From assembly GCF_000463015.1 (NCBI RefSeq), contig NC_022247.1:3472001-3536000 (forward strand): 64,000 nt of DNA, written 5' to 3'. Positions 1 through 64,000 of this stretch are shown here, in pieces. Position numbers and translations under genes: made by a program. Source of the DNA: Variovorax paradoxus B4. Lineage in GTDB: Bacteria > Pseudomonadota > Gammaproteobacteria > Burkholderiales > Burkholderiaceae_C. Under the pieces are notes generated by a model that was given only the letters and a program-made list of their open reading frames with translations, ran no database searches and was not told the DNA's origin. Numbering within the stretch: the stretch's first letter is position 1; every line of letters starts with the position of its first letter.

Positions 1-2087
1 CGCCGCAGGCGGTGTCGCGCGACGAGGCGCGGCGCGGCGCCGGCCCGCGCACCGAATGCGAACGCAAGGTGCTCGCCACCATGGAAAAGGTGCTGAGCCT
101 GCCGGGCCTGGACATGCGCGACGACTTCTTCACGATGGGCGGGCATTCGCTGCTGGCCTCGCGCCTGACCACGCTGCTGAGCCGCGAATTCCAGATCACG
201 CTGCCGCTGCGCTCGCTGTTCGAGGCGCCCACGGCCGAAAAGCTGGCCGCCGTGGTCGAAGGCCTGCAGAACGCCGGCGCCGGCGCGCAGGCACCGCTGC
301 CCTGCCGCATCGATCGCAAGACGGCACCGCTCACGCCCTCGCAGGAGCGCATCCGCTTCATGGAAGACCTGCATCCGGGCCGCTCCGTCTACAACGCTCC
401 CGCGGCCCAGCGCCTGACCGGCGTCTTCGACGCGGAGCGCTTCGAGGCCGCGTTCAAGGAAATCATCCGCCGCCAGCCCGCCATGCGCACCCGCATGGGC
501 ACCGATCCGCACACGGGCCAGCCGGCCCAGCTGATCGCGGAGTCGGTGGATTTCTCGCTGCCCTTCGTCGACCTGCGCGACCTGCCGGCCGACCAGCGCG
601 AAGCCGAACTGGCCGAACGCATGCAGGAGCTCGCCGACCGGCCGATCGACATCCACCGTGCGCCGATGCTGCATGCCGCAGTGTTCCAGCTCGACGTGCA
701 CGAGCATGTGTTCGTCTTCGTGCCGCACCACCTGATCTGGGACGGCTGGTCCTTCGACCTGCTCCAGCGCGAGCTCTCCGCCATCTACGACGCGGCGGAG
801 CGCGGGCGTGCGCATGCGCTGGCGCCCATCGCCACCACGCAGGGCGACTATGCCGAGTGGCTGGCGAACTGGATGAAGGAGCCGTCGTTCCAGGACCAGC
901 TCGACTTCTGGCTCAAGCGCTTCGCCGGCGCACCGATGCCGCGCCTGCCCAACACCGACATGCCGCGCCGCGCGGGCAAGAGCGGCCAGGGCGGCGCCCA
1001 CTGGATCCGCGTCGATCTCGCCACCACCCAGCAGCTGCGCAAGGTCGCGCGCGACATGGACGTGACGCTCAGCATGCTGACCTTCGGCGTGTACGCGTTC
1101 GCCATGAGCCGCATCGTCGGCTCCGAGGCCATCGTCATCGCGAACCCCGTGCGCGGCCGGCAGCAGCCCGAGACCGAAGACGTGATGGGCTTCTTCACCA
1201 ACGTGCTGCCGGTGTCGCTGCAGGTCGGCCTGGAACAGCCGCTCGCGGAGTTCATGCGCTACGTGAAGCGCGAGCTGCTGTCGCTGATGAACTACCAGCA
1301 GGTGCCGTTCGAGCGCCTGATGGCGGAGCCCTCGCTCGGCGCACGCATCAGGGCGGTCGGGCCCTACCAGTCGATGTTCTCGTTCCAGGACGCGCGCGAC
1401 CGTGCGCGCCGGCTCGGCAGCCTGCAGACGCGGCAGCTACACCTGATGCAGCGCGGCGCCACCGACGACATCGGCGTGTGGCTGATGGACAAGCCGCACG
1501 GGCTGGAAGGCGCGCTGATCTACAACGCGGACATCTACCTGCGCGAGACCGGGGCGCAGCTGCGCGACCGCTATCTCGAACTGCTGCAGAGGGTGGCCGA
1601 TCATCCCGAGGCGTCGCTGGCCGACCTTGCCAGCGAGGAAGGCTCCGCGAGCGCCGTCTATCTGCGCAAGCTCGCGGCCGTCGATCCGCTCAGGGCTGCG
1701 GCGCCGGTGGATGCGCCGGCCGGTGCGGCCAAGGCGCAAGACACCATCCTGAACCCCGAGCATGCGCGGCTCGCGCAGATCTGGGCCTCCGTGATCGGGA
1801 TCGATGTCAACGACATCCGCTCGAGCGACAACTTCTTCGATCTCGGCGGAGATTCGCTGCTCGTGCTGCGCGCGATCCAGCAGGCCGAGAAGACGCTGGG
1901 CTACCACGTGAATTCGCGCCGCTACCTGTTCGAGAACCTCGGGCAGATCGCCTCGTCCGCGCACCGGGCCGCGGAGGATGCCGAGCTCGCGGATCTCGGC
2001 AAGCTGCCGCTCGGCAACCTCAAGGGCCCGGCGCGCGGCGACGGCCTGCTGAGTCGCGCCTTCGGCAGCTGGCTGCGCAAGGAGTGA
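1..2087 (+). CDS. Nonribosomal peptide synthetase, C-terminal part (PCP-C-PCP), cut by the left window edge
   Basis: The frame is open from the first bases, so the true start and any adenylation domain lie outside. Counting from the GTG at 12, the visible order is: a carrier domain with DDFFTMGGHSLL (Ser46 is the phosphopantetheine site); a condensation domain of about residues 100-540 with the catalytic HHxxxDG motif as HHLIWDG at 239-245; an Ala/Pro-rich linker; and a second carrier domain with DNFFDLGGDSLL (Ser615). There is no adenylation domain between the condensation domain and the last carrier, and no thioesterase or reductase at the end, so loading and release of the last module must happen in trans. 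The next gene is a phosphopantetheinyl transferase 6 bases downstream, and exopolysaccharide genes follow in the same run. The product cannot be read from the window. Confidence 0.9.
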   Translation, partial: PQAVSRDEARRGAGPRTECERKVLATMEKVLSLPGLDMRDDFFTMGGHSLLASRLTTLLSREFQITLPLRSLFEAPTAEKLAAVVEGLQNAGAGAQAPLPCRIDRKTAPLTPSQERIRFMEDLHPGRSVYNAPAAQRLTGVFDAERFEAAFKEIIRRQPAMRTRMGTDPHTGQPAQLIAESVDFSLPFVDLRDLPADQREAELAERMQELADRPIDIHRAPMLHAAVFQLDVHEHVFVFVPHHLIWDGWSFDLLQRELSAIYDAAERGRAHALAPIATTQGDYAEWLANWMKEPSFQDQLDFWLKRFAGAPMPRLPNTDMPRRAGKSGQGGAHWIRVDLATTQQLRKVARDMDVTLSMLTFGVYAFAMSRIVGSEAIVIANPVRGRQQPETEDVMGFFTNVLPVSLQVGLEQPLAEFMRYVKRELLSLMNYQQVPFERLMAEPSLGARIRAVGPYQSMFSFQDARDRARRLGSLQTRQLHLMQRGATDDIGVWLMDKPHGLEGALIYNADIYLRETGAQLRDRYLELLQRVADHPEASLADLASEEGSASAVYLRKLAAVDPLRAAAPVDAPAGAAKAQDTILNPEHARLAQIWASVIGIDVNDIRSSDNFFDLGGDSLLVLRAIQQAEKTLGYHVNSRRYLFENLGQIASSAHRAAEDAELADLGKLPLGNLKGPARGDGLLSRAFGSWLRKE

Positions 2088-2093
2088 TCCATC

Positions 2094-2855
2094 ATGGGCC
2101 CCGCAGCTTTCTCCCTGAGCTCCGTCGAGGCGCCGGTCTGCCGGTATCTCGAACTGGACGTCGGCCCCGGCCCCGAGGCGCAGCGGCTCCTCAGCGACGA
2201 GGAGCATGAGCGCGCCGCACAGTTCCGGTTCGAGGCCGACCGGCAGCGCTTCGTGGCGGCGCATGTCGCGCTGCGGTACGCGCTGGCTGCGCACACCGGC
2301 GAGAGCCCCGAGGCGCTGCGCTTCACCCGCAGCGCATTCGGCAAGCCTTCGCTGTCGGGCTGGCCGCGGGTGCGGTTCTCGCTGAGTCACAGCCAGGCGC
2401 TGGGACTGCTCGCCATCGGCGAACGCGGTCCGCTGGGGGCCGACGTCGAGCAGCTGCGCCCGGTGCCCGATGCGCTCGCGCTTGCCGCGCAGCATTTCAC
2501 CGACAGCGAGAACGAAGCGCTCGCGGCCTTGCCCGCCGGCGAGCGCGAGCATGCCTTTCTGACCTGCTGGACGCGCAAGGAAGCCTGCCTCAAGGCCATC
2601 GGCCTCGGGCTGATCGTGCCGACGGAGCGCTTCGAGGTGGGGCTGGAGCCCGACTGCCGGAGCGTGGAAGTGCCGGTGGCCGGCCGGATCCTGTGGCTCG
2701 TGCTGCAGCCCGCGCCGCTGCGCGTGGACAGCGTGGGAGCGATCGCCGAATGGCGCCAGACGCACGTGCGCGCCAGCGTGCCGAGCTTCGCGGCGCAGAC
2801 CTGCGCCCGCTCCCGCTCGGCGGAAAGGCGCGCAGCGCCGAGGGTGCCGCAATGA
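2094..2855 (+). CDS. 4'-phosphopantetheinyl transferase, Sfp type
   Basis: This 253-residue enzyme should move the phosphopantetheine arm of CoA onto the carrier-domain serines of the upstream synthetase. The family signatures are present: GADVE at about 115-119 (magnesium ligands Asp117 and Glu119) and WTRKEACLKAIG from residue 159 (Glu163 and the catalytic Lys region). Length fits the Sfp/EntD group. ATG 2094 follows AAGGAG at about 9 bases. The stop overlaps the next start as ATGA, so translation is probably coupled. The last 15 or so residues (Arg/Ala-rich) look like unconserved tail. Confidence 0.92.
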   Translation: MGPAAFSLSSVEAPVCRYLELDVGPGPEAQRLLSDEEHERAAQFRFEADRQRFVAAHVALRYALAAHTGESPEALRFTRSAFGKPSLSGWPRVRFSLSHSQALGLLAIGERGPLGADVEQLRPVPDALALAAQHFTDSENEALAALPAGEREHAFLTCWTRKEACLKAIGLGLIVPTERFEVGLEPDCRSVEVPVAGRILWLVLQPAPLRVDSVGAIAEWRQTHVRASVPSFAAQTCARSRSAERRAAPRVPQ

Positions 2856-3670
2856 CCGCGCTCCCGTTCATGTTCGGACCGGCGTCGCGCCAGATCTTCG
2901 GCGTGTTCCATGCGGCTGGCGATGGCCGGCCCGGAAGTACCGCGGTGCTCGTGTGCCCGCCCTTCGGCCAGGAGGGCCTGCGGACCCACCGCTTCTTCAA
3001 GGTGCTGGCCGAGCGCCTCGCGCGCTCGGGCATTGCCACCCTGCGCTTCGACTTCCACGGCGCGGGCGACTCGCCCGGCGATGAAAGCGAAGGGGAGCTC
3101 GACGGCTGGCGCCGCGACCTGTGCTCGGCCCACGAAGAGCTGCGCCGCAGGGTTCCGGGAAGCCGCATCGTCTGGGTCGGCGCGCGGCTCGGCGCGACCC
3201 TGGCCGTGCTGGCTGCGCGCAACGGACGCTGCGACCCGTCGCGGCTCGTGCTGTGGGAGCCGGTGATCGACGGCCGGCGCTATGCGCGCCTGCTGCGCGA
3301 GCAGCATGTCGCGGCCATCGACACGACCTTCTGCATTCCGGACCTGGTCTGGCGCCGCAACCTTGCGCAGGATCCCGACGCGCTGCCCGAAGAAGCGCTG
3401 GGCACCATGCTGTCGCCCGCGCTGCGTACCCAGCTTGGCGCACTGGCGCCCGAATCGCTGCCGCTCACGGCCCTGCACGACACGCTGGTGCTGACTGCAC
3501 CCGACGACGCGGACACCGCGCAATGGGCGGCCGAACAGCAGTCGCGCCACATGCCGGTGCGTCTCGCCTATTTCCAGCACCGCCTCGACTGGACCTCCGA
3601 CCCCTATCCCAACAGCGCCATGGTTCCGGCCGACGCGCTCAACCGCTTGCAGGGTGCCCTCCATGAATGA
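2852..3670 (+). CDS. Alpha/beta hydrolase-like protein with Arg in place of the nucleophile (resembles exosortase-A-associated hydrolase 2)
   Basis: This 272-residue protein has an alpha/beta hydrolase fold: VLVCPPFGQEG oxyanion-loop region, then LRFDFHGAGDSPGD. The nucleophile elbow, normally GxSxG, reads G110-A-R112-L-G114, so the catalytic Ser is replaced by Arg. A similar Ser-less elbow is, from memory, typical of hydrolase 2 of exosortase A/EPS loci; a TIGR03101 profile search would decide. It may be a non-catalytic scaffold or act by another mechanism. The start is ATG 2852 because it overlaps the preceding stop (ATGA). The next gene starts 8 bases before its stop. Its place between NRPS/PPTase and Wza suggests handling of a carrier-bound acyl or peptidyl group, which is an inference. 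Confidence 0.75.
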   Translation: MTALPFMFGPASRQIFGVFHAAGDGRPGSTAVLVCPPFGQEGLRTHRFFKVLAERLARSGIATLRFDFHGAGDSPGDESEGELDGWRRDLCSAHEELRRRVPGSRIVWVGARLGATLAVLAARNGRCDPSRLVLWEPVIDGRRYARLLREQHVAAIDTTFCIPDLVWRRNLAQDPDALPEEALGTMLSPALRTQLGALAPESLPLTALHDTLVLTAPDDADTAQWAAEQQSRHMPVRLAYFQHRLDWTSDPYPNSAMVPADALNRLQGALHE

Positions 3671-4601
3671 CATGACGCAATGCCCCGTCCGGTTCGGACC
3701 GGGAAACGCACTGATGGGCATGGTCACCATTCCCACGTACCGGACGCCGGCCGACGTCGCCTGCCTGATGCTCAACATGGGCGCCAACCACCGGGTCGGG
3801 CCGCGCCGCATCAACGTGAAGCTGGCGCACGTCCTGGCCGCACGCGGCGTTAGCAGCCTGCGCTTCGACCTCGGCGGCCTGGGGGACAGCGACGCGTCCG
3901 ACGCGTCGTCCGACCTGCAGACCCGCGCGGTGCGCGACCTGCGCGCCGGCATGGACCTTCTCGAAAGCATGCTGGGCATCCGCAGGTTCGCGATCGTGGG
4001 CATGTGCTCGGGCGTGGAGCACGCCATGACCGCGGCCGCGACGGACACGCGCGTGGTGGCGCTCTCGCTGTTCGACGGCTTCGCCTTTCCGGACCGGCGC
4101 GCGCGCTGGGAACGCATGCTGCGGCGCGCCCTGGCGGCGCCCGCGCACCCGTCGTTCGCGGGCAAGGCCAAGCGCTGGCTCCAGCGCCACCTGCTCCCCA
4201 GCCATTCGACGAAGCCGCTGCCCGGTTTCTTCGCGGAACGCAAGCCGCCCGAGGTCAACGCGGTCTGGTTCGGCGCCACCATGAGGCGCCTGGTCGAACG
4301 CAAGGTGGCGGTGCAGCTGCTCTATTCGGGCTCGCTGCATGTCTGCGACCACGACCGCGACCAGCTCGGCCCGTTCCGCAGCGAACCCTTCGCGCTGGCC
4401 GTGCAGTACGAATTCATGCGCGATGCCGACCACACGCTTTGCACGATGCGGGGACAGCAGCTGTTCCTGCGCTCCGTCGGCGGCTGGGTGGCTGCCTGCG
4501 CCGTCGGCGCCGGCCCGGAGCGCCGCAGCACCAGCCCCAGCCCGAACCCGCTCGCCCCCGTCGTGGAGCGCCCCAAGCACGGCGCCTACGTCCCGCAGTG
4601 A
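3663..4601 (+). CDS. Alpha/beta hydrolase with Cys nucleophile elbow (resembles exosortase-A-associated hydrolase 1)
   Basis: This is a 312-residue alpha/beta hydrolase. The elbow reads G113-M-C115-S-G117, so a Cys sits where Ser is usual, and DADHT near the C-terminus supplies an acid/His pair. Core strand motifs include LRFDLGGLGDSD. Cys-type elbows occur in the dienelactone hydrolase group and, from memory, in hydrolase 1 of exosortase A loci (TIGR03100). It forms an overlapping pair with the preceding hydrolase. ATG 3663 is preferred over GTG 3654 because it sits in the usual short overlap. No signal peptide is seen, so it acts in the cytoplasm. A thioester-cleaving or transferring role on the synthetase is a reasonable inference, not shown. 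Confidence 0.75.
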   Translation: MNDMTQCPVRFGPGNALMGMVTIPTYRTPADVACLMLNMGANHRVGPRRINVKLAHVLAARGVSSLRFDLGGLGDSDASDASSDLQTRAVRDLRAGMDLLESMLGIRRFAIVGMCSGVEHAMTAAATDTRVVALSLFDGFAFPDRRARWERMLRRALAAPAHPSFAGKAKRWLQRHLLPSHSTKPLPGFFAERKPPEVNAVWFGATMRRLVERKVAVQLLYSGSLHVCDHDRDQLGPFRSEPFALAVQYEFMRDADHTLCTMRGQQLFLRSVGGWVAACAVGAGPERRSTSPSPNPLAPVVERPKHGAYVPQ

Positions 4602-4633
4602 ACCGATTCCCCCCAAGGAAGAAAGGAAACCCC

Positions 4634-5812
4634 ATGGCACACCTCGATCCGGCCAGTTCCTTGCGCACCGCCCGCGCCGTCCCCGCCCGCGCCCGAACCC
4701 GCATCCGATCGGCGGTGCTGCTGCTGCCGCTGTGCCTGGCCGGCTGCGGGGTTCCGGGTTTCGGTCCACCCGACAGCGGGAACTGGGGCGCCTACCGCTC
4801 GGGCGGCAGCGACGCGCGGGGCGAACCGAAGATCGTCTCCATCACGCCCGAACTGATCCGCACGATGGCGGCGCGCAACCCCGCCGCGCTGCCGCCCGAG
4901 GTGCGGCAGCTGTTCGGCAAGGCGCCGGCCTACACGATCGCCCCGGGCGACGTGATCGGCATCGTGGTCTATCGCCATCCCGAGCTGATGCCCAATGCGG
5001 GCGCGGTCATCTCGCAGCAGTCGGACCCCACCGGGGTGAGCGTCGCACCCGGCTTCATTGTCGATGGCGATGGCGAGATCAGCTTTCCCTACATCGGCCG
5101 CACCAAGATCGAAGGCATGACGGAAAGGTCCGCCGCCGAGATGATCTCGCGCAAGATCGCGCCCTTCGTCAAGGATCCGCTCGTGAGCGTCAGGATCCAG
5201 TCGTTCCGCAGCCGGCGCGTCTATGTGGAAGGCGAGGTCCGCACGCCGGGCCTGCAGATCTTCACCGACGTGCCGATGACGCTCGCCGAGGCCATCAACC
5301 GCGCCGGCAGCATCACACCGGCCGGCGACCGTTCGCGCGTGACCCTGACGCGCGCGGAACGCACGATGGTGATCGACCTGCCGCTGCTTCGGCGCCTGGG
5401 CCTCGACCCGACGCGCATCCCGCTGCAGAACGGCGACATCGTGAACGTGGGCACCCGGGACGACAGCCGCATCTACGTGATGGGCGAGATCCTGCGCCCC
5501 TCCGCCCTGCCGATGCGCGACGGCCGGCTGAGCCTGAACGAGGCGCTGGGCGACGCGGGCGGCCCGGCGCTGCAGACCGCGTCGACCGACCAGATCTACG
5601 TGGTGCGCAATTCGAGCGGCGACGTTCCCGAGGTGTACCACCTGGACGCGAAGAACCCGGTGGCGCTGGCGCTTGCCGACCGCTTCGAGCTGCAGCCGCG
5701 CGACGTGGTCTACATCGACCCCGTGCCGCTGGCGCGCTGGAACCGGGTGATCAGCCTGATCCTCCCCGCCGCGCAGGTCGTGAACCTCGGCGGCACCATG
5801 AGCCGCCGCTGA
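4634..5812 (+). CDS. wza: Outer-membrane polysaccharide export lipoprotein, Wza family
   Basis: This 392-residue protein has an Arg-rich N-terminus, a hydrophobic stretch and a lipobox ending LAGC (Cys38), so it is a lipoprotein. The poly_export domain follows (YTIAPGDVIGIVVYRHPEL, FIVDGDGEISFPYIGRTKIEGMT), then two SLBB repeats (RVYVEGEVRTPGLQIF, IYVMGEILRPSALPM), and a C-terminal amphipathic helix as in the Wza octamer that spans the outer membrane. Length is close to E. coli Wza (about 380). A strong Shine-Dalgarno, AAGGAAGAAAGGA, lies just before ATG 4634. It works with the Wzc-like kinase next in the operon. Confidence 0.93.
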   Translation: MAHLDPASSLRTARAVPARARTRIRSAVLLLPLCLAGCGVPGFGPPDSGNWGAYRSGGSDARGEPKIVSITPELIRTMAARNPAALPPEVRQLFGKAPAYTIAPGDVIGIVVYRHPELMPNAGAVISQQSDPTGVSVAPGFIVDGDGEISFPYIGRTKIEGMTERSAAEMISRKIAPFVKDPLVSVRIQSFRSRRVYVEGEVRTPGLQIFTDVPMTLAEAINRAGSITPAGDRSRVTLTRAERTMVIDLPLLRRLGLDPTRIPLQNGDIVNVGTRDDSRIYVMGEILRPSALPMRDGRLSLNEALGDAGGPALQTASTDQIYVVRNSSGDVPEVYHLDAKNPVALALADRFELQPRDVVYIDPVPLARWNRVISLILPAAQVVNLGGTMSRR

Positions 5813-5854
5813 CGCTCCGCCATCCCGTCCAGGCAACACACAAAGGTGATCCTC

Positions 5855-8149
5855 ATGAATGCGCACTGGCAACCTGCACTTCCCGCTCCCTCGGCCCCGG
5901 AGGTCGCGGCTTCCGACACCCCTCCTTCCAGGCTCAGGGAGCATGTCGACCTGCTGCTGGACAGCCGATGGAAGATCGCGGGCATCACCGCCGTCGCCCT
6001 GCTGCTGGGCGCGGGCTACGCCATGTTCGGGCCGCGCGTGTACGAGGCCAACGTGCTGATCCAGGTCGAGGACCCGGACCGCTCGGGCGGCACGCTGGTC
6101 GGCGACTCCGCGAGCAACGCGCTCAACGCCAAGACACCGACCGCGGGCGAGGCCGAGATCCTCAAGTCGCGCCTGGTGCTCGACCAGGCGATCGAGAACA
6201 CCAAGCTCTACATCGAGGCGCAGCCGCTGTACGTGCCGGTGGTCGGCGCCTGGCTGGCGCGCCGCGCCAAGACGCTTTCCGAACCGGGCTTCGCGGGCCT
6301 GTCGGGCTACGTGAGCGGCAACGAGCAGATCGTGGTTGCGCAAATGGACGTGCCGACGGATCTCGAAGGCAAGCGCTTCCTGCTGACCGCGGGCGCCAAC
6401 GGCAGCTACACGCTGACGCACCCCAAGCTGGACAAGCCGATGGCCGGCTCCGTCGGCGTGCCGCTCGATGCGCAGACCCCGCTCGGCCCGATCCATCTGC
6501 TGGTGGGCTCGATCGCGGGCCGGCCCGGCGCGGCCTTCGAGCTGGTGCGCCAGTCGAAGCAGCTCGTGCTGCTCGAGCTGCAGCGCGAGCTGCGCGTGAT
6601 CGAGAAGGGCAAGCAATCGTCGGTGATGGAAGTGAGCTGGCGCGACGGCAACCGGATGCAGCTGGCCAACCTGCTCAATGAAGTGGCGCAGCTCTACGTG
6701 CGCGTGAACATCGACCAGAAGACGGCCCAGGCACAGCGCGCCCTCAACTTCCTGGGCTCCGAGCTGCCCAAGCTGAAGCAGCAGCTGGAGCAGTCCGAGC
6801 AAACCTACAACCAGTACCGCAACCAGAACGGAACCATCAGCTTGGACGACGAGGCGCGCAACGCGCTGTCGCAGAACCTGGAACTGCAGACGAAGCTGTT
6901 CGACGCCACGCAAAAGCGCATCGAGCTTACCGAGCGCTTCACGGCCAGGGACCCGAGCGTGATGACCATCGACGCACAGATCGCGTCGCTCAGGAAGGCC
7001 CTCGGGGGCGTGGAGCAGCGCATTCGCCGCATGCCGATGCTGCAGCAGGACTCGCTGCGCATGCAGCGGGACATCAAGGTCAATACCGACCTGTACGTGT
7101 CGCTGCTGAACAGCTCGCTGCAGATGCGGCTCGCGAAGGAGGGGCGCATCGGCAACGTGCGCGTGCTCGACCAGGCGCTGCTTGCGGAAAAGCCGATCCG
7201 GCCCAAGGCCTCGATCGTCATGGGGATCGCGCTGATCGCGGGCCTTTCCTTCGGGGCAGGTTCGGCGTTCCTGCGCAGGTCGTGGCGCAAGACCATCGCC
7301 AGCCCGGCCGAGATCGAGACCCACACCGGCCTCGACGTCTACAGCACCGTGACGCTCAGCGCGCACCAGTACCTGCTCGATCGCGCCATTCGCAACGGCA
7401 AGCCCGGCGTGCACCTGCTGGCGGCGCAGCATCCGGACGACCCGGCGCTCGAGGGATTGCGGCGGCTGCGCACCGCGCTGAAGTTCGCCATGCCCAAGGC
7501 ATCGGACAACCGGCTCATGATTTCGAGCGCCACGCCGGGCGCGGGCAAGACCTTCGTGTCGGCCAACCTCGCGGCCGTGCTCGCCTCGACCGGTCGGCGC
7601 GTGCTGCTGATCGACGCCGATCTGCGGCGCAGCAGCCTGGCAGCCGTGTTCGGGCTGAAGCGCCGCGGCGGCCTGTCGGAACTGATCCAGGGCTCCATCG
7701 AATTCCAGAACGCCGTCCACACGGGCGTCATGGCGCACCTGGACGTGATGACCACGGGCGCGCTGCCCACGGACCCGAGCGCGCTCCTGACGAGCGACGC
7801 CTTTGCCAGGGTGCTCGAGAAGGCATCGGCACGCTATGACGTGGTGATCGTGGACACGCCGCCGATGCTGCTGGCCTCGGAGACCGCCGAGATGGCGGCC
7901 TGCATGGGCACGCTGCTGATGGTCGCGCGCGCCGGGGACAACGAGCTGGGCGACCTGTCGGAAAGCGCACACCAGCTGCGGCATGCCGGCGCGCAGTTCC
8001 AGGGCGTCGTCCTGAATGCGATGGACACGCGCCAGCGCTACTACGGCAAGCTGGCCTACCGCTACGGCGGCTACCAGCCGCGGGTGCACGAATACCCGAG
8101 GGCGGTTGCCGAGCTTCCCCAACCTGCCCATGCGAGCGCCGCATCATGA
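5855..8149 (+). CDS. wzc: Polysaccharide co-polymerase / bacterial tyrosine autokinase, Wzc family
   Basis: This 764-residue inner-membrane protein has an N-terminal Wzz domain with a first membrane segment (about 35-60), a long periplasmic coiled-coil region, a second membrane segment (about 455-475) and a cytoplasmic BY-kinase. ATP motifs: Walker A ATPGAGKT near 557-566, Walker A' VLLIDADLRR near 583 and Walker B VVIVDTPP near 663. The tail carries six tyrosines within about 25 residues (QRYYGKLAYRYGGYQ and VHEY), the expected autophosphorylation cluster. ATG 5855 is preferred over GTG 5846 because AAAGG lies 8 bases before it. It sets chain length and export with Wza. No partner tyrosine phosphatase is in the window. 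Confidence 0.93.
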   Translation: MNAHWQPALPAPSAPEVAASDTPPSRLREHVDLLLDSRWKIAGITAVALLLGAGYAMFGPRVYEANVLIQVEDPDRSGGTLVGDSASNALNAKTPTAGEAEILKSRLVLDQAIENTKLYIEAQPLYVPVVGAWLARRAKTLSEPGFAGLSGYVSGNEQIVVAQMDVPTDLEGKRFLLTAGANGSYTLTHPKLDKPMAGSVGVPLDAQTPLGPIHLLVGSIAGRPGAAFELVRQSKQLVLLELQRELRVIEKGKQSSVMEVSWRDGNRMQLANLLNEVAQLYVRVNIDQKTAQAQRALNFLGSELPKLKQQLEQSEQTYNQYRNQNGTISLDDEARNALSQNLELQTKLFDATQKRIELTERFTARDPSVMTIDAQIASLRKALGGVEQRIRRMPMLQQDSLRMQRDIKVNTDLYVSLLNSSLQMRLAKEGRIGNVRVLDQALLAEKPIRPKASIVMGIALIAGLSFGAGSAFLRRSWRKTIASPAEIETHTGLDVYSTVTLSAHQYLLDRAIRNGKPGVHLLAAQHPDDPALEGLRRLRTALKFAMPKASDNRLMISSATPGAGKTFVSANLAAVLASTGRRVLLIDADLRRSSLAAVFGLKRRGGLSELIQGSIEFQNAVHTGVMAHLDVMTTGALPTDPSALLTSDAFARVLEKASARYDVVIVDTPPMLLASETAEMAACMGTLLMVARAGDNELGDLSESAHQLRHAGAQFQGVVLNAMDTRQRYYGKLAYRYGGYQPRVHEYPRAVAELPQPAHASAAS

Positions 8150-8808
8150 ACACGCTGCGATCGAGCGCCGCTGTCCATTCGCCCGGCAATTCACGGCTGC
8201 TGATGGGCTCCAAGCGGGTCGTGGACGTGCTGCTGGCGGGCGGCTTCTTCCTTCTGCTCGGATGGGCGTTCGCGCTGGTATGGATCGGCGTGCTGCTGAC
8301 TTCCGGCAAGCCGGGCATCTACAAGCAGCCGCGCTACGGCCGGGACGGGCGCGTCTTCAGCTTCTACAAGTTCCGCACGATGGTGCCCGATGCCGACGCC
8401 GTGCTGGAGCGCTACCTGCGCGGCAACGAAGCAGCCCGGCGGCAGTGGGAGATGTACCAGAAGCTCGACCGCGATCCGCGCATCACGCGCTTCGGCGCGG
8501 TGCTGCGCAAGTACAGCCTGGACGAACTGCCCCAGTTCTGGAACGTGCTCAAGGGCGACATGAGCGTGGTCGGCCCGAGGCCCTGCATGTTTGCCCAGAA
8601 GGAGCTGTACGGCGTCTATTGGAGCAGCTACTGCGCCGTGCGGCCCGGCATCACCGGACTGTGGCAGGTGAGCGGGCGCAACGAGGTCAGCTACCGGCGC
8701 CGCGCGGCGATGGATGCGGACTATGTCGCCACCCTTTCGATCCGCCAGGACATCGCGATCCTGCTGAAGACCTTTCTCGTGGTGGCCGGAGCGCGCGGCT
8801 CCCGCTAG
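8146..8808 (+). CDS. Undecaprenyl-phosphate sugar phosphotransferase (initiating enzyme, short form)
   Basis: This 220-residue enzyme starts repeat-unit assembly by moving a hexose-1-phosphate onto undecaprenyl phosphate. It has one N-terminal hydrophobic (re-entrant) helix after KRVVDVLLAGG, then the catalytic bacterial sugar transferase domain: FYKFRTM, DELPQFWNVLKGDMSVVGPRP (the Asp-Glu pair) and VRPGITGLWQVSGRN. The larger four-helix N-terminal part of WbaP/WcaJ is absent, so it is the minimal PglC/EpsL-like form. The sugar is not readable. Start ATG 8146 overlaps the wzc stop as ATGA. Confidence 0.92.
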   Translation: MNTLRSSAAVHSPGNSRLLMGSKRVVDVLLAGGFFLLLGWAFALVWIGVLLTSGKPGIYKQPRYGRDGRVFSFYKFRTMVPDADAVLERYLRGNEAARRQWEMYQKLDRDPRITRFGAVLRKYSLDELPQFWNVLKGDMSVVGPRPCMFAQKELYGVYWSSYCAVRPGITGLWQVSGRNEVSYRRRAAMDADYVATLSIRQDIAILLKTFLVVAGARGSR

Positions 8809-8876
8809 GGGCCGTCGGCCGGCATCCGCATTTGCTTTTCGTCCTATCAACCCTCAACCCTTAACCGAAAGAACAT

Positions 8877-9854
8877 ATGCGTATCTACGTTGCTGGTCAT
8901 CGCGGAATGGTGGGGCAGTCTCTCGTGAAGCGCCTGAGCAGCCTCGGGCACGAGGTCGTCACGCGCAGCCACGAGGAACTCGATCTTCTCGACCAGGATG
9001 CCGTTCGTCGCTTCTTCGCCACCGAGCGCGTCGACCAGGTGTACCTGGCGGCAGCGAAGGTCGGCGGCATCCACGCCAACATGACCTATCCGGCGGAGTT
9101 CATCTACCAGAACCTGCTGATTGCCGCCAATGTCACGCACCAGGCGTTCCTTGCGAACGTCAAGCGCCTGCTGTTCCTCGGCTCGAGCTGCATCTATCCG
9201 CGGCTGACCGAGCAGCCGATCCGCGAAGATGCGCTGCTCGGCGGCCAGCTCGAACCGACCAACGAGCCCTACGCCATCGCCAAGATCGCGGGCATCAAGC
9301 TGTGCGAGAGCTACAACCGCCAGTACGGCGCCTCGCACGGCATCGACTACCGCAGCGTGATGCCGTGCAACCTGTACGGCCCCGGGGACAACTACCACAT
9401 CGAGAACAGCCATGTGGTGCCGGCGCTGATCCGCCGCTTCCATCTTGCCAAGACCAGCAATGCGCCGGAGGTGCTGATCTGGGGCACGGGCCAGGCCAGG
9501 CGCGAGTTCCTCTACGTCGACGACATGGCCGAGGGCTGCACCACCGTGATGGGCCTGAGCCGCTCCGGCTACGAGCAGCACACCACCCCGATGTGCGCCC
9601 ACATCAACCTGGGCATGGGCGAGGACCAGTCGATCGCCGAGCTGGCGCAACTGGTCGGCGAGGTCGTGGGCTACCGGGGCCGGATCCGGTTCGACCCCTC
9701 GCGGCCGGACGGCGCGCCGAGAAAGCTGCTCGACGTGTCGTGCGCAGCCGCCCTCGGATGGCACCCCACGGTGCCGCTGTCCGAAGGCCTGCGCCGCACC
9801 TATGCGGACTACCAGAAGTCGCTGCAGCCCGTCCAGGAGCTGGCGCACGCCTGA
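8877..9854 (+). CDS. fcl: GDP-L-fucose synthase
   Basis: This 325-residue SDR-fold enzyme converts GDP-4-keto-6-deoxy-mannose to GDP-L-fucose with NADPH. Visible: N-terminal nucleotide-binding [12 protein letters not shown], the diagnostic [28 protein letters not shown] (catalytic Ser near 103-104) and YAIAK (Tyr132, Lys136). Length matches E. coli Fcl/WcaG (321). The partner GDP-mannose 4,6-dehydratase is not in the window; its substrate supplier ManC is (17606). A 68-base gap with AT-richer sequence precedes it, possibly an internal promoter. It points to fucose in the polymer. Confidence 0.95.
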
Positions 9855-9896
9855 GCCCGCACCGCCCCCCACGCAAGAACAAGCACAAGGCCTTCC

Positions 9897-11219
9897 ATGA
9901 GAGCGCTTTCCTTCTGGTCAGGCATCGCCATTGCGTTCCTGTGCGGCTCGATCGAGCCGGCCTGGGGCTATGCGGCGGTGTGCGCGCTGTCGCTGGTACA
10001 GCTGTCGATGCTCGGCGCTCCGGGGGCCAGCGTCTTCCTGCTGATCCACTACGCCACGATCCTGACCTACTTCTCGCTGGCGCCGGCGATGCAGATCGCC
10101 GCCGACGTTTCGTTCTGGGACACGGGCGTGATCGGTCCGGTCGCGCACATGCAGGCGCTGACACTGCTGCTGCTGTACATGGCGGGTGTGGAGGCCGCCC
10201 GGTTCGGCATGCGCGATACGCCTGCGCTGGCGCCGGCCGATGCGGGCCACCAGATGCAGTCGGCCGGCGTGGCCCACCCCGCGCTGCTGCTCCTGAGCGG
10301 TGCGATCTCGGCGTTTGCCTCGCTGTTCATCCGCCCCGACCTGAACTTCATCGCGCGCGGCATTCCGGGAGCCGACGAAAGTCTTCCGGTCGACTACATC
10401 GTCTATTCGACGCTGCCCAAGCTCATCGTGCTGATCTGCTTCGTGGCACTGACGATCCATGCCGTGCGCCGCCGCACGGTCTGGTCATGGTGCGCCGCAG
10501 GCCTTGCGCTGGCGATGGCCGCCTTCGCCGCGAACCCGGTCAACACGGCGCGGCAGGTCTTGCTGATCGGGCTGCTGCCGCTCTTCATCCACGCACTGGG
10601 CCGAGGGTGGCGCTGGACGCTGGCCTTGCTGATCTTCGGTGCCATCGCGGGCCTCGGCCCGGTGCTCAACCTGGTGTCGCGCGGCACGTTCTGGGGCGAA
10701 TCGCTCACCACCTTTCCCTACAGCCAGGACTTCGACGCGATGTACGTCGTGGCCGGAATCATCGAGCGCGCATCCGAGCCCGAGCTCGGATGGGGGCGCT
10801 ACCTGCTGTCGGCTTTCTCGTTCATCCTGCCGCGGGACCTGAAGCTGTTTCCGGACTTCGATCCGCTGGGGTGGCCCGCCATCCTGGGCAACTTCTCGCA
10901 AGCCAACCTGTCGCTTCCGCCTTTCACGACCGCGTACTTCGACTTCGGACTGGCCGGTCCCGTGATGTTCGGCCTCGCGATCTCGGCCGGCTTCCGGGTG
11001 CTGGACAGGATGGTGGATCCGCGCGCCGCGCTGTCCGGCAGCTACCTGTGCGCGCTGGTGCTGCTGGCCGCCTACGTGCCGTTCCTGCGCGGTCCGATCC
11101 TCGGCTGGGGACCGTTCGCGGCATCGGGGCTGATTGCGGCGCTGCTCGCCGGGCTGTTGAGTTCGCGCTTCCGCCCGGTACGCCGCCGCGCGGCACCGTA
11201 TGCCTCCGGCGCGGTGTGA
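9897..11219 (+). CDS. Wzy-like polysaccharide polymerase / O-antigen ligase-type membrane protein
   Basis: This 440-residue polytopic membrane protein has about 10-12 hydrophobic segments and a larger loop near 255-330 containing short charged stretches, the layout of Wzy polymerases. It lies between GDP-fucose synthase and glycosyltransferases, where a polymerase is otherwise missing from the cluster. Wzy proteins are poorly conserved in sequence, so the call rests on topology and context. It would join repeat units on the periplasmic side. Confidence 0.7.
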   Translation: MRALSFWSGIAIAFLCGSIEPAWGYAAVCALSLVQLSMLGAPGASVFLLIHYATILTYFSLAPAMQIAADVSFWDTGVIGPVAHMQALTLLLLYMAGVEAARFGMRDTPALAPADAGHQMQSAGVAHPALLLLSGAISAFASLFIRPDLNFIARGIPGADESLPVDYIVYSTLPKLIVLICFVALTIHAVRRRTVWSWCAAGLALAMAAFAANPVNTARQVLLIGLLPLFIHALGRGWRWTLALLIFGAIAGLGPVLNLVSRGTFWGESLTTFPYSQDFDAMYVVAGIIERASEPELGWGRYLLSAFSFILPRDLKLFPDFDPLGWPAILGNFSQANLSLPPFTTAYFDFGLAGPVMFGLAISAGFRVLDRMVDPRAALSGSYLCALVLLAAYVPFLRGPILGWGPFAASGLIAALLAGLLSSRFRPVRRRAAPYASGAV

Positions 11220-11227
11220 GGTTCACC

Positions 11228-12325
11228 ATGTACAAGTACCTGTTCTACGACACGATCCGCCTCAACCGCGGCGCGGGCGGCGTGCTGAACGTGTCCGACC
11301 TCCTGCTGCGCAGGATGCGCCTGTGCAAGGGCGACCACATCCAGCCGGTGAGCGAACTGCATCCGCGCCTCTTCGCCGCCGCGCGGCGCCTGCGCCTCAG
11401 CCGGTTCCTGGTCGAGATACTGCTCTACAACTACCACCGGCTGCGGGCACTGGTATCGGGCGAGCAGGTGTTCTCGCTGTTCCCGAACTACTTCCTCCCG
11501 TTCACGCTTTTCGGGCGCCACCGGGATTCGATCGTGATCGTCCACGATCTGCAGTACCGGTACTACCCGGCGTATTTCAGCCGCACCAAGCGCCTGTGGC
11601 TCGACTGGAGCCTCAGGCGCGTCGCGCACAGCGCGGCCGACGTGGTCTTCATCAGCAGGAGCAGCCAGCAGGATTTCGAGCGGCACTTCGGGCGCTGCGA
11701 GCATGCGACAGTCATCTTCAATCCGGTGGAGGCCACGCGCGCAGCAGGCCCGGCCGAACCGGCCGCACCGTCCCGCGAGCCGCCCGTCGGCAAGCGCTAC
11801 CTGATCGCGTCCTACCACTACTACCCGCACAAGAATTTCGGCGGCACGCTGAAGCTGTTCGAGCGCATGAAGCGCGAGGGCCTGGTCGACTGGCTCGACA
11901 TCACGGGCAACGGCGCGGCCGATGTCCAGAGAATGGTCGCCGGCATGGCGCCCGACCTCGGCAGCTGTGTGCGGCACCGCGGGCTGGTCTCGCGCCAGGA
12001 ATTGACGCGGCTTTATTGCGGGGCGACGGCCTTCATCTCGCTGTCCGCCTTCGAAGGCTTCAACCTCTCGGCCGCCGAAGCCGCCACGCTGGGCGTGCCG
12101 CTGCTGCTCTCGGACATCCCGGTGCACCGGGAGCTGTTCGGCGGCTACGCCTTCTTCATCGGCAGCGAGCCGTGCGACCTGGGCCAGCTGTCGCGGTACC
12201 TGGACGAACACCGGGACACGCAACCGGCCTGGCTGCATGCCGAAGCCTGCGCGCCCGGGGCAGTGGCCAGGCGCTATCTCATGCTCAAGCGCGAGGCCGT
12301 CTGGCTTGCCGGGGCCATGCAATGA
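11228..12325 (+). CDS. Glycosyltransferase, GT4-like (GT-B fold)
   Basis: This 365-residue protein has the C-terminal GT-B signature AFEGFNLSAAEA (the E-x7-E nucleotide-sugar site) near 270-290 and YLIASYHYYPHKNFGGTLKLF at the start of the second Rossmann domain. HDLQYRYYP near 105 is typical of mannosyl/rhamnosyl GT4 enzymes. It has no membrane segment and is probably a cytoplasmic enzyme adding one sugar of the repeat unit. ATG 11228 is 8 bases after the preceding stop. Its stop overlaps the next start as ATGA. Confidence 0.87.
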   Translation: MYKYLFYDTIRLNRGAGGVLNVSDLLLRRMRLCKGDHIQPVSELHPRLFAAARRLRLSRFLVEILLYNYHRLRALVSGEQVFSLFPNYFLPFTLFGRHRDSIVIVHDLQYRYYPAYFSRTKRLWLDWSLRRVAHSAADVVFISRSSQQDFERHFGRCEHATVIFNPVEATRAAGPAEPAAPSREPPVGKRYLIASYHYYPHKNFGGTLKLFERMKREGLVDWLDITGNGAADVQRMVAGMAPDLGSCVRHRGLVSRQELTRLYCGATAFISLSAFEGFNLSAAEAATLGVPLLLSDIPVHRELFGGYAFFIGSEPCDLGQLSRYLDEHRDTQPAWLHAEACAPGAVARRYLMLKREAVWLAGAMQ

Positions 12326-13251
12326 CACGAACCGCATGCGCTCTTCGATGGCTGCTCGCGGCATGGCTGCTCGGCGCGGCCTGCGCGGCGCCGGCAACGG
12401 CGGCTACCGGCTTCGGCGTGATGGTGCACTACCTGCCCGACAGGCAGTCGATCGCCGATGCTGCCCGCTTCGACGTCGATGCCTTTGCGGCATCGCTCGC
12501 GCAGATGCGTGCGTCCCACCTCATCCTGACGCTCGGGCAGAACAACGGCCAGTACATTGCGCCGAATGCAGCGCTCGAAGCGCTGTGCCCGCGCAGTGCC
12601 GCGAACCGGCCGCCGCGCGACCTGCCGCTGGAGATCGGCCGCGCGCTGCGCAACCACGACATTGCCCTGGTGCTCTACCTGCCGTTTCGCGCGCCCCAGG
12701 CCGACCCCGAGCTGATGCACTGCCTGGGCGACATCTCCGAGCAGGAGCCGCCGCCGGCGCACTTCGTCGCCGCATGGGCCGCGGTGATCCGCGACTGGTC
12801 GCAGCACTACGGTGCGCTCGCCAGGGGCTGGTGGTTCGACGGCGTCTACAACACCCGGGGCATCTCGCCGGTCGGCTGGGATTCGCTCTGCGCCGCGGCA
12901 CGCAGCGGCGCCCCCGACCGGTGGCTGGCCTTCAATGCCGGCGAAGGCGCGGCGCGCTTCAGCGCCAAGGCCGCGCCGTGCCAGAACCTGATGGCCGGCG
13001 AGTACATGCAGCCTCCCACGCAATTCGGCGCGCTGCGGTCGGAGCTGAAGTTCCACCTGCTGACGCCGCTCGGCGCCTCGTGGGGCCAGCCGACGCCGCC
13101 GCGCTTCACGGCCGCCCAGGTGCGCGGCTGGATCGCGCAGGCGAACGCCCACGGCGGGCTGTTCACGCTCGACCTGCCGCTGGATGCCGACTTCCGGTTT
13201 CTCCCCTCCCACGTCGCGCTGGTCCGCAGCGCCACGGCGCCCCGTCCCTGA
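12322..13251 (+). CDS. Secreted GH29-like (alpha-L-fucosidase family) protein
   Basis: This 309-residue protein has a clear signal peptide (hydrophobic core LLAAWLLGAACA, cleavage near APATAA). The mature part follows the GH29 order: FGVMVHYLP (like FGxxxHWG), FDVDAFAASLAQM then HLILTLGQNNGQY (like the LTxKHHDGF segment), RDLPLEIGRALRNHDIALVLYLP, and WWFDGVYN near 175, where the Asp is the expected nucleophile. It is shorter than normal fucosidases (about 450), lacking the C-terminal beta domain. Between glycosyltransferases in a fucose-polymer operon it may trim or release the product in the periplasm. The family call is from motif order only. Confidence 0.62.
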   Translation: MTRTACALRWLLAAWLLGAACAAPATAATGFGVMVHYLPDRQSIADAARFDVDAFAASLAQMRASHLILTLGQNNGQYIAPNAALEALCPRSAANRPPRDLPLEIGRALRNHDIALVLYLPFRAPQADPELMHCLGDISEQEPPPAHFVAAWAAVIRDWSQHYGALARGWWFDGVYNTRGISPVGWDSLCAAARSGAPDRWLAFNAGEGAARFSAKAAPCQNLMAGEYMQPPTQFGALRSELKFHLLTPLGASWGQPTPPRFTAAQVRGWIAQANAHGGLFTLDLPLDADFRFLPSHVALVRSATAPRP

Positions 13252-13255
13252 CTGC

Positions 13256-14194
13256 ATGACCATGAACAACGACCTTCCCTTCATCGTGGTGGAAGACCGC
13301 CAGAACAAGTCCCTGCTGCTGTGCCGCGAATCGGCGGCGCGTGCGCAGGAACCGCTGATCGTGCTGTCGGCCACCGACGCCGGGCCCGGCTACGAGCGCC
13401 TGTGCCGCACCTATGTGCACCTGTCGAGCAATCCGCCGGAGTTCGAGAAGATCTGCTTCCGGCGCTACTTCCTGCTGTCGGAATATCTGCGTGCCCATCC
13501 CGAGCACCGCGAGTTCGTGCTGATCGACAGCGACGTGCTGCTGTTCCGGGGCGTCGGCGCGCACATCCGGCGCGTGGCCGGAAAGGCGGATTTCTCCGGC
13601 TCGTACAGGCGCCCCGACGATGGCTGGGACCCCTGCCAGATCTCGCCGCACGTCAGCTACTGGACCGCAGCGGGCCTGCAGCAGTTCATCGCGTTCCTGC
13701 TCAACACCTACGCAACGCCCTCCGGCCGCAGGAAGCTGCGCGCCATCGCGGCCCGGTTTGCCGCCAGGGGCCTGCGCGGCGGGGTATCGGACATGACCCT
13801 GCTGCACCTCTGGGCCCATGCGAGCGGCAATGCGGCGCCCATCAACCGGGTGTTCGGCGGGCGCGTGATCGACCACAACATCAACGGCGGGCACAACCTG
13901 CTCGCGAACGAATTCCAGGGCCGGGGCGGCGCCAAGCGCCTCGTGTTCGTCGACGGCCAGCCCTGCCTGGTCACGCCCGCGGGCGACCTGGTGAACGTGC
14001 TGGCCCTGCACTTCCAGGGCAGCGCCAAGATTGCGATGTCGCACGTGCTGCACGGCCGGGTGCGCACGGTCGCCCTGCTCACGGCCGCGCTGCGGCTGGC
14101 GCGCCGGGCCAAGAACTGGGCCTTCGGCGTGCGCCGGCTGGCGCAGCGCCCCGCGGGCGGCGCGCGCTTCGCCGGTGCGGCCGAGCCGAAATGA
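13256..14194 (+). CDS. Putative glycosyltransferase with DxD motif (GT-A-like)
   Basis: This 312-residue cytoplasmic protein has EFVLIDSDVLLF near 88-99, where DSD fits the metal/nucleotide-sugar-binding DxD of GT-A enzymes; other family motifs are not obvious. A later HNINGGHNLL segment and a basic tail are seen. It sits 4 bases after the GH29-like gene and just before the flippase, in the glycosyltransferase block. ATG 13256 (MTMNND) is the start that fits the spacing; ATG 13262 is also possible. Family assignment is weak. Confidence 0.65.
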   Translation: MTMNNDLPFIVVEDRQNKSLLLCRESAARAQEPLIVLSATDAGPGYERLCRTYVHLSSNPPEFEKICFRRYFLLSEYLRAHPEHREFVLIDSDVLLFRGVGAHIRRVAGKADFSGSYRRPDDGWDPCQISPHVSYWTAAGLQQFIAFLLNTYATPSGRRKLRAIAARFAARGLRGGVSDMTLLHLWAHASGNAAPINRVFGGRVIDHNINGGHNLLANEFQGRGGAKRLVFVDGQPCLVTPAGDLVNVLALHFQGSAKIAMSHVLHGRVRTVALLTAALRLARRAKNWAFGVRRLAQRPAGGARFAGAAEPK

Positions 14195-14225
14195 CACCGC
14201 CTCCCGCACGCAACCAGTCACGGCC

Positions 14226-15491
14226 ATGAACATCCTGCACCGCACCGTCGAACTCACCGGCATGCACGCGGTGCGGCTTCACGGCGTGGGGGCGCTGGCT
14301 TCGCGGCTCTATGTGTACCTCGCGGGTTTCGCGGCGCTGTTCCTGATGGCCGCGCACGTCTCGCCTTCGGACTTCGGCGAATACTCGATCTACCAGTCGG
14401 TGATGGAAGTGGCGCTGGTGGTGGCCATGCTGGGCAGTCCGCTGCTCTTCGCGCGCCATGCCGCCACCGTGCCGCCGGGCGTGCGCCGCGGCGACGTGGT
14501 CCGCACGCTGGCCGTCGGGCTTCCGCTGGCCGCGCTTCTGAGCGCCGCCGTCCTGCGCATCCAGCACCTGCCGGTGGCGGGCGCGCCTTTCGCGCTGCTG
14601 ATGGCGGCGCTCGCGGTGTTCTCGTTCATGAGCCTGCGCCTGTCGTACAGCCGGGGTCTGGGCCGTGCCGGCCTGCTCAACCTGGAGGGAGGCATCCGCT
14701 CGACCATCCTGGTCATCGGCGTGGCGGCTTTCGTCGCGTGGGGCGCCGAGCTGCGCGCGACGCAACTGCTGCTCATCAACCTGCTGGCCTTCCTGCTGGT
14801 GGGCGCGGCCTGCATGCAGACCCGCTGGGTCGTGGGCCCGCCGCCCGGACGCGCCGCCCTCGAGCTGGCGTCGCAGGGCAGCGCCACCGTCTATTCGCTG
14901 CTGATGTTCCTGCTTCGCAAGTCGGACCTGCTGGTGGTGGCCTTCTTCATGCCGCTCGGGTATGTGGGCGCCTTCAAGATCGCCTTCCTGCTGGCGGAGG
15001 CTCCGTCGCAGTTCGTGCAGGCCTTTCTCTACACCAAGACGCGTCCCATGCTGGGCACCGATGCCGCGAGCTCAGACGGCTCGGAGCTGCGGCTGGCGAA
15101 GCACTCGTTCCTGCTGGGCTGCGCGCTCTTCGCCGGGCTCGCCGTGGTGATCACGGCCGCCGCGCCGCTGCTGAAGGTCGGGCGCGAGTCGCTCGAGATC
15201 TTCCTGTGCATGACGCCCTACTTCCTGCTGCGCACCTACACGGTCCACCACGAGATGCTGCTCGCGCTCAAGGTGCCGATGGGCTCGCTGGGATGGTGGG
15301 CGCTCGCCGAGGTGCTGCTGCGGCTCCTGTCGTACGGCGCCGTGGTTTCAATCTTTCCCGGCAAGCCGCACTACGTGTTCTTCATTGCCGCCGTTTCCGA
15401 CCTGCTCCTCTACGAGGTGCGGATGCGTGCGCTGTTCGGCTTCTTTCCGCTCGCGCGGCTGGTTCGCGGTTCCTTCCCGAGGCCTTCATGA
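14226..15491 (+). CDS. Wzx-like lipid-linked oligosaccharide flippase
   Basis: This 421-residue polytopic protein has about 12 hydrophobic helices and the MOP-superfamily start GALASRLYVYLAGFAALFLM followed by SPSDFGEYSIYQSVM (the typical L.P.EFG.Y segment). It would flip undecaprenyl-linked repeat units to the periplasmic face. It completes the Wzx/Wzy/Wzc/Wza set. Its stop overlaps the next start as ATGA. Confidence 0.85.
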   Translation: MNILHRTVELTGMHAVRLHGVGALASRLYVYLAGFAALFLMAAHVSPSDFGEYSIYQSVMEVALVVAMLGSPLLFARHAATVPPGVRRGDVVRTLAVGLPLAALLSAAVLRIQHLPVAGAPFALLMAALAVFSFMSLRLSYSRGLGRAGLLNLEGGIRSTILVIGVAAFVAWGAELRATQLLLINLLAFLLVGAACMQTRWVVGPPPGRAALELASQGSATVYSLLMFLLRKSDLLVVAFFMPLGYVGAFKIAFLLAEAPSQFVQAFLYTKTRPMLGTDAASSDGSELRLAKHSFLLGCALFAGLAVVITAAAPLLKVGRESLEIFLCMTPYFLLRTYTVHHEMLLALKVPMGSLGWWALAEVLLRLLSYGAVVSIFPGKPHYVFFIAAVSDLLLYEVRMRALFGFFPLARLVRGSFPRPS

Positions 15492-16723
15492 AAATCTTGC
15501 TCTATTCGATGAACTTCACACCCGAGCTCGTCGGCATCGGCAAGTACTCGGGCGAGATGGCCCAGTGGCTGCATGCCAAGGGCCACGAGGTCCGGGTGAT
15601 TGCCTCGCCGCCGTTCTTTCCGCACTGGGCGCCGTTCGAAGGGCACTCGGCCTGGGCGTACCGCAAGACGGACTGGAACGGCATCACGGTCTGGCGCGCG
15701 CCCACCTGGGTGCCCGCGCGGCCGCGGGCGCTGGCGCGCATGGCGCATCTGTTCTCCTTCATGCTGTCGAGCATGCCGCTGCTCTTCGGGCAGATCCGCT
15801 GGAAGCCGGATCTGGTCTTCGTCGTGGAGCCGCCCCTTTTCTGCGCGCCGGCTGTGCTCTTCTTCTCGCGGATGCTCGGCATCAAGTCGTGGCTGCACAT
15901 CCAGGACTACGAGGTGGATGCCGCCTTCGACCTGGGCCTGGTGCGCGGCGCGCGGGTGCGGCGCTTCGCGCTCTCCGCGGAGCGCTGGCTCCTGAGCCGC
16001 TTCAGCCGGGTGTCGACCATCTCCGCCGCGATGCTCGACAAGGCCAGGAACAAGGGCATCGACGAAACCCGGCTGGTGCTTCTTCCCAATTGGGTGGACG
16101 TGCGCTCGATCTTCCCGCACCCGGGCGCCGCATCGGGCGCGAACGGCTACCGGGCCATGCTCGGCATTCCGGACGATGCGGTCGTGGTGCTCTATGCGGG
16201 CAGCCTGGGCAGCAAGCAGGGCATCGAACTGCTGGCCGATGCGGCGGGCCGGCTGGCGGCCGCCAGGCACATCCACTTCGTGCTCTGCGGCAACGGGCCG
16301 AGCCGCGAACCGCTGAAAGCCGCATGCGCCGGCCTGGACCACGTGCACTTTCTCGACCTGCAGCCGGCCGAGCGGCTCAACGAGCTGCTGGGAATGGCCG
16401 ACATCCACGTGCTGCCGCAGCGCGCTGACGCCGCGGACCTGGTGATGCCGTCGAAGCTGGGCGGCATGCTCGCGAGCGGCAAGGCCGTGATCGTCACGGC
16501 CCATGCGGGCACCGAGCTGAGCAACGTGGTGTCGGGCCGCGGCCTGGTGGTTGCGCCCGGCGACGCCGATGCGCTGGCCGAGGCCATCGCGCAGCTCGCC
16601 ACGTCGCGCCCGCAGCGCGAAGCCATGGGCGCGGCCGGCCGTTCGTTCGCCGAAACGCAGCTGGACCAGAACGCCATCCTGCAGCGCCTGGAGCGCGAGT
16701 TGCTGCGCTGCCTCGCCGACTGA
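15488..16723 (+). CDS. wcaI: Glycosyltransferase, WcaI family (colanic-acid type)
   Basis: This 411-residue GT4 enzyme follows E. coli WcaI closely in motif order: MKILLYSMNFTPELVGIGKY, EMAQWLHAKGHEVRVIASPP, WKPDLVFVVEPPLFCAP, LHIQDYEVDAAFDLGL, STISAAMLDKARNKGI, LPNWVDV, VLYAGSLGSKQGIE and DLVMPSKLGGMLASGK. WcaI is a fucosyltransferase of colanic acid synthesis, so with GDP-fucose synthase upstream it is the best candidate for adding fucose. It is the last gene of the tightly spaced + strand run (60-base gap follows). Confidence 0.9.
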   Translation: MKILLYSMNFTPELVGIGKYSGEMAQWLHAKGHEVRVIASPPFFPHWAPFEGHSAWAYRKTDWNGITVWRAPTWVPARPRALARMAHLFSFMLSSMPLLFGQIRWKPDLVFVVEPPLFCAPAVLFFSRMLGIKSWLHIQDYEVDAAFDLGLVRGARVRRFALSAERWLLSRFSRVSTISAAMLDKARNKGIDETRLVLLPNWVDVRSIFPHPGAASGANGYRAMLGIPDDAVVVLYAGSLGSKQGIELLADAAGRLAAARHIHFVLCGNGPSREPLKAACAGLDHVHFLDLQPAERLNELLGMADIHVLPQRADAADLVMPSKLGGMLASGKAVIVTAHAGTELSNVVSGRGLVVAPGDADALAEAIAQLATSRPQREAMGAAGRSFAETQLDQNAILQRLERELLRCLAD

Positions 16724-16783
16724 CACCGCACGCCACGGCCACCACGCACCTTCACTCCCTCCAACTCCAACCTGGGGATCCAC

Positions 16784-17572
16784 ATGTCCGACACCATTCC
16801 TCCTTCCGACACGCCGGATCCCGGCCGCATGCCGGAGCGCCGGAAAACCAATCCGCCGGGCCTCTGTCCACCGCCCGAACCGCTGTGGCCGCACTTCCTC
16901 ACCGGGCAGGAAGACGCACCGGTGCGCGTACTGCTCATCGACGACGACGAATTCATGCGGCGCGTGATCGCCCAGGAATTGCTGTCGGACATGCGCATCC
17001 AGCTCGAAGGGCAAGGCAGCAGCGTGCGCGATGGCCGCCGCCTGCTGGCGACCCATGAGTTCGACGTGCTGATGGTCGACCTGCGGCTTGGCGACGGATC
17101 GGGCTTCGATCTGATCCGCGAGGCGCGCAAGCTGCACCGCTACTGCGAAATCATCGTGATCTCCGCGCTGGAGGACGATGCCCACGTGATGCACGCGTTC
17201 GAGCTCGGCGCCACCGGCTACCTGCTCAAGCACGCCTGGCTGCAGAGCTTTGCCGAGGCCGTGCTGCAGGTGGTCAACGGCGGCGCGGCCATCACGCCCA
17301 AGCTGACGCGCCGGCTGCTGACGCGCATGAACCTGCACGGCAGCGGCGAACGGCCCGCAACGGAGGCGCCGCTGCGCGAGGCGACGTTGACCGCGCGCGA
17401 ACGTGAGGTCCTGCGCTTCGTGGCGCGCGGCTGCGTTTCCAAGGAGATCAGCATGAGGCTCGGGATCTCGGGGCAGACCGTCAACGCCCACATCAAGAAC
17501 ATCTACAAGAAGCTGCACGTGCATTCGCGCGCGCAGGCGGTGAGCCTGGCCACCCACACCGGCCAGCTCTGA
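16784..17572 (+). CDS. Response regulator, NarL/LuxR type
   Basis: This 262-residue protein has a Pro-rich 45-residue N-terminal extension, a receiver domain (VRVLLIDDDEF, phospho-acceptor Asp99 in MVDLRLGDGSG, ISALEDDAHVMHAFELGATGYLLK), then a C-terminal LuxR-type helix-turn-helix (LTAREREVLRFVARGCVSKEI, GISGQTVNAHIKNIYKKLHV). No sensor kinase is in the window. Embedded between the glycosyltransferases and manC, it probably controls polysaccharide expression. GGGGA just before ATG 16784 supports the start. Confidence 0.92.
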   Translation: MSDTIPPSDTPDPGRMPERRKTNPPGLCPPPEPLWPHFLTGQEDAPVRVLLIDDDEFMRRVIAQELLSDMRIQLEGQGSSVRDGRRLLATHEFDVLMVDLRLGDGSGFDLIREARKLHRYCEIIVISALEDDAHVMHAFELGATGYLLKHAWLQSFAEAVLQVVNGGAAITPKLTRRLLTRMNLHGSGERPATEAPLREATLTAREREVLRFVARGCVSKEISMRLGISGQTVNAHIKNIYKKLHVHSRAQAVSLATHTGQL

Positions 17573-17605
17573 GCAAAGCGCCCACCACTTCACCAGGATG
17601 ACGCC

Positions 17606-19111
17606 ATGACCACCCCCACCATCCATCCCGTCGTGCTGTGTGGCGGCAGCGGCACGCGCCTGTGGCCTCTTTCGCGCAAGACCCTGCCCAAGCAGTTCGC
17701 GCCGCTGATCGGCGACAAGAGCCTGCTGCAGCTGACGCTGGAGCGCCTGTGCAGCCTGAACAGCAACATCACCTGCGTGGCATCGGAAGACCATCGCTTC
17801 CTGGTGCGCGAAGCGGTCGACGAGGCCGGCGCCACGGGCCGCCAGATCCTCGAGCCGGTGGCGCGCAACACGGCGGCTGCCATGGCCGCGGCGGCGCTGC
17901 GCGCCGGCAGGGACGACCTGCTGCTGTTCGCGCCGGCCGACCATCACATTCCCGACACGGCGCTTTTCGCGCAGACGGTGCGCAGCGGCGTCGAGGCCGC
18001 GCTGGCCGGGCAGATCGTGACCTTCGGCGTGGCGCCCAGCTTCGCCAGCACGGCCTATGGCTACATCGAGGCCGGCGCGCCCTCGGCCGACGGCCACAGC
18101 CACGCGGTGGTGCGCTTCGTGGAAAAGCCGACGGCGGCCGTGGCCGAGTCGCTCATCCTGCACGGCGGCTATTGCTGGAACGCCGGCATCTTCCTGGCGC
18201 GCGCCGACATCCTCGTTGCGGCGCTGCGCATGCACGCGCCCGACATCCTGCAGGCCTGCGAACGCGCCACCGCCGCCATCTCGGCCGACGGCAGTTTCGA
18301 CCGGCTGGACCGCGAGGCCTTCGAGGCCTGCCGCAGCGACAGCATCGACTACGCGGTGCTCGAAAAGCACCCGGGCATCTCGGTCGTGAAGTTCAACGGC
18401 AACTGGAGCGATGTCGGCAGCTGGAACGCGGTGGCCACGCTGCATCCGGCGGACGGCACCGGCAACCGCCTGAGCGGCAAGGCCAGCGCCCTGCGCTCGA
18501 GCGACACCTTCATCCATGCGCCGCATCGCCGCGTGGTGGCGCTGGGCACCAGCCGCCTGATCATCGTGGACACCCCCGACGCCGTGCTGGTGGCGGGCGC
18601 GGACTGCGCCGAGCAGGTCGGCGACGTGGTGCGGATGCTCGCCACCGAAGGCCAGGCCGAGGCCACCGAACACCGGCGCGTGGTGCGGCCCTGGGGCGCC
18701 TACGACAAGCTCGACTTCGGCGAGCGCTTCCAGGTGAAGCGGCTCACCGTGAAGCCCGGTGCCAAGCTGTCGCTGCAGATGCACCACCACCGCGCCGAGC
18801 ACTGGATCGTGGTCCAGGGCACGGCCAGGGCCACCTGCGACGGGCAGGTCAGCCTGGTGCGCGAGAACGAATCCATCTACCTTCCGCTGGGCGCCATCCA
18901 CCGGCTGGAGAACCCGGGCAAGACGATGCTGGAAGTGATCGAGGTGCAGACCGGCGGCTACCTGGGCGAGGACGACATCGTGCGCTTCGACGACACCTAC
19001 GGCCGCTGCCCTTCGATCAAGACGCGCGGCGATGCGGCGGAGCTGCCGCTGCCCGATTCCGCCATGCCCGCCGAGGCCGATGCCGTGCCGCAAATGGCCC
19101 CGATCCCGTAG
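17606..19111 (+). CDS. manC: Mannose-1-phosphate guanylyltransferase / mannose-6-phosphate isomerase (bifunctional)
   Basis: This 501-residue bifunctional enzyme makes GDP-mannose. The N-terminal nucleotidyltransferase carries GGSGTRLWPLSRKTLPKQF (about 13-31), EPVARNTAAA and FVEKP. The C-terminal cupin isomerase carries VRPWGAYDKLD, PGAKLSLQMHHHRAEHW (metal-binding His) and LGAIHRLENPG. Length and order match CpsB/AlgA/XanB. GDP-mannose feeds GDP-fucose synthase and possibly mannosyltransferases. AGGA lies 7 bases before ATG 17606. Confidence 0.96.
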   Translation: MTTPTIHPVVLCGGSGTRLWPLSRKTLPKQFAPLIGDKSLLQLTLERLCSLNSNITCVASEDHRFLVREAVDEAGATGRQILEPVARNTAAAMAAAALRAGRDDLLLFAPADHHIPDTALFAQTVRSGVEAALAGQIVTFGVAPSFASTAYGYIEAGAPSADGHSHAVVRFVEKPTAAVAESLILHGGYCWNAGIFLARADILVAALRMHAPDILQACERATAAISADGSFDRLDREAFEACRSDSIDYAVLEKHPGISVVKFNGNWSDVGSWNAVATLHPADGTGNRLSGKASALRSSDTFIHAPHRRVVALGTSRLIIVDTPDAVLVAGADCAEQVGDVVRMLATEGQAEATEHRRVVRPWGAYDKLDFGERFQVKRLTVKPGAKLSLQMHHHRAEHWIVVQGTARATCDGQVSLVRENESIYLPLGAIHRLENPGKTMLEVIEVQTGGYLGEDDIVRFDDTYGRCPSIKTRGDAAELPLPDSAMPAEADAVPQMAPIP

Positions 19112-19143
19112 CCTGACGCAGCCATCACGTAGCATCCGCCCCC

Positions 19144-19428
19144 ATGAGCTACACAGTGAACCTGATCGATTTCCCCGATGCACCGGCCGACGTCATTTCT
19201 GCGGCCGAGGCGCGCTTCCGCCGCGAACTCGACAAGCTGCTGGGCGACGGCGTGGGGCCGGCGCTGAAGGCTTTCGAGAACGCCAGCGAGTCGAGCGCCG
19301 ACGAGTTCACCAAGGACGACGTCGCGTTGGCGGCAAGCTGGGCCAAGGCCTACGCCGCCGCCAAGACGGCGGGCTTTCGCGCGCTGGGCGAGGCCGACGA
19401 AGCCTATTTCGAAGTTCGGCTCGACTGA
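19144..19428 (+). CDS. Small acidic protein of unknown function
   Basis: This 94-residue soluble acidic protein is rich in Ala, Glu and Asp and predicted mostly helical; it has no signal peptide or recognised motif. It starts 32 bases after manC in the same direction and could be co-transcribed with the following lipoprotein gene. Coding is supported by regular high-GC third positions and an Ala/Asp/Glu-rich composition like its neighbours. I do not recognise a family. Confidence 0.6.
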   Translation: MSYTVNLIDFPDAPADVISAAEARFRRELDKLLGDGVGPALKAFENASESSADEFTKDDVALAASWAKAYAAAKTAGFRALGEADEAYFEVRLD

Positions 19429-19448
19429 CGGGCGCGAGCAGGGCCTCC

Positions 19449-20057
19449 ATGACGAAGCTCTGGCCTGCCCTGCTGACCGCCGCCCTGCTCTCGGGCTGCG
19501 CCGCGCCTTCCGTCACGCCCGCACCCACGCCCGTGCCGGCGGTGCCGGCGGTGCCGGCTGCCGGCGCGGTGACGTGGCAGTACGTGCGCTCGACCTGGCA
19601 CGAGGCGCGGCAGCCGGGCCTGGGCATCAGCCACCGCTACCAGAGCCGCGTGGGCTGGATCGACGTCTACCTGTACGACCTGAAGCAGGGCCACTGGCAG
19701 GCGGGCGTCGACGATCCGCGCTTCGACGCGCAATTCAAGTCTTCCGTGGAAGAGGTCCGGCTCGCGAGCGCGAGGGGCCTCTACGCCGAAGTGGAGGTCG
19801 GCCCCGTCAGCGACGTGCGGATCGAGGGGCAGGACTTTCGCCGCGTGAGCTTTCGCATCGTGCACGCCGTCACGCGCAAGGCCTACGAGTCGTTCACCTT
19901 TCTCACGGCGCGCAACGGCCGGCTGCTGAAGTACCGCATGTCGTTCGACGCGCCGGCACCGGCCGACGTGGATGCCATTGCCCGCGAATTCATCGAGCAC
20001 GACCTGCGCAGCGGGCCGGACATGCCGAGGGCCGCGCAGCCGCTCTTCGACACCTGA
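19449..20057 (+). CDS. Putative lipoprotein of unknown function
   Basis: This 202-residue protein has a lipoprotein signal: MTKLWPALLTAALLSGC (lipobox LSGC, Cys at 17), then a Pro/Val repeat linker (PTPVPAVPAVPA) and a globular domain of about 150 residues. I do not recognise the domain. ATG 19449 is chosen because the signal peptide begins there. It follows the small acidic gene by 20 bases; a LexA box lies 30 bases beyond its stop but faces the next gene. Confidence 0.7.
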   Translation: MTKLWPALLTAALLSGCAAPSVTPAPTPVPAVPAVPAAGAVTWQYVRSTWHEARQPGLGISHRYQSRVGWIDVYLYDLKQGHWQAGVDDPRFDAQFKSSVEEVRLASARGLYAEVEVGPVSDVRIEGQDFRRVSFRIVHAVTRKAYESFTFLTARNGRLLKYRMSFDAPAPADVDAIAREFIEHDLRSGPDMPRAAQPLFDT

Positions 20058-20086
20058 GCCCGGTGCGCCACGGCCTTGCGAAAATA

Positions 20087-20102
20087 CTGTTTTTTTATAC
20101 AG
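20087..20102. promoter_or_regulatory. LexA (SOS) box
   Basis: The sequence CTGTTTTTTTATACAG is an exact CTGT-N8-ACAG LexA operator with an AT-rich core. It lies 51 bases upstream of the small + strand gene at 20154; the only gene on the other side is a convergent-end lipoprotein. A TATA-like core inside the box may be part of the promoter -10. It matches the second box at the imuA promoter. Confidence 0.8.
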
Positions 20103-20153
20103 TGTTTCCTCTAGAATTACTCGTCTCCAAGAGCAAACATTCAAGGCGACACC

Positions 20154-20384
20154 ATGACCCCCGCCAGCCCGCCGGCGCCCTCTGCGCGAATCCTGTTTTT
20201 CTCGCCGCTGCGGCGCTCGCAGCCGCGCCAGCCTGTGGGCCGGATCTCGACCTGGCCCTTTCGCGTGGCCACGGAAAAAGACCGCGACGGCGGCAGCATC
20301 CCTTTCGACGGCAATGACGTGCGCCTGCATGCGGCGCGCGTGCTGCGCACCACGGCCGAGCACTGGTGGCCACCGGCCGGCTGA
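20154..20384 (+). CDS. Small LexA-boxed protein of unknown function
   Basis: This 76-residue, basic, Arg/Pro-rich protein has no signal peptide or membrane helix. AAGG lies 7 bases before ATG 20154 and a perfect LexA box lies 51 bases upstream, so expression is expected on DNA damage. I recognise no domain; the second half (RVATEKDRDGGSIPFDG, then VRLHAARVLRTTAEHWW) looks folded. A five-copy heptamer array starts three bases after the stop. It converges with the gene at the end of the imuA-imuB-dnaE2 cassette. It could be a small checkpoint or repair accessory factor; that is speculation. Confidence 0.5.
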   Translation: MTPASPPAPSARILFFSPLRRSQPRQPVGRISTWPFRVATEKDRDGGSIPFDGNDVRLHAARVLRTTAEHWWPPAG

Positions 20385-20386
20385 GC

Positions 20387-20421
20387 GCGAATGGCGAATG
20401 GCGAATGGCGAATGGCGAATG
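20387..20421. repeat. Five tandem copies of the heptamer GCGAATG
   Basis: Exact tandem array of five 7-base units (35 bases) between the stop of the LexA-boxed gene and the stop of the minus-strand PD-(D/E)XK-like gene. A heptamer array changes frame on gain or loss of one unit, but here it lies outside both genes. Confidence 0.9.
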
Positions 20422-20426
20422 GGAAC

Positions 20427-21365
20427 CTACGCGCCCTCGTGCGCGCCGGGTTCGCCGAGCAGGTCCTGCGCGTCGTCGTCGAAGCCCGCAATGGGCTGGG
20501 CCTTGGCAAGCGCGAGCCACACGCCGAACGGAATGCGGTCGAAGGCGCGATGCACGGCGGCGCGCGCCACCACCAGCCGTTCGCCTTCGAGCACCAGCAC
20601 GCCGCACTCCGGCGGAATTTCGTCGGGCGATGCAATGCAGCGGCCGCGTGCATCGTTGCCCAGCACATACCAGCACTCGCCCCCCAGATCGAGGTAGGCC
20701 GCGCGCTTGTCGGGCTTGCGCAGGTCGCCCAGCAGATCGCCGCGGCTCACCTTCACCTCGTGCACGACGGGATGCGCATAGGCCTCGACGCTGGTATTGC
20801 GGATCGAGAACACATCGGGCCGCGCAATGCACCAGCGCGGCTTGCCGCCTTCCTCGAGCGGCGGCAGGCGCGCCCGCAGGCCGAGGCCGCGCCAGGCAAT
20901 GCGGCCGCCGCGCGTCATCTCGCGCGCCACGCGCTCGACCAGTGCCTCGTGCGGCGAGAGCACCGCGCGGTTGATGGTGAGCGTGGTGGCGATGCGTGCA
21001 ATGCCGGCGTCGGTCACGCGCAAGGTCTCGTGGCCGTGCGGCGTGCGCACGCGTTCGAGGAAACCGCCCGCCAGCAGCTCGACCTCGATGGCGTCGCAGC
21101 AGGGCCAGCCCGCCGAACGGTAAATCTCGCGCAGCCGCCGCGCATGCAGTTTTCCGAACGGCACCTCGCCGGCCCTCTGCATGGGTGGCTCCACCACGGG
21201 CGGCGGAAAACCCGGATCGGTGAACGGTGGCTCCACGGGTGGTGGATCGCCCTCGGGCGGAGGCCCGGGCGGCGGTGGCGGCGGCATGGGAATCGGCACG
21301 TCCGGTGCGGGCGGCGGCGGCCCGATATGCGCGACAACGGCGGGAACAAGGGCGAGTGCGGACAT
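20427..21365 (-). CDS. Winged-helix plus PD-(D/E)XK-like protein (MmcB-like) with proline-rich N-terminus
   Basis: As given it has 312 residues: about 60 Pro-rich residues, a winged-helix-like segment (LHARRLREIYRSAGWP, ELLAGGFLERV, LRVTDAGIARI), then a fold resembling MmcB/restriction-like nucleases: RPDVFSIR, then HEVKVSRGDLLGDLRKPDK (candidate Asp and Glu-x-Lys metal residues), then GGECWYVLG. MmcB of Caulobacter is an SOS gene in the PD-(D/E)XK superfamily. It lies 69 bases after dnaE2 on the same strand, so it may be the fourth gene of the SOS cassette. ATG 21365 lacks a Shine-Dalgarno; ATG 21182, with GGAG 6 bases upstream, would give 251 residues without the Pro-rich part. Confidence 0.62.
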   Translation of the reverse strand: MSALALVPAVVAHIGPPPPAPDVPIPMPPPPPPGPPPEGDPPPVEPPFTDPGFPPPVVEPPMQRAGEVPFGKLHARRLREIYRSAGWPCCDAIEVELLAGGFLERVRTPHGHETLRVTDAGIARIATTLTINRAVLSPHEALVERVAREMTRGGRIAWRGLGLRARLPPLEEGGKPRWCIARPDVFSIRNTSVEAYAHPVVHEVKVSRGDLLGDLRKPDKRAAYLDLGGECWYVLGNDARGRCIASPDEIPPECGVLVLEGERLVVARAAVHRAFDRIPFGVWLALAKAQPIAGFDDDAQDLLGEPGAHEGA

Positions 21366-21434
21366 GGGGGAAACAGGTTAGCGAAAAGTCGTGGTGTGCG
21401 CGAGACATTGAACGATCGGTTGCATTCGATGCCA

Positions 21435-24400
21435 TCAATGGAAGTCGCGGCTGGTGTTGCTCAGCGCCAGCCGGCCCATGAGCGGCGTCAGGTCCTTGAA
21501 GCCGGTGGCGATCAGGTGCTGCACCTTGCCGCCGCTGTCGTCGTCGCGCTGCCAGGTGCCCTGCACCGCGAGCAGGTGCGACTTCAGGAGCGGCTCGCGC
21601 CAGGCCTCGATGACATGGTTCCAGACGATGACGTTGACGTTGCCGGTCTCGTCCTCGAGCGTGACGAAGATGGTGCCGTTGGCGGTTCCCGGGCGCTGGC
21701 GGCCCTTGACGATGCCGCAGGCACGCGCGGTCTGGCCGCTGGGCAGCGCGCGCAGCTGCTCCGCGCTCATGAGCTTCATGCGCGCCAGGCGCGAGCGCAG
21801 CAGCGCAAGCGGATGGCGGCGCAGCGTGAGGCCGAGCGCTGCGTAGTCGCCGACGATCTCCTCGCCCTCGGGCGCCGCGGGCAGCAGCAGGACCTGCTCA
21901 TTGATCGGCACGCCCTTGAGCAAGGCCGGCGAGTGGTCACCCATGCCGCGGGTGGCGGTGGCGTCCCACACCTGCTGGCGACGGTGGCCCGAGAGCGACA
22001 TCAGCGCATCGGCCGCGGCCAGCGCCGCCATGTCCTTGCCGTCGAGCTCGGCGCGCAGCGCGAGGTCTTCGGTGCCGGTGAAGGGTGCTTGCGCGCGCGC
22101 TTCGAGCAGGCGCCTGGCGCCCTCCTTGCTGAGGCTTGAAATGCGGTTCAGGCCGAGCCGCACCGCGGGCTGGTCCTCGTTGCCGAGGCGATCGGCGTAG
22201 CGCGCATCGGTGCCCGCAGGCATGCGTGGCGCATCGGGGGCGCGTGCTTCGAGCGTGGTGTCCATGTCGCTGCACGCGACATCGACCGGCCGCACCTCGA
22301 CGCCATGCCGCCGCGCATCCTGCACCAGCTGCGAGGGGCTGTAGAAGCCCATGGGCTGCGAGTCGAGCAGCGCCGCAAGGAAGCAGGCCGGCTCGTAGTT
22401 CTTGAGCCAGCTGCTCACGGTAACCAGCAAGGCAAAGCTCGCGGCGTGGCTTTCGGGAAAGCCGTAGTCGCCGAAGCCGAGGATCTGCTTGAAGATGGCC
22501 TCGGCGAACTCGGCCTTGTAGCCGTTGTCGGTCATGCCCTTCACGAGCTTGTGGTGGAACTTCTCGAGGCCGCCCTTGCGCTTCCATGCCGCCATGGCGC
22601 GTCGCAGCTGGTCGGCCTCGTCGGCCGTGAACCTGGCCGCGATCATCGCGATCTGCATCACCTGCTCCTGGAAGATCGGAATGCCCAGCGTGCGCTCCAG
22701 CGCGGGCTTCAGTTCTTCCTTCTCGTAATGGATCGCCAGGCCCTTGGCCACCCGCTCGCGCTGCTTGAGATAGGGATGCACCATGCCGCCCTGGATGGGC
22801 CCGGGCCGCACGATCGCGACCTCGATCACCAGGTCTTCGTAGCTGCGCGGCTTCAGGCGGGGCAGCATCGACATCTGCGCCCGGCTCTCGATCTGGAACA
22901 CGCCGATGGTGTCGGCGTCGCAGATCATGTCGAACACCTTCTGGTCGTCGTTGGGGATGTGGTGCATCTGCACCCTCCCGCCGCGCCAGCGGTTCATATG
23001 GTCGAGCCCGCGCCGTATCGCGCTGAGCATGCCGAGCGCGAGCACGTCGACCTTGAGCATGCCCATGGCTTCGAGGTCGTCTTTCTCCCACTGGATGACG
23101 GAGCGATCTTTCATGGACGCCTTCTCGACCGGCACCAGCCGCGTGAGCCTGGTGTGCGTGAGCACGAAGCCACCCACATGCTGGCTCAGGTGGCGCGGAA
23201 AGCCCTTGAGCCGCTGCGTCATCTCGATCCATTGCACCAGCTTGAGCTCGTCTTCCTCCACGTCGACGCGCGCGGCCGCCTTGAACAACTGCTCGCCCAG
23301 CACGGTGTCGTCGAACCAGTAGTGGTCCTTGGCGAATTCGTCGATCAACCGTTCGTCGATGCCCATGGCCTTGCCCACGTCGCGCAAGGCGCTGCGTGAG
23401 CGGTAGCAGATGACGACGGCCGCGATGGCCGCGCGATCGCGGCCGTATTTCTCGTAGATGTACTGGATGACTTCTTCGCGCCGCTGGTGCTCGAAGTCGA
23501 CGTCGATGTCGGGCGGCTCGTGGCGATGGCGGCTCAGGAAGCGCTCGAACAGCAGGTGGCCTTTTTCAGGGTCGATCGCGGTAATTCCGAGGCAATAGCA
23601 GACCGCTGAATTGGCCGAGGAGCCGCGGCCTTGGCAAAGGATCTCCTTCGACTTGGCAAAACGCACGATGTCCTCCACGGTCAGGAAGAACATCTCGTAT
23701 TTGAGATCAATGATTAATTGCAGCTCTTTATGCACCTGCATGCAAACGTTCGCGGGAATGCCCGAGGCATATCTTTCAAGCGGGTACTTTTTGAGCGCGC
23801 CCTCCCACGTCTTGCGCACCAGCGTCTCGGCCGGCGTCTCGCTGGTTCCCACGGTTTCGAGCGGGTACTTGTAGTTCTCGCGGATCACCTCCGGATCGAA
23901 CCGGCAGCGTGCGGCCACCACCAGCGTGTTCGCGAGCATCCGGGGCAGATAGAGCTCGGCCAGCCGCAGCCGCTGCCGCAGATGCCGCTCGGCATTCGAC
24001 TGCAGCGCAAAGCCGCACGCGGCCACCGTCTTGCCTTCGCGCACGGCCGTCAGCACGTCGTGCAGCGGCTTGCTCGAACGCGCATGCATGTGCACGTCGC
24101 CGGCCGCCACCAGCGGCACGCCCGCCTGCTCGCCCGCCTGCATCAGCGCGACGAACCAGAGGTCGTCGTCGAGCTCGTTGAGCATTTCCACGGCCAGCCA
24201 CAGGTTCCCTGCGTAGAGCGCCTTGGCGGCCATCAGGTCTTCATGCAGCGTGGCCGCGTCCACGGCGCCGCCCGGCTCCCGGTGCGGCACGAAAAGAACC
24301 TGGCAGTCCTGCAGCGAGGCCACGTCGCTGTCCTCCCAGCTCACGCGGTATTCGCCCTTGGGCAACTCGGTGTTGCGCGCGGCGGTGATGAACTCGCACA

Positions 24401-24830
24401 GGTTGCCCCAGCCCTCGGTGCCGTTCGCGATCACCACCAGCCTGAAGCGCTCGAAGCGGAACTCGCTGCCGAACAGCAGCCGGAAACCGGGGTTGCGCGG
24501 GATCTGCGCTTCGTCGGGATGCTCGCGCTCGTATTCGTCGAGCTTGGCCGGCAGTTCGCGCAGGCAGACGTGCGCGCGCACGATGCCCGCCACCGAGCAC
24601 TCGTCGGTGATGGCCAGGGCCGTGTAGCCGAGCTGGTAGGCACGCTCGACCATCTCCTCGGGCGTCGAGGCGCCGCGCTGGAAGCTGAAGTTGGTGAGGC
24701 AATGCAGCTCGGCATAGTCCGGCAGGCGCGGCAGCCCTGGCAGCTCCTGGCTGGACCGCGCCCGCTGCGGCAGTGCATGCACCTTGGCCGAGTTGCGCCC
24801 GCGCAGCTGCTTGTCGCTCAGGTCAGGCAT
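21435..24830 (-). CDS. dnaE2: Error-prone DNA polymerase III alpha subunit DnaE2
   Basis: This 1131-residue C-family polymerase performs translesion synthesis with ImuA and ImuB. The N-terminal PHP domain begins AELHCLTNFSFQRGAS; the palm carries PDIDVDFEHQRREEV near 435-450 (catalytic Asp pair) and a further Asp at KVDVLALGMLSAI; a helix-hairpin-helix region and an OB domain (GIVKGRQRPGTANGTIFVTLED) follow. The DnaE2 length and its place after imuB separate it from replicative DnaE1. ATG 24830 overlaps the imuB stop, so the two are translationally coupled. Expression should follow the LexA box before imuA. Confidence 0.96.
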   Translation of the reverse strand: MPDLSDKQLRGRNSAKVHALPQRARSSQELPGLPRLPDYAELHCLTNFSFQRGASTPEEMVERAYQLGYTALAITDECSVAGIVRAHVCLRELPAKLDEYEREHPDEAQIPRNPGFRLLFGSEFRFERFRLVVIANGTEGWGNLCEFITAARNTELPKGEYRVSWEDSDVASLQDCQVLFVPHREPGGAVDAATLHEDLMAAKALYAGNLWLAVEMLNELDDDLWFVALMQAGEQAGVPLVAAGDVHMHARSSKPLHDVLTAVREGKTVAACGFALQSNAERHLRQRLRLAELYLPRMLANTLVVAARCRFDPEVIRENYKYPLETVGTSETPAETLVRKTWEGALKKYPLERYASGIPANVCMQVHKELQLIIDLKYEMFFLTVEDIVRFAKSKEILCQGRGSSANSAVCYCLGITAIDPEKGHLLFERFLSRHRHEPPDIDVDFEHQRREEVIQYIYEKYGRDRAAIAAVVICYRSRSALRDVGKAMGIDERLIDEFAKDHYWFDDTVLGEQLFKAAARVDVEEDELKLVQWIEMTQRLKGFPRHLSQHVGGFVLTHTRLTRLVPVEKASMKDRSVIQWEKDDLEAMGMLKVDVLALGMLSAIRRGLDHMNRWRGGRVQMHHIPNDDQKVFDMICDADTIGVFQIESRAQMSMLPRLKPRSYEDLVIEVAIVRPGPIQGGMVHPYLKQRERVAKGLAIHYEKEELKPALERTLGIPIFQEQVMQIAMIAARFTADEADQLRRAMAAWKRKGGLEKFHHKLVKGMTDNGYKAEFAEAIFKQILGFGDYGFPESHAASFALLVTVSSWLKNYEPACFLAALLDSQPMGFYSPSQLVQDARRHGVEVRPVDVACSDMDTTLEARAPDAPRMPAGTDARYADRLGNEDQPAVRLGLNRISSLSKEGARRLLEARAQAPFTGTEDLALRAELDGKDMAALAAADALMSLSGHRRQQVWDATATRGMGDHSPALLKGVPINEQVLLLPAAPEGEEIVGDYAALGLTLRRHPLALLRSRLARMKLMSAEQLRALPSGQTARACGIVKGRQRPGTANGTIFVTLEDETGNVNVIVWNHVIEAWREPLLKSHLLAVQGTWQRDDDSGGKVQHLIATGFKDLTPLMGRLALSNTSRDFH

Positions 24831-26172
24831 AGAACCCCTGCAGGTACCAGCGCACCTCGCCCGGAGAAAAGCGCGCCGAGGGCCGCTCGCGAAAGACCCA
24901 CACCAGGCCGGCCTCGGGGCTTTCCGCCACGTAGTAGTCGCGCATCGCGGGCTGGCCGCCGTCCTCCTTGCCGCCCCACCAGCCCGCCTCGATGCGCTGC
25001 GGCCCGACCAGCTTGCGCAGCGGACCCCGATAGCACGGGCGCTCGCCATCCATCTCGAGCAGCAGGGGTTCGGGCAGCAGCCACGGCGGGTAGATGGCAT
25101 CGGGCTGCGAAGCCGCGGCCTTCGCTTCCCTGCGGGCCTTGTCGGGCGGGGCCTTGTCCTGCTGCAGCGCGGGGCGCCAGGCCTGCTTGCGCTCGGGCCG
25201 GTGGTCGGCCTGCGCCGCGGGCACCACCACCTGGTGCGCTCCGAGCCGCACGCTGAGCCGCTCGACCATCTCGTGCAGCTTGTCGCCCTTGCGGTTGTCC
25301 TCGGGCAGGAAGCTGGTGCTGGCGCCGGCCCATGGATCGGTTTCGAGCGTGCGCAGCGCGAGCCAGCTCGCGGGCGCCGCGAGCGTGGTGAGAGCCAGCT
25401 TTTCGGACAGCAGTCGGCGCAGGTGCGCCATGTCCTGCGTGGGCTCGGCCGTGCGTACGGTGACCTGCTGGCGCGGCGGCAGGTTCACGCCGTTGAAGCG
25501 CTTGAGGTCGAGCGTCCACTGCAGTTCGAGCGCGCGCGCGCCGCGCTGGCGCGCGCGCAGCCAGATCTGCAGCGCCGTGAGCAGGCGGTTGGCCGACCAC
25601 ATCAGCTCGGGCGCCGTCTCGGCCAGCGCGGGCAGCTCCAGCTTCTGCTCGAACACATCGGGCAGCGTGAGCCAGCCGTGGCTTTCGGGGCGCAGGCCCC
25701 AGGCGATGTCGAGCGCTTCGCGCAGCGCCGCGCCGAAGCGCCGCGTGAGGCCGCCGCGCGGCAGGGCCGCCACCTCGCCCCAGGTGCGGCAGCCCAGGCG
25801 CGCGAGCAGGTCGAGGTGTTCGCGCGCGGCGCTCAGGGTGTCCAGCGGCAGGCCGGCCGGCACGTCCTGGGGCCGTGGCTCGTCGCGCTCGAACAGGCGC
25901 AGCCGCGCCAGCGCGATCAGGCTCGTGGCGCCCTGCGCGCCCAGCATGCGCACGTCGGGCGCGGGGTTGGAGGCGACCAGCTGCCGCATCAACTGAAGCC
26001 GCCCGCCCCACAGCCGCTCGCAGGCCGAGACCTCGAGCATCAGCGCCTCCTCCTGCCAGGCGACGTGCGGTGTGTAGTGCAGTGCCCACCAGCCCAGCGC
26101 CTCGGGCGTGGGCAGGGTCGGCGCTTCGGATGCATCGGTTTCAGGCAACCACTGCAATGCGATCCAGTGCAT
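24823..26172 (-). CDS. imuB: ImuB, catalytically inactive Y-family polymerase homologue
   Basis: This 449-residue Y-family-like protein bridges ImuA, DnaE2 and the beta clamp in SOS mutagenesis. The N-terminus MHWIALQWLPE lacks the acidic residues of active Y-family enzymes, and LEVSACERLWGG stands where SxDE would be, as expected for ImuB. A HhH segment (LARLGCRTWGEVAALP) and a little-finger-like region follow. QKLELPAL near 172-179 could be the clamp-binding motif. It overlaps imuA by 32 bases and dnaE2 by 8. Confidence 0.94.
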   Translation of the reverse strand: MHWIALQWLPETDASEAPTLPTPEALGWWALHYTPHVAWQEEALMLEVSACERLWGGRLQLMRQLVASNPAPDVRMLGAQGATSLIALARLRLFERDEPRPQDVPAGLPLDTLSAAREHLDLLARLGCRTWGEVAALPRGGLTRRFGAALREALDIAWGLRPESHGWLTLPDVFEQKLELPALAETAPELMWSANRLLTALQIWLRARQRGARALELQWTLDLKRFNGVNLPPRQQVTVRTAEPTQDMAHLRRLLSEKLALTTLAAPASWLALRTLETDPWAGASTSFLPEDNRKGDKLHEMVERLSVRLGAHQVVVPAAQADHRPERKQAWRPALQQDKAPPDKARREAKAAASQPDAIYPPWLLPEPLLLEMDGERPCYRGPLRKLVGPQRIEAGWWGGKEDGGQPAMRDYYVAESPEAGLVWVFRERPSARFSPGEVRWYLQGFYA

Positions 26173-26947
26173 TCCCGTTCCCTTTCCACGCGTCGATGCG
26201 CACCACGGTCGCGGACGTTGCCGCTTCGCCGGCGGGCACCGTGCCCTGCTGCTGCAGCCGCAGCTTGCGGCGCAGCCGGGCGGCGGCCAGCAGCGCGCTC
26301 ATGCGCTCGTTGCGCGCGGGCAGCATCACGGGCGCGGCCAGCGGCGGGCCGCGGCGCTTCAGGATGCGCAGTTCGATCTGCGACGCATCGGCCTCGCAGC
26401 TTTCCACCTGAAGGCGCAGCCGTGCCGGCGATGCGCCCTGCGCGGCCGATGCGGGCCGGCACACGAAAAGCAGCACGTCGTGCTGGGCGGCCGCCAGCTG
26501 CAGCCGGCGCAGCTCGCCCACCCGGGCCTGCGGCAGCCAGGCCAGCACCGCGGCCACGTCGGCGCAGCGCAGCGCCTGCTCGCAGGCCCACAGCCGCGCG
26601 GGCGGCGCATCGCTGCGGACCCACATCAGCGCCTCCACCGGCAGCCCCTGCGCCGCGAGCGCCGCCGCGCAGGGCTCGTAGGGCGCGCCGATCAGCACCA
26701 CCGGCCCGCCGTGCGCCTGCACCGCCTGCGCCAGCGCGGGCAGCAGCAGCCGCCAGACATGGGCTTCGGGCGCGGTCTGCAGCAGTTCCGTCATGGCGCC
26801 GACCGGCCAGCCGCCCCCCGGCAACTCCGCGTCGAGCGCGGCGTGGCCGGTGGCGACGACCTGCGCGTCGGCCAGGCCGAGTTCGTCGGCATGCCAGACG
26901 CCACGGCCCGCGGCAGCGGAAAAGGAGTCGAGGAAAGGGAGGCCCAT
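26141..26947 (-). CDS. imuA: ImuA, RecA/SulA-like mutagenesis cassette protein
   Basis: This 268-residue RecA-like protein has an N-terminal LDAELPGGGWPVGAMTELLQ, a degenerate Walker-like segment typical of ImuA, then VVLIGAPYEPCAAAL and a C-terminal LRILKRRGPPLA and Arg-rich helix. It is the first gene of the cassette. ATG 26947 is taken because the LexA box ends only 15 bases upstream; there is no Shine-Dalgarno, and the TATAAA inside the box would place the transcript start near the ATG, so the mRNA may be almost leaderless. Confidence 0.93.
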   Translation of the reverse strand: MGLPFLDSFSAAAGRGVWHADELGLADAQVVATGHAALDAELPGGGWPVGAMTELLQTAPEAHVWRLLLPALAQAVQAHGGPVVLIGAPYEPCAAALAAQGLPVEALMWVRSDAPPARLWACEQALRCADVAAVLAWLPQARVGELRRLQLAAAQHDVLLFVCRPASAAQGASPARLRLQVESCEADASQIELRILKRRGPPLAAPVMLPARNERMSALLAAARLRRKLRLQQQGTVPAGEAATSATVVRIDAWKGNGNALDRIAVVA

Positions 26948-26961
26948 GATGCAACTGTTAA

Positions 26962-26977
26962 CTGTATTTTTATACAG
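26962..26977. promoter_or_regulatory. LexA (SOS) box of imuA-imuB-dnaE2
   Basis: CTGTATTTTTATACAG is an exact CTGT-N8-ACAG operator. On the minus strand its core reads TATAAAAAT, so LexA would cover the -10 region of the imuA promoter. It ends 15 bases before the imuA ATG. Confidence 0.88.
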
Positions 26978-26999
26978 TATTCCATGCATCGCAACCGGC

Positions 27000-27020
27000 A
27001 AAGCCCGCTGGAGGGGCTTT
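27000..27020. other. Short hairpin in the imuA / aldo-keto reductase divergent region
   Basis: AAAGCCC and GGGCTTT form a perfect 7-bp stem with a 7-base loop. No T-run follows on either strand and no gene ends here, so it is unlikely to be a terminator. It would lie in the 5' leader of the aldo/keto reductase if that promoter is close to imuA. Nothing else recognisable is seen between 27021 and 27103. Confidence 0.4.
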
Positions 27021-27103
27021 CCTTGCGCGGTGGCCCTCTGCGCCGTCCCGGCCGATACTGAAAGCTGTAACGGCAAAGCCACCCCCGAAGGACTTTTTCT
27101 CCC

Positions 27104-28048
27104 GTGACCCTGCCGGTAAACGGTCTTTCCCTCACGCGCGCCCGGCTGCTGCGGCTGGGCATGGCGCTGTGCGCCGGCGCAGCGCTTCCCCCCGCATCCG
27201 CGCAGCAAGGCAGCCTGAAGATGAACACCCGCCCCATCCCCTCCACGCAAGAAGCCCTGCCGGTGGTCGGCTGCGGCACCTGGATCGGCTTCGACCAGCG
27301 GCCCGGCAGCGACGAATACCAGCGCCTGCCCGGCGTGCTCGACGCGCTGTTCGCGGCCGGCGGCACGGTGATCGACAGCTCGCCGATGTACGGCCGCTCC
27401 GAAGAAACCACCGGCGAACTGCTGGCCGCCGCAGCGAAGCAGCGCGAGAACAAGGCCTTTCTCGCCACCAAGGTCTGGACCTCGGGCCGCGAGGCCGGCA
27501 TTGCGCAGATGGAGCAGTCGTTCACGCGGCTGCGCACCCAGCGCATGGACCTGATGCAGGTGCACAACCTGATGGACTGGAAGACCCACCTCCCCACCCT
27601 GCGTAATTGGAAAGACAAGGGCCGCGTCCGCTACATCGGCATCACGCACTACACGGCCTCGGCCTACGGCGAAGTTGAGGCCGTGCTGCGCGCCGAGAAG
27701 CTCGACTTCCTGCAGATCAACTATTCGCTCGACGCGCGCGAGGCCGAGGAGCGCCTGCTGCCGCTCGCGGCCGAGCGCGGCGTGGCGGTGATCGTCAACA
27801 TGCCCTTCGGCGGCGGTGGGCTCTTGCGGCGTCTGCGCGACAAGCCGCTGCCCGCCTGGGCCGGCGAGATCGGCTGCGCGAGCTGGGCGCAGGTGCTGCT
27901 GAAGTTCGTGCTGAGCCACCCGGCCGTGACCTGCACCATTCCCGGCACCAGCCGCGCCGGGCACATGGCCGACAACGCCGCGGCCGGCGCCGGCGCGTTC
28001 CCCGATGCGGCGTTCTGGCGCAGCAAAGCGCCATCGATCGGACTCTGA
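27104..28048 (+). CDS. Aldo/keto reductase, probably exported
   Basis: This 314-residue NAD(P)H-dependent oxidoreductase has a TIM-barrel fold. The tetrad is visible: Asp and Tyr in VIDSSPMYG, Lys in LATKVW, His in LMQVHNL. IPGTSRAGHMADN near 283 resembles the cofactor-binding end. The N-terminus (TRARLLRLGMALCAGAALPPASAQQ) reads as a signal peptide with Arg residues, so it is probably periplasmic, possibly Tat-exported since the cofactor needs folding inside. GTG 27104 has little Shine-Dalgarno support; ATG 27161 would remove most of the signal. Substrate unknown. Confidence 0.88.
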   Translation: MTLPVNGLSLTRARLLRLGMALCAGAALPPASAQQGSLKMNTRPIPSTQEALPVVGCGTWIGFDQRPGSDEYQRLPGVLDALFAAGGTVIDSSPMYGRSEETTGELLAAAAKQRENKAFLATKVWTSGREAGIAQMEQSFTRLRTQRMDLMQVHNLMDWKTHLPTLRNWKDKGRVRYIGITHYTASAYGEVEAVLRAEKLDFLQINYSLDAREAEERLLPLAAERGVAVIVNMPFGGGGLLRRLRDKPLPAWAGEIGCASWAQVLLKFVLSHPAVTCTIPGTSRAGHMADNAAAGAGAFPDAAFWRSKAPSIGL

Positions 28049-28061
28049 CCCGCCGCCGCGG

Positions 28062-29039
28062 CTATTCGAACTTCACGTTGTGCTGCCGCACGGTGGCGCC
28101 GAAGGCCTCGTACTGCGCGCGGAAGAATTCGGCGAACTTCACGGGGCTCATGCCATAGCCCTCGAAGCCCTGCTGCACCAGCTGCGCATGCACGTCGGGC
28201 CGCTTGAGCGTGTTCTGCAGTTCCTGCGACAGCTTGTCGGTGATGGCCTGCGGCAGCCCCGGCGGCCCGAAGAAGCCGGCCCAGGGCGTGATGGTGAGCT
28301 TGCCCAGCCCGAGCTCGCCGCCCGTGGGCACGTCGGGCAGCAAGGCGCTGCGCTGCGGCAGCAGCGTGGCCAGCGCGCGGATGCGTCCTTCCTTCACGAA
28401 GCCGGGCGCCAGCGTGCCGGTGGTGAACATCATGTGGATCTGCCCGCCCAGCAGGTCGGTCATGGCCTGCATGTCGCCCTTGTAGCGCGCGTTGACCACC
28501 TTGCGCTCGCCCAGGAGCTGCAGCATGGCCAGCTCCGAAGCGCTGTTGCTCGATGCCGAGTTGTAGGCACCGGGCTTGGCCGCCACCATGGCCAGCAACT
28601 CGTTCACGCTCTTCGCCGGCAGGCTGGCCGGCACCACCAGGAACATCGAGAACTGGCCGGCCGAGCTGATCGGCGTGAAGGCCTTGAACGGGTCGTAGGG
28701 CGGCGTGGGCCGCAGCGTGGGCGCCGCCACCATCGCGGTGTTGGTGCCCATCAGCAAGGTGTAGCCGTCGGGCTTGGCGGACGAGGTGGCCTGCGCCGCC
28801 AGCACGCCGTCGGCGCCGGGGCGGTTCTCCACGATCACCTGCTGGCCGAGCTGCTTGGAGAGCCCCTCCGCGATGATGCGCGTGAGCGCGTCGGCGCCGC
28901 CGCCGGGCGCAAAGCCGACGATCAGGCGCAGCGGCTTGTCCGGATAGCTGCCCTCGGCGCTCCAGGCTGCCGCGCCCGGCAGCATGGCCAGCGTGCCGCC
29001 GGCCGCGAGGGCCGCCAGCGTCAGGTTTCTGCGTCGCAT
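28062..29039 (-). CDS. Bug/TctC-type periplasmic solute-binding receptor
   Basis: This 325-residue receptor of the tripartite tricarboxylate transport family has a signal peptide ending near AAAWSA, then PLRLIVGFAPGGGADALTR (first ligand loop), VIVENRPGADG and PDGYTLLMGTNT. No TctA/TctB membrane genes are in the window, as is usual for orphan Bug receptors. It is the last gene of the minus-strand catabolic run, 19 bases after the porin, and may bind the substrate of the dehydratases upstream. Confidence 0.92.
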   Translation of the reverse strand: MRRRNLTLAALAAGGTLAMLPGAAAWSAEGSYPDKPLRLIVGFAPGGGADALTRIIAEGLSKQLGQQVIVENRPGADGVLAAQATSSAKPDGYTLLMGTNTAMVAAPTLRPTPPYDPFKAFTPISSAGQFSMFLVVPASLPAKSVNELLAMVAAKPGAYNSASSNSASELAMLQLLGERKVVNARYKGDMQAMTDLLGGQIHMMFTTGTLAPGFVKEGRIRALATLLPQRSALLPDVPTGGELGLGKLTITPWAGFFGPPGLPQAITDKLSQELQNTLKRPDVHAQLVQQGFEGYGMSPVKFAEFFRAQYEAFGATVRQHNVKFE

Positions 29040-29058
29040 GTCGTTGCTCCTTCTTCAG

Positions 29059-30186
29059 TCAAAAGAGATGCCGCACACCGAACTCCCAACCCGACGAGCG
29101 GCGCCCGCCCGCCGGTGCCACGCCGCCGCTCACCACATAGCGCGCCTGGCCGCCGTTCATGAGCCGCGCATAGGTGCCGTAGAGCGCGGTGCGCTTCGAG
29201 AGGTTGTGCACGTAGCCGATACCGAACTGGCGCGCGTCGTCGCGGTTGCGCGGCATGCCGTTGGCGTTGCGCAGGCTCTCGTCGCTGCGGTCGTCCAGGT
29301 AGGCATAGCTCACGCGGATGCGGCCGACCTCGAAGGCCGGAATGTGCGCACCGATCTCGGCGGTGTTCTTGCGCACCGTGCCGGCGGCAAGCTTCACCGT
29401 CACCTTGTTGTAGAGCGCGAAGAACTTCGCAAAGCCCGCGTCCCACGAGCCGCCGATGTTGGCATGCGTGTAGTTGCCGATGGCGGCGGTGGCATTGAAG
29501 TGCGTGCGCGTGACGGCCGCCGCGATGTCGAACGCGCCCGAGGCAAAGCCGAAGCGCGCACCGGCAAAGTTGCCGTCGTCGCGGTTCGGCGCGGTGGAGT
29601 CGTTCTCCCCGGTGCCGATCATCGCCATGCCGTAGAAGCCGCCGAGCCCGGCCGGCAGCCAGTAGCTCGCCGTGTTGCTGCCCGTGATGCCGGTGGGCAG
29701 CGGCCCGGTGCCAGCGCCCGCAAACGTGAGGTTGCCTGCGCGCGCCACGCCGTTGGCGTTGAAGGGATCGAAGTAGATGCTGTTGTAGTGCGTGGGGATG
29801 AAGTCGCGGCCCAGGCGCAGCTCGCCGAACTTCTGGTGCGACAGGCTGACGAAGGACATGCGGTCGAAGGCAATCGGCCCCGCCGTGCCCGCGCCGCTCG
29901 CCTGGTTGTTGCTGTTGCTCGGCCTGCCCGTGCCGATGTCGGGGTTCAGGCTACCTTCGAGCCAGAAGCCCGCGCGCAGGCCGCCGCCCAGGTCTTCGGT
30001 GCCGCGGAATCCGAGCCGGCTGGTCGAAAGGCCGCCGTTCGACAGCGCCTTGACCGAGCCGCCGCCCTCGCCTTTCGTGTACTGCACGCCAAGGTCCACC
30101 ACGCCGAACACGGTGACGCTGGACTGCGCGTGCGCCGCGCCGCCGCCGGCCAGCGCCAGTGCCGACCCCATCAAGAATCTCTTCAT
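29059..30186 (-). CDS. Outer-membrane porin (Gram-negative trimeric type)
   Basis: This 375-residue porin has signal peptide MKRFLMGSALALAGGGAAHAQ, first strand SSVTVFGVVDLGVQY, LGFRGTEDLGGGLRAGFWLEG, and terminal strand WEFGVRHLF ending in Phe, the outer-membrane assembly signal. It is of the Omp32 type common in Comamonadaceae. Between the IlvD-like and Bug genes, it likely admits the catabolic substrate. AGGAG lies 10 bases before ATG 30186. Confidence 0.94.
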   Translation of the reverse strand: MKRFLMGSALALAGGGAAHAQSSVTVFGVVDLGVQYTKGEGGGSVKALSNGGLSTSRLGFRGTEDLGGGLRAGFWLEGSLNPDIGTGRPSNSNNQASGAGTAGPIAFDRMSFVSLSHQKFGELRLGRDFIPTHYNSIYFDPFNANGVARAGNLTFAGAGTGPLPTGITGSNTASYWLPAGLGGFYGMAMIGTGENDSTAPNRDDGNFAGARFGFASGAFDIAAAVTRTHFNATAAIGNYTHANIGGSWDAGFAKFFALYNKVTVKLAAGTVRKNTAEIGAHIPAFEVGRIRVSYAYLDDRSDESLRNANGMPRNRDDARQFGIGYVHNLSKRTALYGTYARLMNGGQARYVVSGGVAPAGGRRSSGWEFGVRHLF

Positions 30187-30253
30187 GTTTTCTTGTCTCC
30201 TGCTTCTTCTCTTGGTTGAAAAACTCGTGAACGCGCGCAGGGCTGCGCCACCG

Positions 30254-30275
30254 GGTGCGCGCGGGGGTGCGCACC
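30254..30275 (-). other. GC-rich hairpin between the dehydratase and porin genes
   Basis: GGTGCGC and GCGCACC pair as a 7-bp stem with an 8-base loop in the 117-base gap after the IlvD-like gene. No T-run follows directly, so it may be an mRNA stabiliser or weak attenuator rather than a true terminator. The porin could also have its own promoter in the AT-richer 50 bases before it. Confidence 0.4.
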
Positions 30276-30303
30276 GGTTGGCGAAGGCCGGGGTGAAAAA
30301 GGT

Positions 30304-32007
30304 CTAGCCCGAGGGCTCGGGTCGTTCGGTGCGCACGAGCACGGCGCCCTTCGACAGCGGGCTCACGTTGCGCCGGTACTGCTGCAGCCAGCCGGTATCG
30401 AAGGCCGGCGGGGGCGCCTGCCAGTCGGCACGGCGCGCAGCGAGTTCCGCATCGGTCAATGCGATGTCGAGACGGCGTGCATCGAGGTCGATGGTGATCA
30501 CGTCGCCATCGCGCACCAGCCCGAGCGGCCCGCCGAGCGCGGCTTCGGGCGACACCTCGGCCACCACCAGCCCCTTGCAGACCAGGCCCGAGAGATGCCC
30601 GTCGGTCAGGATCGCGACCTGGTCGCCCAGGCCCGCGCCGTCGATCGCGAAGACCACGCGCGAGGCGCCGCCGCCCATGGCCGGACCGCCGCAGGCGCCG
30701 GCGCCGCGCATCACGACCACCTGGCCCGGCAAGATCTCACCGCCCTTGAGCGCCGCGATGGCCGCGTCCGAGGTCCAGAAGCACACGGCCGGTCCCGTGA
30801 AGCTGCGCACCTTGCGCTCCATGATGCCGGTCTTGATGAGGCCCGACTCGGGCGCGAGGTTGCCGCGCAGCAGCACGATGGCGGGATGCGGCGCGACCGG
30901 GCGGTCGATGGGGCGGATCACCTCGGGCTGCGTCACCTCGGCATCGCGCAGGTTGTCGGCCACGGTGCCGCCCGTGACGGTGAGCGCGCCGGTGTCGAGC
31001 AGCGGCGCGAGCTGCTTCATCAGAGCGCGGCAACCGCCCGCTGCCTCGAAGGCCTCGATGCTGTGCTCGCCGATCGGCCGCACGCCGGCCAGCACCGGCG
31101 TCGTCGGGCCGAGGCTTTCGAACAGGCCGTACACGTCGACGCCGCACTCCCCTTCGGTCGACACGGCCTGCAGGTGCTTGGCCGTGTTGAGCGAACCGCC
31201 GATGGCCAGCACCGCGCGCACCGCGTTGGCAAAGGCGCCGGGCGTGAGGATGTCGCGCGGCTTGAGGTCGTTCCACACCATCTGCACGATGCGCGTGCCG
31301 GCGGCGCGCACGTCGGCCATCATCTTTTGGCTCAGCGCGGCCACCGGCGCACTGCCCGGCAAGGCCATGCCGAGCGCCTCGCAGACGATGTGCATCGAGT
31401 TGGCCGTGCCCAGGCCCGAGCACACGCCCGGCCCGCGGATCGCCTCGCGGCTCATGCCCACGAGTTCTTCCACCGGCAGGTGGCCCGTGACCGCATGCAT
31501 CGCGCCGATGAACACTTCCTCGATGTCCATGTGCCGGCCCTGGTACTCGCCGCTGGGCTGGTAGCCGCAGGGCACCAGCAGCGTCGGGATGTTGAGGCGC
31601 GCGGCCGCCATGAGCTGGCCCGGCACGGTCTTGTCGCACGAGGTGAGGCACACCATGCCGTCGAGCTGCGCGCCTTCGACGGCCACCTCGATGTCGTTGG
31701 TCACGAGGTCGCGCGCGCCGAGCATGTAGGCGCCGCGCGCGCCGGCGCCGGTGATGAAGTCGCTGGGCGCGGCGGTGCGGATCTCGAACGGCACGCCGCC
31801 CGCGGCGCGGATCGCGGCCTTCACTTCCACCGCCACGCGGTCGAGGTGGCTGAAGCACGCCGCGAGTTCCGACGAACTGTTGACGATGGCGATCTTGGGC
31901 TTCTCGCAGTCTTCCTCGGGGATGCCGAGCGCGCGCCAGTGGGCGTTGCGCACCGACCAGAGATAGGAACCGCGCGGGAAGTTGCTGCGCAGGGGGCGGG
32001 TGGTCAT
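30304..32007 (-). CDS. IlvD/Edd family Fe-S dehydratase
   Basis: This 567-residue dehydratase has CLTSCDKTVPGQLMAAARLNIP (Fe-S Cys plus Lys), GPGVCSGLGTANSM (a second cluster Cys), STEGECGVDVYG in the middle and RGAGACGGPAMGG and LTDGHLSGL at the C-terminal end. It resembles sugar-acid dehydratases (xylonate/arabonate/gluconate type) as well as dihydroxyacid dehydratase; the catabolic setting favours the former. ATG 32007 overlaps the stop of the aconitase-X small subunit as ATGA, implying a shared pathway or complex. The substrate cannot be read. Confidence 0.9.
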   Translation of the reverse strand: MTTRPLRSNFPRGSYLWSVRNAHWRALGIPEEDCEKPKIAIVNSSSELAACFSHLDRVAVEVKAAIRAAGGVPFEIRTAAPSDFITGAGARGAYMLGARDLVTNDIEVAVEGAQLDGMVCLTSCDKTVPGQLMAAARLNIPTLLVPCGYQPSGEYQGRHMDIEEVFIGAMHAVTGHLPVEELVGMSREAIRGPGVCSGLGTANSMHIVCEALGMALPGSAPVAALSQKMMADVRAAGTRIVQMVWNDLKPRDILTPGAFANAVRAVLAIGGSLNTAKHLQAVSTEGECGVDVYGLFESLGPTTPVLAGVRPIGEHSIEAFEAAGGCRALMKQLAPLLDTGALTVTGGTVADNLRDAEVTQPEVIRPIDRPVAPHPAIVLLRGNLAPESGLIKTGIMERKVRSFTGPAVCFWTSDAAIAALKGGEILPGQVVVMRGAGACGGPAMGGGASRVVFAIDGAGLGDQVAILTDGHLSGLVCKGLVVAEVSPEAALGGPLGLVRDGDVITIDLDARRLDIALTDAELAARRADWQAPPPAFDTGWLQQYRRNVSPLSKGAVLVRTERPEPSG

Positions 32008-32459
32008 GGGCGGTCTCCGGACTTGTTCTTCCTCGTGATCTCGATCACGCCGCGGTCGGCGTCCACGCGCACCCAGTCGCCGGTGGCTATGCATTCGAGC
32101 GGGTCGCGCTCGAAGTCGGTCATCGAGGGCGAATGCGTGACCACGGCGCCGAGCGCCATCTTGGTGGTCATCTCGTTGAACAGGAACGCCGCGGGCGCCG
32201 AGTTCATGAGCCGCGTCATGTGGAACATCGCGGACCAGCCCGACGAGCCCTTGGCACCCGGAAACACCAGCACCTTGCCCGCGAAGCTCTGGCCGCGCAG
32301 CTCGTGCCGCGTCTCGATGACGGTGCCGGTGCGCGGATCGATGCCGCCCCAGCCCGAGATGCGGTCGCGCGTGACGAGTGCCTCGCCTTCGGCCACGCCG
32401 CCGACCACCTTGCGGCCGCGAATCACGATGGTCTCTTCAGCCGTGACTGCGTCGTTCAT
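32004..32459 (-). CDS. Aconitase X swivel domain / small subunit (DUF126)
   Basis: This 151-residue protein is the beta-barrel swivel partner of the large aconitase-X subunit. VFPGAKGSSGWSAMF contains the substrate-binding Ser loop; GGVAEGEALVTRDRISGWGGIDP is the typical N-terminal segment. Known two-subunit aconitase-X enzymes dehydrate cis-3-hydroxy-L-proline, and archaeal ones mevalonate 5-phosphate. It overlaps both neighbours by ATGA, so three genes are tightly coupled. Confidence 0.9.
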   Translation of the reverse strand: MNDAVTAEETIVIRGRKVVGGVAEGEALVTRDRISGWGGIDPRTGTVIETRHELRGQSFAGKVLVFPGAKGSSGWSAMFHMTRLMNSAPAAFLFNEMTTKMALGAVVTHSPSMTDFERDPLECIATGDWVRVDADRGVIEITRKNKSGDRP

Positions 32460-33751
32460 GCGTTGCCTCCGTTCCAGCGGCCGGTGCACGCCGCATCGAC
32501 GCATTCCGCCGTGCTGCCAAACCACGCCTGCACGCCGAGGATCGCGGGCAGGTAGTGCGCCTGCTTGGCCGAATCGAGCGCCACGGTCTTCGTGCCCTTG
32601 GGCACGGCGCGGCTCATGGCGGAGCAGCTGTCGGTCATGAGGATGCCGCCTGCGTCCTCGATGATCTTCGTGTAGCCGTTGCGGTCGGCCAGCGACTTGA
32701 TGGCGCGCGGCGTGAAGATCCACAGCTCGCAATCCGGGTGCACCTTGCGGCCCTCGATGAGTTGCGCGGCCTCCCAGATCTGCTCGATGGTGTAGTGCGG
32801 ACAGCCGAGCATCACGTACTGCACCTCGGCGTCCTTGCCCGTCGCGTTGATCTTCTCGTAGGTGGCGCGGCGCTCGGCTTCGCCAAAGCGCAGCACCTCC
32901 ACCGGCGCACGGCCGCCGAGCGCCTGCTCGAGCGTGAGCGCCTCGGGCGTGATGCCGGCGATGTGGTACATCTCCACGCCGCCCGAGGACGAAGCCGCCG
33001 CACCGAAGTGCTTGAGCCGCGGCAGGTTGGGCACGCGGCCGATGCCGCGCCGGCTGTGCACCACCGGCACGCGCTCCTGCACATGCTCGCCGATGTAGTA
33101 GCCGAGCAGGCCCCAGTCCTGCACCGATTCGACCTCGACATCGAGCTCGACCACGTGCGTGGCATGGCGGTTCTCGTCGAGGTGATAGCCCCAGTAGGGA
33201 ATGCGGCCCGTGAGCATGGCGGCGCCAGTGCTCTCGCGGCCTTCCGTGTTCGTGCGTGCGCCGAGCACCGAGTTGCAATACACCACGGCCGACGATTCCA
33301 TCCACGCGCAGTGCTCGCCGCGCGTCGGGATGTTGCCGACCTGGTAGGGCGTGCAGGTGTTCATGATCTGCGCGCCCAGGCCCGCCGCATGGCGCTCGCT
33401 CTTGTTGTAGAACTGCACGATCTCCTCGCTCACGCCCATGCGCTCGGGCTGACCGGGGTCGAAGCCCAGCTGCAGGTGGCTCGTGAAGACCTTGAACTTC
33501 GGGATCTCGACGGTCTCCTGGCTGTCGAGGCTGAACTCGGAGAACACCGCGTCCATGCCGCCGCCCTTGGCCAGCGCGAAGTCGCGCTGGAACGGCGTGG
33601 TCGAGGTGATGGTGGCGCAGACGTTGCGCGTCTCCACCAGCCGCTCGGCGCCCAGCGCTTCGCCGTAGCGCATCAGCAGGTCCATCGCCTTCTGCACGGC
33701 CGGTCCGTCGCGGCCGTCCATCATGGCTTTTTCTTCATCGCTCAGGTGCAT
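32456..33751 (-). CDS. Aconitase X catalytic large subunit (DUF521)
   Basis: This 431-residue subunit has MHLSDEEKAMMDG at the start, the family signature. Three Cys candidates for the iron-sulfur centre are in MNTCTPYQ, LGCPHYT and TDSCSAMS. GEHCAWMESSAVVYCNSVLGARTN is the strongly conserved core (only this motif in part is needed to name the family). Characterised bacterial members are cis-3-hydroxy-L-proline dehydratases; no proline racemase or Pyr2C reductase is seen next to it, so another hydroxy acid is possible. The stop overlaps the small-subunit start. Confidence 0.9.
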   Translation of the reverse strand: MHLSDEEKAMMDGRDGPAVQKAMDLLMRYGEALGAERLVETRNVCATITSTTPFQRDFALAKGGGMDAVFSEFSLDSQETVEIPKFKVFTSHLQLGFDPGQPERMGVSEEIVQFYNKSERHAAGLGAQIMNTCTPYQVGNIPTRGEHCAWMESSAVVYCNSVLGARTNTEGRESTGAAMLTGRIPYWGYHLDENRHATHVVELDVEVESVQDWGLLGYYIGEHVQERVPVVHSRRGIGRVPNLPRLKHFGAAASSSGGVEMYHIAGITPEALTLEQALGGRAPVEVLRFGEAERRATYEKINATGKDAEVQYVMLGCPHYTIEQIWEAAQLIEGRKVHPDCELWIFTPRAIKSLADRNGYTKIIEDAGGILMTDSCSAMSRAVPKGTKTVALDSAKQAHYLPAILGVQAWFGSTAECVDAACTGRWNGGNA

Positions 33752-33793
33752 GGCCTGTGTCTCCGTTCTTGTGCTGTCGTGGGGTCGGCCGGG

Positions 33794-34636
33794 CTAGCCC
33801 GGCAAGGGCGTGGGCACGTGGCCGCCGATGTCGCGCGCGATGGTGAGCGCGATGTCGTGCAAGCGCGGTGCCAGTTCGTTGCGCAGGCGCTCCTCGGTGA
33901 ACACGAAGGCCGCGCCGCCGCCGTTGAGCGCCATCACTTCGCCGTCCGGGCCAATGAGGGGCACCGACACCGAGTTGATCTCGCGGTGGAACTCGCCGAG
34001 CGAAAGGCAGTAGCCGAGCCGCCGGGCTTCGCCGATGGCGCGCGTCATGCCGGGCGCGATGCTGTCCCACTCGGGGCCGCGCAGGAGGCGCATCGAATCG
34101 ACCAGCTGGTTGCGCTGCACCTCGGGCAGCGCCGAAAGATAGGCGCGGCCCAGCGCCGAGTTGGCCAGCGGCGCGCGCGAGCCCACGTCGAGCCGCGCCG
34201 ACAGCATCGACGAGCGCGGCCGGCAGGCCTCGATCAGCACCATCTCCATGCCGTCGCGTATCGCCAGGTAGACCGAGGCGCCCACCTCCTCGGCCATCGC
34301 CTGCATGCTGGGCCGCGCGGCGGCGCGCACGTCGAGGCTGCCGAGGAACACGCGCGACAGCGACACCACGCCCGGCCCGAGCATGAAGCGGTCGGCCACC
34401 TGCGCGGCCTTGAGCATGCCCAGCGAGAGCAGCGTGGCGACGAGCCGGTTGACGGTCGGCCGCGGGATGCCGGTCATGCGCGCGATGTCGGCATGGCCCA
34501 GCACGGGGCGCGCCTCGCTGAAGCAGCGCAGCACCGAAATGCCGCGCTCGAGTGCGCTCACGGTGTCGGCGCGGTCGCCGCGCGCGTCGGCGGAATCGGC
34601 GGCGGGAAAAGAGGTGTCGTTTTTGTCAGTGGACAT
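33794..34636 (-). CDS. IclR-family transcriptional regulator
   Basis: This 280-residue regulator has an N-terminal winged helix (ALERGISVLRCFSEARPVLGHADIARMTGIPRPTVNRLVATL) and a C-terminal IclR ligand domain ending with LNGGGAAFVFTEERLRNELAPRL. It sits inside the catabolic run between the FAD oxidoreductase and aconitase-X genes and is the obvious controller of both strands. Start ATG 34636, with GAGGAACC-type sequence just upstream (minus strand reads GGTTCCTCC before ATG). Confidence 0.93.
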   Translation of the reverse strand: MSTDKNDTSFPAADSADARGDRADTVSALERGISVLRCFSEARPVLGHADIARMTGIPRPTVNRLVATLLSLGMLKAAQVADRFMLGPGVVSLSRVFLGSLDVRAAARPSMQAMAEEVGASVYLAIRDGMEMVLIEACRPRSSMLSARLDVGSRAPLANSALGRAYLSALPEVQRNQLVDSMRLLRGPEWDSIAPGMTRAIGEARRLGYCLSLGEFHREINSVSVPLIGPDGEVMALNGGGAAFVFTEERLRNELAPRLHDIALTIARDIGGHVPTPLPG

Positions 34637-34704
34637 GGAGGAACCCTTTGCAAGACTCTGCAATGTAGAGGCTGGCGAAAGCGCGTCGGCCGGGTTCATG
34701 CGAT

Positions 34705-36156
34705 TCAGATACCGGCTTCGGCCGCGGCCCGCGCCTGCGCGCCCTGCCCGGCGCCGGCGCGCAGGTACACGCCCTGCGCGAGCAGCGCCGACTGCAGCGC
34801 GCCCACGTCGATGAAGCGCGGTTCGATGCAGCCCCGCGACGCCAGCGCCGCCGCCACGCCCGCGGCCTGGCCGGTGATCCAGCATTGCGGAATCTCGCGC
34901 ATGAAGCCGTGCGAGTTGCGGTCGCACGAGATGTGGCGCCCGCAGGCCAGGAGGCCGTCGAGCTGCTGCGGCACCAGCGCGCCGTAGGGAATGGAGATGT
35001 TCGGAAACTTCGGCGACACCGCGGGCGTCACGCCCACCTCGTCGGCCAGCGCCACGCCGTCGGGCCACTGGCTGCGCAGCACCGCGCCCACGCCGGAGAG
35101 GCGCCGCGCATGGCGCACGCCGATCTGCGGTGCGCTCAGCATCAGGTAGGCCTCCTCGAAGCCCGGCGCATGCGCCTTGAAGTAGTCCAGGTGCGCGGCC
35201 ATCGCGCGGTGCGAGCGCACCTCCACGGCGGTGAGGTCGTCCACGTCGAGCGCGGAATAGCCCGACTGCCGCGGCCCCATGAACAGCGCCACGTCGTTGC
35301 GCCACGAGACGAAGGGCCGCTCGAACAGGCCGCACACTTCGCGCCCGCGCGCCATGAAGGCGCTGAACGCCTCGGGCTGGCCGGCCTTGAATTCGATCCA
35401 GCGGTTCATGTCCACGCCGCCGAACAGCCACGAGGTGTTCATGCAGTGGTGCACGTCGGCCTCCTCGATGTCGTTCACGAAAGCCGCGCCGGCGCGCGCG
35501 AACAGGTCGCCGTCGCCGGTGGCGTCGACCACCACGTCGGCCATGATCGCCATGCGGCCTTCCTTGCTCTCGAACACCACGCCCTTCACCGCGCCGTCCT
35601 GCACGATCGGAATCGCGGCCCACGAGTGGTAGATGAGCTTGACCTTGCGCTCCAGCACGATCTCCTGCGACAGCAGCTTGAGGCGCTCCGGGTCGATGGT
35701 GGGCGACCACGTGACCACGCCGTGGTAGGCGGCCGTGCGCTGCGACCAGTGGGCGGCCTTGGCCGCGTCCTGCGAGCCCCAGTCTTCGCGCGCGGGGCCG
35801 GCAATGGCGTCGGCCGGCAGGCGGTCGAACAGCTCTTCGGCAAAGCCGCGGATCACCAGCTGGCCTTCCCAGTCGGTCATGCGGTCGATCCAGATCACGA
35901 GGCCGCCGGTGGAAAGCCCGCCCAGGTGGTTGTAGCGCTCGAGCAGCGCCACGTCGGCGCCGGCGCGCGCGGCGGCTGCGGCGGCCGCGGTGCCCGACGG
36001 CCCGCCGCCCACCACCAGCACGCCGCAGCGGTGGTAGACCGGAATGTCTTTGCCGGGCTCGGCCCAGGTGCCGTGGTCAGGCCGCTTGACGCGGCTGTCG
36101 CGGTCGAAGATGTCGGAGGACAGGATGCGCTCGTCGGTGCGGACGACAGTTTTCAT
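34705..36156 (-). CDS. FAD-dependent oxidoreductase (PF12831-like)
   Basis: This 483-residue flavoprotein has the dinucleotide motif VLVVGGGPSGTAAAAAAARAG near 45-65, LLERYNHLGGLSTGG next, VVVDATGDGDLFARAGA near 210, and the C-terminal FAD motif REIPQCWITGQAAGVAAALA. It has no signal peptide. These FAD_oxidored proteins act on hydroxyacids or unknown organic substrates. It is the first gene of the minus-strand catabolic run and faces the tandem Bug receptors across an AT-rich promoter region. Confidence 0.88.
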   Translation of the reverse strand: MKTVVRTDERILSSDIFDRDSRVKRPDHGTWAEPGKDIPVYHRCGVLVVGGGPSGTAAAAAAARAGADVALLERYNHLGGLSTGGLVIWIDRMTDWEGQLVIRGFAEELFDRLPADAIAGPAREDWGSQDAAKAAHWSQRTAAYHGVVTWSPTIDPERLKLLSQEIVLERKVKLIYHSWAAIPIVQDGAVKGVVFESKEGRMAIMADVVVDATGDGDLFARAGAAFVNDIEEADVHHCMNTSWLFGGVDMNRWIEFKAGQPEAFSAFMARGREVCGLFERPFVSWRNDVALFMGPRQSGYSALDVDDLTAVEVRSHRAMAAHLDYFKAHAPGFEEAYLMLSAPQIGVRHARRLSGVGAVLRSQWPDGVALADEVGVTPAVSPKFPNISIPYGALVPQQLDGLLACGRHISCDRNSHGFMREIPQCWITGQAAGVAAALASRGCIEPRFIDVGALQSALLAQGVYLRAGAGQGAQARAAAEAGI

Positions 36157-36321
36157 GGATGAATGTCTTGGATGGGCTGTTTCGTCGTATTTTGATTTCA
36201 ATGTTCATTTTGTCAAATATAAAAGTCTGAAAAAGGCATTTCTTCGGGGTATTCCCTAGCTAATATGGATTTTTATGGTTTTCTGAACCAATATAAGAAG
36301 AACATTCCAACGGAGACATCG
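36157..36321. promoter_or_regulatory. AT-rich divergent promoter region (FAD oxidoreductase / Bug receptors)
   Basis: These 165 bases are far richer in A/T than the genes around them. On the minus strand a perfect TTGACA (36216-36211) is a candidate -35 for the catabolic run. TTTGA (36191-36195) and TCAAA (36213-36217) form an inverted repeat over the same site, and TTGATTTCAA (36192-36201) is itself a short palindrome; either could be the IclR operator. No clear -10 is assigned. Confidence 0.5.
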
Positions 36322-37320
36322 ATGAAGAAACCCTGCGGCACCCGCCGCGCATTCGGCGCGGCGCTCAGCGCGGCGGCCCTCCTGGGCGTGGCGCCCCTGG
36401 CGCTGGCGCAAGACTTTCCCGTGCGCGGCGGCAAGCCGATCCGCATCGTGGTGGGCTTCACGGCCGGCGGCGGCACCGATGCGCAGGCGCGCATCGTGGC
36501 GCAGAAGCTCGGCGAGATGCTGGGCACCGGCGTGATCGTCGACAACAAGCCCGGCGCCAGCACCATGCTGGCCGCGAGCGAGGTGGCGCGCGCGCTGCCC
36601 GACGGCTACACCCTGCTCTATGCGCCCTCATCGACCATGGCGCAGAACCCGCACACCTTCTCGCAGGTGCCCTACGACCCATTCAAGGACTTCACCGCCA
36701 TTTCGATGGGCGGCCGCGGGCCGCTGGTGCTGTCGGTGAGCACCACCGTGCCGGCCCGCAACGTGAAGGAACTCATCGCCTACGTGAAGGCCAACCCCGG
36801 CAAGGTGAGCTATGCCTCGTTCGGCGCGGGCACCTCTTCGCACATCTACGGCGAGGCCTTCGTGAAGAAGGCCGGCATCGACGCGGTGCACATTCCCTAC
36901 AAGGGCGGCTCGGACGCGGCCAAGGACCTGATCGGCGGCCGCGTGCAGTACATGTTCGATTCGGCCTCCTCGGCCATCATCACCTCGGGCACCGGCAAGG
37001 TGAAGATCCTGGCGATTGCCGCGAACGCGCGCATTGCTGCGCTGCCCGAGGTGCCGACCTTCGCCGAGCAAGGCCTGACCGGCCTCGACCTGCCGAGCTG
37101 GCTCGGCTTCTACGGGCCGGCGCACATGCCTGCGCCGGTGGTCGCCCGGCTCAACGCGGCGCTCACGCAGGTGCTGGCGATGCCGCAGGTGCGCGAGTTC
37201 TACCGCAGCGGCGGCTATGAGGCCGGGGCAAGCACGCCCGAGGAGTTTGCCGGCGTCACGCGTTCGACCTACGAGCGCTGGGGCGCGATGGTGCAGCAGG
37301 TCGGGTTGGCCAAGCAATGA
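36322..37320 (+). CDS. Bug/TctC-type periplasmic solute receptor (tandem copy 1)
   Basis: This 332-residue protein has signal peptide with core ALSAAALLGVAPLALA. Mature motifs: PIRIVVGFTAGGGTDAQAR, VIVDNKPGASTM, PDGYTLLYAPSS, SYASFGAGTSSHIYGEAF, LDLPSWLGFYGP. ATG 36322 is used; it follows CGGAGACATCG (GGAG 8 bases upstream), while the upstream in-frame ATG 36265 is in AT-rich promoter sequence. Its last codons overlap the start of copy 2. No membrane partners are nearby. Confidence 0.92.
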   Translation: MKKPCGTRRAFGAALSAAALLGVAPLALAQDFPVRGGKPIRIVVGFTAGGGTDAQARIVAQKLGEMLGTGVIVDNKPGASTMLAASEVARALPDGYTLLYAPSSTMAQNPHTFSQVPYDPFKDFTAISMGGRGPLVLSVSTTVPARNVKELIAYVKANPGKVSYASFGAGTSSHIYGEAFVKKAGIDAVHIPYKGGSDAAKDLIGGRVQYMFDSASSAIITSGTGKVKILAIAANARIAALPEVPTFAEQGLTGLDLPSWLGFYGPAHMPAPVVARLNAALTQVLAMPQVREFYRSGGYEAGASTPEEFAGVTRSTYERWGAMVQQVGLAKQ

Positions 37321-38333
37321 AAGCCTGGCCGCACTCCTTCATCGGCCGCCGGCGCGTTGCCGCATGGCTCGGGTTCGCACTCGGCGCGGCCGCACTGCCG
37401 TGTGCCGCGCTCGCGGCCGAGCCCGCGCCCTTCCCCGAGAAGGGGCGCAGCATCCGCATCGTGCTTGGCCTCGCGGCGGGCGGCGCCTCGGATGCGCAGG
37501 CGCGCTTCGTCGCCAACAAGCTCGGCGAGGTGCTGCAGACGCCGATCATCGTGGAGAACCGGCCGGGTGCGAGCTTCATCCTGGCCACTGAGGAAGTGAT
37601 TCGCGCCGCGCCCGACGGCTACACGATGATGTACGCGCCCTCTTCCGTGGTGGCGCAGAACCCGCAGACGCTGGCGCAAGTCCGCTACGACCCCTTCAAG
37701 GACCTGACGCCCATCTCGCTCGGCGCGCGCGGCCCGCTGGTGCTCACGGTGCATGCGAGCGTGCCCGCGCGCACGGTGCAGGAGCTGGTTGCCTACATCA
37801 AGGCCAATCCGGGGAAGATGAGCTACGCCTCCTTCGGCACCGGCACCTCGTCGCACATCTACGGCGAGGCCTTTGCGAAGCAGGCGGGGCTGGATGTGGT
37901 GCACGTGCCCTACAAGGGCGGTGCCGATGCCGCGAAGGACTTTCTCGCGGGCCGCGTGCAGTACTACTTCGATGCGGCGCCCAACGCGATCCAGAACACG
38001 GCCACCGGCAAGGTCCGCATGCTGGCGGTGGCGGCGCCCAAGCGCAGCGCGATGCTGCCCGACGTGCCCACGATGACCGAACAGGGCGTCGCCGGCGTCG
38101 ACATGGCGAGCTGGCTGGGCTTCTACGGGCCCGCTCGCATGCCCGCGCCCGTGGTCGCCAGGCTCAACGGCGCGCTCGCGCAGGTGCTGGCGATGCCCGC
38201 CACGCGCGACTTCTTCCGCCAGGGCGCCTACGAGGCGGAGTCTTCGAGCCCCGCGCAACTGGCCGAACTCACGCGCGCAACCTACGAGCAGTGGGGCGAC
38301 ATCATCCGCAAGCTCGGGCTCGCGAAGCAATAG
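37317..38333 (+). CDS. Bug/TctC-type periplasmic solute receptor (tandem copy 2)
   Basis: This 338-residue paralogue of the preceding gene matches it along its whole length (for example SYASFGTGTSSHIYGEAF, MASWLGFYGP, and the shared end LGLAKQ). The signal peptide has the core AAWLGFALGAAALPCAALA. ATG 37317 overlaps the previous stop as ATGA. The high similarity points to local duplication, with the two receptors binding related ligands or one ligand at different affinity. Confidence 0.92.
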   Translation: MKAWPHSFIGRRRVAAWLGFALGAAALPCAALAAEPAPFPEKGRSIRIVLGLAAGGASDAQARFVANKLGEVLQTPIIVENRPGASFILATEEVIRAAPDGYTMMYAPSSVVAQNPQTLAQVRYDPFKDLTPISLGARGPLVLTVHASVPARTVQELVAYIKANPGKMSYASFGTGTSSHIYGEAFAKQAGLDVVHVPYKGGADAAKDFLAGRVQYYFDAAPNAIQNTATGKVRMLAVAAPKRSAMLPDVPTMTEQGVAGVDMASWLGFYGPARMPAPVVARLNGALAQVLAMPATRDFFRQGAYEAESSSPAQLAELTRATYEQWGDIIRKLGLAKQ

Positions 38334-38347
38334 CGAGGCTGCGAGGC

Positions 38348-39232
38348 TCAGCCCAGGAAGCGCAGCAGCAGCCGGTTGAATTCATCGGCGCGCTCGTACT
38401 GCGCCCAATGCCCTGCCCCGTCGATCACCACGCCTTCGCGCTGCGGATGGCCGGCCGTGAGCTGCGCCACCAGCGGCCGCGGATCGGCGGTGACGTCGTA
38501 CTCGCCCCAGAGCAGCAACTGCGGCCCGCCGAGCGCGTCGAGCGCGGCCTGCAGACCGCCCGCCTGCGACACGTCCTTGCTGCGAAAGCGCGTGCCGTGG
38601 CAGGAGATGTCGTGGATCTCGAACGCAACCGGGTCGATCGCGGCCTTGTCGTGCAGCATCAGCGCGGCCAGGTTGTGCAGCAACGCAGCGCGTTCTTCCT
38701 CGCGGCTGGGCGCGGCACGCCAGTTGATCATCTCCACCGCCATGCGCCGCATCGTGCCGTGACCGCCGCTGCCCACGAGCGCCAGGCGCCGGATGGCACC
38801 GCGCCGCACCGCGAAGCGCGCGGCGGTGAGCCCGCCGAAGGAGAAGCCGCCCAGGTCGATGGGCGTGCCCGCGCCGATCAGCTGGTCGAGCGATCCGCCC
38901 AGCGCATCGAGCAGCGGTCCGAGTGGATCTTCGCCAGGCGCGGCGCGCGGCGGCGCGTCGGAGTCGTTGAAGCCGGGCATGTCGGGCAGCCACAGCGTGC
39001 GCCCGGCCGAAAGCGCCTCGACGTTGCGCAGCCAGTGCATCCAGCTGCCGTGGCCGCCATGCAGCAGCACCAGCGGTGCGTGGGCGTTTTCACCGCCGAA
39101 GCGGCGCCAGCAGACGCGAACGCCGCCATGCATCACGTCATGGCGCGTGCCGCTCGCGGCGATGCGTTCGATCGGCAGGCGGGCTTCGCGGTCTGAATCT
39201 GAAGTGAAATCTGGATCGGGAATGGAAGGCAT
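38348..39232 (-). CDS. Alpha/beta hydrolase
   Basis: This 294-residue hydrolase has a full triad: VLLHGGHGSWMHW (oxyanion), nucleophile in GGFSFGG, Asp in LLLWGEYDVTADP, His in GAGHWAQYE. It resembles the meta-cleavage product hydrolase branch, which fits the ring-cleavage dioxygenase 28 bases upstream in the same direction, though the substrate is unknown. It converges with the Bug receptor genes. No signal peptide is seen. Confidence 0.88.
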   Translation of the reverse strand: MPSIPDPDFTSDSDREARLPIERIAASGTRHDVMHGGVRVCWRRFGGENAHAPLVLLHGGHGSWMHWLRNVEALSAGRTLWLPDMPGFNDSDAPPRAAPGEDPLGPLLDALGGSLDQLIGAGTPIDLGGFSFGGLTAARFAVRRGAIRRLALVGSGGHGTMRRMAVEMINWRAAPSREEERAALLHNLAALMLHDKAAIDPVAFEIHDISCHGTRFRSKDVSQAGGLQAALDALGGPQLLLWGEYDVTADPRPLVAQLTAGHPQREGVVIDGAGHWAQYERADEFNRLLLRFLG

Positions 39233-39260
39233 CGCCCGATTCTGCCAACACGCCGCCTTT

Positions 39261-40091
39261 TCAGCTGGCGGCTGCGCCGAAGCGGTAGCTCGACACCACG
39301 AGCCCGCCCATGAAGGCGTCTTCGTGATAGATGCGTTCGCCGGGCTCCTGCTCGGCCGCGCCGACCACCACCATCAGCGGGATCAGGTGCTCCTCGCGCG
39401 GATGCGCCATGCGTGCCGAAGGGGCGGCAGCCCAGTCCTGCAGCCGCTGCACGCGTTCCTGCGGTGCCGACTGCACGGCGGTGTCGTCGAGCCAGTCGCC
39501 GAAGGCCTTGGAAACGCCGTGCGCCTGCGGGCCGAAGTTGCGCAGGTTGTGATAGCTCAGGCCGCTGCCCACGATGAGCACGTTCTCATCCCGCAAGGGC
39601 GCGAGCGCGCGGCCGAGCGCCAGGTGCTCCGCCGGATCGAGCCCGCGACGCAGCGACAGCTGCACCACCGGCACGCCGGCATCGGGGTACATCGCCTTCA
39701 TGGGCGAGAACATGCCGTGGTCGAAGCCGCGCTCGGGGTCGATGGCCGCGGGCAGCCCGGCCGCCGCAAGCAGCGACTGCACGCGCCGCGCCAGCTCGGG
39801 CGAACCCGGTGCGTCGTAGCGCACTTCATAAGTGTGGGCGGGAAAGCCGCCGTAGTCGTAGATCATGGGCGGGCGCGGGTTGCCCTGCACCGTGAAGACC
39901 GGCGCTTCCCAATGGGCCGACACCATGAGGATGGCGTCCGGCGTGCGGCCGATCTGGCGCGGCATGTCGGCCAGCGCGGCGGCCAGCTGGTCGTAGGTGG
40001 GGCCCATTTCCTTCCTCATCCAGGGCCAGGGGCCGCCGCCATGCGAGATGAAATACGTGGGCAGGCGCGAGGTGTCGTCAGCGTGGGTCAA
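39261..40091 (-). CDS. LigB-type (DODA) extradiol ring-cleavage dioxygenase
   Basis: This 276-residue non-haem Fe/Zn dioxygenase of the class III/DODA family shows PTYFISHGGGPW, MVSAHWEAP, GFDHGMFSP and GSGLSYHNLRNF, supplying the metal and catalytic His residues. E. coli YgiD is the nearest well-known relative; the natural substrate of this group is often unknown. A TTG start at 40091 is proposed because AAGGAG lies exactly 7 bases before it; the ATG at 40130 would give 289 residues but has no proper Shine-Dalgarno and falls inside an operator-like palindrome. It is divergent from a LysR gene. Confidence 0.9.
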   Translation of the reverse strand: MTHADDTSRLPTYFISHGGGPWPWMRKEMGPTYDQLAAALADMPRQIGRTPDAILMVSAHWEAPVFTVQGNPRPPMIYDYGGFPAHTYEVRYDAPGSPELARRVQSLLAAAGLPAAIDPERGFDHGMFSPMKAMYPDAGVPVVQLSLRRGLDPAEHLALGRALAPLRDENVLIVGSGLSYHNLRNFGPQAHGVSKAFGDWLDDTAVQSAPQERVQRLQDWAAAPSARMAHPREEHLIPLMVVVGAAEQEPGERIYHEDAFMGGLVVSSYRFGAAAS

Positions 40092-40128
40092 GTCGATGCT
40101 CCTTGAAAGCGTTGCATCGACTGTAGAC

Positions 40129-40145
40129 ATTTCCCATCAGGAAAT
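40129..40145. promoter_or_regulatory. Operator-like box 1: ATTTCC-N5-GGAAAT
   Basis: This is a perfect inverted repeat with 6-base arms and a 5-base spacer in the divergent region between the dioxygenase and the LysR gene. A near-copy lies 41-42 bases away, four helical turns, as expected for recognition and activation sites of a LysR regulator. Confidence 0.65.
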
Positions 40146-40169
40146 CGACAGGCTACGATGCATCGATTC

Positions 40170-40186
40170 ATTTCCTCTGAGGAAAC
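40170..40186. promoter_or_regulatory. Operator-like box 2: ATTTCC-N5-GGAAAC
   Basis: This repeats box 1 and contains a 15-base palindrome, TTTCCTCTGAGGAAA (40171-40185). Its right arm GAGGAAA is also the Shine-Dalgarno of the LysR gene, so binding would block its own expression. Confidence 0.65.
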
Positions 40187-40191
40187 CATCC

Positions 40192-41136
40192 ATGGACCGC
40201 CTGACCAGCCTGCGCGTATTTCGGGAGGTCGTCGAATCGGGCAGCTTCGTGGCCGCGGCCGAGCGCCTGTCGATGTCTCCGCCAATGGCCAGCAAGCACG
40301 TGGCGCAGCTCGAAAAATCCCTGGGCGCGCGGCTCCTGCACCGCTCGAGCCGCCACCTGAGCCTGACCGAGGCCGGCACCGCCTGGTACGAGCAGAGCCG
40401 GCGCGCGCTCGACCTGCTCGATGCCGCCGAGGCCGCCATCGGCCAGAAGAGCGAGGCGCCGCGCGGCCAGCTCAAGGTGAGCGCGCCGGTGTGGTGTGCC
40501 ACGCCGCGCTTCGCGCGCGTGCTGGCCGACTACCGCGAGCGCTTTCCGGAAGTGCTGGTCGACATCCACCTGGAGAACCGCAAGGTCGATCTCGCGGCCG
40601 ATGGCTACGACCTGGCGCTGCGCGCCACCCAGGAGCCCTCCCCGGCGCTGATTGCGCGGCCGCTGTGCCGCGTGCCCTTCCACCTGGCGGGCACGCCCGC
40701 CTACCTGCGCCGCATGGGCGGCAACCCCATGCTGCCGGCCGACGTGGGCCGGCTCGGCGCCATCGTGCCGAGCTACGTGAACCTCGAGAACCTCTCGCTC
40801 AAGGGGCCGGGCGGGCGGATGTTTCCGCTGCGCCTCACGCCGGCGCTGCGGTCGGACGACACCACGCTCACGCTGCATGCGGTGCGCGCGGACATGGGCA
40901 TTGCCTTCCTGCCCGAATGGCTGGTCGACGACGACCTGGCAGCGGGCCGGCTGGTGCGGCTGCTGCCCGACCACGCCTCGCCGCCGGTCACGCTGTTTGC
41001 CGTGTACACCAGCCGCCAGTACATGGCGCCCAAGCTGCGCAGCTTCATCGACTTTCTCGGCGAACGGCTGGGCGGCCAACCGCCCGCGGCGGCAAAACGC
41101 ACCCTTTCGGGGCAAGGACATGCCACCCGGGGCTAA
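40192..41136 (+). CDS. LysR-type transcriptional regulator
   Basis: This 314-residue regulator has an N-terminal helix-turn-helix (FREVVESGSFVAAAERLSMSPPMASKHVAQLEKSLGARLL) and a ligand-binding domain with VPFHLAGTPAYLRR and GIAFLPEWLVDDDLAAGRLV. It belongs to the CrgA-like LysR group common next to quinone/aromatic genes. Divergent placement and twin boxes suggest it controls the LigB-type dioxygenase and itself. Start ATG 40192 is 6 bases from GAGGAAA. Confidence 0.94.
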   Translation: MDRLTSLRVFREVVESGSFVAAAERLSMSPPMASKHVAQLEKSLGARLLHRSSRHLSLTEAGTAWYEQSRRALDLLDAAEAAIGQKSEAPRGQLKVSAPVWCATPRFARVLADYRERFPEVLVDIHLENRKVDLAADGYDLALRATQEPSPALIARPLCRVPFHLAGTPAYLRRMGGNPMLPADVGRLGAIVPSYVNLENLSLKGPGGRMFPLRLTPALRSDDTTLTLHAVRADMGIAFLPEWLVDDDLAAGRLVRLLPDHASPPVTLFAVYTSRQYMAPKLRSFIDFLGERLGGQPPAAAKRTLSGQGHATRG

Positions 41137-41166
41137 AGTCGCGGCTTCCCCAGGAGACTGCCTGCC

Positions 41167-43029
<1,863 letters not shown>

Positions 43030-43041
43030 GCCGCGCAGGGT

Positions 43042-43470
43042 TCAGGCCGGAAGTGCGCCGGCCTCGTAGAGCCCGGCGAACTCCGCGCTCGGCGGGATCG
43101 GCTTGACGATGTCGATCAGCACGCCGTTCGGATCGCTGGTGATGAAGTGGCGCTGGCCGAAGTCTTCGTCGCGCAGCGGCAGAAGAATCGGCAGCCCGGC
43201 CGCGGCCAGCTGGTCGTGCACCGCGTCGGGGTCGTCCACCTCGAAATTGAGCAGCAGGCCGCCCGCCACCTGTCCGCGCGCGGCGGCGGGAATCGTCTCG
43301 TGCCGGCCATCCAGCACCGCCAGGTTGACCGAGGGCTCGCCTTCGAGCTGCAGATGCACATACCAGTCGCTCGCGAACAGCGGCACAAAGCCGAAGTGCG
43401 ACTGGTAGAAGCGGGCCGTTGCGGCCACGTCGTTGGTCATGATCACCGGGTAGTAGCTCGTCACTTTCAT
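43042..43470 (-). CDS. VOC/glyoxalase-like protein
   Basis: This 142-residue single VOC unit has two beta-alpha-beta-beta-beta modules: [28 protein letters not shown] and [16 protein letters not shown]. Such proteins act as resistance binding proteins, lyases or dioxygenases; no function can be fixed. ATG 43470 is used because AAAGGA lies 8 bases upstream. It is divergent from a TetR regulator with paired operators between them, so it is the likely regulated target. Confidence 0.86.
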
Positions 43471-43490
43471 GGCGTCGGTCCTTTCAATTA

Positions 43491-43543
43491 ACATACAGGT
43501 TGCATGTAAATCCCCATATTAATCTACAGACAGCCTGTATGTA
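43491..43543. promoter_or_regulatory. Paired TetR operator-like palindromes
   Basis: TACAGACAG-C-CTGTATGTA (43525-43543) is a palindrome with one mismatch, and ACATACAGGTTGCATGTAA (43491-43509) is a looser copy with TACAG and TGTA arms. Both lie in the 74-base gap between the VOC and TetR genes. The tight copy ends one base before the TetR ATG, which leaves no room for a Shine-Dalgarno. Confidence 0.65.
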
Positions 43544-43544
43544 A

Positions 43545-44165
43545 ATGCCCAGGACAACCGCCACTCCCCCGTCCAGGACCAACCGTGAACGCACGGAAAC
43601 CACCCGGCTCGCCTTGATCGAGGCGGCGCGGGGCCTCTTTGTCAGCAAGGGCTACGGCGACACGTCGACGCCCGAGATTGCCGTGGCCGCCGGCATCACG
43701 CGTGGCGCGCTCTATCACCACTTCGTGGACAAGCGCGACCTGTTCAGGCAGGTGCTGGTGCGCGAGGCCGAAGCCGTGGCGGCCGGCATCGAGGCGGCCA
43801 CGCCCCGGCAGCTCACGCCGCGCGAGGCGCTGATCGAGGGCAGCAAGGCCTACCTGGACACCATGACCGTGCCGGGCCGCACGCGGCTGCTGCTGATCGA
43901 GGGCCCCGCCGTGCTGGGCCTCGCGGAAATCATGGCCATAGACGAAGCCACATCGGCGAACTCGCTGCGCCGGGGACTGGAAAGAGCCAAGGTGGGCAAG
44001 GCAGAGGTGCCGCTCGATGCGCTCGCCCGGCTGCTCTCGGCCGCGTTCGACCGGGCCGCGCTGGAGATCGACGCCGGTGCCGATGCGGACGACATCCGCG
44101 CGGCGATGCTCTGGCTGCTGCAGCAGGCGCTGGGCCCCGAACCCCGCCGCAAGCCTGCCGCATGA
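43545..44165 (+). CDS. TetR-family transcriptional regulator
   Basis: This 206-residue regulator has the TetR helix-turn-helix at about 20-66 (TRLALIEAARGLFVSKGYGDTSTPEIAVAAGITRGALYHHF then DKRDLF) and a variable helical ligand domain. It is divergent from the VOC gene and likely represses it and itself through the palindromes in the gap. ATG 43545 has no Shine-Dalgarno, so the message may be leaderless. Confidence 0.93.
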   Translation: MPRTTATPPSRTNRERTETTRLALIEAARGLFVSKGYGDTSTPEIAVAAGITRGALYHHFVDKRDLFRQVLVREAEAVAAGIEAATPRQLTPREALIEGSKAYLDTMTVPGRTRLLLIEGPAVLGLAEIMAIDEATSANSLRRGLERAKVGKAEVPLDALARLLSAAFDRAALEIDAGADADDIRAAMLWLLQQALGPEPRRKPAA

Positions 44166-44296
44166 GGCGCGCCGGCACGGCGCATGCGGTCGAAGGGGTC
44201 TTCGCAAGTCCTACAGCACAGGCCGCTGCCCGCCGACAGCAGCCGGACACCCCGGGCGCGATGCTGAAGCTGTCGTCAACAACGAGGAGTCCTCGC

Positions 44297-44371
44297 GTGA
44301 ATTCCATCATTTACATCGTCGGTCTGGTCGTCGTGGTCGTGGCCGTGCTTTCGTTCTTCGGCCTGCGCTGA
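44297..44371 (+). CDS. 24-residue single-helix membrane peptide
   Basis: GTG 44297 opens a 24-codon frame encoding MNSIIYIVGLVVVVVAVLSFFG-LR, one hydrophobic helix with a positive end. A strong GAGGAG lies 7 bases upstream and a rho-independent terminator follows 38 bases after the stop, so it has a full small-gene layout. From memory, very similar short peptides occur in related betaproteobacteria, where they are usually unannotated or called hypothetical. Nothing else is seen in the 131-base leader (44166-44296). Confidence 0.65.
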   Translation: MNSIIYIVGLVVVVVAVLSFFGLR

Positions 44372-44409
44372 AACCGGGCACGCGTTTTCGACTCGCCTGC
44401 TGAACAAGA

Positions 44410-44438
44410 ACGGGGCCGTCCGCGTGGCCCCGTTTCTC
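44410..44438 (+). terminator. Rho-independent terminator
   Basis: ACGGGGCC and GGCCCCGT form a perfect 8-bp stem with an 8-base loop, followed by TTCTC. It closes the small membrane-peptide unit and separates it from the DUF2868 gene. Confidence 0.75.
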
Positions 44439-44514
44439 ATGGGTTGCCCGGAGCGCGCCGGGCATAATTCGCGCGCCCCGGCACTTGCGGGGCTTCACTT
44501 GCGAAGGGACCCTG

Positions 44515-45927
44515 TTGACCAACACCGCGTTGCGCGAATCTGTCTTTCCGGACGCGGTCATCACCGAGGCGATCCGATGGACCGAGGAGAAAGGTCCGCT
44601 CGACGATGCAGAGGTTCTGCGCGCCGCCCTCGCCCGCACTTCCGACGCACCGGCACGGATCACCGCACGCGCGCTTTTGCTCGGTGAACGCATCGGGCTG
44701 CAATCCGAACTGGCACGCGCCCGCCAATGGGCGCCATGGGTGCTGCTCGGGCTGGTGGCGCTCATCGTCATGGCCGGCCTGGGCCTCGCGGGCAACGTGG
44801 TCGGCGGCGGCGAACGGCACATCAACGTGATCGTCGCGCTCGCGAGCCTGCTCGGCCTGCATGCGCTCACGCTGCTGCTCTGGCTGGCCGGCCTGTGGCT
44901 GCCGCTCGGCGCGTTCTCCACCAGTTCGCTCGGCTGGATCTGGCTCTCGCTCACCGCGCGCGTGGCCGGCGGCAAGCGCGGCCAGGCACCGGTGCTGGTG
45001 CGGGCGGCCACCAGGCTGCTCGCGCGCGCGCGGCTGCTGCCCTGGGCGCTGGGGCTGGTGAGCCACGGCATCTGGTCGCTCTCGTTCGCCGTGGTGCTGG
45101 CCGCGCTGCTGTTCGCGCTGGCGTTCCGCAGCTACACGCTGAGCTGGGAGACGACGATCCTGGACCCGGCCTTCTTCGTGCACGCCGTGCAGGTGCTGGG
45201 CTGGGCACCGTCGCAGATCGGCTTTCCGGTTCCCGATGCCGCGACCGTGCTCTCCCCTTCTCCCGGCGCCGCGGGCCAGCGCACGTGGGCGCTGTGGCTG
45301 ACCGGCTGCATCGTGGTGTACGGGCTGCTGCCGCGCTTGGCGCTGGTGCTGCTGAGCGCGGCGGTGTGGCATCGGCGCCGCGCAGCGCTGCGGCCTGACT
45401 GGAGCGAGCCGTATTACCGCAAGCTGATGGCGCGCTTCGCCGCGCTCGCGCCGCCCGCCATCGTCGATGCCGATCCGGGGCGCGCGCCGGGCTCGGCGCC
45501 TGCGGGCCTTTCGCCATCGCAGTTGCGGGATGCCGTTTTCGTCATCGGCTTCGAGCTGCCTGCGGATACGCCGTGGCCGCCCGAGGGCCTGCCCGCCGCC
45601 ATCACTCCGGCCCAGGTGCAGCGCATCGACGGCAGCGCCCCCGCGCGCCGCGCGCTGCTCGACCGGCTGGCAGAGGCCCGTCCGCGTGCCGTGCTGCTGG
45701 TGTGCCACGCCGCATCGAGCCCCGACCGGGGCACCGAACGCTTCCTGCGCGAAGTGCTGGCCCATTGCGGCGAATGCCGGCTCTGGCTGGCACCGGCCGC
45801 CAGGGACGCGTCCGGCGCGGACGCACCGCAGCGCTGGATCGACTGGCTGCAGGGCACCGGCCTTGCGCGCGTCGCGGCCACGCCCCGGCTCGAAGACGCA
45901 TTGCAAGGCCTGGGCACCCCGCCATGA
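44515..45927 (+). CDS. DUF2868 multi-pass membrane protein
   Basis: This 470-residue protein has an N-terminal cytoplasmic part (EAIRWTEEKGPLDD), then four to five membrane helices between about 65 and 300 with a periplasmic segment containing SYTLSWETTILDP, and a cytoplasmic C-terminal domain that may be P-loop-like in fold. It is always found, where known, with the GTPase encoded next; their genes overlap as ATGA. TTG 44515 is chosen as start because GAAGGGA lies 5 bases before it; TTG 44485 is possible. Function unknown. Confidence 0.82.
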   Translation: MTNTALRESVFPDAVITEAIRWTEEKGPLDDAEVLRAALARTSDAPARITARALLLGERIGLQSELARARQWAPWVLLGLVALIVMAGLGLAGNVVGGGERHINVIVALASLLGLHALTLLLWLAGLWLPLGAFSTSSLGWIWLSLTARVAGGKRGQAPVLVRAATRLLARARLLPWALGLVSHGIWSLSFAVVLAALLFALAFRSYTLSWETTILDPAFFVHAVQVLGWAPSQIGFPVPDAATVLSPSPGAAGQRTWALWLTGCIVVYGLLPRLALVLLSAAVWHRRRAALRPDWSEPYYRKLMARFAALAPPAIVDADPGRAPGSAPAGLSPSQLRDAVFVIGFELPADTPWPPEGLPAAITPAQVQRIDGSAPARRALLDRLAEARPRAVLLVCHAASSPDRGTERFLREVLAHCGECRLWLAPAARDASGADAPQRWIDWLQGTGLARVAATPRLEDALQGLGTPP

Positions 45928-47345
45928 CGCAGCAGCAGCATCAAGCCATCCGCATCGCCGTGGTCGGCCACACCAACGCGGGCAAGACCTCGCTGCTGCG
46001 CACGCTGACACGGCGCGCCAATTTCGGCGAGGTGTCGCAGCGGCCCGGCACCACGCGCCATGTCGAATCGGTAGATCTGGACGTGAACGGCCAGGCCGCG
46101 GTGCGCTTCTTCGACACGCCGGGCCTGGAGGATGCGGTGGCGCTGCGCGAGCACCTGGCCGGCCTTGATGATGCGCAAGCCACGCCGCCCGAGCGCATCC
46201 GCCTGTTCCTGCAGGGCCCCGAGGCGCACGGCGTGTTCGAGCAGGAGGCCAAGGTTCTGCGAACCATGCTCGACATCGATGCGGCGTTCCTCGTCATCGA
46301 CGTGCGCGAGCCGGTGCTGCCCAAGTTCCGCGACGAGATCGAGCTGCTCAACTCCTGCGCCCGGCCTGTGCTGCCGGTGCTGAACTTCGTGCGCGATGCG
46401 GCCAGCCGCGAGCCCGACTGGAAGGAACTGCTGTCGGCCTACGGCCTGCACGTGCAGGTGCGCTTCGATGCCGCAGCGCCCTTCGTGGGGGCCGAGCGCG
46501 AGCTCTACAGCGACCTGTCGACGCTGCTGCGCGACCGGCGCGAGCTGCTGCGCGCCGTGGTGGATTCGCTCGCCGCCGAAGCCGCCGAGCGCCGCCACGC
46601 GGCCTGCGCGCGCATCGCGGAACTGCTGGTCGATGCCGCGGCGCTGCGCCGCACGGTGCCGGCCGGGGAGTTCGCCGACACGGCGCGACGCAGGACATTC
46701 GTCGCGGCATTGCAAAAGGACGTGTTCGACAAGGCGCAGCGCTGCACCGACGACCTGCTCGCGCTCTACGGCTTCCGCCAGGACGATGCGGGCGAGGCGC
46801 CGCTGCCGCTCATCGAAGGCCGCTGGACGCTGGACTTCTTCAGCCCCGAAGCCATGAAGGACGCGGGCCTGCGGCTCGGTAAGGGCGCCGCCATCGGCGC
46901 CGCCGTGGGCGTGGTCGCGGACCTGGCCGTGGCCGGCATTTCGCTCGGCACGGGCGCCGCGGTGGGCGGCGCCATCGGCGGAGCCGTCTCGCAAGGCTGG
47001 GGGCCATTCGGGCGCAAGCTGGCGAACAGGCTGCGCAACGTGCACGAGCTCACGGTCGAGGACGGCGTGCTGTTTGCGCTGGTGGCATGGCAGCTGAAGC
47101 TCACGCGCGCACTGGAGCAGCGCGGGCATGCGGCCACAGGGCGCATCGCGGCCGAAACGAGCGCGACGCAGGACGCGCCGACGCGCGCCACGGCAGCCGC
47201 CGTACGCGCGGTGCGGCCCGCGCGCAGCCATCCCGAATGGGAATCGGCGGGCGTGGCCACGCGCAGCTTCTGGCGCCCCGCGCCGCAGCGCGACGCGCTC
47301 GCGGCCGATCTCGCGCGCACGCTGCAGGGCGCCTTCGAGCCCTGA
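45924..47345 (+). CDS. GTPase with DUF3482 C-terminal domain
   Basis: This 473-residue protein has an Era/TrmE-like G domain at the N-terminus: P-loop GHTNAGKTS at 15-23, a switch I Thr in RPGTTRHV and DTPG near 61-64. The usual NKxD is replaced by a LNFVRD segment, so base specificity is uncertain. The C-terminal half has a long helical part and a glycine-zipper stretch (KGAAIGAAVGVVADLAVAG and GTGAAVGGAIGGAV) that should insert in or bend at a membrane. Partner of the DUF2868 membrane protein; role unknown. Confidence 0.85.
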   Translation: MTQQQHQAIRIAVVGHTNAGKTSLLRTLTRRANFGEVSQRPGTTRHVESVDLDVNGQAAVRFFDTPGLEDAVALREHLAGLDDAQATPPERIRLFLQGPEAHGVFEQEAKVLRTMLDIDAAFLVIDVREPVLPKFRDEIELLNSCARPVLPVLNFVRDAASREPDWKELLSAYGLHVQVRFDAAAPFVGAERELYSDLSTLLRDRRELLRAVVDSLAAEAAERRHAACARIAELLVDAAALRRTVPAGEFADTARRRTFVAALQKDVFDKAQRCTDDLLALYGFRQDDAGEAPLPLIEGRWTLDFFSPEAMKDAGLRLGKGAAIGAAVGVVADLAVAGISLGTGAAVGGAIGGAVSQGWGPFGRKLANRLRNVHELTVEDGVLFALVAWQLKLTRALEQRGHAATGRIAAETSATQDAPTRATAAAVRAVRPARSHPEWESAGVATRSFWRPAPQRDALAADLARTLQGAFEP

Positions 47346-47417
47346 GCACCGCTCCAGCCTTCGCTTGCAGGCGGAGGCGACGGATTCCCACGCGCCGGAG
47401 CTGCCGAGCGCACCACT

Positions 47418-47484
47418 CTTTTTTTCGAAGACATCGACGGCACGCGGGGTGCCGTTCGTCCTTTTGTCTTCATCGAAAAAGGAG
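47418..47484 (+). promoter_or_regulatory. Structured 5' leader with nested stem-loops
   Basis: An inner stem pairs ACGGCAC (47437-47443) with GTGCCGT (47449-47455). An outer stem pairs TTTTTCG (47421-47427) with CGAAAAA (47474-47480) and AAGAC (47428-47432) with GTCTT (47466-47470). The outer stem reaches the Shine-Dalgarno AAAAAGGAG of the next gene. The inner hairpin followed by TCGTCCTTTT could also terminate the GTPase operon. Confidence 0.45.
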
Positions 47485-47489
47485 CATCC

Positions 47490-47849
47490 ATGGCCGTCGA
47501 ATGCAAACTGCTCGCCACCCCCTTGATCGGACGCGTGTGGCAAGGCCGCACGCCCATTGCGCGGGCCGACGAATACCTGCGCTACAGCTTCGAGCATGGC
47601 ATCCAGGAGATCGCGAAGAAACCGGAATGCCTGGGCGTGCAGTACTTTCGCAAGCTGAACGGCGGCACCGCCGAATTCAGGACCGTCTCCTACTGGCAAT
47701 CGATCGAGCACATGCATGCGATGCACGCGCAGCGCGGCGATCCGCTGCGCGTGGCGCCGCCGGCACGCGACCCCGAGTTCCTGCTCGAGTTGCCGGAGTT
47801 CGTGGACATCGTCGAGGTGCACGTCAATTCGTTCGGCACCGGCAGGTAG
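47490..47849 (+). CDS. Small protein of unknown function, possible dimeric alpha+beta barrel
   Basis: This 119-residue soluble protein has a central segment (LGVQYFRKLNGGTAEFRTVSYWQSIEHMHAM) that looks like the strand-helix pattern of antibiotic-monooxygenase-like dimeric barrels, with SYWQSIEHMHAM matching the usual W.s.e...a.h run. Strong Shine-Dalgarno AAAAAGGAG lies before ATG 47490. Function unknown. It converges with paoC, leaving a 9-base gap. Confidence 0.7.
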   Translation: MAVECKLLATPLIGRVWQGRTPIARADEYLRYSFEHGIQEIAKKPECLGVQYFRKLNGGTAEFRTVSYWQSIEHMHAMHAQRGDPLRVAPPARDPEFLLELPEFVDIVEVHVNSFGTGR

Positions 47850-47858
47850 CCCCGGGGC

Positions 47859-50099
47859 CTAGCTTTCGAGCAGGTCCTCCAGCCGCAGCGGCAGCCTGCG
47901 CAAGCGCTTGCCGGTGGCATGGAACACCGCATTCACGATGGCGGGCGCCACGCCCACCATGGCCACTTCGCCCAGGCCTTTCACGCCCATGGCATTGAGC
48001 CGCGTGTCGGGCTTGCCGACAAAGTCGACATCGATGCGGCCGATGTCCGCCGCCACGGGCAGCACGTACTCCGCCAGGTCCGCATTGAGGAAGCCGCCGT
48101 AGCGCGCATCCACCTCGCTCGCCTCGCGCAAGGCGGCGCCAATGCCCCACACCACGCCGCCTTCGACCTGGCTGCGCGCGGTGCGCAGGCTGGCCACCGT
48201 GCCGCAGTCGGCCACGCTGAGCACGCGCGGCACGCGGATGCGCCGCGTGGTGGGTTCGATGCGCACCTCGACGAAGTGCGCGATGAAGCTGAAGGCGACG
48301 AAGTCCGGATACACCGGCCCCGCCGCGGCGGGCAGGCCGCCGGTGAGCCGGCCGAAGACCTGCTCGGGCTGGCCCGGCGCGCGCATCCGGCTCTCGGCCT
48401 CGGCAAAGGGACGGCCGGAAGCCCGCAGCAGCGCCACGGCCGTGGCGCCGTTCGCACCAGCTTGCGCACCGGCGTTCTGCCGCAGGTCGTCCATGAGCCG
48501 CTGCGCGGCTTCCTGCACCGGCGGCAACGCGGTGGCCGTGCCCCAGGAGCCGGCGGTCAGGTGCTGGGGCGCGGCGGTGGTGTCGCCGACCAGGATCTCC
48601 ACCGCGGCCACCGGCGCGCCGAGCACGCGTGCCACCGTCAATGCAATGGCGGTGCGGATGCCCTGCCCCATCTCGTGGCCGCCGACCGCCACCCGCACCG
48701 TGCCGCTGGCATCGAGCCGCACCTTGGCAATGGCCGGGGCAATGGCCGCCTTGTAGGCACCGGCCGCCACGCCCCATCCGATGAAGCTGCCGTCGGGCGC
48801 GCGCATCGAGCGCGGCGCCATCGTGCGGCGCGCCCAGCCGAAGGCGCTGCTGCCCTTGGCAAGGCACTCGGCCAGGTGGCGCGACGAAAAGGGCTTGCCG
48901 CTGAGCGGATCGACGGCCGCGTCGTTCGCGAGCCGGAACGCGACCGGATCGCGGCCGAGCGCGTAGGCCATCTCGTCCACCGCGCTTTCGAATGCGAAGG
49001 CGGCCGGATGCTCGAACGGCGCGCGCATGTAGCCGGGCGTCTGCACGTCGGTGCGCACGAGCCGCTCGCGGCCGAGGAAATTGCCGATGCCGTAGAGCCG
49101 CGAAGTGATCTCGGTGCCGCTCGATGGAAACAGGTCGTGGCGCGAGGTCTGCTGATCGATCTCGTGGATGGCGGCAACCAGCTTGCCGCCGCGGTCGGCG
49201 CCCAGCCGCACGCGATGGCGGCTTGCGGGCCTGAAGCTTGCGTTGTGGAACAGCTGGCTGCGCGACAGCACGAGCTTGACCGGCCGGCCCAGCGTGCGCG
49301 CCGCAATCGCCACCAGCGCCGTGTGCGACTGCAGCGAATTCTTCTGGCCGAAACCGCCGCCCACCGTGGGTGACAGCACGCGCACCTTGGCGGGCTCGAT
49401 GCCGAGCTGCTTCGCCAGGCCGTGGCGCACGCTTTCGGCATTCTGGGTTGGCTCGTGGATGGTGAGCACGCCGTCGGCGCTCCATTCGGCCACGGTCGCG
49501 ATGATCTCCATCGGGTTCTGGTGCTGGACCGGCAGCTCGTACGCCGCGTCCACCGTGAAGGCCGCGCCCTGGAGCGCGGCTTCGGCATCGCCCGCGCGCC
49601 GGTCGGCGAACATGGGCTGCGGCAGCAGGGCCGATTGCGCCTGCGGCTGGGCGTCGGGTGCATCGATGGTCGCCACGAAAGGAATGGCGGCGTAGGTCAC
49701 GGCCACCAGCGCCGCGGCCTCGCGCGCCGCCTCGGGCGTGTCGGCCACCACCATGGCCACGGTCTGGCCGCGGTAGGCGACCTGCGGCGAGCGCAGCGGA
49801 TAGAAGCTCTGGAAGCCGAAGCCGCCGCCCATCAGGAAGCCGCCGGTGTCGAAGCTGCCGATGTTCTCGTGCGTGAACACCGTGCGAACGCCGCGCACGC
49901 GCTGCGCCGCCGCGGTGTCGATGCCGGTGACGGTGCCGCGCGCAATACGCGACGGCACCAGCGCGGCATGCAGCAGCCCGGCGCGCACATCGTCCGCCGC
50001 ATAGCGCGTGGCGCCACGCACCTTGTCGCGCGCGTCGACGCGCTCGGCACCCGCGCGAGGCGTGCGCTTCGTCATCACTGTCTTGAGGCTCGTTGCCAT
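47859..50099 (-). CDS. paoC: Aldehyde oxidoreductase molybdenum-binding subunit (PaoC type)
   Basis: This 746-residue molybdopterin (MCD-type) subunit of the xanthine oxidase family has ARDKVRGATRYAADDV at the N-terminus, the loop VGGGFGQKN, GYMRAPFEHPAAFA, GGHEMGQGIRT and the catalytic Glu in MGVKGLGEVAMVG. E. coli PaoC (732) is similar in length. It oxidises aldehydes in the periplasm with PaoA and PaoB. It starts 2 bases after the paoB stop. No PaoD-type cofactor chaperone is seen here. Confidence 0.92.
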   Translation of the reverse strand: MATSLKTVMTKRTPRAGAERVDARDKVRGATRYAADDVRAGLLHAALVPSRIARGTVTGIDTAAAQRVRGVRTVFTHENIGSFDTGGFLMGGGFGFQSFYPLRSPQVAYRGQTVAMVVADTPEAAREAAALVAVTYAAIPFVATIDAPDAQPQAQSALLPQPMFADRRAGDAEAALQGAAFTVDAAYELPVQHQNPMEIIATVAEWSADGVLTIHEPTQNAESVRHGLAKQLGIEPAKVRVLSPTVGGGFGQKNSLQSHTALVAIAARTLGRPVKLVLSRSQLFHNASFRPASRHRVRLGADRGGKLVAAIHEIDQQTSRHDLFPSSGTEITSRLYGIGNFLGRERLVRTDVQTPGYMRAPFEHPAAFAFESAVDEMAYALGRDPVAFRLANDAAVDPLSGKPFSSRHLAECLAKGSSAFGWARRTMAPRSMRAPDGSFIGWGVAAGAYKAAIAPAIAKVRLDASGTVRVAVGGHEMGQGIRTAIALTVARVLGAPVAAVEILVGDTTAAPQHLTAGSWGTATALPPVQEAAQRLMDDLRQNAGAQAGANGATAVALLRASGRPFAEAESRMRAPGQPEQVFGRLTGGLPAAAGPVYPDFVAFSFIAHFVEVRIEPTTRRIRVPRVLSVADCGTVASLRTARSQVEGGVVWGIGAALREASEVDARYGGFLNADLAEYVLPVAADIGRIDVDFVGKPDTRLNAMGVKGLGEVAMVGVAPAIVNAVFHATGKRLRRLPLRLEDLLES

Positions 50100-50101
50100 C
50101 T

Positions 50102-51097
50102 TCAGCTCCTTTCCCTGGCCAGCATCAGCGCATCGGTCACCGTCTCGATGCCGAGCGCCACCTTGAATGCGTTGTGCCCGAGCGGCTTCGCGCCCTCGAA
50201 GGCAAGCTCGGCGGCGCGCCGCGCGGCCGCGCGCGTGAACGGCTGGCCGACCAGGCTGCGCTCCGCCTCGGCCGCACGCCACGGATGCGTTGCCACGCCG
50301 CCGAGCGCAATGCGCGCATCGGCCACGCGGTTGCTCCTGAGCTCCAGGGCCACAGCCGCCGAGGCGAGCGCGAAGGCGTAGGACTCGCGGTCGCGGATCT
50401 TGTGGTACGTGGAGCCTCGCCCGATCGCCCCGCGCGGCACGCGGATGCGCACGATCAGCTCGTCGGCCGCGAGCACCGTTTCCAGGTGCGGCGTGGCGCC
50501 CGGTGCGCGGTGCAGTTCGCGCACGGGCAGCGTGCGCTCGCCGCGCGGGCTGACGGTGTCGACCAGCGCATCGAAGGCCACCAATGCAACGGCCCAGTCG
50601 CCGGGATAGACGGCCACGCAGGCTTCGCTGCCGCCCAGCACCGCATGGCCGCGGTTCTGGCCGCCCACCGCCGAGCAGCCGCTGCCGGGCACGCGCTTGT
50701 TGCAGGCGAATTCGGGTCCGCCGCGAAAGTAGGCGCAGCGCGTGCGCTGCAGCAGGTTGCCGCCCACCGTTGCCATGTTGCGCAGCTGCTGCGAGGCGGC
50801 CTTCCAGAGCGATTCCGACAGGGCCGGGAATTCGCGCTGCACCACGGCGTTGTCCGCCACGTCGCTCATGGCCGCAAGCGCGCCGATGCGCAGCTCGCCG
50901 CGGCTCGCGGTGTCGACGTCGCGCAGGCCTTCGATGCGGGTGATGTCGATCACGGTGGCCGGTGCTTCCACGCCGAGCTTCATCAGGTCGAACAGCGTGG
51001 TGCCGCCCGCGAAGTAGCGCGCGCCGGGCTGGTTCTGTGCGAGCAGCTGCACGGCTTCGCCGGTGCTGCGCGGACGCAGGTAGGCGAAGTCATGCAT
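50102..51097 (-). CDS. paoB: Aldehyde oxidoreductase FAD-binding subunit (PaoB type)
   Basis: This 331-residue FAD subunit has YFAGGTTLFDLMKLGV (FAD site), TVGGNLLQRTRCAYFR and a Cys-containing insert CNKRVPGSGCSAVGG, which in PaoB holds an extra [4Fe-4S] cluster. Its presence separates this from ordinary CO-dehydrogenase medium subunits. The start overlaps the paoA stop by 8 bases. Confidence 0.92.
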   Translation of the reverse strand: MHDFAYLRPRSTGEAVQLLAQNQPGARYFAGGTTLFDLMKLGVEAPATVIDITRIEGLRDVDTASRGELRIGALAAMSDVADNAVVQREFPALSESLWKAASQQLRNMATVGGNLLQRTRCAYFRGGPEFACNKRVPGSGCSAVGGQNRGHAVLGGSEACVAVYPGDWAVALVAFDALVDTVSPRGERTLPVRELHRAPGATPHLETVLAADELIVRIRVPRGAIGRGSTYHKIRDRESYAFALASAAVALELRSNRVADARIALGGVATHPWRAAEAERSLVGQPFTRAAARRAAELAFEGAKPLGHNAFKVALGIETVTDALMLARERS

Positions 51098-51752
51098 GGC
51101 GGCTGCCCTCCATGCGACTGTCCATGCGGTGCACATGCGGCGCGGCCTCGCGGATCGCTTCGAGGATGCCCGTGTACGCGCCGCATCGGCAGATGTTGCC
51201 GCTCATGTATTCGCGGATCTGCGCGTCGCTGCTGGCATGGCCTTCGCGCACGCAGGCAATGGCCGCCATGATCTGGCCGGGCGTGCAATAGCCGCACTGC
51301 AGCGCGTCATGGTCGACGAAGGCCTGCTGCATCGGATGCAGCGTGCCGTCGGCCGACTCGATGCCCTCGATGGTGGTCACGACGCAGCCGTCGGTCTTCA
51401 CGGCCAGCGTGAGGCACGAGGCCACGCGGCGGCCGTCCACGTGCACCGTGCAGGCACCGCACTGGCCGTGGTCGCAGCCCTTCTTGGCGCCGGTCAGGCC
51501 GAGTTGCTCGCGCAGCACATCGAGCAGCGAGGCGCGCGGCTCCAGCTTCAGTTCGTGGAGCCTGCCGTTGATGGTGACGCGGGTTTCCCGGGAGCCCGTG
51601 CCGGGGTTGGGTGCCGCGCTGCCGGCTTCCGCGGCCGCACTGGCGCAGGCCGAAGCCGCGGCGCCGGCACCGGCCGCCGTGGTCATCATGAACATGCGGC
51701 GGTTGAGGGCAGGCAATGGGCCTGCTGCGTTCTGCAGGGGTGGGTGGCTCAT
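51090..51752 (-). CDS. paoA: Aldehyde oxidoreductase 2Fe-2S subunit, Tat-exported (PaoA type)
   Basis: This 220-residue subunit has a Tat signal (LNRRMFMMTTAAGAGAAASACA), then a ferredoxin-type cluster KKGCDHGQCGACTVHVDGRRVASC and a second cluster QCGYCTPGQI with GNICRCGAYTGI. The Tat signal carries the whole trimer to the periplasm. It is the second gene of the run after DoxX, 25 bases downstream. Confidence 0.93.
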   Translation of the reverse strand: MSHPPLQNAAGPLPALNRRMFMMTTAAGAGAAASACASAAAEAGSAAPNPGTGSRETRVTINGRLHELKLEPRASLLDVLREQLGLTGAKKGCDHGQCGACTVHVDGRRVASCLTLAVKTDGCVVTTIEGIESADGTLHPMQQAFVDHDALQCGYCTPGQIMAAIACVREGHASSDAQIREYMSGNICRCGAYTGILEAIREAAPHVHRMDSRMEGSRHA

Positions 51753-51777
51753 GGGGCTTTCCTTTTTTCTTGCTTCT

Positions 51778-52233
51778 TCAGAATTCGCGGCCGAGGCGCG
51801 CATCGACCGACACAGGGCCGCTGCCGCGCGCCGCGATGCACAGCGCGACGAAGACCAGCATCAGCGGGTATTCGTAGCCGCGGTCGATCCAGGGGAAGGT
51901 GGGTGCCAGCAGGTAGCTGATGACCAGCATCTGTACCACCACCATCGGCGCGACGATGCGTGTCAGGAAACCCAGTGCCAGCATCAGCCCGCCAACGCCT
52001 TCGAGCAGCGCGATGAACCAGCCGATCAGCGGTGCGGCGGGCAGCTGCAGCACGTTGGCAATCAGGTTGACAGAACCGGCCATGGGATCGGCCATGCTGC
52101 CGTGGCTGCGGCCCAGCAGCTTGGGGATGCCGTGGGTCATGAGCATCAGGCCGAACGCGATGCGCAGCAGCGCATGGCTCAGCGGCTCCAGCCGGTCATA
52201 GAGGCTGCGCAGCCGTGGAAAGATCAGTTGCAT
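51778..52233 (-). CDS. DoxX-family membrane protein
   Basis: This 151-residue protein has four membrane helices and the DoxX pattern: LLRIAFGLMLMTHGIPKLLG, LLEGVGGLMLALGFLTRIVA and VVVQMLVISYLL. DoxX proteins may handle quinone redox or thiol stress. It leads the paoABC run and may pass electrons or protect the membrane from aldehyde products. ATG 52233 has GGAG 6 bases upstream. Confidence 0.88.
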   Translation of the reverse strand: MQLIFPRLRSLYDRLEPLSHALLRIAFGLMLMTHGIPKLLGRSHGSMADPMAGSVNLIANVLQLPAAPLIGWFIALLEGVGGLMLALGFLTRIVAPMVVVQMLVISYLLAPTFPWIDRGYEYPLMLVFVALCIAARGSGPVSVDARLGREF

Positions 52234-52376
52234 GGGGAGGCTCCTGGGTCGCGAAAGGGTTGCGGGGAAGCGCCGAAAAGAAGGCGCAAGGGAAAGTCTC
52301 TCTGTTCTCCCCGTGCGAATAAATGCGCAAATCTCGCCAATACAATTCAAGGAGACTCAACAATCGAGAAGAACCC

Positions 52377-53288
52377 ATGGACCGCTTCGACGCCATGCAG
52401 CTGTTCACCCGCATCGTCGATCTGGGCAGCTTCACCCAGGCCGCGGCCGCGCTCGACATTCCGCGTGCCACGGCCACGCACGCCATCAAGGAGCTGGAGG
52501 CCAGGCTGCATGTGCGGCTGCTGGAGCGCACGACGCGCCAGGTGCGCACAACCGTCGACGGCCAGGCCTTCTACGAGCGCTGCCGCCATCTGCTGCGCGA
52601 GCTCGAGGACGCCGAGTCTTCGCTGGCGGAGCTGGCGGTCAACCCGCGCGGGCGCCTGCGCATCGACATCCACGGCGCGCCCGCCCAGGCGATCGTGCTG
52701 CCGCGCATCCAGGAGTTCCATGAGCGCTATCCGCACATCGAGCTGGCCGTGGGCAGCGGCGACCGGCTGGTGGACCTGGTGCGCGAAGGCGTCGACTGTG
52801 TGGTGCGCGCGGGCGAGCCCAAGGATTCATCGCTGGTCACGCGCCGCCTGGCGCTGCTGCCGCAAGTGACCTGCGCGAGCCCGGGCTACCTGGCCGCGTA
52901 CGGCACGCCCACGCAGCCGTCGGACCTGGCCCGGCACCTGGCGGTCAATTTCTTCTCGGCCTCGCGGCCCGAGGTGTTCCCGTACGAGTTCATGGTGGAC
53001 GGCAAGCTCGAGACCTGCATGCTGAAGGACTGGATCAGCGTCAACAACGCCGATATCTACAAGAGCTGCGCCGAACAGGGCTGCGGCATCATCCAGGTGC
53101 CGCGCTTCAGCGTGGAGAGCCAGTTGCGCGAGGGCTCGCTGGTCGAGATCCTGCCGCACACGCCCTGCCCGCCGATGGTCTATTCGGTGCTGTACCCGCA
53201 CCACCGCCAGCTCTCGCCGCGCGTGCGGGTGTTCATCGACTGGATCGCGCAGCTCTATGCGGAGCGCTTCGGCAGTGCGGCCGCGTAG
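52377..53288 (+). CDS. LysR-type transcriptional regulator
   Basis: This 303-residue regulator has an N-terminal helix-turn-helix (FTRIVDLGSFTQAAAALDIPRATATHAIKELEARLHVRLL) and a ligand domain with GDRLVDLVREGVDCVVRAGEP, the CrgA-like group. It is divergent from doxX-paoABC across 143 bases and is the likely controller. The gap contains TGCG-N8-CGCA (52314-52329), a weak operator candidate. ATG 52377 is used; no upstream signal is better. Confidence 0.93.
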   Translation: MDRFDAMQLFTRIVDLGSFTQAAAALDIPRATATHAIKELEARLHVRLLERTTRQVRTTVDGQAFYERCRHLLRELEDAESSLAELAVNPRGRLRIDIHGAPAQAIVLPRIQEFHERYPHIELAVGSGDRLVDLVREGVDCVVRAGEPKDSSLVTRRLALLPQVTCASPGYLAAYGTPTQPSDLARHLAVNFFSASRPEVFPYEFMVDGKLETCMLKDWISVNNADIYKSCAEQGCGIIQVPRFSVESQLREGSLVEILPHTPCPPMVYSVLYPHHRQLSPRVRVFIDWIAQLYAERFGSAAA

Positions 53289-53381
53289 GCACCGGCGAGG
53301 TGGTCACCGCGCAGTCACGTGGCGCACCTAGCATCCGCAGGCCCTTGCCGCCCTCCCCCAGACCGCCCCCCACCCCACGCG

Positions 53382-54002
53382 ATGTACCCCGGCGAACGGC
53401 TCAACGGATACAGCCATCTGCTGGGCCTGGTGCTCGCACTCGCGGCCACCGCGCTGCTGCTTGCCAAGACCCTGCCCACCGGCGACGCCGCGCGGATTGC
53501 CGGCGCGCTGGTGTTCTCTCTCTCGGCGGTGGTGCTGTATGCGGCGTCCACGCTGTTCCACAGTACGCGTGGGCGGCGGAAGCGTTTCTGGGAGCGCGTG
53601 GACCACTGCGCCATCTACCTGCTGATCGCAGGCACCTACACGCCGTTCGCGCTGGTCACGCTGCACGGGCTCTGGGGCTGGCTGCTGATGGCCGCAGTGT
53701 GGGGCGCGGCCTTCTTCGGCATCGGGCGCGAGCTGCTGCAGGCGAGCAGCGAGGCCTCGAAGCCGCCGCTGGCGCTCTACATCGCCATGGGCTGGCTCGG
53801 CGTGCTGGCCGCGGTGCCGCTGGCCGCGCGGCTCGACAGCGGCGGGCTTGCGTGGCTGCTGGCCGGCGGCGTGCTCTATACCGTGGGCACGGTGTTCTAT
53901 CGCAACCGGCGGGGCTTCCGGCATGCACACGGCACCTGGCACCTGTTCGTGCTTGCAGGGACCGCGAGCCACTTCGTGTCCGTGGGCTGGTTCGTGCTGT
54001 GA
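53382..54002 (+). CDS. trhA: Hemolysin III / TrhA family membrane protein
   Basis: This 206-residue protein has seven membrane helices of the PAQR/TrhA type: ERLNGYSHLLGLVLAL, LYAASTLFHS, RVDHCAIYLLIAGTYTPF and a C-terminal HGTWHLFVLAGTASHF. The His/Ser/Asp residues in these motifs form the metal site. In E. coli such proteins maintain membrane-energetics balance; haemolysis is not implied. Start ATG 53382. Confidence 0.92.
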   Translation: MYPGERLNGYSHLLGLVLALAATALLLAKTLPTGDAARIAGALVFSLSAVVLYAASTLFHSTRGRRKRFWERVDHCAIYLLIAGTYTPFALVTLHGLWGWLLMAAVWGAAFFGIGRELLQASSEASKPPLALYIAMGWLGVLAAVPLAARLDSGGLAWLLAGGVLYTVGTVFYRNRRGFRHAHGTWHLFVLAGTASHFVSVGWFVL

Positions 54003-54093
54003 TGCGCGGCCGCGGTCGAGCAGCCCCCGCTGTAAAGCGCCTGTTACCACCTCTCGCGGGGTTTCGCGTCGTGAGATGTGCACAATGCGCCCC

Positions 54094-54531
54094 ATGCCAA
54101 ATATCGCTTCCATCCTGAAATCCGAGATTTCCCGTGTCGCCCGCAAGGAAGTTCGCACGGAGATCGAAACACTCAGAAAAGCCTCCGCGCTCCACCGCGC
54201 CTCGATCGCCGCATTGCGCCGGCAGGTCGAAAAGCTGGAGAAGGAATTGCGCCGCGCCACCAAGACCGTGGCGCGCGCCGCTCCCGCGGGCGATGCCGAC
54301 GAAGCCGCCGAGTCGGGCCCGCACCGGCGGTTCAGCGCAACCCGGCTGGCCGCGCACCGCGGCAAGCTCGGCCTCTCGGCGGCCGCCTACGGCAAGCTGG
54401 TGGGCGTTACCGGCCAGACCATCTACAAATGGGAGCAAGGCAAGGCAAGGCCGCGCAAGGCCCAGCTCGAAGGCCTGGCCGCCGTGCGAGGCCTGGGCCG
54501 GCGCGAAGTGGCCGAGCAGTTGAACGGATAA
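54094..54531 (+). CDS. Xre-like DNA-binding protein with N-terminal coiled coil
   Basis: This 145-residue basic protein has a coiled coil at about 15-65 (KEVRTEIETLRKA, RRQVEKLEKELRRATK) and a C-terminal helix-turn-helix (LGLSAAAYGKLVGVTGQTIYKWEQGKARPR) of the lambda-repressor type. MPNIASILKSEISR is the natural start; ATGs at 54085 and 54076 would add 3 or 6 residues. It looks like a housekeeping nucleoid or regulatory protein; targets unknown. Confidence 0.85.
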   Translation: MPNIASILKSEISRVARKEVRTEIETLRKASALHRASIAALRRQVEKLEKELRRATKTVARAAPAGDADEAAESGPHRRFSATRLAAHRGKLGLSAAAYGKLVGVTGQTIYKWEQGKARPRKAQLEGLAAVRGLGRREVAEQLNG

Positions 54532-54559
54532 ATCAGAGCCTCCTGCCCCGCATCGCTTC

Positions 54560-55861
54560 ATGTCCAGTCTCATCGTGCACGGCGGTACGCCGCTTCGTGG
54601 CCGCATCACTCCTTCCGCCAACAAGAATGCCGTGCTGCCCGTGCTGTGCGCCACGCTGCTCACGCGGGAGCCGCTGCGCCTGCATGGCGTGCCCGACATC
54701 ACCGACGTGCGCAAGATCCTCGACATCTTCCGCAGCCTGGGCAGCGAGGCGCGCATGGACCACGCCACCGGCACGCTGGAGCTGCATCACCGCGACACGG
54801 TGTTCGATGCCGCGCGCGACCGGCTGCCCGAGGAGATGCGCTCGTCGATCATGCTGGTGCCGCCGCTGCTCGCGCGCTTCGGCATTGCGCGGCTCGAAGA
54901 CAACGTCAAGGGCTGCACGCTGGGCGTGCGCGAGATCGATCCGCACGTCGATGTGTTCCGGCGCTTCGGCGGCAAGGTGGAGCGTGCCAGCGGCTCGCTG
55001 CTCGTGCGCTGCGCCGGGCCGCTGACGCCCGCGCAGCATTGGCTCGACTACGCCTCCGTCACGACCACCGAGAACTTCGTGCTGTGCGCGGCGGCGGCCA
55101 ATGGCAGCTCCACGCTCACCAATGCCGCCTCCGAGCCGCACGTGCAGGAGTTCTGCCGCTTCATGGCGATGCTCGGCGTGCGCATCGAGGGCATCGGCAC
55201 CTCGCGGCTCACGGTGCACGGCGGCAGCGCGCTGGGTGGCGGGGAGTTCCGCTTCGACGAGGACTTCCACGAGATCACCACCTTCCTTGCGCTGGGCGCC
55301 ATCACGGGCGGCGACGTGGTCGTGCGCAACAGCGCGCCCGAGAACTTTCCGCTGATCGACCGCACCTTCGACAAGTTCGGGGTGACGGTCACGCACGCAG
55401 ACGGCTGGTCGCGCGCCAGCAGCACCGGCCCGCTCAAGGTGCAGACCCCTTTCACCAGCAACGTGCTCACAAAGGTGGAAGCGGCGCCGTGGCCGTACTT
55501 TCCGGTCGACCTGCTTCCGATCTTCATTGCGCTTGGCGTGCGCGCCCAGGGCAATGCGATGTTCTGGAACAAGGTGTACGACGGCGCGCTGGGATGGACC
55601 GGCGAGCTGTCGAAGTTCGGCGCCCACGTCTTCTCCTCGGACCCGCACCGGCTCATCAGCTTCGGCGGCAGCCCGCTGACGCCGGCCGTGGTCGAGAGCC
55701 CCTACATCATCCGCGTGGCGATCGCGCTCTTCATGGTGGCGGCAAGCATCGAAGGCCGCTCCGAAATCCGCAACGCCGCGCCGATCCGCCGGGCCCACCC
55801 GCGCTTCGCCGAGAACCTGCGCAGCCTGGGCGCGCAGGTGGAGTGGACGAGCGAGGAGTGA
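54560..55861 (+). CDS. UDP-N-acetylglucosamine 1-carboxyvinyltransferase family (MurA-like)
   Basis: This 433-residue EPSP-synthase-fold enzyme has the MurA Lys-Asn pair in TPSANKNAVLPVL, the Cys loop in NVKGCTLGVREIDPHVD (position of the fosfomycin-target Cys115 of E. coli MurA), and VPPLLARFG in place of the usual LGPLLAR. Sequence is clearly diverged from standard MurA (for example SANKN for SGAKN). It may be the second copy (MurA2) or a related enolpyruvyl transferase; a standard murA elsewhere in the genome would settle this. It converges with the beta-lactamase. Confidence 0.82.
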   Translation: MSSLIVHGGTPLRGRITPSANKNAVLPVLCATLLTREPLRLHGVPDITDVRKILDIFRSLGSEARMDHATGTLELHHRDTVFDAARDRLPEEMRSSIMLVPPLLARFGIARLEDNVKGCTLGVREIDPHVDVFRRFGGKVERASGSLLVRCAGPLTPAQHWLDYASVTTTENFVLCAAAANGSSTLTNAASEPHVQEFCRFMAMLGVRIEGIGTSRLTVHGGSALGGGEFRFDEDFHEITTFLALGAITGGDVVVRNSAPENFPLIDRTFDKFGVTVTHADGWSRASSTGPLKVQTPFTSNVLTKVEAAPWPYFPVDLLPIFIALGVRAQGNAMFWNKVYDGALGWTGELSKFGAHVFSSDPHRLISFGGSPLTPAVVESPYIIRVAIALFMVAASIEGRSEIRNAAPIRRAHPRFAENLRSLGAQVEWTSEE

Positions 55862-55882
55862 GCCAGGCGAGCGCGGAGCGGT

Positions 55883-56782
55883 TCAGCCCCGCAGCGCATC
55901 CGCCGCGATGCGCGCCGCCGACGCAATGACGTCGTTGCGGCCCGCCGCATCGGGCGTGGGAAAGGTCAGGTAGACCGCCATCACCAGCGGGGCGCCGGCC
56001 GGCGGCCACAGCACGGCGATGTCGTTCACGGTGCCGTAGGAGCCGGCGCCGGTCTTGTCGCCCACCTTCCAGTCGGCCGGCACGCCCGCGCGAATGCGCG
56101 TGGCGCCGGTGGTGTTGCCCAGCAGCCAGGCCTCGAGCTGGCTGCGCTGCGCCGCGCCGAGCCCGTCGCCGAGCACCAGACGCTGCAGGCTCGCGGCCAT
56201 GGCCTCGGGCGAAGTGGTGTCGCGCGGATCGCCCGGAATGGCACTGTTGAGCTCGGTCTCCCAGCGATCGAGCCTGAAGACCGGGTCACCGATGGAGCGC
56301 GCGAATGCAGTCACCGCGGACGGGCCGCCGAGAATCTTCATCAGCAGGTTGGCCGCGGCGTTGTCGCTGTACTGGATGGTGGCTGCGCACAGCGCGGAGA
56401 CCGTCATGCCCTGCCCCAGGTGCTTTTCGGTGATGGGCGAGTTGGAAAGAATGTCGCTCCTGCCGTAGCTCACGCGCCGCTCCAGCAGGCCGGGCTCGCG
56501 GGTGCTGCGCGCGAGGATGGCGGCGGACGCCATCATCTTGAAGGTGCTGCACATCGGGAAGCGCTCGGTGGCGCGGTGCTGCACGCGCGCGCCGGTGGCG
56601 GTGTCGAAGGCCACCAGGCCGAGCCGCCCGCCCACTGAGCGTTCGAGGGCCGCGAGCTGCGCTTCGGCACTCGAAAACGCGGTGTCCCGCGGCCCCTTGG
56701 CGGACCATGCGGTACAGGCGCTGGCCAAAGGCAAGGCGGAGGCGGCGAGCAGGAAGGTGCGGCGGTTGGCGGATGATTTCAT
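55883..56782 (-). CDS. Class A serine beta-lactamase
   Basis: This 299-residue enzyme has all class A motifs: STFK (with Cys before the active Ser, MCSTFK), SDN in YSDNAAANL, the Glu166 loop [11 protein letters not shown], and KTG in DKTGAGSYG. The N-terminus is Tat-like ([20 protein letters not shown]); a lipobox is doubtful. Nearest relatives by pattern are the PenA-type enzymes of soil betaproteobacteria. No LysR regulator of the PenR/AmpR type is next to it. Start ATG 56782. Confidence 0.93.
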
Positions 56783-56894
56783 GTCTTTTTGTCTGCGAGT
56801 GGATGGAACGAAGGCCATCGTAGGAGCGCCATCGCGCAGGCTCCAGCGCCAGGTGGCGCAGCCGCGTCTCGCCTGTATCGGGTGTAACCGGAAA

Positions 56895-56922
56895 AATCAT
56901 TCAACTAATCGGTTGAATGATT
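56895..56922. promoter_or_regulatory. ArsR operator-like palindrome 1
   Basis: This is a perfect inverted repeat with 11-base arms, AATCATTCAAC and GTTGAATGATT, around a 6-base spacer. The inner TTCAAC-N6-GTTGAA core repeats exactly 40 bases downstream. It lies upstream of the ArsR-type gene. Confidence 0.75.
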
Positions 56923-56939
56923 CTTGAGGCAGGACTATA

Positions 56940-56957
56940 TTCAACCTCATGGTTGAA
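56940..56957. promoter_or_regulatory. ArsR operator-like palindrome 2 over the start codon
   Basis: The sequence is TTCAAC-CTCATG-GTTGAA; its spacer contains the ATG of the regulator gene. Centre-to-centre distance to palindrome 1 is 40 bases (about four turns), on one face of the helix. This implies tight autorepression. Confidence 0.75.
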
Positions 56958-57290
56958 CTAGACGACGAGCGGCTCGACGCCGTGTTCCATGCCCTGGCCG
57001 ACAGCACGCGCCGCACGATGCTGCAGCTGCTGGCCCAGGGCGAATGCAGCGTGGGCGAGCTCGGCGCGCCGTTTCGCATGTCGTTCGCGGGCGCATCCAA
57101 GCACGTCAAGGCGCTGGAGCGCGCCGGGCTGGTCTCCCGCACGGTGCAGGGCCGCGCGCACGTCTGTCGGCTGGAGCCGGCGGTGCTCGCATCGGCCAAC
57201 GCATGGCTGCGCCACTACGAAGGCTTCTGGAACAACCATCTGGACGCGCTGGAGAAGGAACTGCGGCGCGAAGCATCCCGCGGCAAGTGA
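56949..57290 (+). CDS. ArsR-family transcriptional regulator
   Basis: This 113-residue winged-helix protein has DAVFHALADSTRRTMLQLLAQGECSVGELGAPFRMSFAGASKHVKALERAGLVSR, the pattern of the ArsR subgroup paired with SRPBCC/AHSA1 genes. No metal-binding Cys pair is seen. There is no Shine-Dalgarno before ATG 56949, which lies within a palindrome, so translation may be leaderless. The following SRPBCC gene is 29 bases downstream. Confidence 0.92.
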   Translation: MVELDDERLDAVFHALADSTRRTMLQLLAQGECSVGELGAPFRMSFAGASKHVKALERAGLVSRTVQGRAHVCRLEPAVLASANAWLRHYEGFWNNHLDALEKELRREASRGK

Positions 57291-57319
57291 AGTCCCCATT
57301 TTTTTTCAAGGAGCAAACC

Positions 57320-57856
57320 ATGGCCAAGAACAGCCTCGGAACCCTGATCGAGCCCGGTACCCTGCGCATGGAGCGCACCCTGCCCGCCCCCGTCGAGCGC
57401 GTGTGGGCCTATTTCGTCGACCCCGACAAGCGCGCCGCCTGGCTGGCCGGCGGCACCATGGCCGAGGAGCCCGGCAGCGTGTTCGAGCTTCGCTTCGACC
57501 ACACCCGGCTTTCCGGCGAAGTGGCCCCCGAGCGCTTCAGCGCCTGCCGCAGCCCCATCCTCCAGAAATCGCGGGTCGTCGAGTTCGAACCGCTGAAGCG
57601 CCTGACCATCAGCTGGGGCAGCGAAAGCGCCGCCGCCTCGGAGGTCAGCTTCGAGTTCACGCGAGAGGGCGACACCACACACCTCGTGCTCACGCACCGG
57701 CGCCTGCCCGATCGCAAGGAAACGCTCGGCGTCTCCAGCGGCTGGCACGCCCACCTCGACGTGCTCGACGACGTACTGCACGGCCGCAAGCCGCGGGGGT
57801 TCTGGACCAACCACGCGGCGCTAGAGAAGGCTTACGACGAGCGGCTTGCGGCTTGA
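57320..57856 (+). CDS. SRPBCC/AHSA1-domain protein
   Basis: This 178-residue protein has the START-like fold: LRMERTLPAPVERVWAYFVDPDKRAAWLAG at the start, RLTISWGSES in the middle and LTHRRLPDRKETLGVSSGWHAHLDVLDDVL at the end, matching the Activator of Hsp90 ATPase-like family. AAGGAG lies 6 bases before ATG 57320. Such genes often follow an ArsR regulator; ligand unknown. Confidence 0.9.
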   Translation: MAKNSLGTLIEPGTLRMERTLPAPVERVWAYFVDPDKRAAWLAGGTMAEEPGSVFELRFDHTRLSGEVAPERFSACRSPILQKSRVVEFEPLKRLTISWGSESAAASEVSFEFTREGDTTHLVLTHRRLPDRKETLGVSSGWHAHLDVLDDVLHGRKPRGFWTNHAALEKAYDERLAA

Positions 57857-57978
57857 GCGGGCGAGGCGGCGCCGCCCCATTCGGCGCGGCCGGCCCGCTC
57901 CGGAGTCGGATGGCGACTACAGGCAAGCGCCCGCGCTTGCGTTAAGGTGCGGAGCATTCGCCGACTCCGAAGCACCCC

Positions 57979-58620
57979 ATGGCCACCACCCCTTCCCCCG
58001 TACCGGTACGCAAGCATTTCTCGATGATCCGCGGCTTTCACCTGGCCGACGTATTCACGCTCGGCAACGCGGCGTGCGGGGTGGGCGCGGTGTTCCTTTC
58101 GATGGCCTTCATGGCGAGCCAGTCGCTGGCGCAGTTCCTCTGGGCCGCCGCGCTCGCGCCCGCGGCCTTCGTGTTCGACGTGTTCGACGGCCGCATCGCT
58201 CGCTGGCGGCAAACGCATTCCGCGCTGGGGCGCGAGCTCGACTCGCTGGCCGATGTGATCTCCTTTGGCGTGGCGCCGGCCGCGCTCGCCTTTGCCGCGG
58301 GCCTGGACGGCGGCTGGGACTGCGTGCTGCTGATCTATTTCGTCGGCTGCGGCGTGAGCCGGCTTGCGCGCTACAACGTCACGGCCGAGGCGCTTTCCGC
58401 GGGCGCCGACAAGGTCAAGTACTTCGAAGGCACCCCCATCCCGACCAGTGTGGTGCTGGTGGGCGTGCTGGCCTGGGCCGCCTGGCAGGGTCGCATCGGC
58501 GACGCGGTGTGGGGCGGCGCCTGGGTGCTCGGCCCCTGGCAGCTGCACCCGCTCACCCTGCTCTTCGCGCTCTCGGGCACGCTGATGATCAGCAAGACGC
58601 TGCGCATTCCCAAGTTCTGA
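57979..58620 (+). CDS. pssA: CDP-alcohol phosphatidyltransferase (PssA type)
   Basis: This 213-residue membrane enzyme carries the CDP-alcohol signature DVFDGRIARWRQTHSALGRELDSLAD (D-x2-D-G-x2-A-R-x8-G-x3-D-x3-D) and about six membrane helices; FHLADVFTLGNAACGVGA is typical of type II phosphatidylserine synthases. It would make phosphatidylserine from CDP-diacylglycerol and serine. It differs from the longer PssA normally found near ilvC in this group, so it could be a second copy. Confidence 0.85.
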   Translation: MATTPSPVPVRKHFSMIRGFHLADVFTLGNAACGVGAVFLSMAFMASQSLAQFLWAAALAPAAFVFDVFDGRIARWRQTHSALGRELDSLADVISFGVAPAALAFAAGLDGGWDCVLLIYFVGCGVSRLARYNVTAEALSAGADKVKYFEGTPIPTSVVLVGVLAWAAWQGRIGDAVWGGAWVLGPWQLHPLTLLFALSGTLMISKTLRIPKF

Positions 58621-58649
58621 CCGTCCATCCACTCAAAGGAGCCCCCTCA

Positions 58650-59228
58650 ATGATGAAGCTGTATTTCGATCCACAGAGCCGCTCGCAGGTCGCGAAATGG
58701 ATGCTCGACGAAGCCGGCGTGGACTACGAAATCGTGCCCACCCTCATCCGGGAGAAGGCGCACAAGAAACCCGATTACCTGAAGATCAATCCCGCCGGCA
58801 AGCTGCCGGCGCTGGTCGACGGCCGCACCCGCGTCTTCGAGAATGCGGCCATCTGCATGTACGTGGCCGAGAAGTTTCCGCAGGCCAGGCTGGCACCGTC
58901 CGTGGGCTCGCCCGACCGCGGCCGCTACCTGTCGCTGATGGTCTATTCGACGGCGCAGCTCGAACCCTCGATGGGCGACAGCCTGCTCGGGCTGCACAGC
59001 AACAACAGCGCGCGCGGCTGGACCCATTTCGAGCAGGCCAAGGATGCGGTGGAACGCGAACTGGGCTATGGCCCGTATCTCTTCGGTGCGCAGTTCACCG
59101 CGGCCGACGTGATGATCGGCTCGATGTTCATCTGGCACCGCGCATTCGGCGGGCGCTCGAACCGGCCCAAGATCGATGCCTACATCGACCGCCTGCAGGC
59201 CCGCCCCAAGGGCATGAAGTTCGGCTGA
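58650..59228 (+). CDS. Glutathione S-transferase family protein
   Basis: This 192-residue protein has a thioredoxin-like N-terminal domain (MMKLYFDPQSRSQVAKWMLDEAG, then NPAGKLPALVDG and FENAAICMYVAEKF) and an all-helical C-terminal domain with FTAADVMIGSM. The active-site Ser/Tyr is not certain (SRSQ region). AAAGGAG lies about 9 bases before ATG 58650; a second ATG follows directly. Substrate unknown. Confidence 0.92.
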   Translation: MMKLYFDPQSRSQVAKWMLDEAGVDYEIVPTLIREKAHKKPDYLKINPAGKLPALVDGRTRVFENAAICMYVAEKFPQARLAPSVGSPDRGRYLSLMVYSTAQLEPSMGDSLLGLHSNNSARGWTHFEQAKDAVERELGYGPYLFGAQFTAADVMIGSMFIWHRAFGGRSNRPKIDAYIDRLQARPKGMKFG

Positions 59229-59238
59229 ACCACACCCC

Positions 59239-59880
59239 ATGTCACAGGCACCCTTCCCCCACGGCGCGGCCACCGGCCTCGACCAGCTGATCCGCATCGC
59301 CGCCGGGCAGCCGCTGGCACCGGCTTGCGACCATTTCTACTTCCTGCGCCATGGCCAGACCGGCCGCAATGCGCAGCGCATCTTCCAGGCCGTGGACGAG
59401 CCGCTGAGCGAGCTCGGCCTGCAGCAGGCCGCGCGCGCCGCCCAGCTGCTGGCGGGAGAGCCGATTCGCACCATCGTCTGCAGCGACGCCCGCCGCGCGC
59501 ACGACACGGCGCATGCCGTGGCCACCGTGCTTCGCCTCATGCCCACGCCGCAGGCGGCCTTGCGCGAGCGCAACTTCGGCGCGCTCATCGGTACCTCCTC
59601 GGCCGAGATCGACTGGGCCTGCGAACCCGAAGGCGGCGAAACCCTGGCGCAGTTCGTGGCCCGCAAGCGGCTTGCGCTGGACGCCGCGCTGGCGCAGCCC
59701 GCGCCGGTGCTGGTGGTGGCCCACGGGGGCACGCTCTACGCACTGGCGGCGCTGATCGGCCTGCCCATCGACCTGGGCCTGCTCGGCAATGCGCAGCCAT
59801 TGCGTTTTTCGCGCAGCGGCCCCACATGGGCCGTGACGCCGCTGCTGCGGCATGCCGACGGCGATTCAAGCCTGGCCTGA
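59239..59880 (+). CDS. Histidine phosphatase (phosphoglycerate mutase-like)
   Basis: This 213-residue protein has the phospho-His motif YFLRHGQTGRN near 36-46, a second catalytic Arg in CSDARRAHDTA, an Glu in LRERNFGAL, and the second His in VVAHGGTLYAL. These residues are those of the RHG-family branch. Substrate unknown. It starts 10 bases after the GST gene, so they may be one transcript. Confidence 0.9.
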   Translation: MSQAPFPHGAATGLDQLIRIAAGQPLAPACDHFYFLRHGQTGRNAQRIFQAVDEPLSELGLQQAARAAQLLAGEPIRTIVCSDARRAHDTAHAVATVLRLMPTPQAALRERNFGALIGTSSAEIDWACEPEGGETLAQFVARKRLALDAALAQPAPVLVVAHGGTLYALAALIGLPIDLGLLGNAQPLRFSRSGPTWAVTPLLRHADGDSSLA

Positions 59881-59925
59881 ACCGGCCAGGAGGCGTACTG
59901 TTCGGCGTTCACACCACCGACAAGC

Positions 59926-60888
59926 ATGGAATTCAAGGACTACTACAGCGCCCTGGGCATCGACCGCACAGCGTCCGACGACGAGGTGCGCAAGGCCTAC
60001 CGCAAGCTCGCGCGCAAGTACCACCCCGACGTCAGCAAGGAGCCCGACGCCGAGAAGCGCATGCGCGACATCAACGAAGCCAACGACGTGCTGCGCGACA
60101 AGGAAAAGCGCGCCGCCTACGACGCGCTGGCCGACCGCGTGGCGCGCGGCGGCCATCCCGAGGGCGACTTCCAGCCGCCGCCGGGCTGGGACGCCGGCTT
60201 CGAATTCCACCGCGGGCCGAACCAGGGCCCGGCCGATCACGCCGAATTCAGCGAGTTCTTTTCGTCGCTGTTCGGCGAGGCCGAGCGGCGCGGCGCGGCA
60301 AGGCGCAACTACCGCGCACGCGGCGAAGACCATCATGCGGCCATCGAGATCGCGCTCGAAGACGCGCTCAATGGCGCCGAGCGCGAGATCACGCTGCGTG
60401 CGCAGGAGCTCGACGCGCAGGGCCGGCCCACGCTCAAGACGCGCACCCTCAGCGTCAAGATCCCGTCCGGCGTTCATCCGGGGCAGTTCATCCGGCTCGC
60501 CGGACAGGGCATGCCCGGCCATGGCGGCGAACCCGCGGGCGATCTCTACCTGGAGGTGCGCATCGCACCGCACAGGCTCTACCGCATCGAGGAACGCGAC
60601 CTCTACATGACGCTGCCCGTCACCCCGACCGAGGCTGCGCTCGGTGCGCAGGTCAAGGTGCCCGTGCCCACCGGCGGCGTGGTCGAGGTGACCGTGCCGC
60701 GCAACGCGCGCAGCGGCCTCAAGCTGCGGCTCAAGGGCCGCGGCCTGGCCGGCAAGCAGGCCGGCGACCTGTACCTGCTGCTCGAGATCGCGCTGCCCCC
60801 GGCCGACAACGAGGCCGCGCGCAAGGCTTATGAGCAGCTGGCGCAGGCGTCCGCTTCGTTCAACCCACGCCAGCATCTGGGAGTGTGA
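59926..60888 (+). CDS. cbpA: Curved DNA-binding protein / DnaJ-type co-chaperone CbpA
   Basis: This 320-residue J-protein without zinc finger has J domain at the N-terminus with the HPD motif in YRKLARKYHPDVSKEPDA, a Gly/Phe-poor linker with FEFHRGPNQGP, and two DnaJ C-terminal substrate domains (VKIPSGVHPGQFIRLAGQGMPG, VPRNARSGLKLRLKGRGL). It stimulates DnaK, and in E. coli also binds DNA. It is followed by its modulator gene 2 bases downstream. Confidence 0.94.
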   Translation: MEFKDYYSALGIDRTASDDEVRKAYRKLARKYHPDVSKEPDAEKRMRDINEANDVLRDKEKRAAYDALADRVARGGHPEGDFQPPPGWDAGFEFHRGPNQGPADHAEFSEFFSSLFGEAERRGAARRNYRARGEDHHAAIEIALEDALNGAEREITLRAQELDAQGRPTLKTRTLSVKIPSGVHPGQFIRLAGQGMPGHGGEPAGDLYLEVRIAPHRLYRIEERDLYMTLPVTPTEAALGAQVKVPVPTGGVVEVTVPRNARSGLKLRLKGRGLAGKQAGDLYLLLEIALPPADNEAARKAYEQLAQASASFNPRQHLGV

Positions 60889-60890
60889 GC

Positions 60891-61202
60891 ATGGCGACCG
60901 TTTCCGTGACAACAGCCATCAGTGCTTCGCAGCCGCTCGCCGCCAGCGAGCTGGCCCATGCCTGCGGTGCCGATACCGAATGGGTGGTGCAGCTCGTCGA
61001 GGTGGGCATCGTGCAGATCTCCGCGGCCGAGGCGCCGCCCGAGCACTGGCGGTTCTCGAGCACCGACCTGCAATACGCGCTCGAGGCGCGCCGCCTGGAG
61101 CGCGACTTTGGCGTGGGCCTCGATGCCGCCGCGCTGATCCTCGATCTGCAGCATGAGGTGCGGCGGCTCAAGGCGGTGATCCGGGCGCACGGGCTTCGCT
61201 AG
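60891..61202 (+). CDS. cbpM: Chaperone modulator CbpM
   Basis: This 103-residue MerR-like helix-turn-helix protein inhibits CbpA by binding its J domain. LAHACGADTEWVVQLVEVGIV at about 20-40 and LQYALEARRLERDFGVGLDAAALILDLQHEVRRLKAVI at the end match the family. ATG 60891 lies directly after the CbpA stop; GTG 60885 would add two residues. It converges with the DUF2894 gene. Confidence 0.9.
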   Translation: MATVSVTTAISASQPLAASELAHACGADTEWVVQLVEVGIVQISAAEAPPEHWRFSSTDLQYALEARRLERDFGVGLDAAALILDLQHEVRRLKAVIRAHGLR

Positions 61203-61235
61203 CCGCTGCGAGGCAGGAGCGAAAGCAGCCGCAGA

Positions 61236-61877
61236 TCAGCCCGGCTTGCCGCGCGCTGTTTTCTTCTGGCCTTCGGCGCGCGGCGCATTCGCGGCCGCCG
61301 CCGGGCCGTTGCCGGCGTTCAGCTGATCGACCCACAGCAAGGTATCGACGTACGACATGAACCGGTTGAGGTATTCCGGCGACAGCTCGTGCATCAGCAT
61401 GAGGGACCGGTGCACCAGGTGGTGCGAGTTGAGCGGGCCCGCATTCTCCGGCACCTTGGCCAGCGACTGCGTCAGCCGCCGGTCGGCGCTGAGCCGCGAC
61501 CAGGTGCTCCTGAAGTAGCGCAGCGTCCTGAGCTCGGGGGTGGGTGCAGCGTCATCGGCCGGCGGATCGTCGCCCCGCAGCGGCGCCTGCCGGGCCATGT
61601 GATCGACGAGTTCCGCGAGCGGTCCGCGGGGAAGCCGGGCCGCCTGCTTCGCGCTGCCATCTGGAACTGCCGAAGCACTGTCGGCGCACTGGGCCTTTTC
61701 GAGATTCTCGCGATACGCCGCAAGCAGCGTGGCCAGCCTGTCGTCGAGGATGCGCCGCGCATCGCCCCCATGCGCACTGGCCCGCCTGGCGAGCGCCTCG
61801 ATGAACCGAAAGCGCACGGGATCCCTGCGCTGCTCGCCACGCACGCGCCATGCGTCGAGCACCGCGGCGGGGTCCAT
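61236..61877 (-). CDS. DUF2894 protein of the DUF802/OmpA operon
   Basis: This 213-residue soluble protein begins MDPAAVLDAWR and has a helical N-terminal region, a disordered middle with Ala/Pro/Asp and a conserved C-terminal RTLRYFRSTWSRLSADRRLTQSLAKVPENAGPLNSHHLVHRSL, ending LMHELSPEYLNRFMSYVDTLLWVDQL, then a basic tail. An in-frame GTG at 61895 overlaps the OmpA stop (8 bases) and would give 219 residues; no Shine-Dalgarno supports either. It is the third gene of the run and a likely cytoplasmic partner. Confidence 0.8.
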   Translation of the reverse strand: MDPAAVLDAWRVRGEQRRDPVRFRFIEALARRASAHGGDARRILDDRLATLLAAYRENLEKAQCADSASAVPDGSAKQAARLPRGPLAELVDHMARQAPLRGDDPPADDAAPTPELRTLRYFRSTWSRLSADRRLTQSLAKVPENAGPLNSHHLVHRSLMLMHELSPEYLNRFMSYVDTLLWVDQLNAGNGPAAAANAPRAEGQKKTARGKPG

Positions 61878-61887
61878 GTTGCTGTTG

Positions 61888-62544
61888 CTACTCACGGGAC
61901 TTCGTGCCGGTACCAGCCTGCCTCGGCGTGGGCGCCATTTCGACGCGCCGGTTCTTCGCCCGCCCTTCGGCGTCGGCATTGGATGCCACGGCCTGCTCGG
62001 AACCGAAGGCCGCGGCAAACACCGATGCCGAGGGAACGCCCTCCTCGATCAAGGCCCGCGTCACGGTCAATGCGCGCTGGGCCGAGAGCTCCCAGTTGTC
62101 GGCGAACGGGCGGTTGCCGTCCTTCGACTGCCGCATCTGCCGGTCGTCGGTGAAGCCGCTCACCATCAGCACCTCGTCGCGCGCCCGCAAGTAGGCGGCC
62201 ACGGGCGCGGCCAGGCTCTTGAGCACTTGCCGGCCTTCGAGCTGCAGGTCGGCCGAGTTGAAGGCAAACAGCACGCTGCCGCTGATGCCGATGCGTCCGT
62301 TGTTCAGCGTGACCCGGCCTGCCGCGAGCGGCCCTGCCAGCGCTTGTTCGAGCGCCTCGCGGCGCTGCGTCTCGGCCTGGCGCTGCTGCACTTCGGCCTG
62401 CAGCTTGGCCGCCAGGTCCAGCTGCATGCCGAGTGCGCCCACGAGAATCAGCACGAAGGCCCCGACCAGCCCCGACATCAGGTCGCCGAAAACCGCCCAC
62501 ACCGGCACGCTCGGCTCCAGGCCGGCGTCGAGATCGTCCCGCAT
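61888..62544 (-). CDS. MotB/ZorB-like OmpA-family membrane protein
   Basis: This 218-residue protein has one N-terminal membrane helix, VWAVFGDLMSGLVGAFVLIL, in which Asp21 sits exactly where the ion-binding Asp of MotB lies (compare YADFMTAMMAFFLVMW of MotB). A periplasmic helix (QLDLAAKLQAEVQQRQAET) leads to an OmpA/Pal peptidoglycan-binding domain: VLFAFNSADLQLEG, GFTDDRQM, NWELSAQRALTV and NRRVEM. This is the layout of stator units. ATG 62544 overlaps the DUF802 stop by one base. The predicted MotA/TolQ-like partner is the DUF802 protein, whose N-terminus is outside the window. Confidence 0.82.
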   Translation of the reverse strand: MRDDLDAGLEPSVPVWAVFGDLMSGLVGAFVLILVGALGMQLDLAAKLQAEVQQRQAETQRREALEQALAGPLAAGRVTLNNGRIGISGSVLFAFNSADLQLEGRQVLKSLAAPVAAYLRARDEVLMVSGFTDDRQMRQSKDGNRPFADNWELSAQRALTVTRALIEEGVPSASVFAAAFGSEQAVASNADAEGRAKNRRVEMAPTPRQAGTGTKSRE

Positions 62545-64000
62545 CACGCCTCGCTGCCCACGACGGCCTGCCGGCTCGCGATCTGCTGCAGGTCTTCGAC
62601 GATCTGCTTCTGCGACATGATGCTCAGGTCGATGACCTCCCTCGCCTGCGCCACGTAATAGGCCAGCTGCTCGTCGCTGCGTGCGATGGATTTGCCCAGC
62701 GCGCCCTCGACGCGCTGCAGGTGCGCCACCAGCTTGTCGTTCGATTCGCTGAACAGCTGCACGGCAAAGCCGAAGGCCTCGCCAAGGCTTGCCACTTCGA
62801 CGGCACTGCCGGTGATCTGCGCGGCGACCGCGGCCATCTTTCCGGTTTCCTCGTCGACCTTTTCGGTGAAGCGGCTGCCCACGCGGTCCAGCACGTCCGC
62901 CGATGCACCCACCAGCGCATCGACCGCCGAGCGCTGCTCGGTGGAGGCGTGGTTCACGGCATCGAGCAGGGTTCCCAGCGTTTCCATGATGCGGCTGCGT
63001 TCTTCCAGCATCGCGTTGTCGCGCGCCATGCTGTCGGAGAGCTTCTGGCGCAGTTCGGCCACCACTTCGGCCGCCACCCGCGGCGCTTCCGATGCGGCCT
63101 GCAGCAGTCGGGCGATCTCGCCGACCGTGTTCTTCGCGTGTGCTTCGGCCTGGGTGGACATGTCGCGGGCGGTCTGCGCAAGCGCCTCGAAGAGCTGCTG
63201 CTGCTGGCTCGCCGTGTGTGCGCCCGCCTGCTGCCACTCCTGCTGCAGCGACGCGGACACGGTCGCCAGTGCCTGCGTCCAGGCCGACAGCCGCTGATCG
63301 TCGCGCGCTGCGATGTCGGCCTGCAGCGCGGCATGCGCCTGTTCCACGGTGCGCAGCAGCGATGCCGAGTGCTGTTCGAAGCCGGCCGCTGCCGCCGCGA
63401 GCGACTGCTGCGCATCCTGCGACAGTTTCTCGCTGACGCGCTGATGCTGCGCGAGCGCGCTGCCCCAGGTTTCGGACACGCTGCCCGCCGTGCTTTCCAG
63501 CCGGGCCGAGACGCCCTCCACCAGCGACGCCGAGCGCTGCTCGAAGGTTTCGGCAAAGCGGTCATGCGAAGCGCGCAGATCGATCGACAGCGCCTCGGAG
63601 GTGCGCTGGTGCTCGGCCAGCGCAGCCTGCCAGGTGCCCGCCACGCTGGCGGTGGCAGCCTCGAAGCGGCTCGAGAGGCCATCGAGCTGCTGCTGCACGG
63701 TGCGCGCCACGGTGTCGTGCAGGGAGGCCGTCTCGCGCGCGATGCCGGCCATGGTGGCCTCGACGACCGGCTGGATCGTCGCGCCGGCGATGCGCGCGCT
63801 TTCGCTCAGGCTCTGCTTCAGCGATTGGTCGACCGAGGAAGCCAGCCCGGCATACACGGCCTCGGCCTTGGTGTGGAACTGCGCCTGGCCGGCGGCAAGG
63901 CGCTCGTTCAGGGTCTGGCTCTGCCGCTCCATCGCCGCCATCATGGCCTGCAGCTGGTCGACCAGCCGGGGCATCTGGTGGGCCTGCTGCTCGAGCAGTT
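62544..64000 (-). CDS. DUF802 long coiled-coil protein, cut by the right window edge
   Basis: About 485 codons of the C-terminal part are visible, almost all alpha-helical and Ala/Gln/Glu-rich, with no membrane segment in this part. Two similar units of about 68 residues share the pattern TW..AL..HQR.SE.L..D...FEQ.SASL. The end has EQLAYYVAQAREVIDLSIMSQKQIVEDLQ. The frame continues past 64000, so any membrane domains lie outside. Together with the MotB-like protein it resembles a MotA/ZorA-type unit with a long cytoplasmic tail; this is an inference. Confidence 0.78.
   Translation of the reverse strand, partial: LLEQQAHQMPRLVDQLQAMMAAMERQSQTLNERLAAGQAQFHTKAEAVYAGLASSVDQSLKQSLSESARIAGATIQPVVEATMAGIARETASLHDTVARTVQQQLDGLSSRFEAATASVAGTWQAALAEHQRTSEALSIDLRASHDRFAETFEQRSASLVEGVSARLESTAGSVSETWGSALAQHQRVSEKLSQDAQQSLAAAAAGFEQHSASLLRTVEQAHAALQADIAARDDQRLSAWTQALATVSASLQQEWQQAGAHTASQQQQLFEALAQTARDMSTQAEAHAKNTVGEIARLLQAASEAPRVAAEVVAELRQKLSDSMARDNAMLEERSRIMETLGTLLDAVNHASTEQRSAVDALVGASADVLDRVGSRFTEKVDEETGKMAAVAAQITGSAVEVASLGEAFGFAVQLFSESNDKLVAHLQRVEGALGKSIARSDEQLAYYVAQAREVIDLSIMSQKQIVEDLQQIASRQAVVGSEA

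What the first reader, a model, noticed from the sequence alone, without database searches (positions are those of the whole stretch)
1..16723. Peptide synthetase wired into a Wzx/Wzy exopolysaccharide operon
An NRPS end, a PPTase and two alpha/beta hydrolases sit directly before wza-wzc and the rest of a fucose EPS cluster, all on one strand with gaps of a few bases or overlaps. This implies one transcript and a product in which a peptide or acyl group is made with, or attached to, the polysaccharide. Seen directly: order, spacing, domain motifs. Inferred: a chemical link between peptide and polymer.
Basis: partly seen in the sequence, partly recalled or inferred. Interest (0 to 1): 0.8.

Follow-up and report, generated by a model that had tools for sequence, protein, structure and literature searches.

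The report
Peptide assembly line fused to exopolysaccharide operon
In many Variovorax soil bacteria a small peptide-making assembly line sits directly in front of the genes that build and export a sugar polymer, and cousins pair the same kind of line with a different polymer locus, which suggests that the peptide belongs with the slime the cells make, although no chemistry has been shown.

Summary
The window cuts off a two-gene PKS-NRPS that starts 10.3 kb upstream (A-PCP-KS-AT-ACP-aminotransferase, then C-A-PCP-C-PCP, no thioesterase). It runs with small overlaps or gaps of at most 68 bp through PPTase, two alpha/beta-hydrolases, wza, wzc and the fucose-type EPS genes to manC. The adjacency is not chance: in 101 Variovorax genomes, 44 of 46 loci with a close hyd2 have wza about 1 kb downstream, the putative Wzy occurs in exactly those 44 genomes, and in five distant members the block is intact although upstream flanks differ. 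In three other genera the same kind of aminotransferase NRPS plus hydrolase pair lies inside or beside XrtA-like EPS clusters. The hydrolase pair resembles the exosortase-A-associated hydrolases 2 and 1, including odd active sites (Arg and Cys in place of Ser). Against an obligate link: 49 of 95 Variovorax loci carry a divergent cassette with no listed wza beside it. Best reading: a short beta-amino peptide made with the EPS and perhaps transferred to it by the Cys hydrolase. Co-function is likely; covalent attachment is inferred. Nine searches of an open-access library found no report of the pairing.

The parts
1..2087 (+). 3' end of nrpsB (starts at window coordinate -2916; L007:11084-16087), C-A-PCP-C-PCP, 1667 aa; in the window: PCP, C, PCP
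   Evidence: Pfam; gene limits. The upstream gene nrpsA (L007:3696-11087, 2463 aa, A-PCP-KS-AT-ACP-class III aminotransferase) overlaps it by 4 bp.
2094..2855 (+). 4'-phosphopantetheinyl transferase, to activate the carrier domains
   Evidence: PF01648 56.9 bits, PF22624 33.5 bits
2852..3670 (+). hyd2, alpha/beta-hydrolase fold with Arg in the nucleophile elbow (G-A-R-L-G); related to exosortase A system-associated hydrolase 2
   Evidence: TIGR03101 91.2 bits against a cut-off of 202.75; Arg112 in 50 of 50 named loci; model mean pLDDT 86, Arg112 between strand 105-111 and helix 113-122
3663..4601 (+). hyd1, alpha/beta-hydrolase fold with Cys in the nucleophile elbow (G-M-C-S-G); related to exosortase A system-associated hydrolase 1; proposed offloading or transfer enzyme
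4634..5812 (+). wza, outer-membrane polysaccharide export protein
   Evidence: PF02563, SLBB, Wza_C
5858..8149 (+). wzc, chain-length regulator and tyrosine kinase
   Evidence: PF23607, PF13807, PF02706, PF13614
8146..8808 (+). initiating sugar-phosphate transferase (WbaP/WcaJ type)
   Evidence: PF02397 200 bits
8877..9854 (+). GDP-L-fucose synthase-like epimerase (fcl)
   Evidence: PF01370 218 bits; the fucose label is from family knowledge
9897..11219 (+). putative Wzy polymerase
   Evidence: no significant Pfam match; position and hydrophobic sequence; present in 44 of 101 Variovorax genomes, the linked ones only
11216..12325 (+). glycosyltransferase, GT4-like
   Evidence: PF00534 33.6 bits
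12322..13251 (+). exported protein, faint alpha-L-fucosidase likeness; start by eye
   Evidence: PF01120 E 0.14, below cut-off
13262..14194 (+). unassigned protein, possibly a glycosyltransferase (DSD motif read by eye)
   Evidence: no significant Pfam match; syntenic in relatives
14226..15491 (+). putative Wzx flippase; start by eye
   Evidence: PF01943 24.7 bits, under the cut-off of 28.2
15488..16723 (+). glycosyltransferase
   Evidence: PF13579 88 bits, PF00534 76 bits
16784..17572 (+). LuxR-type response regulator; same block in relatives
   Evidence: PF00072, PF00196; synteny
17606..19111 (+). manC, mannose-1-phosphate guanylyltransferase/isomerase; end of the conserved block
   Evidence: PF00483, PF01050; synteny

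Best explanation
nrpsA-nrpsB-PPTase-hyd2-hyd1 and the wza...manC EPS genes form one functional block, probably one long operon. Steps: (1) nrpsA loads a branched amino acid (valine by its code), extends it with a malonyl unit and converts the beta-keto group to an amine, giving a carrier-bound 3,4-diamino acid. (2) nrpsB adds a second residue and passes the chain to a terminal C-PCP that has no A domain and no thioesterase. (3) hyd1, a Cys-His alpha/beta-hydrolase, takes the chain off the terminal carrier and transfers or releases it; hyd2, with Arg where the nucleophile should be, is a non-catalytic partner. (4) The likely acceptor is the cytoplasmic lipid-linked sugar repeat or its precursor, so that the EPS leaves through Wzx/Wzy/Wza carrying a short cationic beta-amino peptide. 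Shown by sequence: gene order, domains, conserved residues, conserved and recurrent linkage. Inferred: one transcript, substrate identities, hyd1 as transferase, the acceptor.
For: Linkage: in 101 Variovorax genomes 44 of the 46 loci with hyd2 at 81% or more have wza 953-1146 bp downstream on the same strand; of the other two, G493 ends 738 bases after hyd2 and G494 is a MAG contig. The putative Wzy occurs in exactly those 44 genomes and in none of the other 57. The seven genomes without hyd2 at E 1e-40 also lack this Wzy. In G420, G442, G444, G453 and G456 the full domain order of nrpsA and nrpsB, hyd2, hyd1 and every EPS gene to manC are kept, while of 13 queries from the window's upstream flank one matched, at 32% in G453, and the 20-kb upstream flanks share 0-1.7 kb with each other. 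The hyd1-wza gap is 25-116 bp in 26 linked named loci, taking the most upstream in-frame ATG after the hyd1 stop. Recurrence: in G032 and G367 the same kind of line, PPTase, hyd2 and hyd1 lie inside an XrtA-type EPS cluster between chain-length/kinase genes and glycosyltransferases; in G005 the line is divergent from an XrtA-like cluster; in G129 and G290 hyd1 lies about 7 and 11 kb from the nearest matched gene of one; G240 has both on one 64-kb contig. On the AMT tree the XrtA-linked rows need at least two separate places. Enzymes: AMT closest to mycosubtilin synthase AMT, E 8.7e-122. The hyd2/hyd1 active-site oddities are shared with true XrtA hydrolases: Arg in 25 of 25, Cys in 23 of 23 readable of 25 loci. 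No exporter gene was recognised in the block other than the EPS machinery.
Against: 49 of 95 Variovorax hyd2 loci are not beside a listed wza; in the ones examined the next genes include miaB, two-component genes, an RND pump or thiolase, so a divergent form of the cassette persists without this EPS locus. No recognisable peptidyl-glycan transferase lies in the EPS part. The second A-domain code differs among EPS-linked species (DMPQWGGVY, DIAQWGVVW) and from unlinked ones (often the glycine-like DILQLGMVW), odd if one polymer decoration were conserved. The PPTase is not always there (no match in 8 of 50 named loci, and in 2 of the 5 genomes). hyd1 could simply hydrolyse. The wza-linked cases are essentially one clade, so they are one history and not 44 tests.
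Confidence: 0.42

Rival explanations
1. The assembly line makes a free, diffusible small peptide (signal, metallophore or antimicrobial) that is only co-expressed with the EPS, for example as a matrix component or biofilm cue. hyd1 is an ordinary type II or releasing thioesterase with a Cys nucleophile.
For: A divergent cassette occurs without a listed wza neighbour in 49 of 95 Variovorax loci; an AcrB-type RND gene lies near hyd1 in five named loci (one BLAST group; Pfam shown for L105 only); the hyd1 fold matches esterases and thioesterases, among them DcsB 7d78 and a myristoyl-ACP thioesterase 1tht.
Against: It does not by itself explain why the EPS-specific Wzy is not seen without the linked cassette (44 of 44 genomes), why the cassette meets a second EPS type in other genera, or why PPTase-hyd2-hyd1 stand beside EPS-type glycosyltransferases with no NRPS in the fetched 20 kb in L055, L056 and L058.
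Confidence: 0.36
2. Positional hitch-hiking: the cassette and EPS genes joined once in a Variovorax ancestor in a variable genome region and have stayed neighbours by inheritance, without shared function.
For: Essentially one clade holds the wza-linked cases (tree); an integrase and a stretch of lower third-position GC lie just upstream in the window genome.
Against: Upstream flanks differ between species while the block holds; downstream only 2.2-3.6 kb beyond manC was seen in the five distant genomes, with none of the three genes that follow manC in the window. wza in linked loci falls to 62% identity with the adjacency kept. Linkage recurs with XrtA-like clusters in three other genera. Of 11 genera tabulated, 4 (one of them the Xylophilus MAG's, not independent) have a Poly_export gene within 30 kb of hyd2; rough chance estimate 0.0004, or 0.006 by a stricter sum (34 genomes picked by me from the hyd2 hits). 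Seven genera have none.
Confidence: 0.14
3. The pair hyd2-hyd1 is the EPS-facing part and the NRPS is one of several interchangeable suppliers of a carrier-bound acyl or peptidyl group; in XrtA loci an AMP ligase and acyl carrier protein play that role. (This overlaps the best explanation; the confidences are not exclusive.)
For: Same hydrolase pair with the same Arg and Cys elbows in XrtA loci; AMP-ligase-like matches (29%) on the opposite strand beside the pair in L164, L165 and L182; in G308 the pair stands between the XrtA kinase-like gene and GT2 with no NRPS at that place, while in G032 and G367 the NRPS stands just before it.
Against: The function of the XrtA hydrolases is itself unknown; such matches were seen in 3 of 25 loci, which hold only about 1.5 kb on each side; the ACP and decarboxylase partners are recalled from NCBIfam names, not tested. 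G308 does have NRPS modules with a second hyd2 about 20-30 kb away on the same contig (L187).
Confidence: 0.3

Closest known systems
Exosortase A (XrtA)/PEP-CTERM EPS loci with hydrolase 2 and hydrolase 1 (TIGR03101, TIGR03100)
   Same: hyd2 and hyd1 as neighbours; Arg and Cys in the two nucleophile elbows
   Different: Window proteins score far under both cut-offs; of nine XrtA-type queries only the export protein (28%) and sugar transferase (33%) match within the window and 52 kb before and 20 kb after it; the activating enzyme is a full PKS-NRPS
Mycosubtilin/iturin-type hybrid PKS-NRPS with a beta-aminotransferase (MycA)
   Same: a ketosynthase module followed in cis by a class III aminotransferase; MycA's AMT is the nearest solved relative
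   Different: MycA begins with a fatty-acid ligase (recalled); here the first unit is an amino-acid A-PCP, so a 3,4-diamino acid rather than a beta-amino fatty acid is expected; no TE; EPS genes downstream
Group 1 / colanic-acid-like Wzx/Wzy EPS operons
   Same: wza, wzc, initiating transferase, fcl, manC, GTs, putative Wzx and Wzy
   Different: preceded by a PKS-NRPS, PPTase and hydrolase pair; no wzb recognised in the block; gmd not in the window's cluster
Peptide-bearing sheath polysaccharide of Sphaerotilus ('thiopeptidoglycan')
   Same: a polysaccharide called a glycoconjugate in a group that one paper places in the Comamonadaceae; I saw only passages and reference titles (PMC11087309, PMC11412304)
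   Different: its peptide biosynthesis is not described in what I saw, and no sequence link to this cassette was tested

Membership tests
XrtA-associated hydrolase pair (TIGR03101/TIGR03100) | score over the curated cut-off | tested here: not met
   91.2 against 202.75 and 52.9 against 168.45 bits
XrtA-associated hydrolase pair (TIGR03101/TIGR03100) | hyd2 and hyd1 adjacent, Arg in the first elbow and Cys in the second (features found here, not the curators') | tested here: met
   50 of 50 Arg and 50 of 50 Cys in named cassette loci; 25 of 25 Arg and 23 of 23 readable Cys in the 25 XrtA loci held of 29 matches
XrtA/PEP-CTERM EPS locus | XrtA export, chain-length, ATPase and deacetylase genes next to the cassette | tested here: not met
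   nine XrtA-type queries against the window and its flanks gave only Wza (28%) and the sugar transferase (33%); Wza scores 73.8 against 180 for TIGR03027. Export, chain-length and ATPase genes are present beside the pair in G032, G367, G308, G240
beta-aminotransferase hybrid PKS-NRPS (MycA type) | KS module followed in cis by a class III aminotransferase | tested here: met
   Pfam KS, AT, PP-binding, Aminotran_3 in one protein; MycA AMT best PDB match
beta-aminotransferase hybrid PKS-NRPS (MycA type) | N-terminal fatty-acid (acyl) ligase and lipid tail | tested here: not met
   first A domain has an amino-acid code, DAFWIGGTF (read as valine from memory); the N-terminal 236 aa show no Pfam family and at most a degenerate C half, detectable in homologues L048/L049, weak in the window protein
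Wzx/Wzy-dependent EPS operon | Wza, Wzc, initiating transferase | tested here: met
Wzx/Wzy-dependent EPS operon | Wzx and Wzy proven by family | tested here: inconclusive
   Wzx under cut-off, Wzy without a significant Pfam match
peptide-decorated polysaccharide | amino acids covalently bound to the polymer | not testable with these tools
   needs purified EPS

The most novel reading that the evidence does not exclude
A family-wide way of making peptide-bearing exopolysaccharides: a non-ribosomal line builds a short beta-amino peptide, and a Cys alpha/beta-hydrolase with an Arg pseudo-hydrolase partner transfers it from the last carrier domain to the polymer's lipid-linked repeat. The XrtA hydrolase pair, of unknown function, would do the same job with simpler carrier-bound groups.
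Probability: 0.28. Interest if true: 0.88.

Novelty: new variant of a known kind. Interest (0 to 1): 0.66.

Why it matters
It ties a peptide assembly line to polysaccharide export as a conserved unit in a common soil and root genus, and through the shared hydrolase pair gives a concrete handle on two exosortase-A-associated proteins whose role is unknown. If the peptide is bound to the polymer, non-ribosomal chemistry would be a route to cationic, peptide-bearing EPS, testable in one genus with simple gene deletions.

Tried and rejected
Considered and set aside: long minus-strand ORFs (for example 2387-4303 and 4586-8131) as rival genes. Such stretches are open in relatives too, so openness does not settle it, but family matches and third-position changes support the + strand genes. 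A lipopeptide reading is not supported by the first domain. Rfam gave nothing in the window at gathering scores. Paper searches listed no account of this pairing by title or opening abstract; I did not open most listed papers, and the library lacks most subscription journals. The 2006 PEP-CTERM paper (PMC1569441), searched for five words only, did not contain ligase, hydrolase or decarboxylase. PMC9850573 and PMC13386937 were searched for passages only. No fold search was run for hyd2, and no complex was modelled. Names for genera coded g33, g129, g6 and g50 were not obtained.

Rows dropped before tallies: duplicates L040-L044 from the tree and the uncounted row L107; L095 has a very long AMT branch there. 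The tree labels are clustered far beyond shuffles (5 changes against 20.9), which relatedness alone would give, so I do not use that as evidence. The Fisher value ignores relatedness and is not used. Two closer genomes, G402 and G422, do share flank genes with the window on both sides. In the downstream flank of G453 one window gene matched at 37%.
Full report
What is there. The window lies at G000:C2:3472001-3536000 of a two-contig 7.15-Mb genome; its nearest named relatives by hyd2 are Variovorax paradoxus NBRC 15149 and V. beijingensis (94-96% identical). The first gene is the end of a 1667-aa NRPS (C-A-PCP-C-PCP). A 2463-aa gene before it (A-PCP-KS-AT-ACP-class III aminotransferase) overlaps it by 4 bp. 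Then follow a PPTase, two alpha/beta-hydrolases, wza, wzc, a sugar transferase, fcl, a putative wzy, glycosyltransferases, a faintly fucosidase-like protein, an unassigned protein, a putative wzx, a response regulator and manC. All are on the + strand with junctions from small overlaps to 68 bp (with the starts of two genes moved by eye to 12322 and 14226). A simple scan finds no promoter and no more terminators than shuffled DNA.

Is the linkage more than chance. Of 101 Variovorax genomes, 94 carry hyd2 at E 1e-40 or better (95 loci). In 46 loci hyd2 is at least 81% identical to the window's; 44 of these have wza on the same strand 953-1146 bp downstream. The two exceptions are a contig that ends 738 bases after hyd2 (G493) and a MAG contig (G494, which appears to be the named locus L083, where later EPS genes follow hyd1 after 2 kb). 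None of the 49 loci with hyd2 at or below 65% has a listed wza beside it; the list was cut at low identity. The putative Wzy is found in 44 genomes, exactly the 44 with the adjacency. Among the 50 named loci, all have NRPS domain matches in the fetched flank; 28 have hyd2 at 74% or more and 26 of them show wza, the other two being L083 and L084 (contig end just after hyd1); none of the other 22 does, of which four (L088, L094, L100, L102) have under 5 kb downstream. The named loci overlap the genomes above and are not independent of them.

Block against background. In five distant linked genomes (G456, G420, G453, G442, G444) the domain order of nrpsA and nrpsB, hyd2 and hyd1 is complete (no PPTase match in G456 and G420), and every EPS gene from hyd1 to manC is found in order. 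Of 13 queries from the window's upstream flank only one matched, at 32% in G453. Their 20-kb upstream flanks share 0 to 1.7 kb with each other. Downstream, only 2.2-3.6 kb beyond manC was seen; the three genes that follow manC in the window are not there. Two closer genomes, G402 and G422, do share flank genes with the window. So the block keeps together where the surroundings do not. These genomes share ancestry, so this is one history, not 44 tests; the tree of the aminotransferase puts the wza-linked rows in essentially one clade, with the Xylophilus MAG's place unsure.

Second kind of EPS. In an unnamed genus of the same family (g33), G032 and G367 carry XrtA-type export, ATPase, chain-length and kinase-like genes, then the same kind of line (AMT 74% identical), PPTase, hyd2, hyd1, and then a family-2 glycosyltransferase, an O-ligase-like gene and more glycosyltransferases, with deacetylases in G032. 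G308 of the same genus has hyd2-hyd1 at that place without the NRPS, although NRPS modules and a second hyd2 lie some 20-30 kb away on its contig. G240 has the line, hyd2, a second NRPS and XrtA deacetylase, chain-length and export genes on one 64-kb contig. In G005 (g6) the line is divergent from an XrtA-like cluster. In G129 and G290 (g129, AMT 53% identical) hyd1 lies about 7 and 11 kb from the nearest matched gene of one. So three genera beyond Variovorax and the Xylophilus MAG are linked. In 34 genomes that I picked, covering 11 genera, a Poly_export gene lies within 30 kb of hyd2 in 4 genera; a rough chance estimate is 0.0004, or 0.006 by a stricter sum. The selection was mine, one of the four is the Xylophilus MAG's genus that shares the Variovorax block, and seven genera show no such neighbour; in g92 the nearest is about 97 kb away.

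Chemistry. The first A domain reads DAFWIGGTF, which I recall as a valine code; DALWLGGTF replaces it in the few other contexts read. The second reads DMPQWGGVY in the window and most linked named loci, DIAQWGVVW in other linked ones, often DILQLGMVW (recalled as glycine) in unlinked ones, and DVWHLSLVD (recalled as serine) in G032. The aminotransferase is closest in the PDB to that of mycosubtilin synthase. Together these predict a carrier-bound 3,4-diamino acid joined to one further residue. The last module lacks an A domain and no thioesterase domain was found. The N-terminal 236 residues are at most a broken C half, detectable in homologues and weak in the window protein.

How it most likely works. 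I favour a short cationic beta-amino peptide made on the line, taken off by hyd1 with help from hyd2, and placed on the polymer's precursor. The conserved block, the second EPS type, and a hydrolase pair that also stands beside EPS-type genes without an NRPS in the fetched 20 kb (L055, L056, L058) speak for it. The unlinked cassettes and the changing second residue speak against a fixed covalent decoration, and a free product co-expressed with the matrix is nearly as likely. Hitch-hiking alone could explain the Variovorax clade but not easily the recurrence.

Novelty. Nine searches of the open-access paper library listed no description of this pairing. The parts are known kinds; the combination and its conservation are what appears new.

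Noticed in passing
L007:83-1336 (-), about 13.9-12.7 kb before the window; lower third-position GC from about 22 to 11 kb before it: Phage-type integrase and a stretch of odd codon composition just upstream of the PKS-NRPS in the window genome; probably a mobile island. Most of its genes were not found at this place in G402 and G422.
   Followed up: partly
L086, L100, L101, L105, L106 near hyd1: An AcrB-type RND pump gene (Pfam shown for L105, the others by BLAST grouping) lies near several unlinked cassettes on the opposite strand; a possible exporter of a free product.
   Followed up: no
window 12322-13251: Exported protein with only a faint alpha-L-fucosidase likeness (E 0.14), conserved in the EPS block; perhaps a glycan-trimming enzyme of an unassigned family.
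   Followed up: no
L059:10906-16011: A second NRPS (A-PCP-C-A-PCP, 1701 aa) between a hyd2-like gene and an XrtA polysaccharide deacetylase in G240.
   Followed up: partly
L152:6251-7417, L145:13231-14286 and 15318-16343: Some relatives carry gmd, another epimerase and a histidine kinase inside the block; the window genome has its nearest gmd-like gene 2.6 Mb away.
   Followed up: partly
L095: The aminotransferase of the V. ginsengisoli S09.D cassette is only 47% identical and has a very long branch: replacement or decay.
   Followed up: no
L055, L056, L058 (genus g50): PPTase-hyd2-hyd1 followed by EPS-type glycosyltransferases and an O-ligase-like gene without any NRPS match in the fetched 20 kb.
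   Followed up: partly
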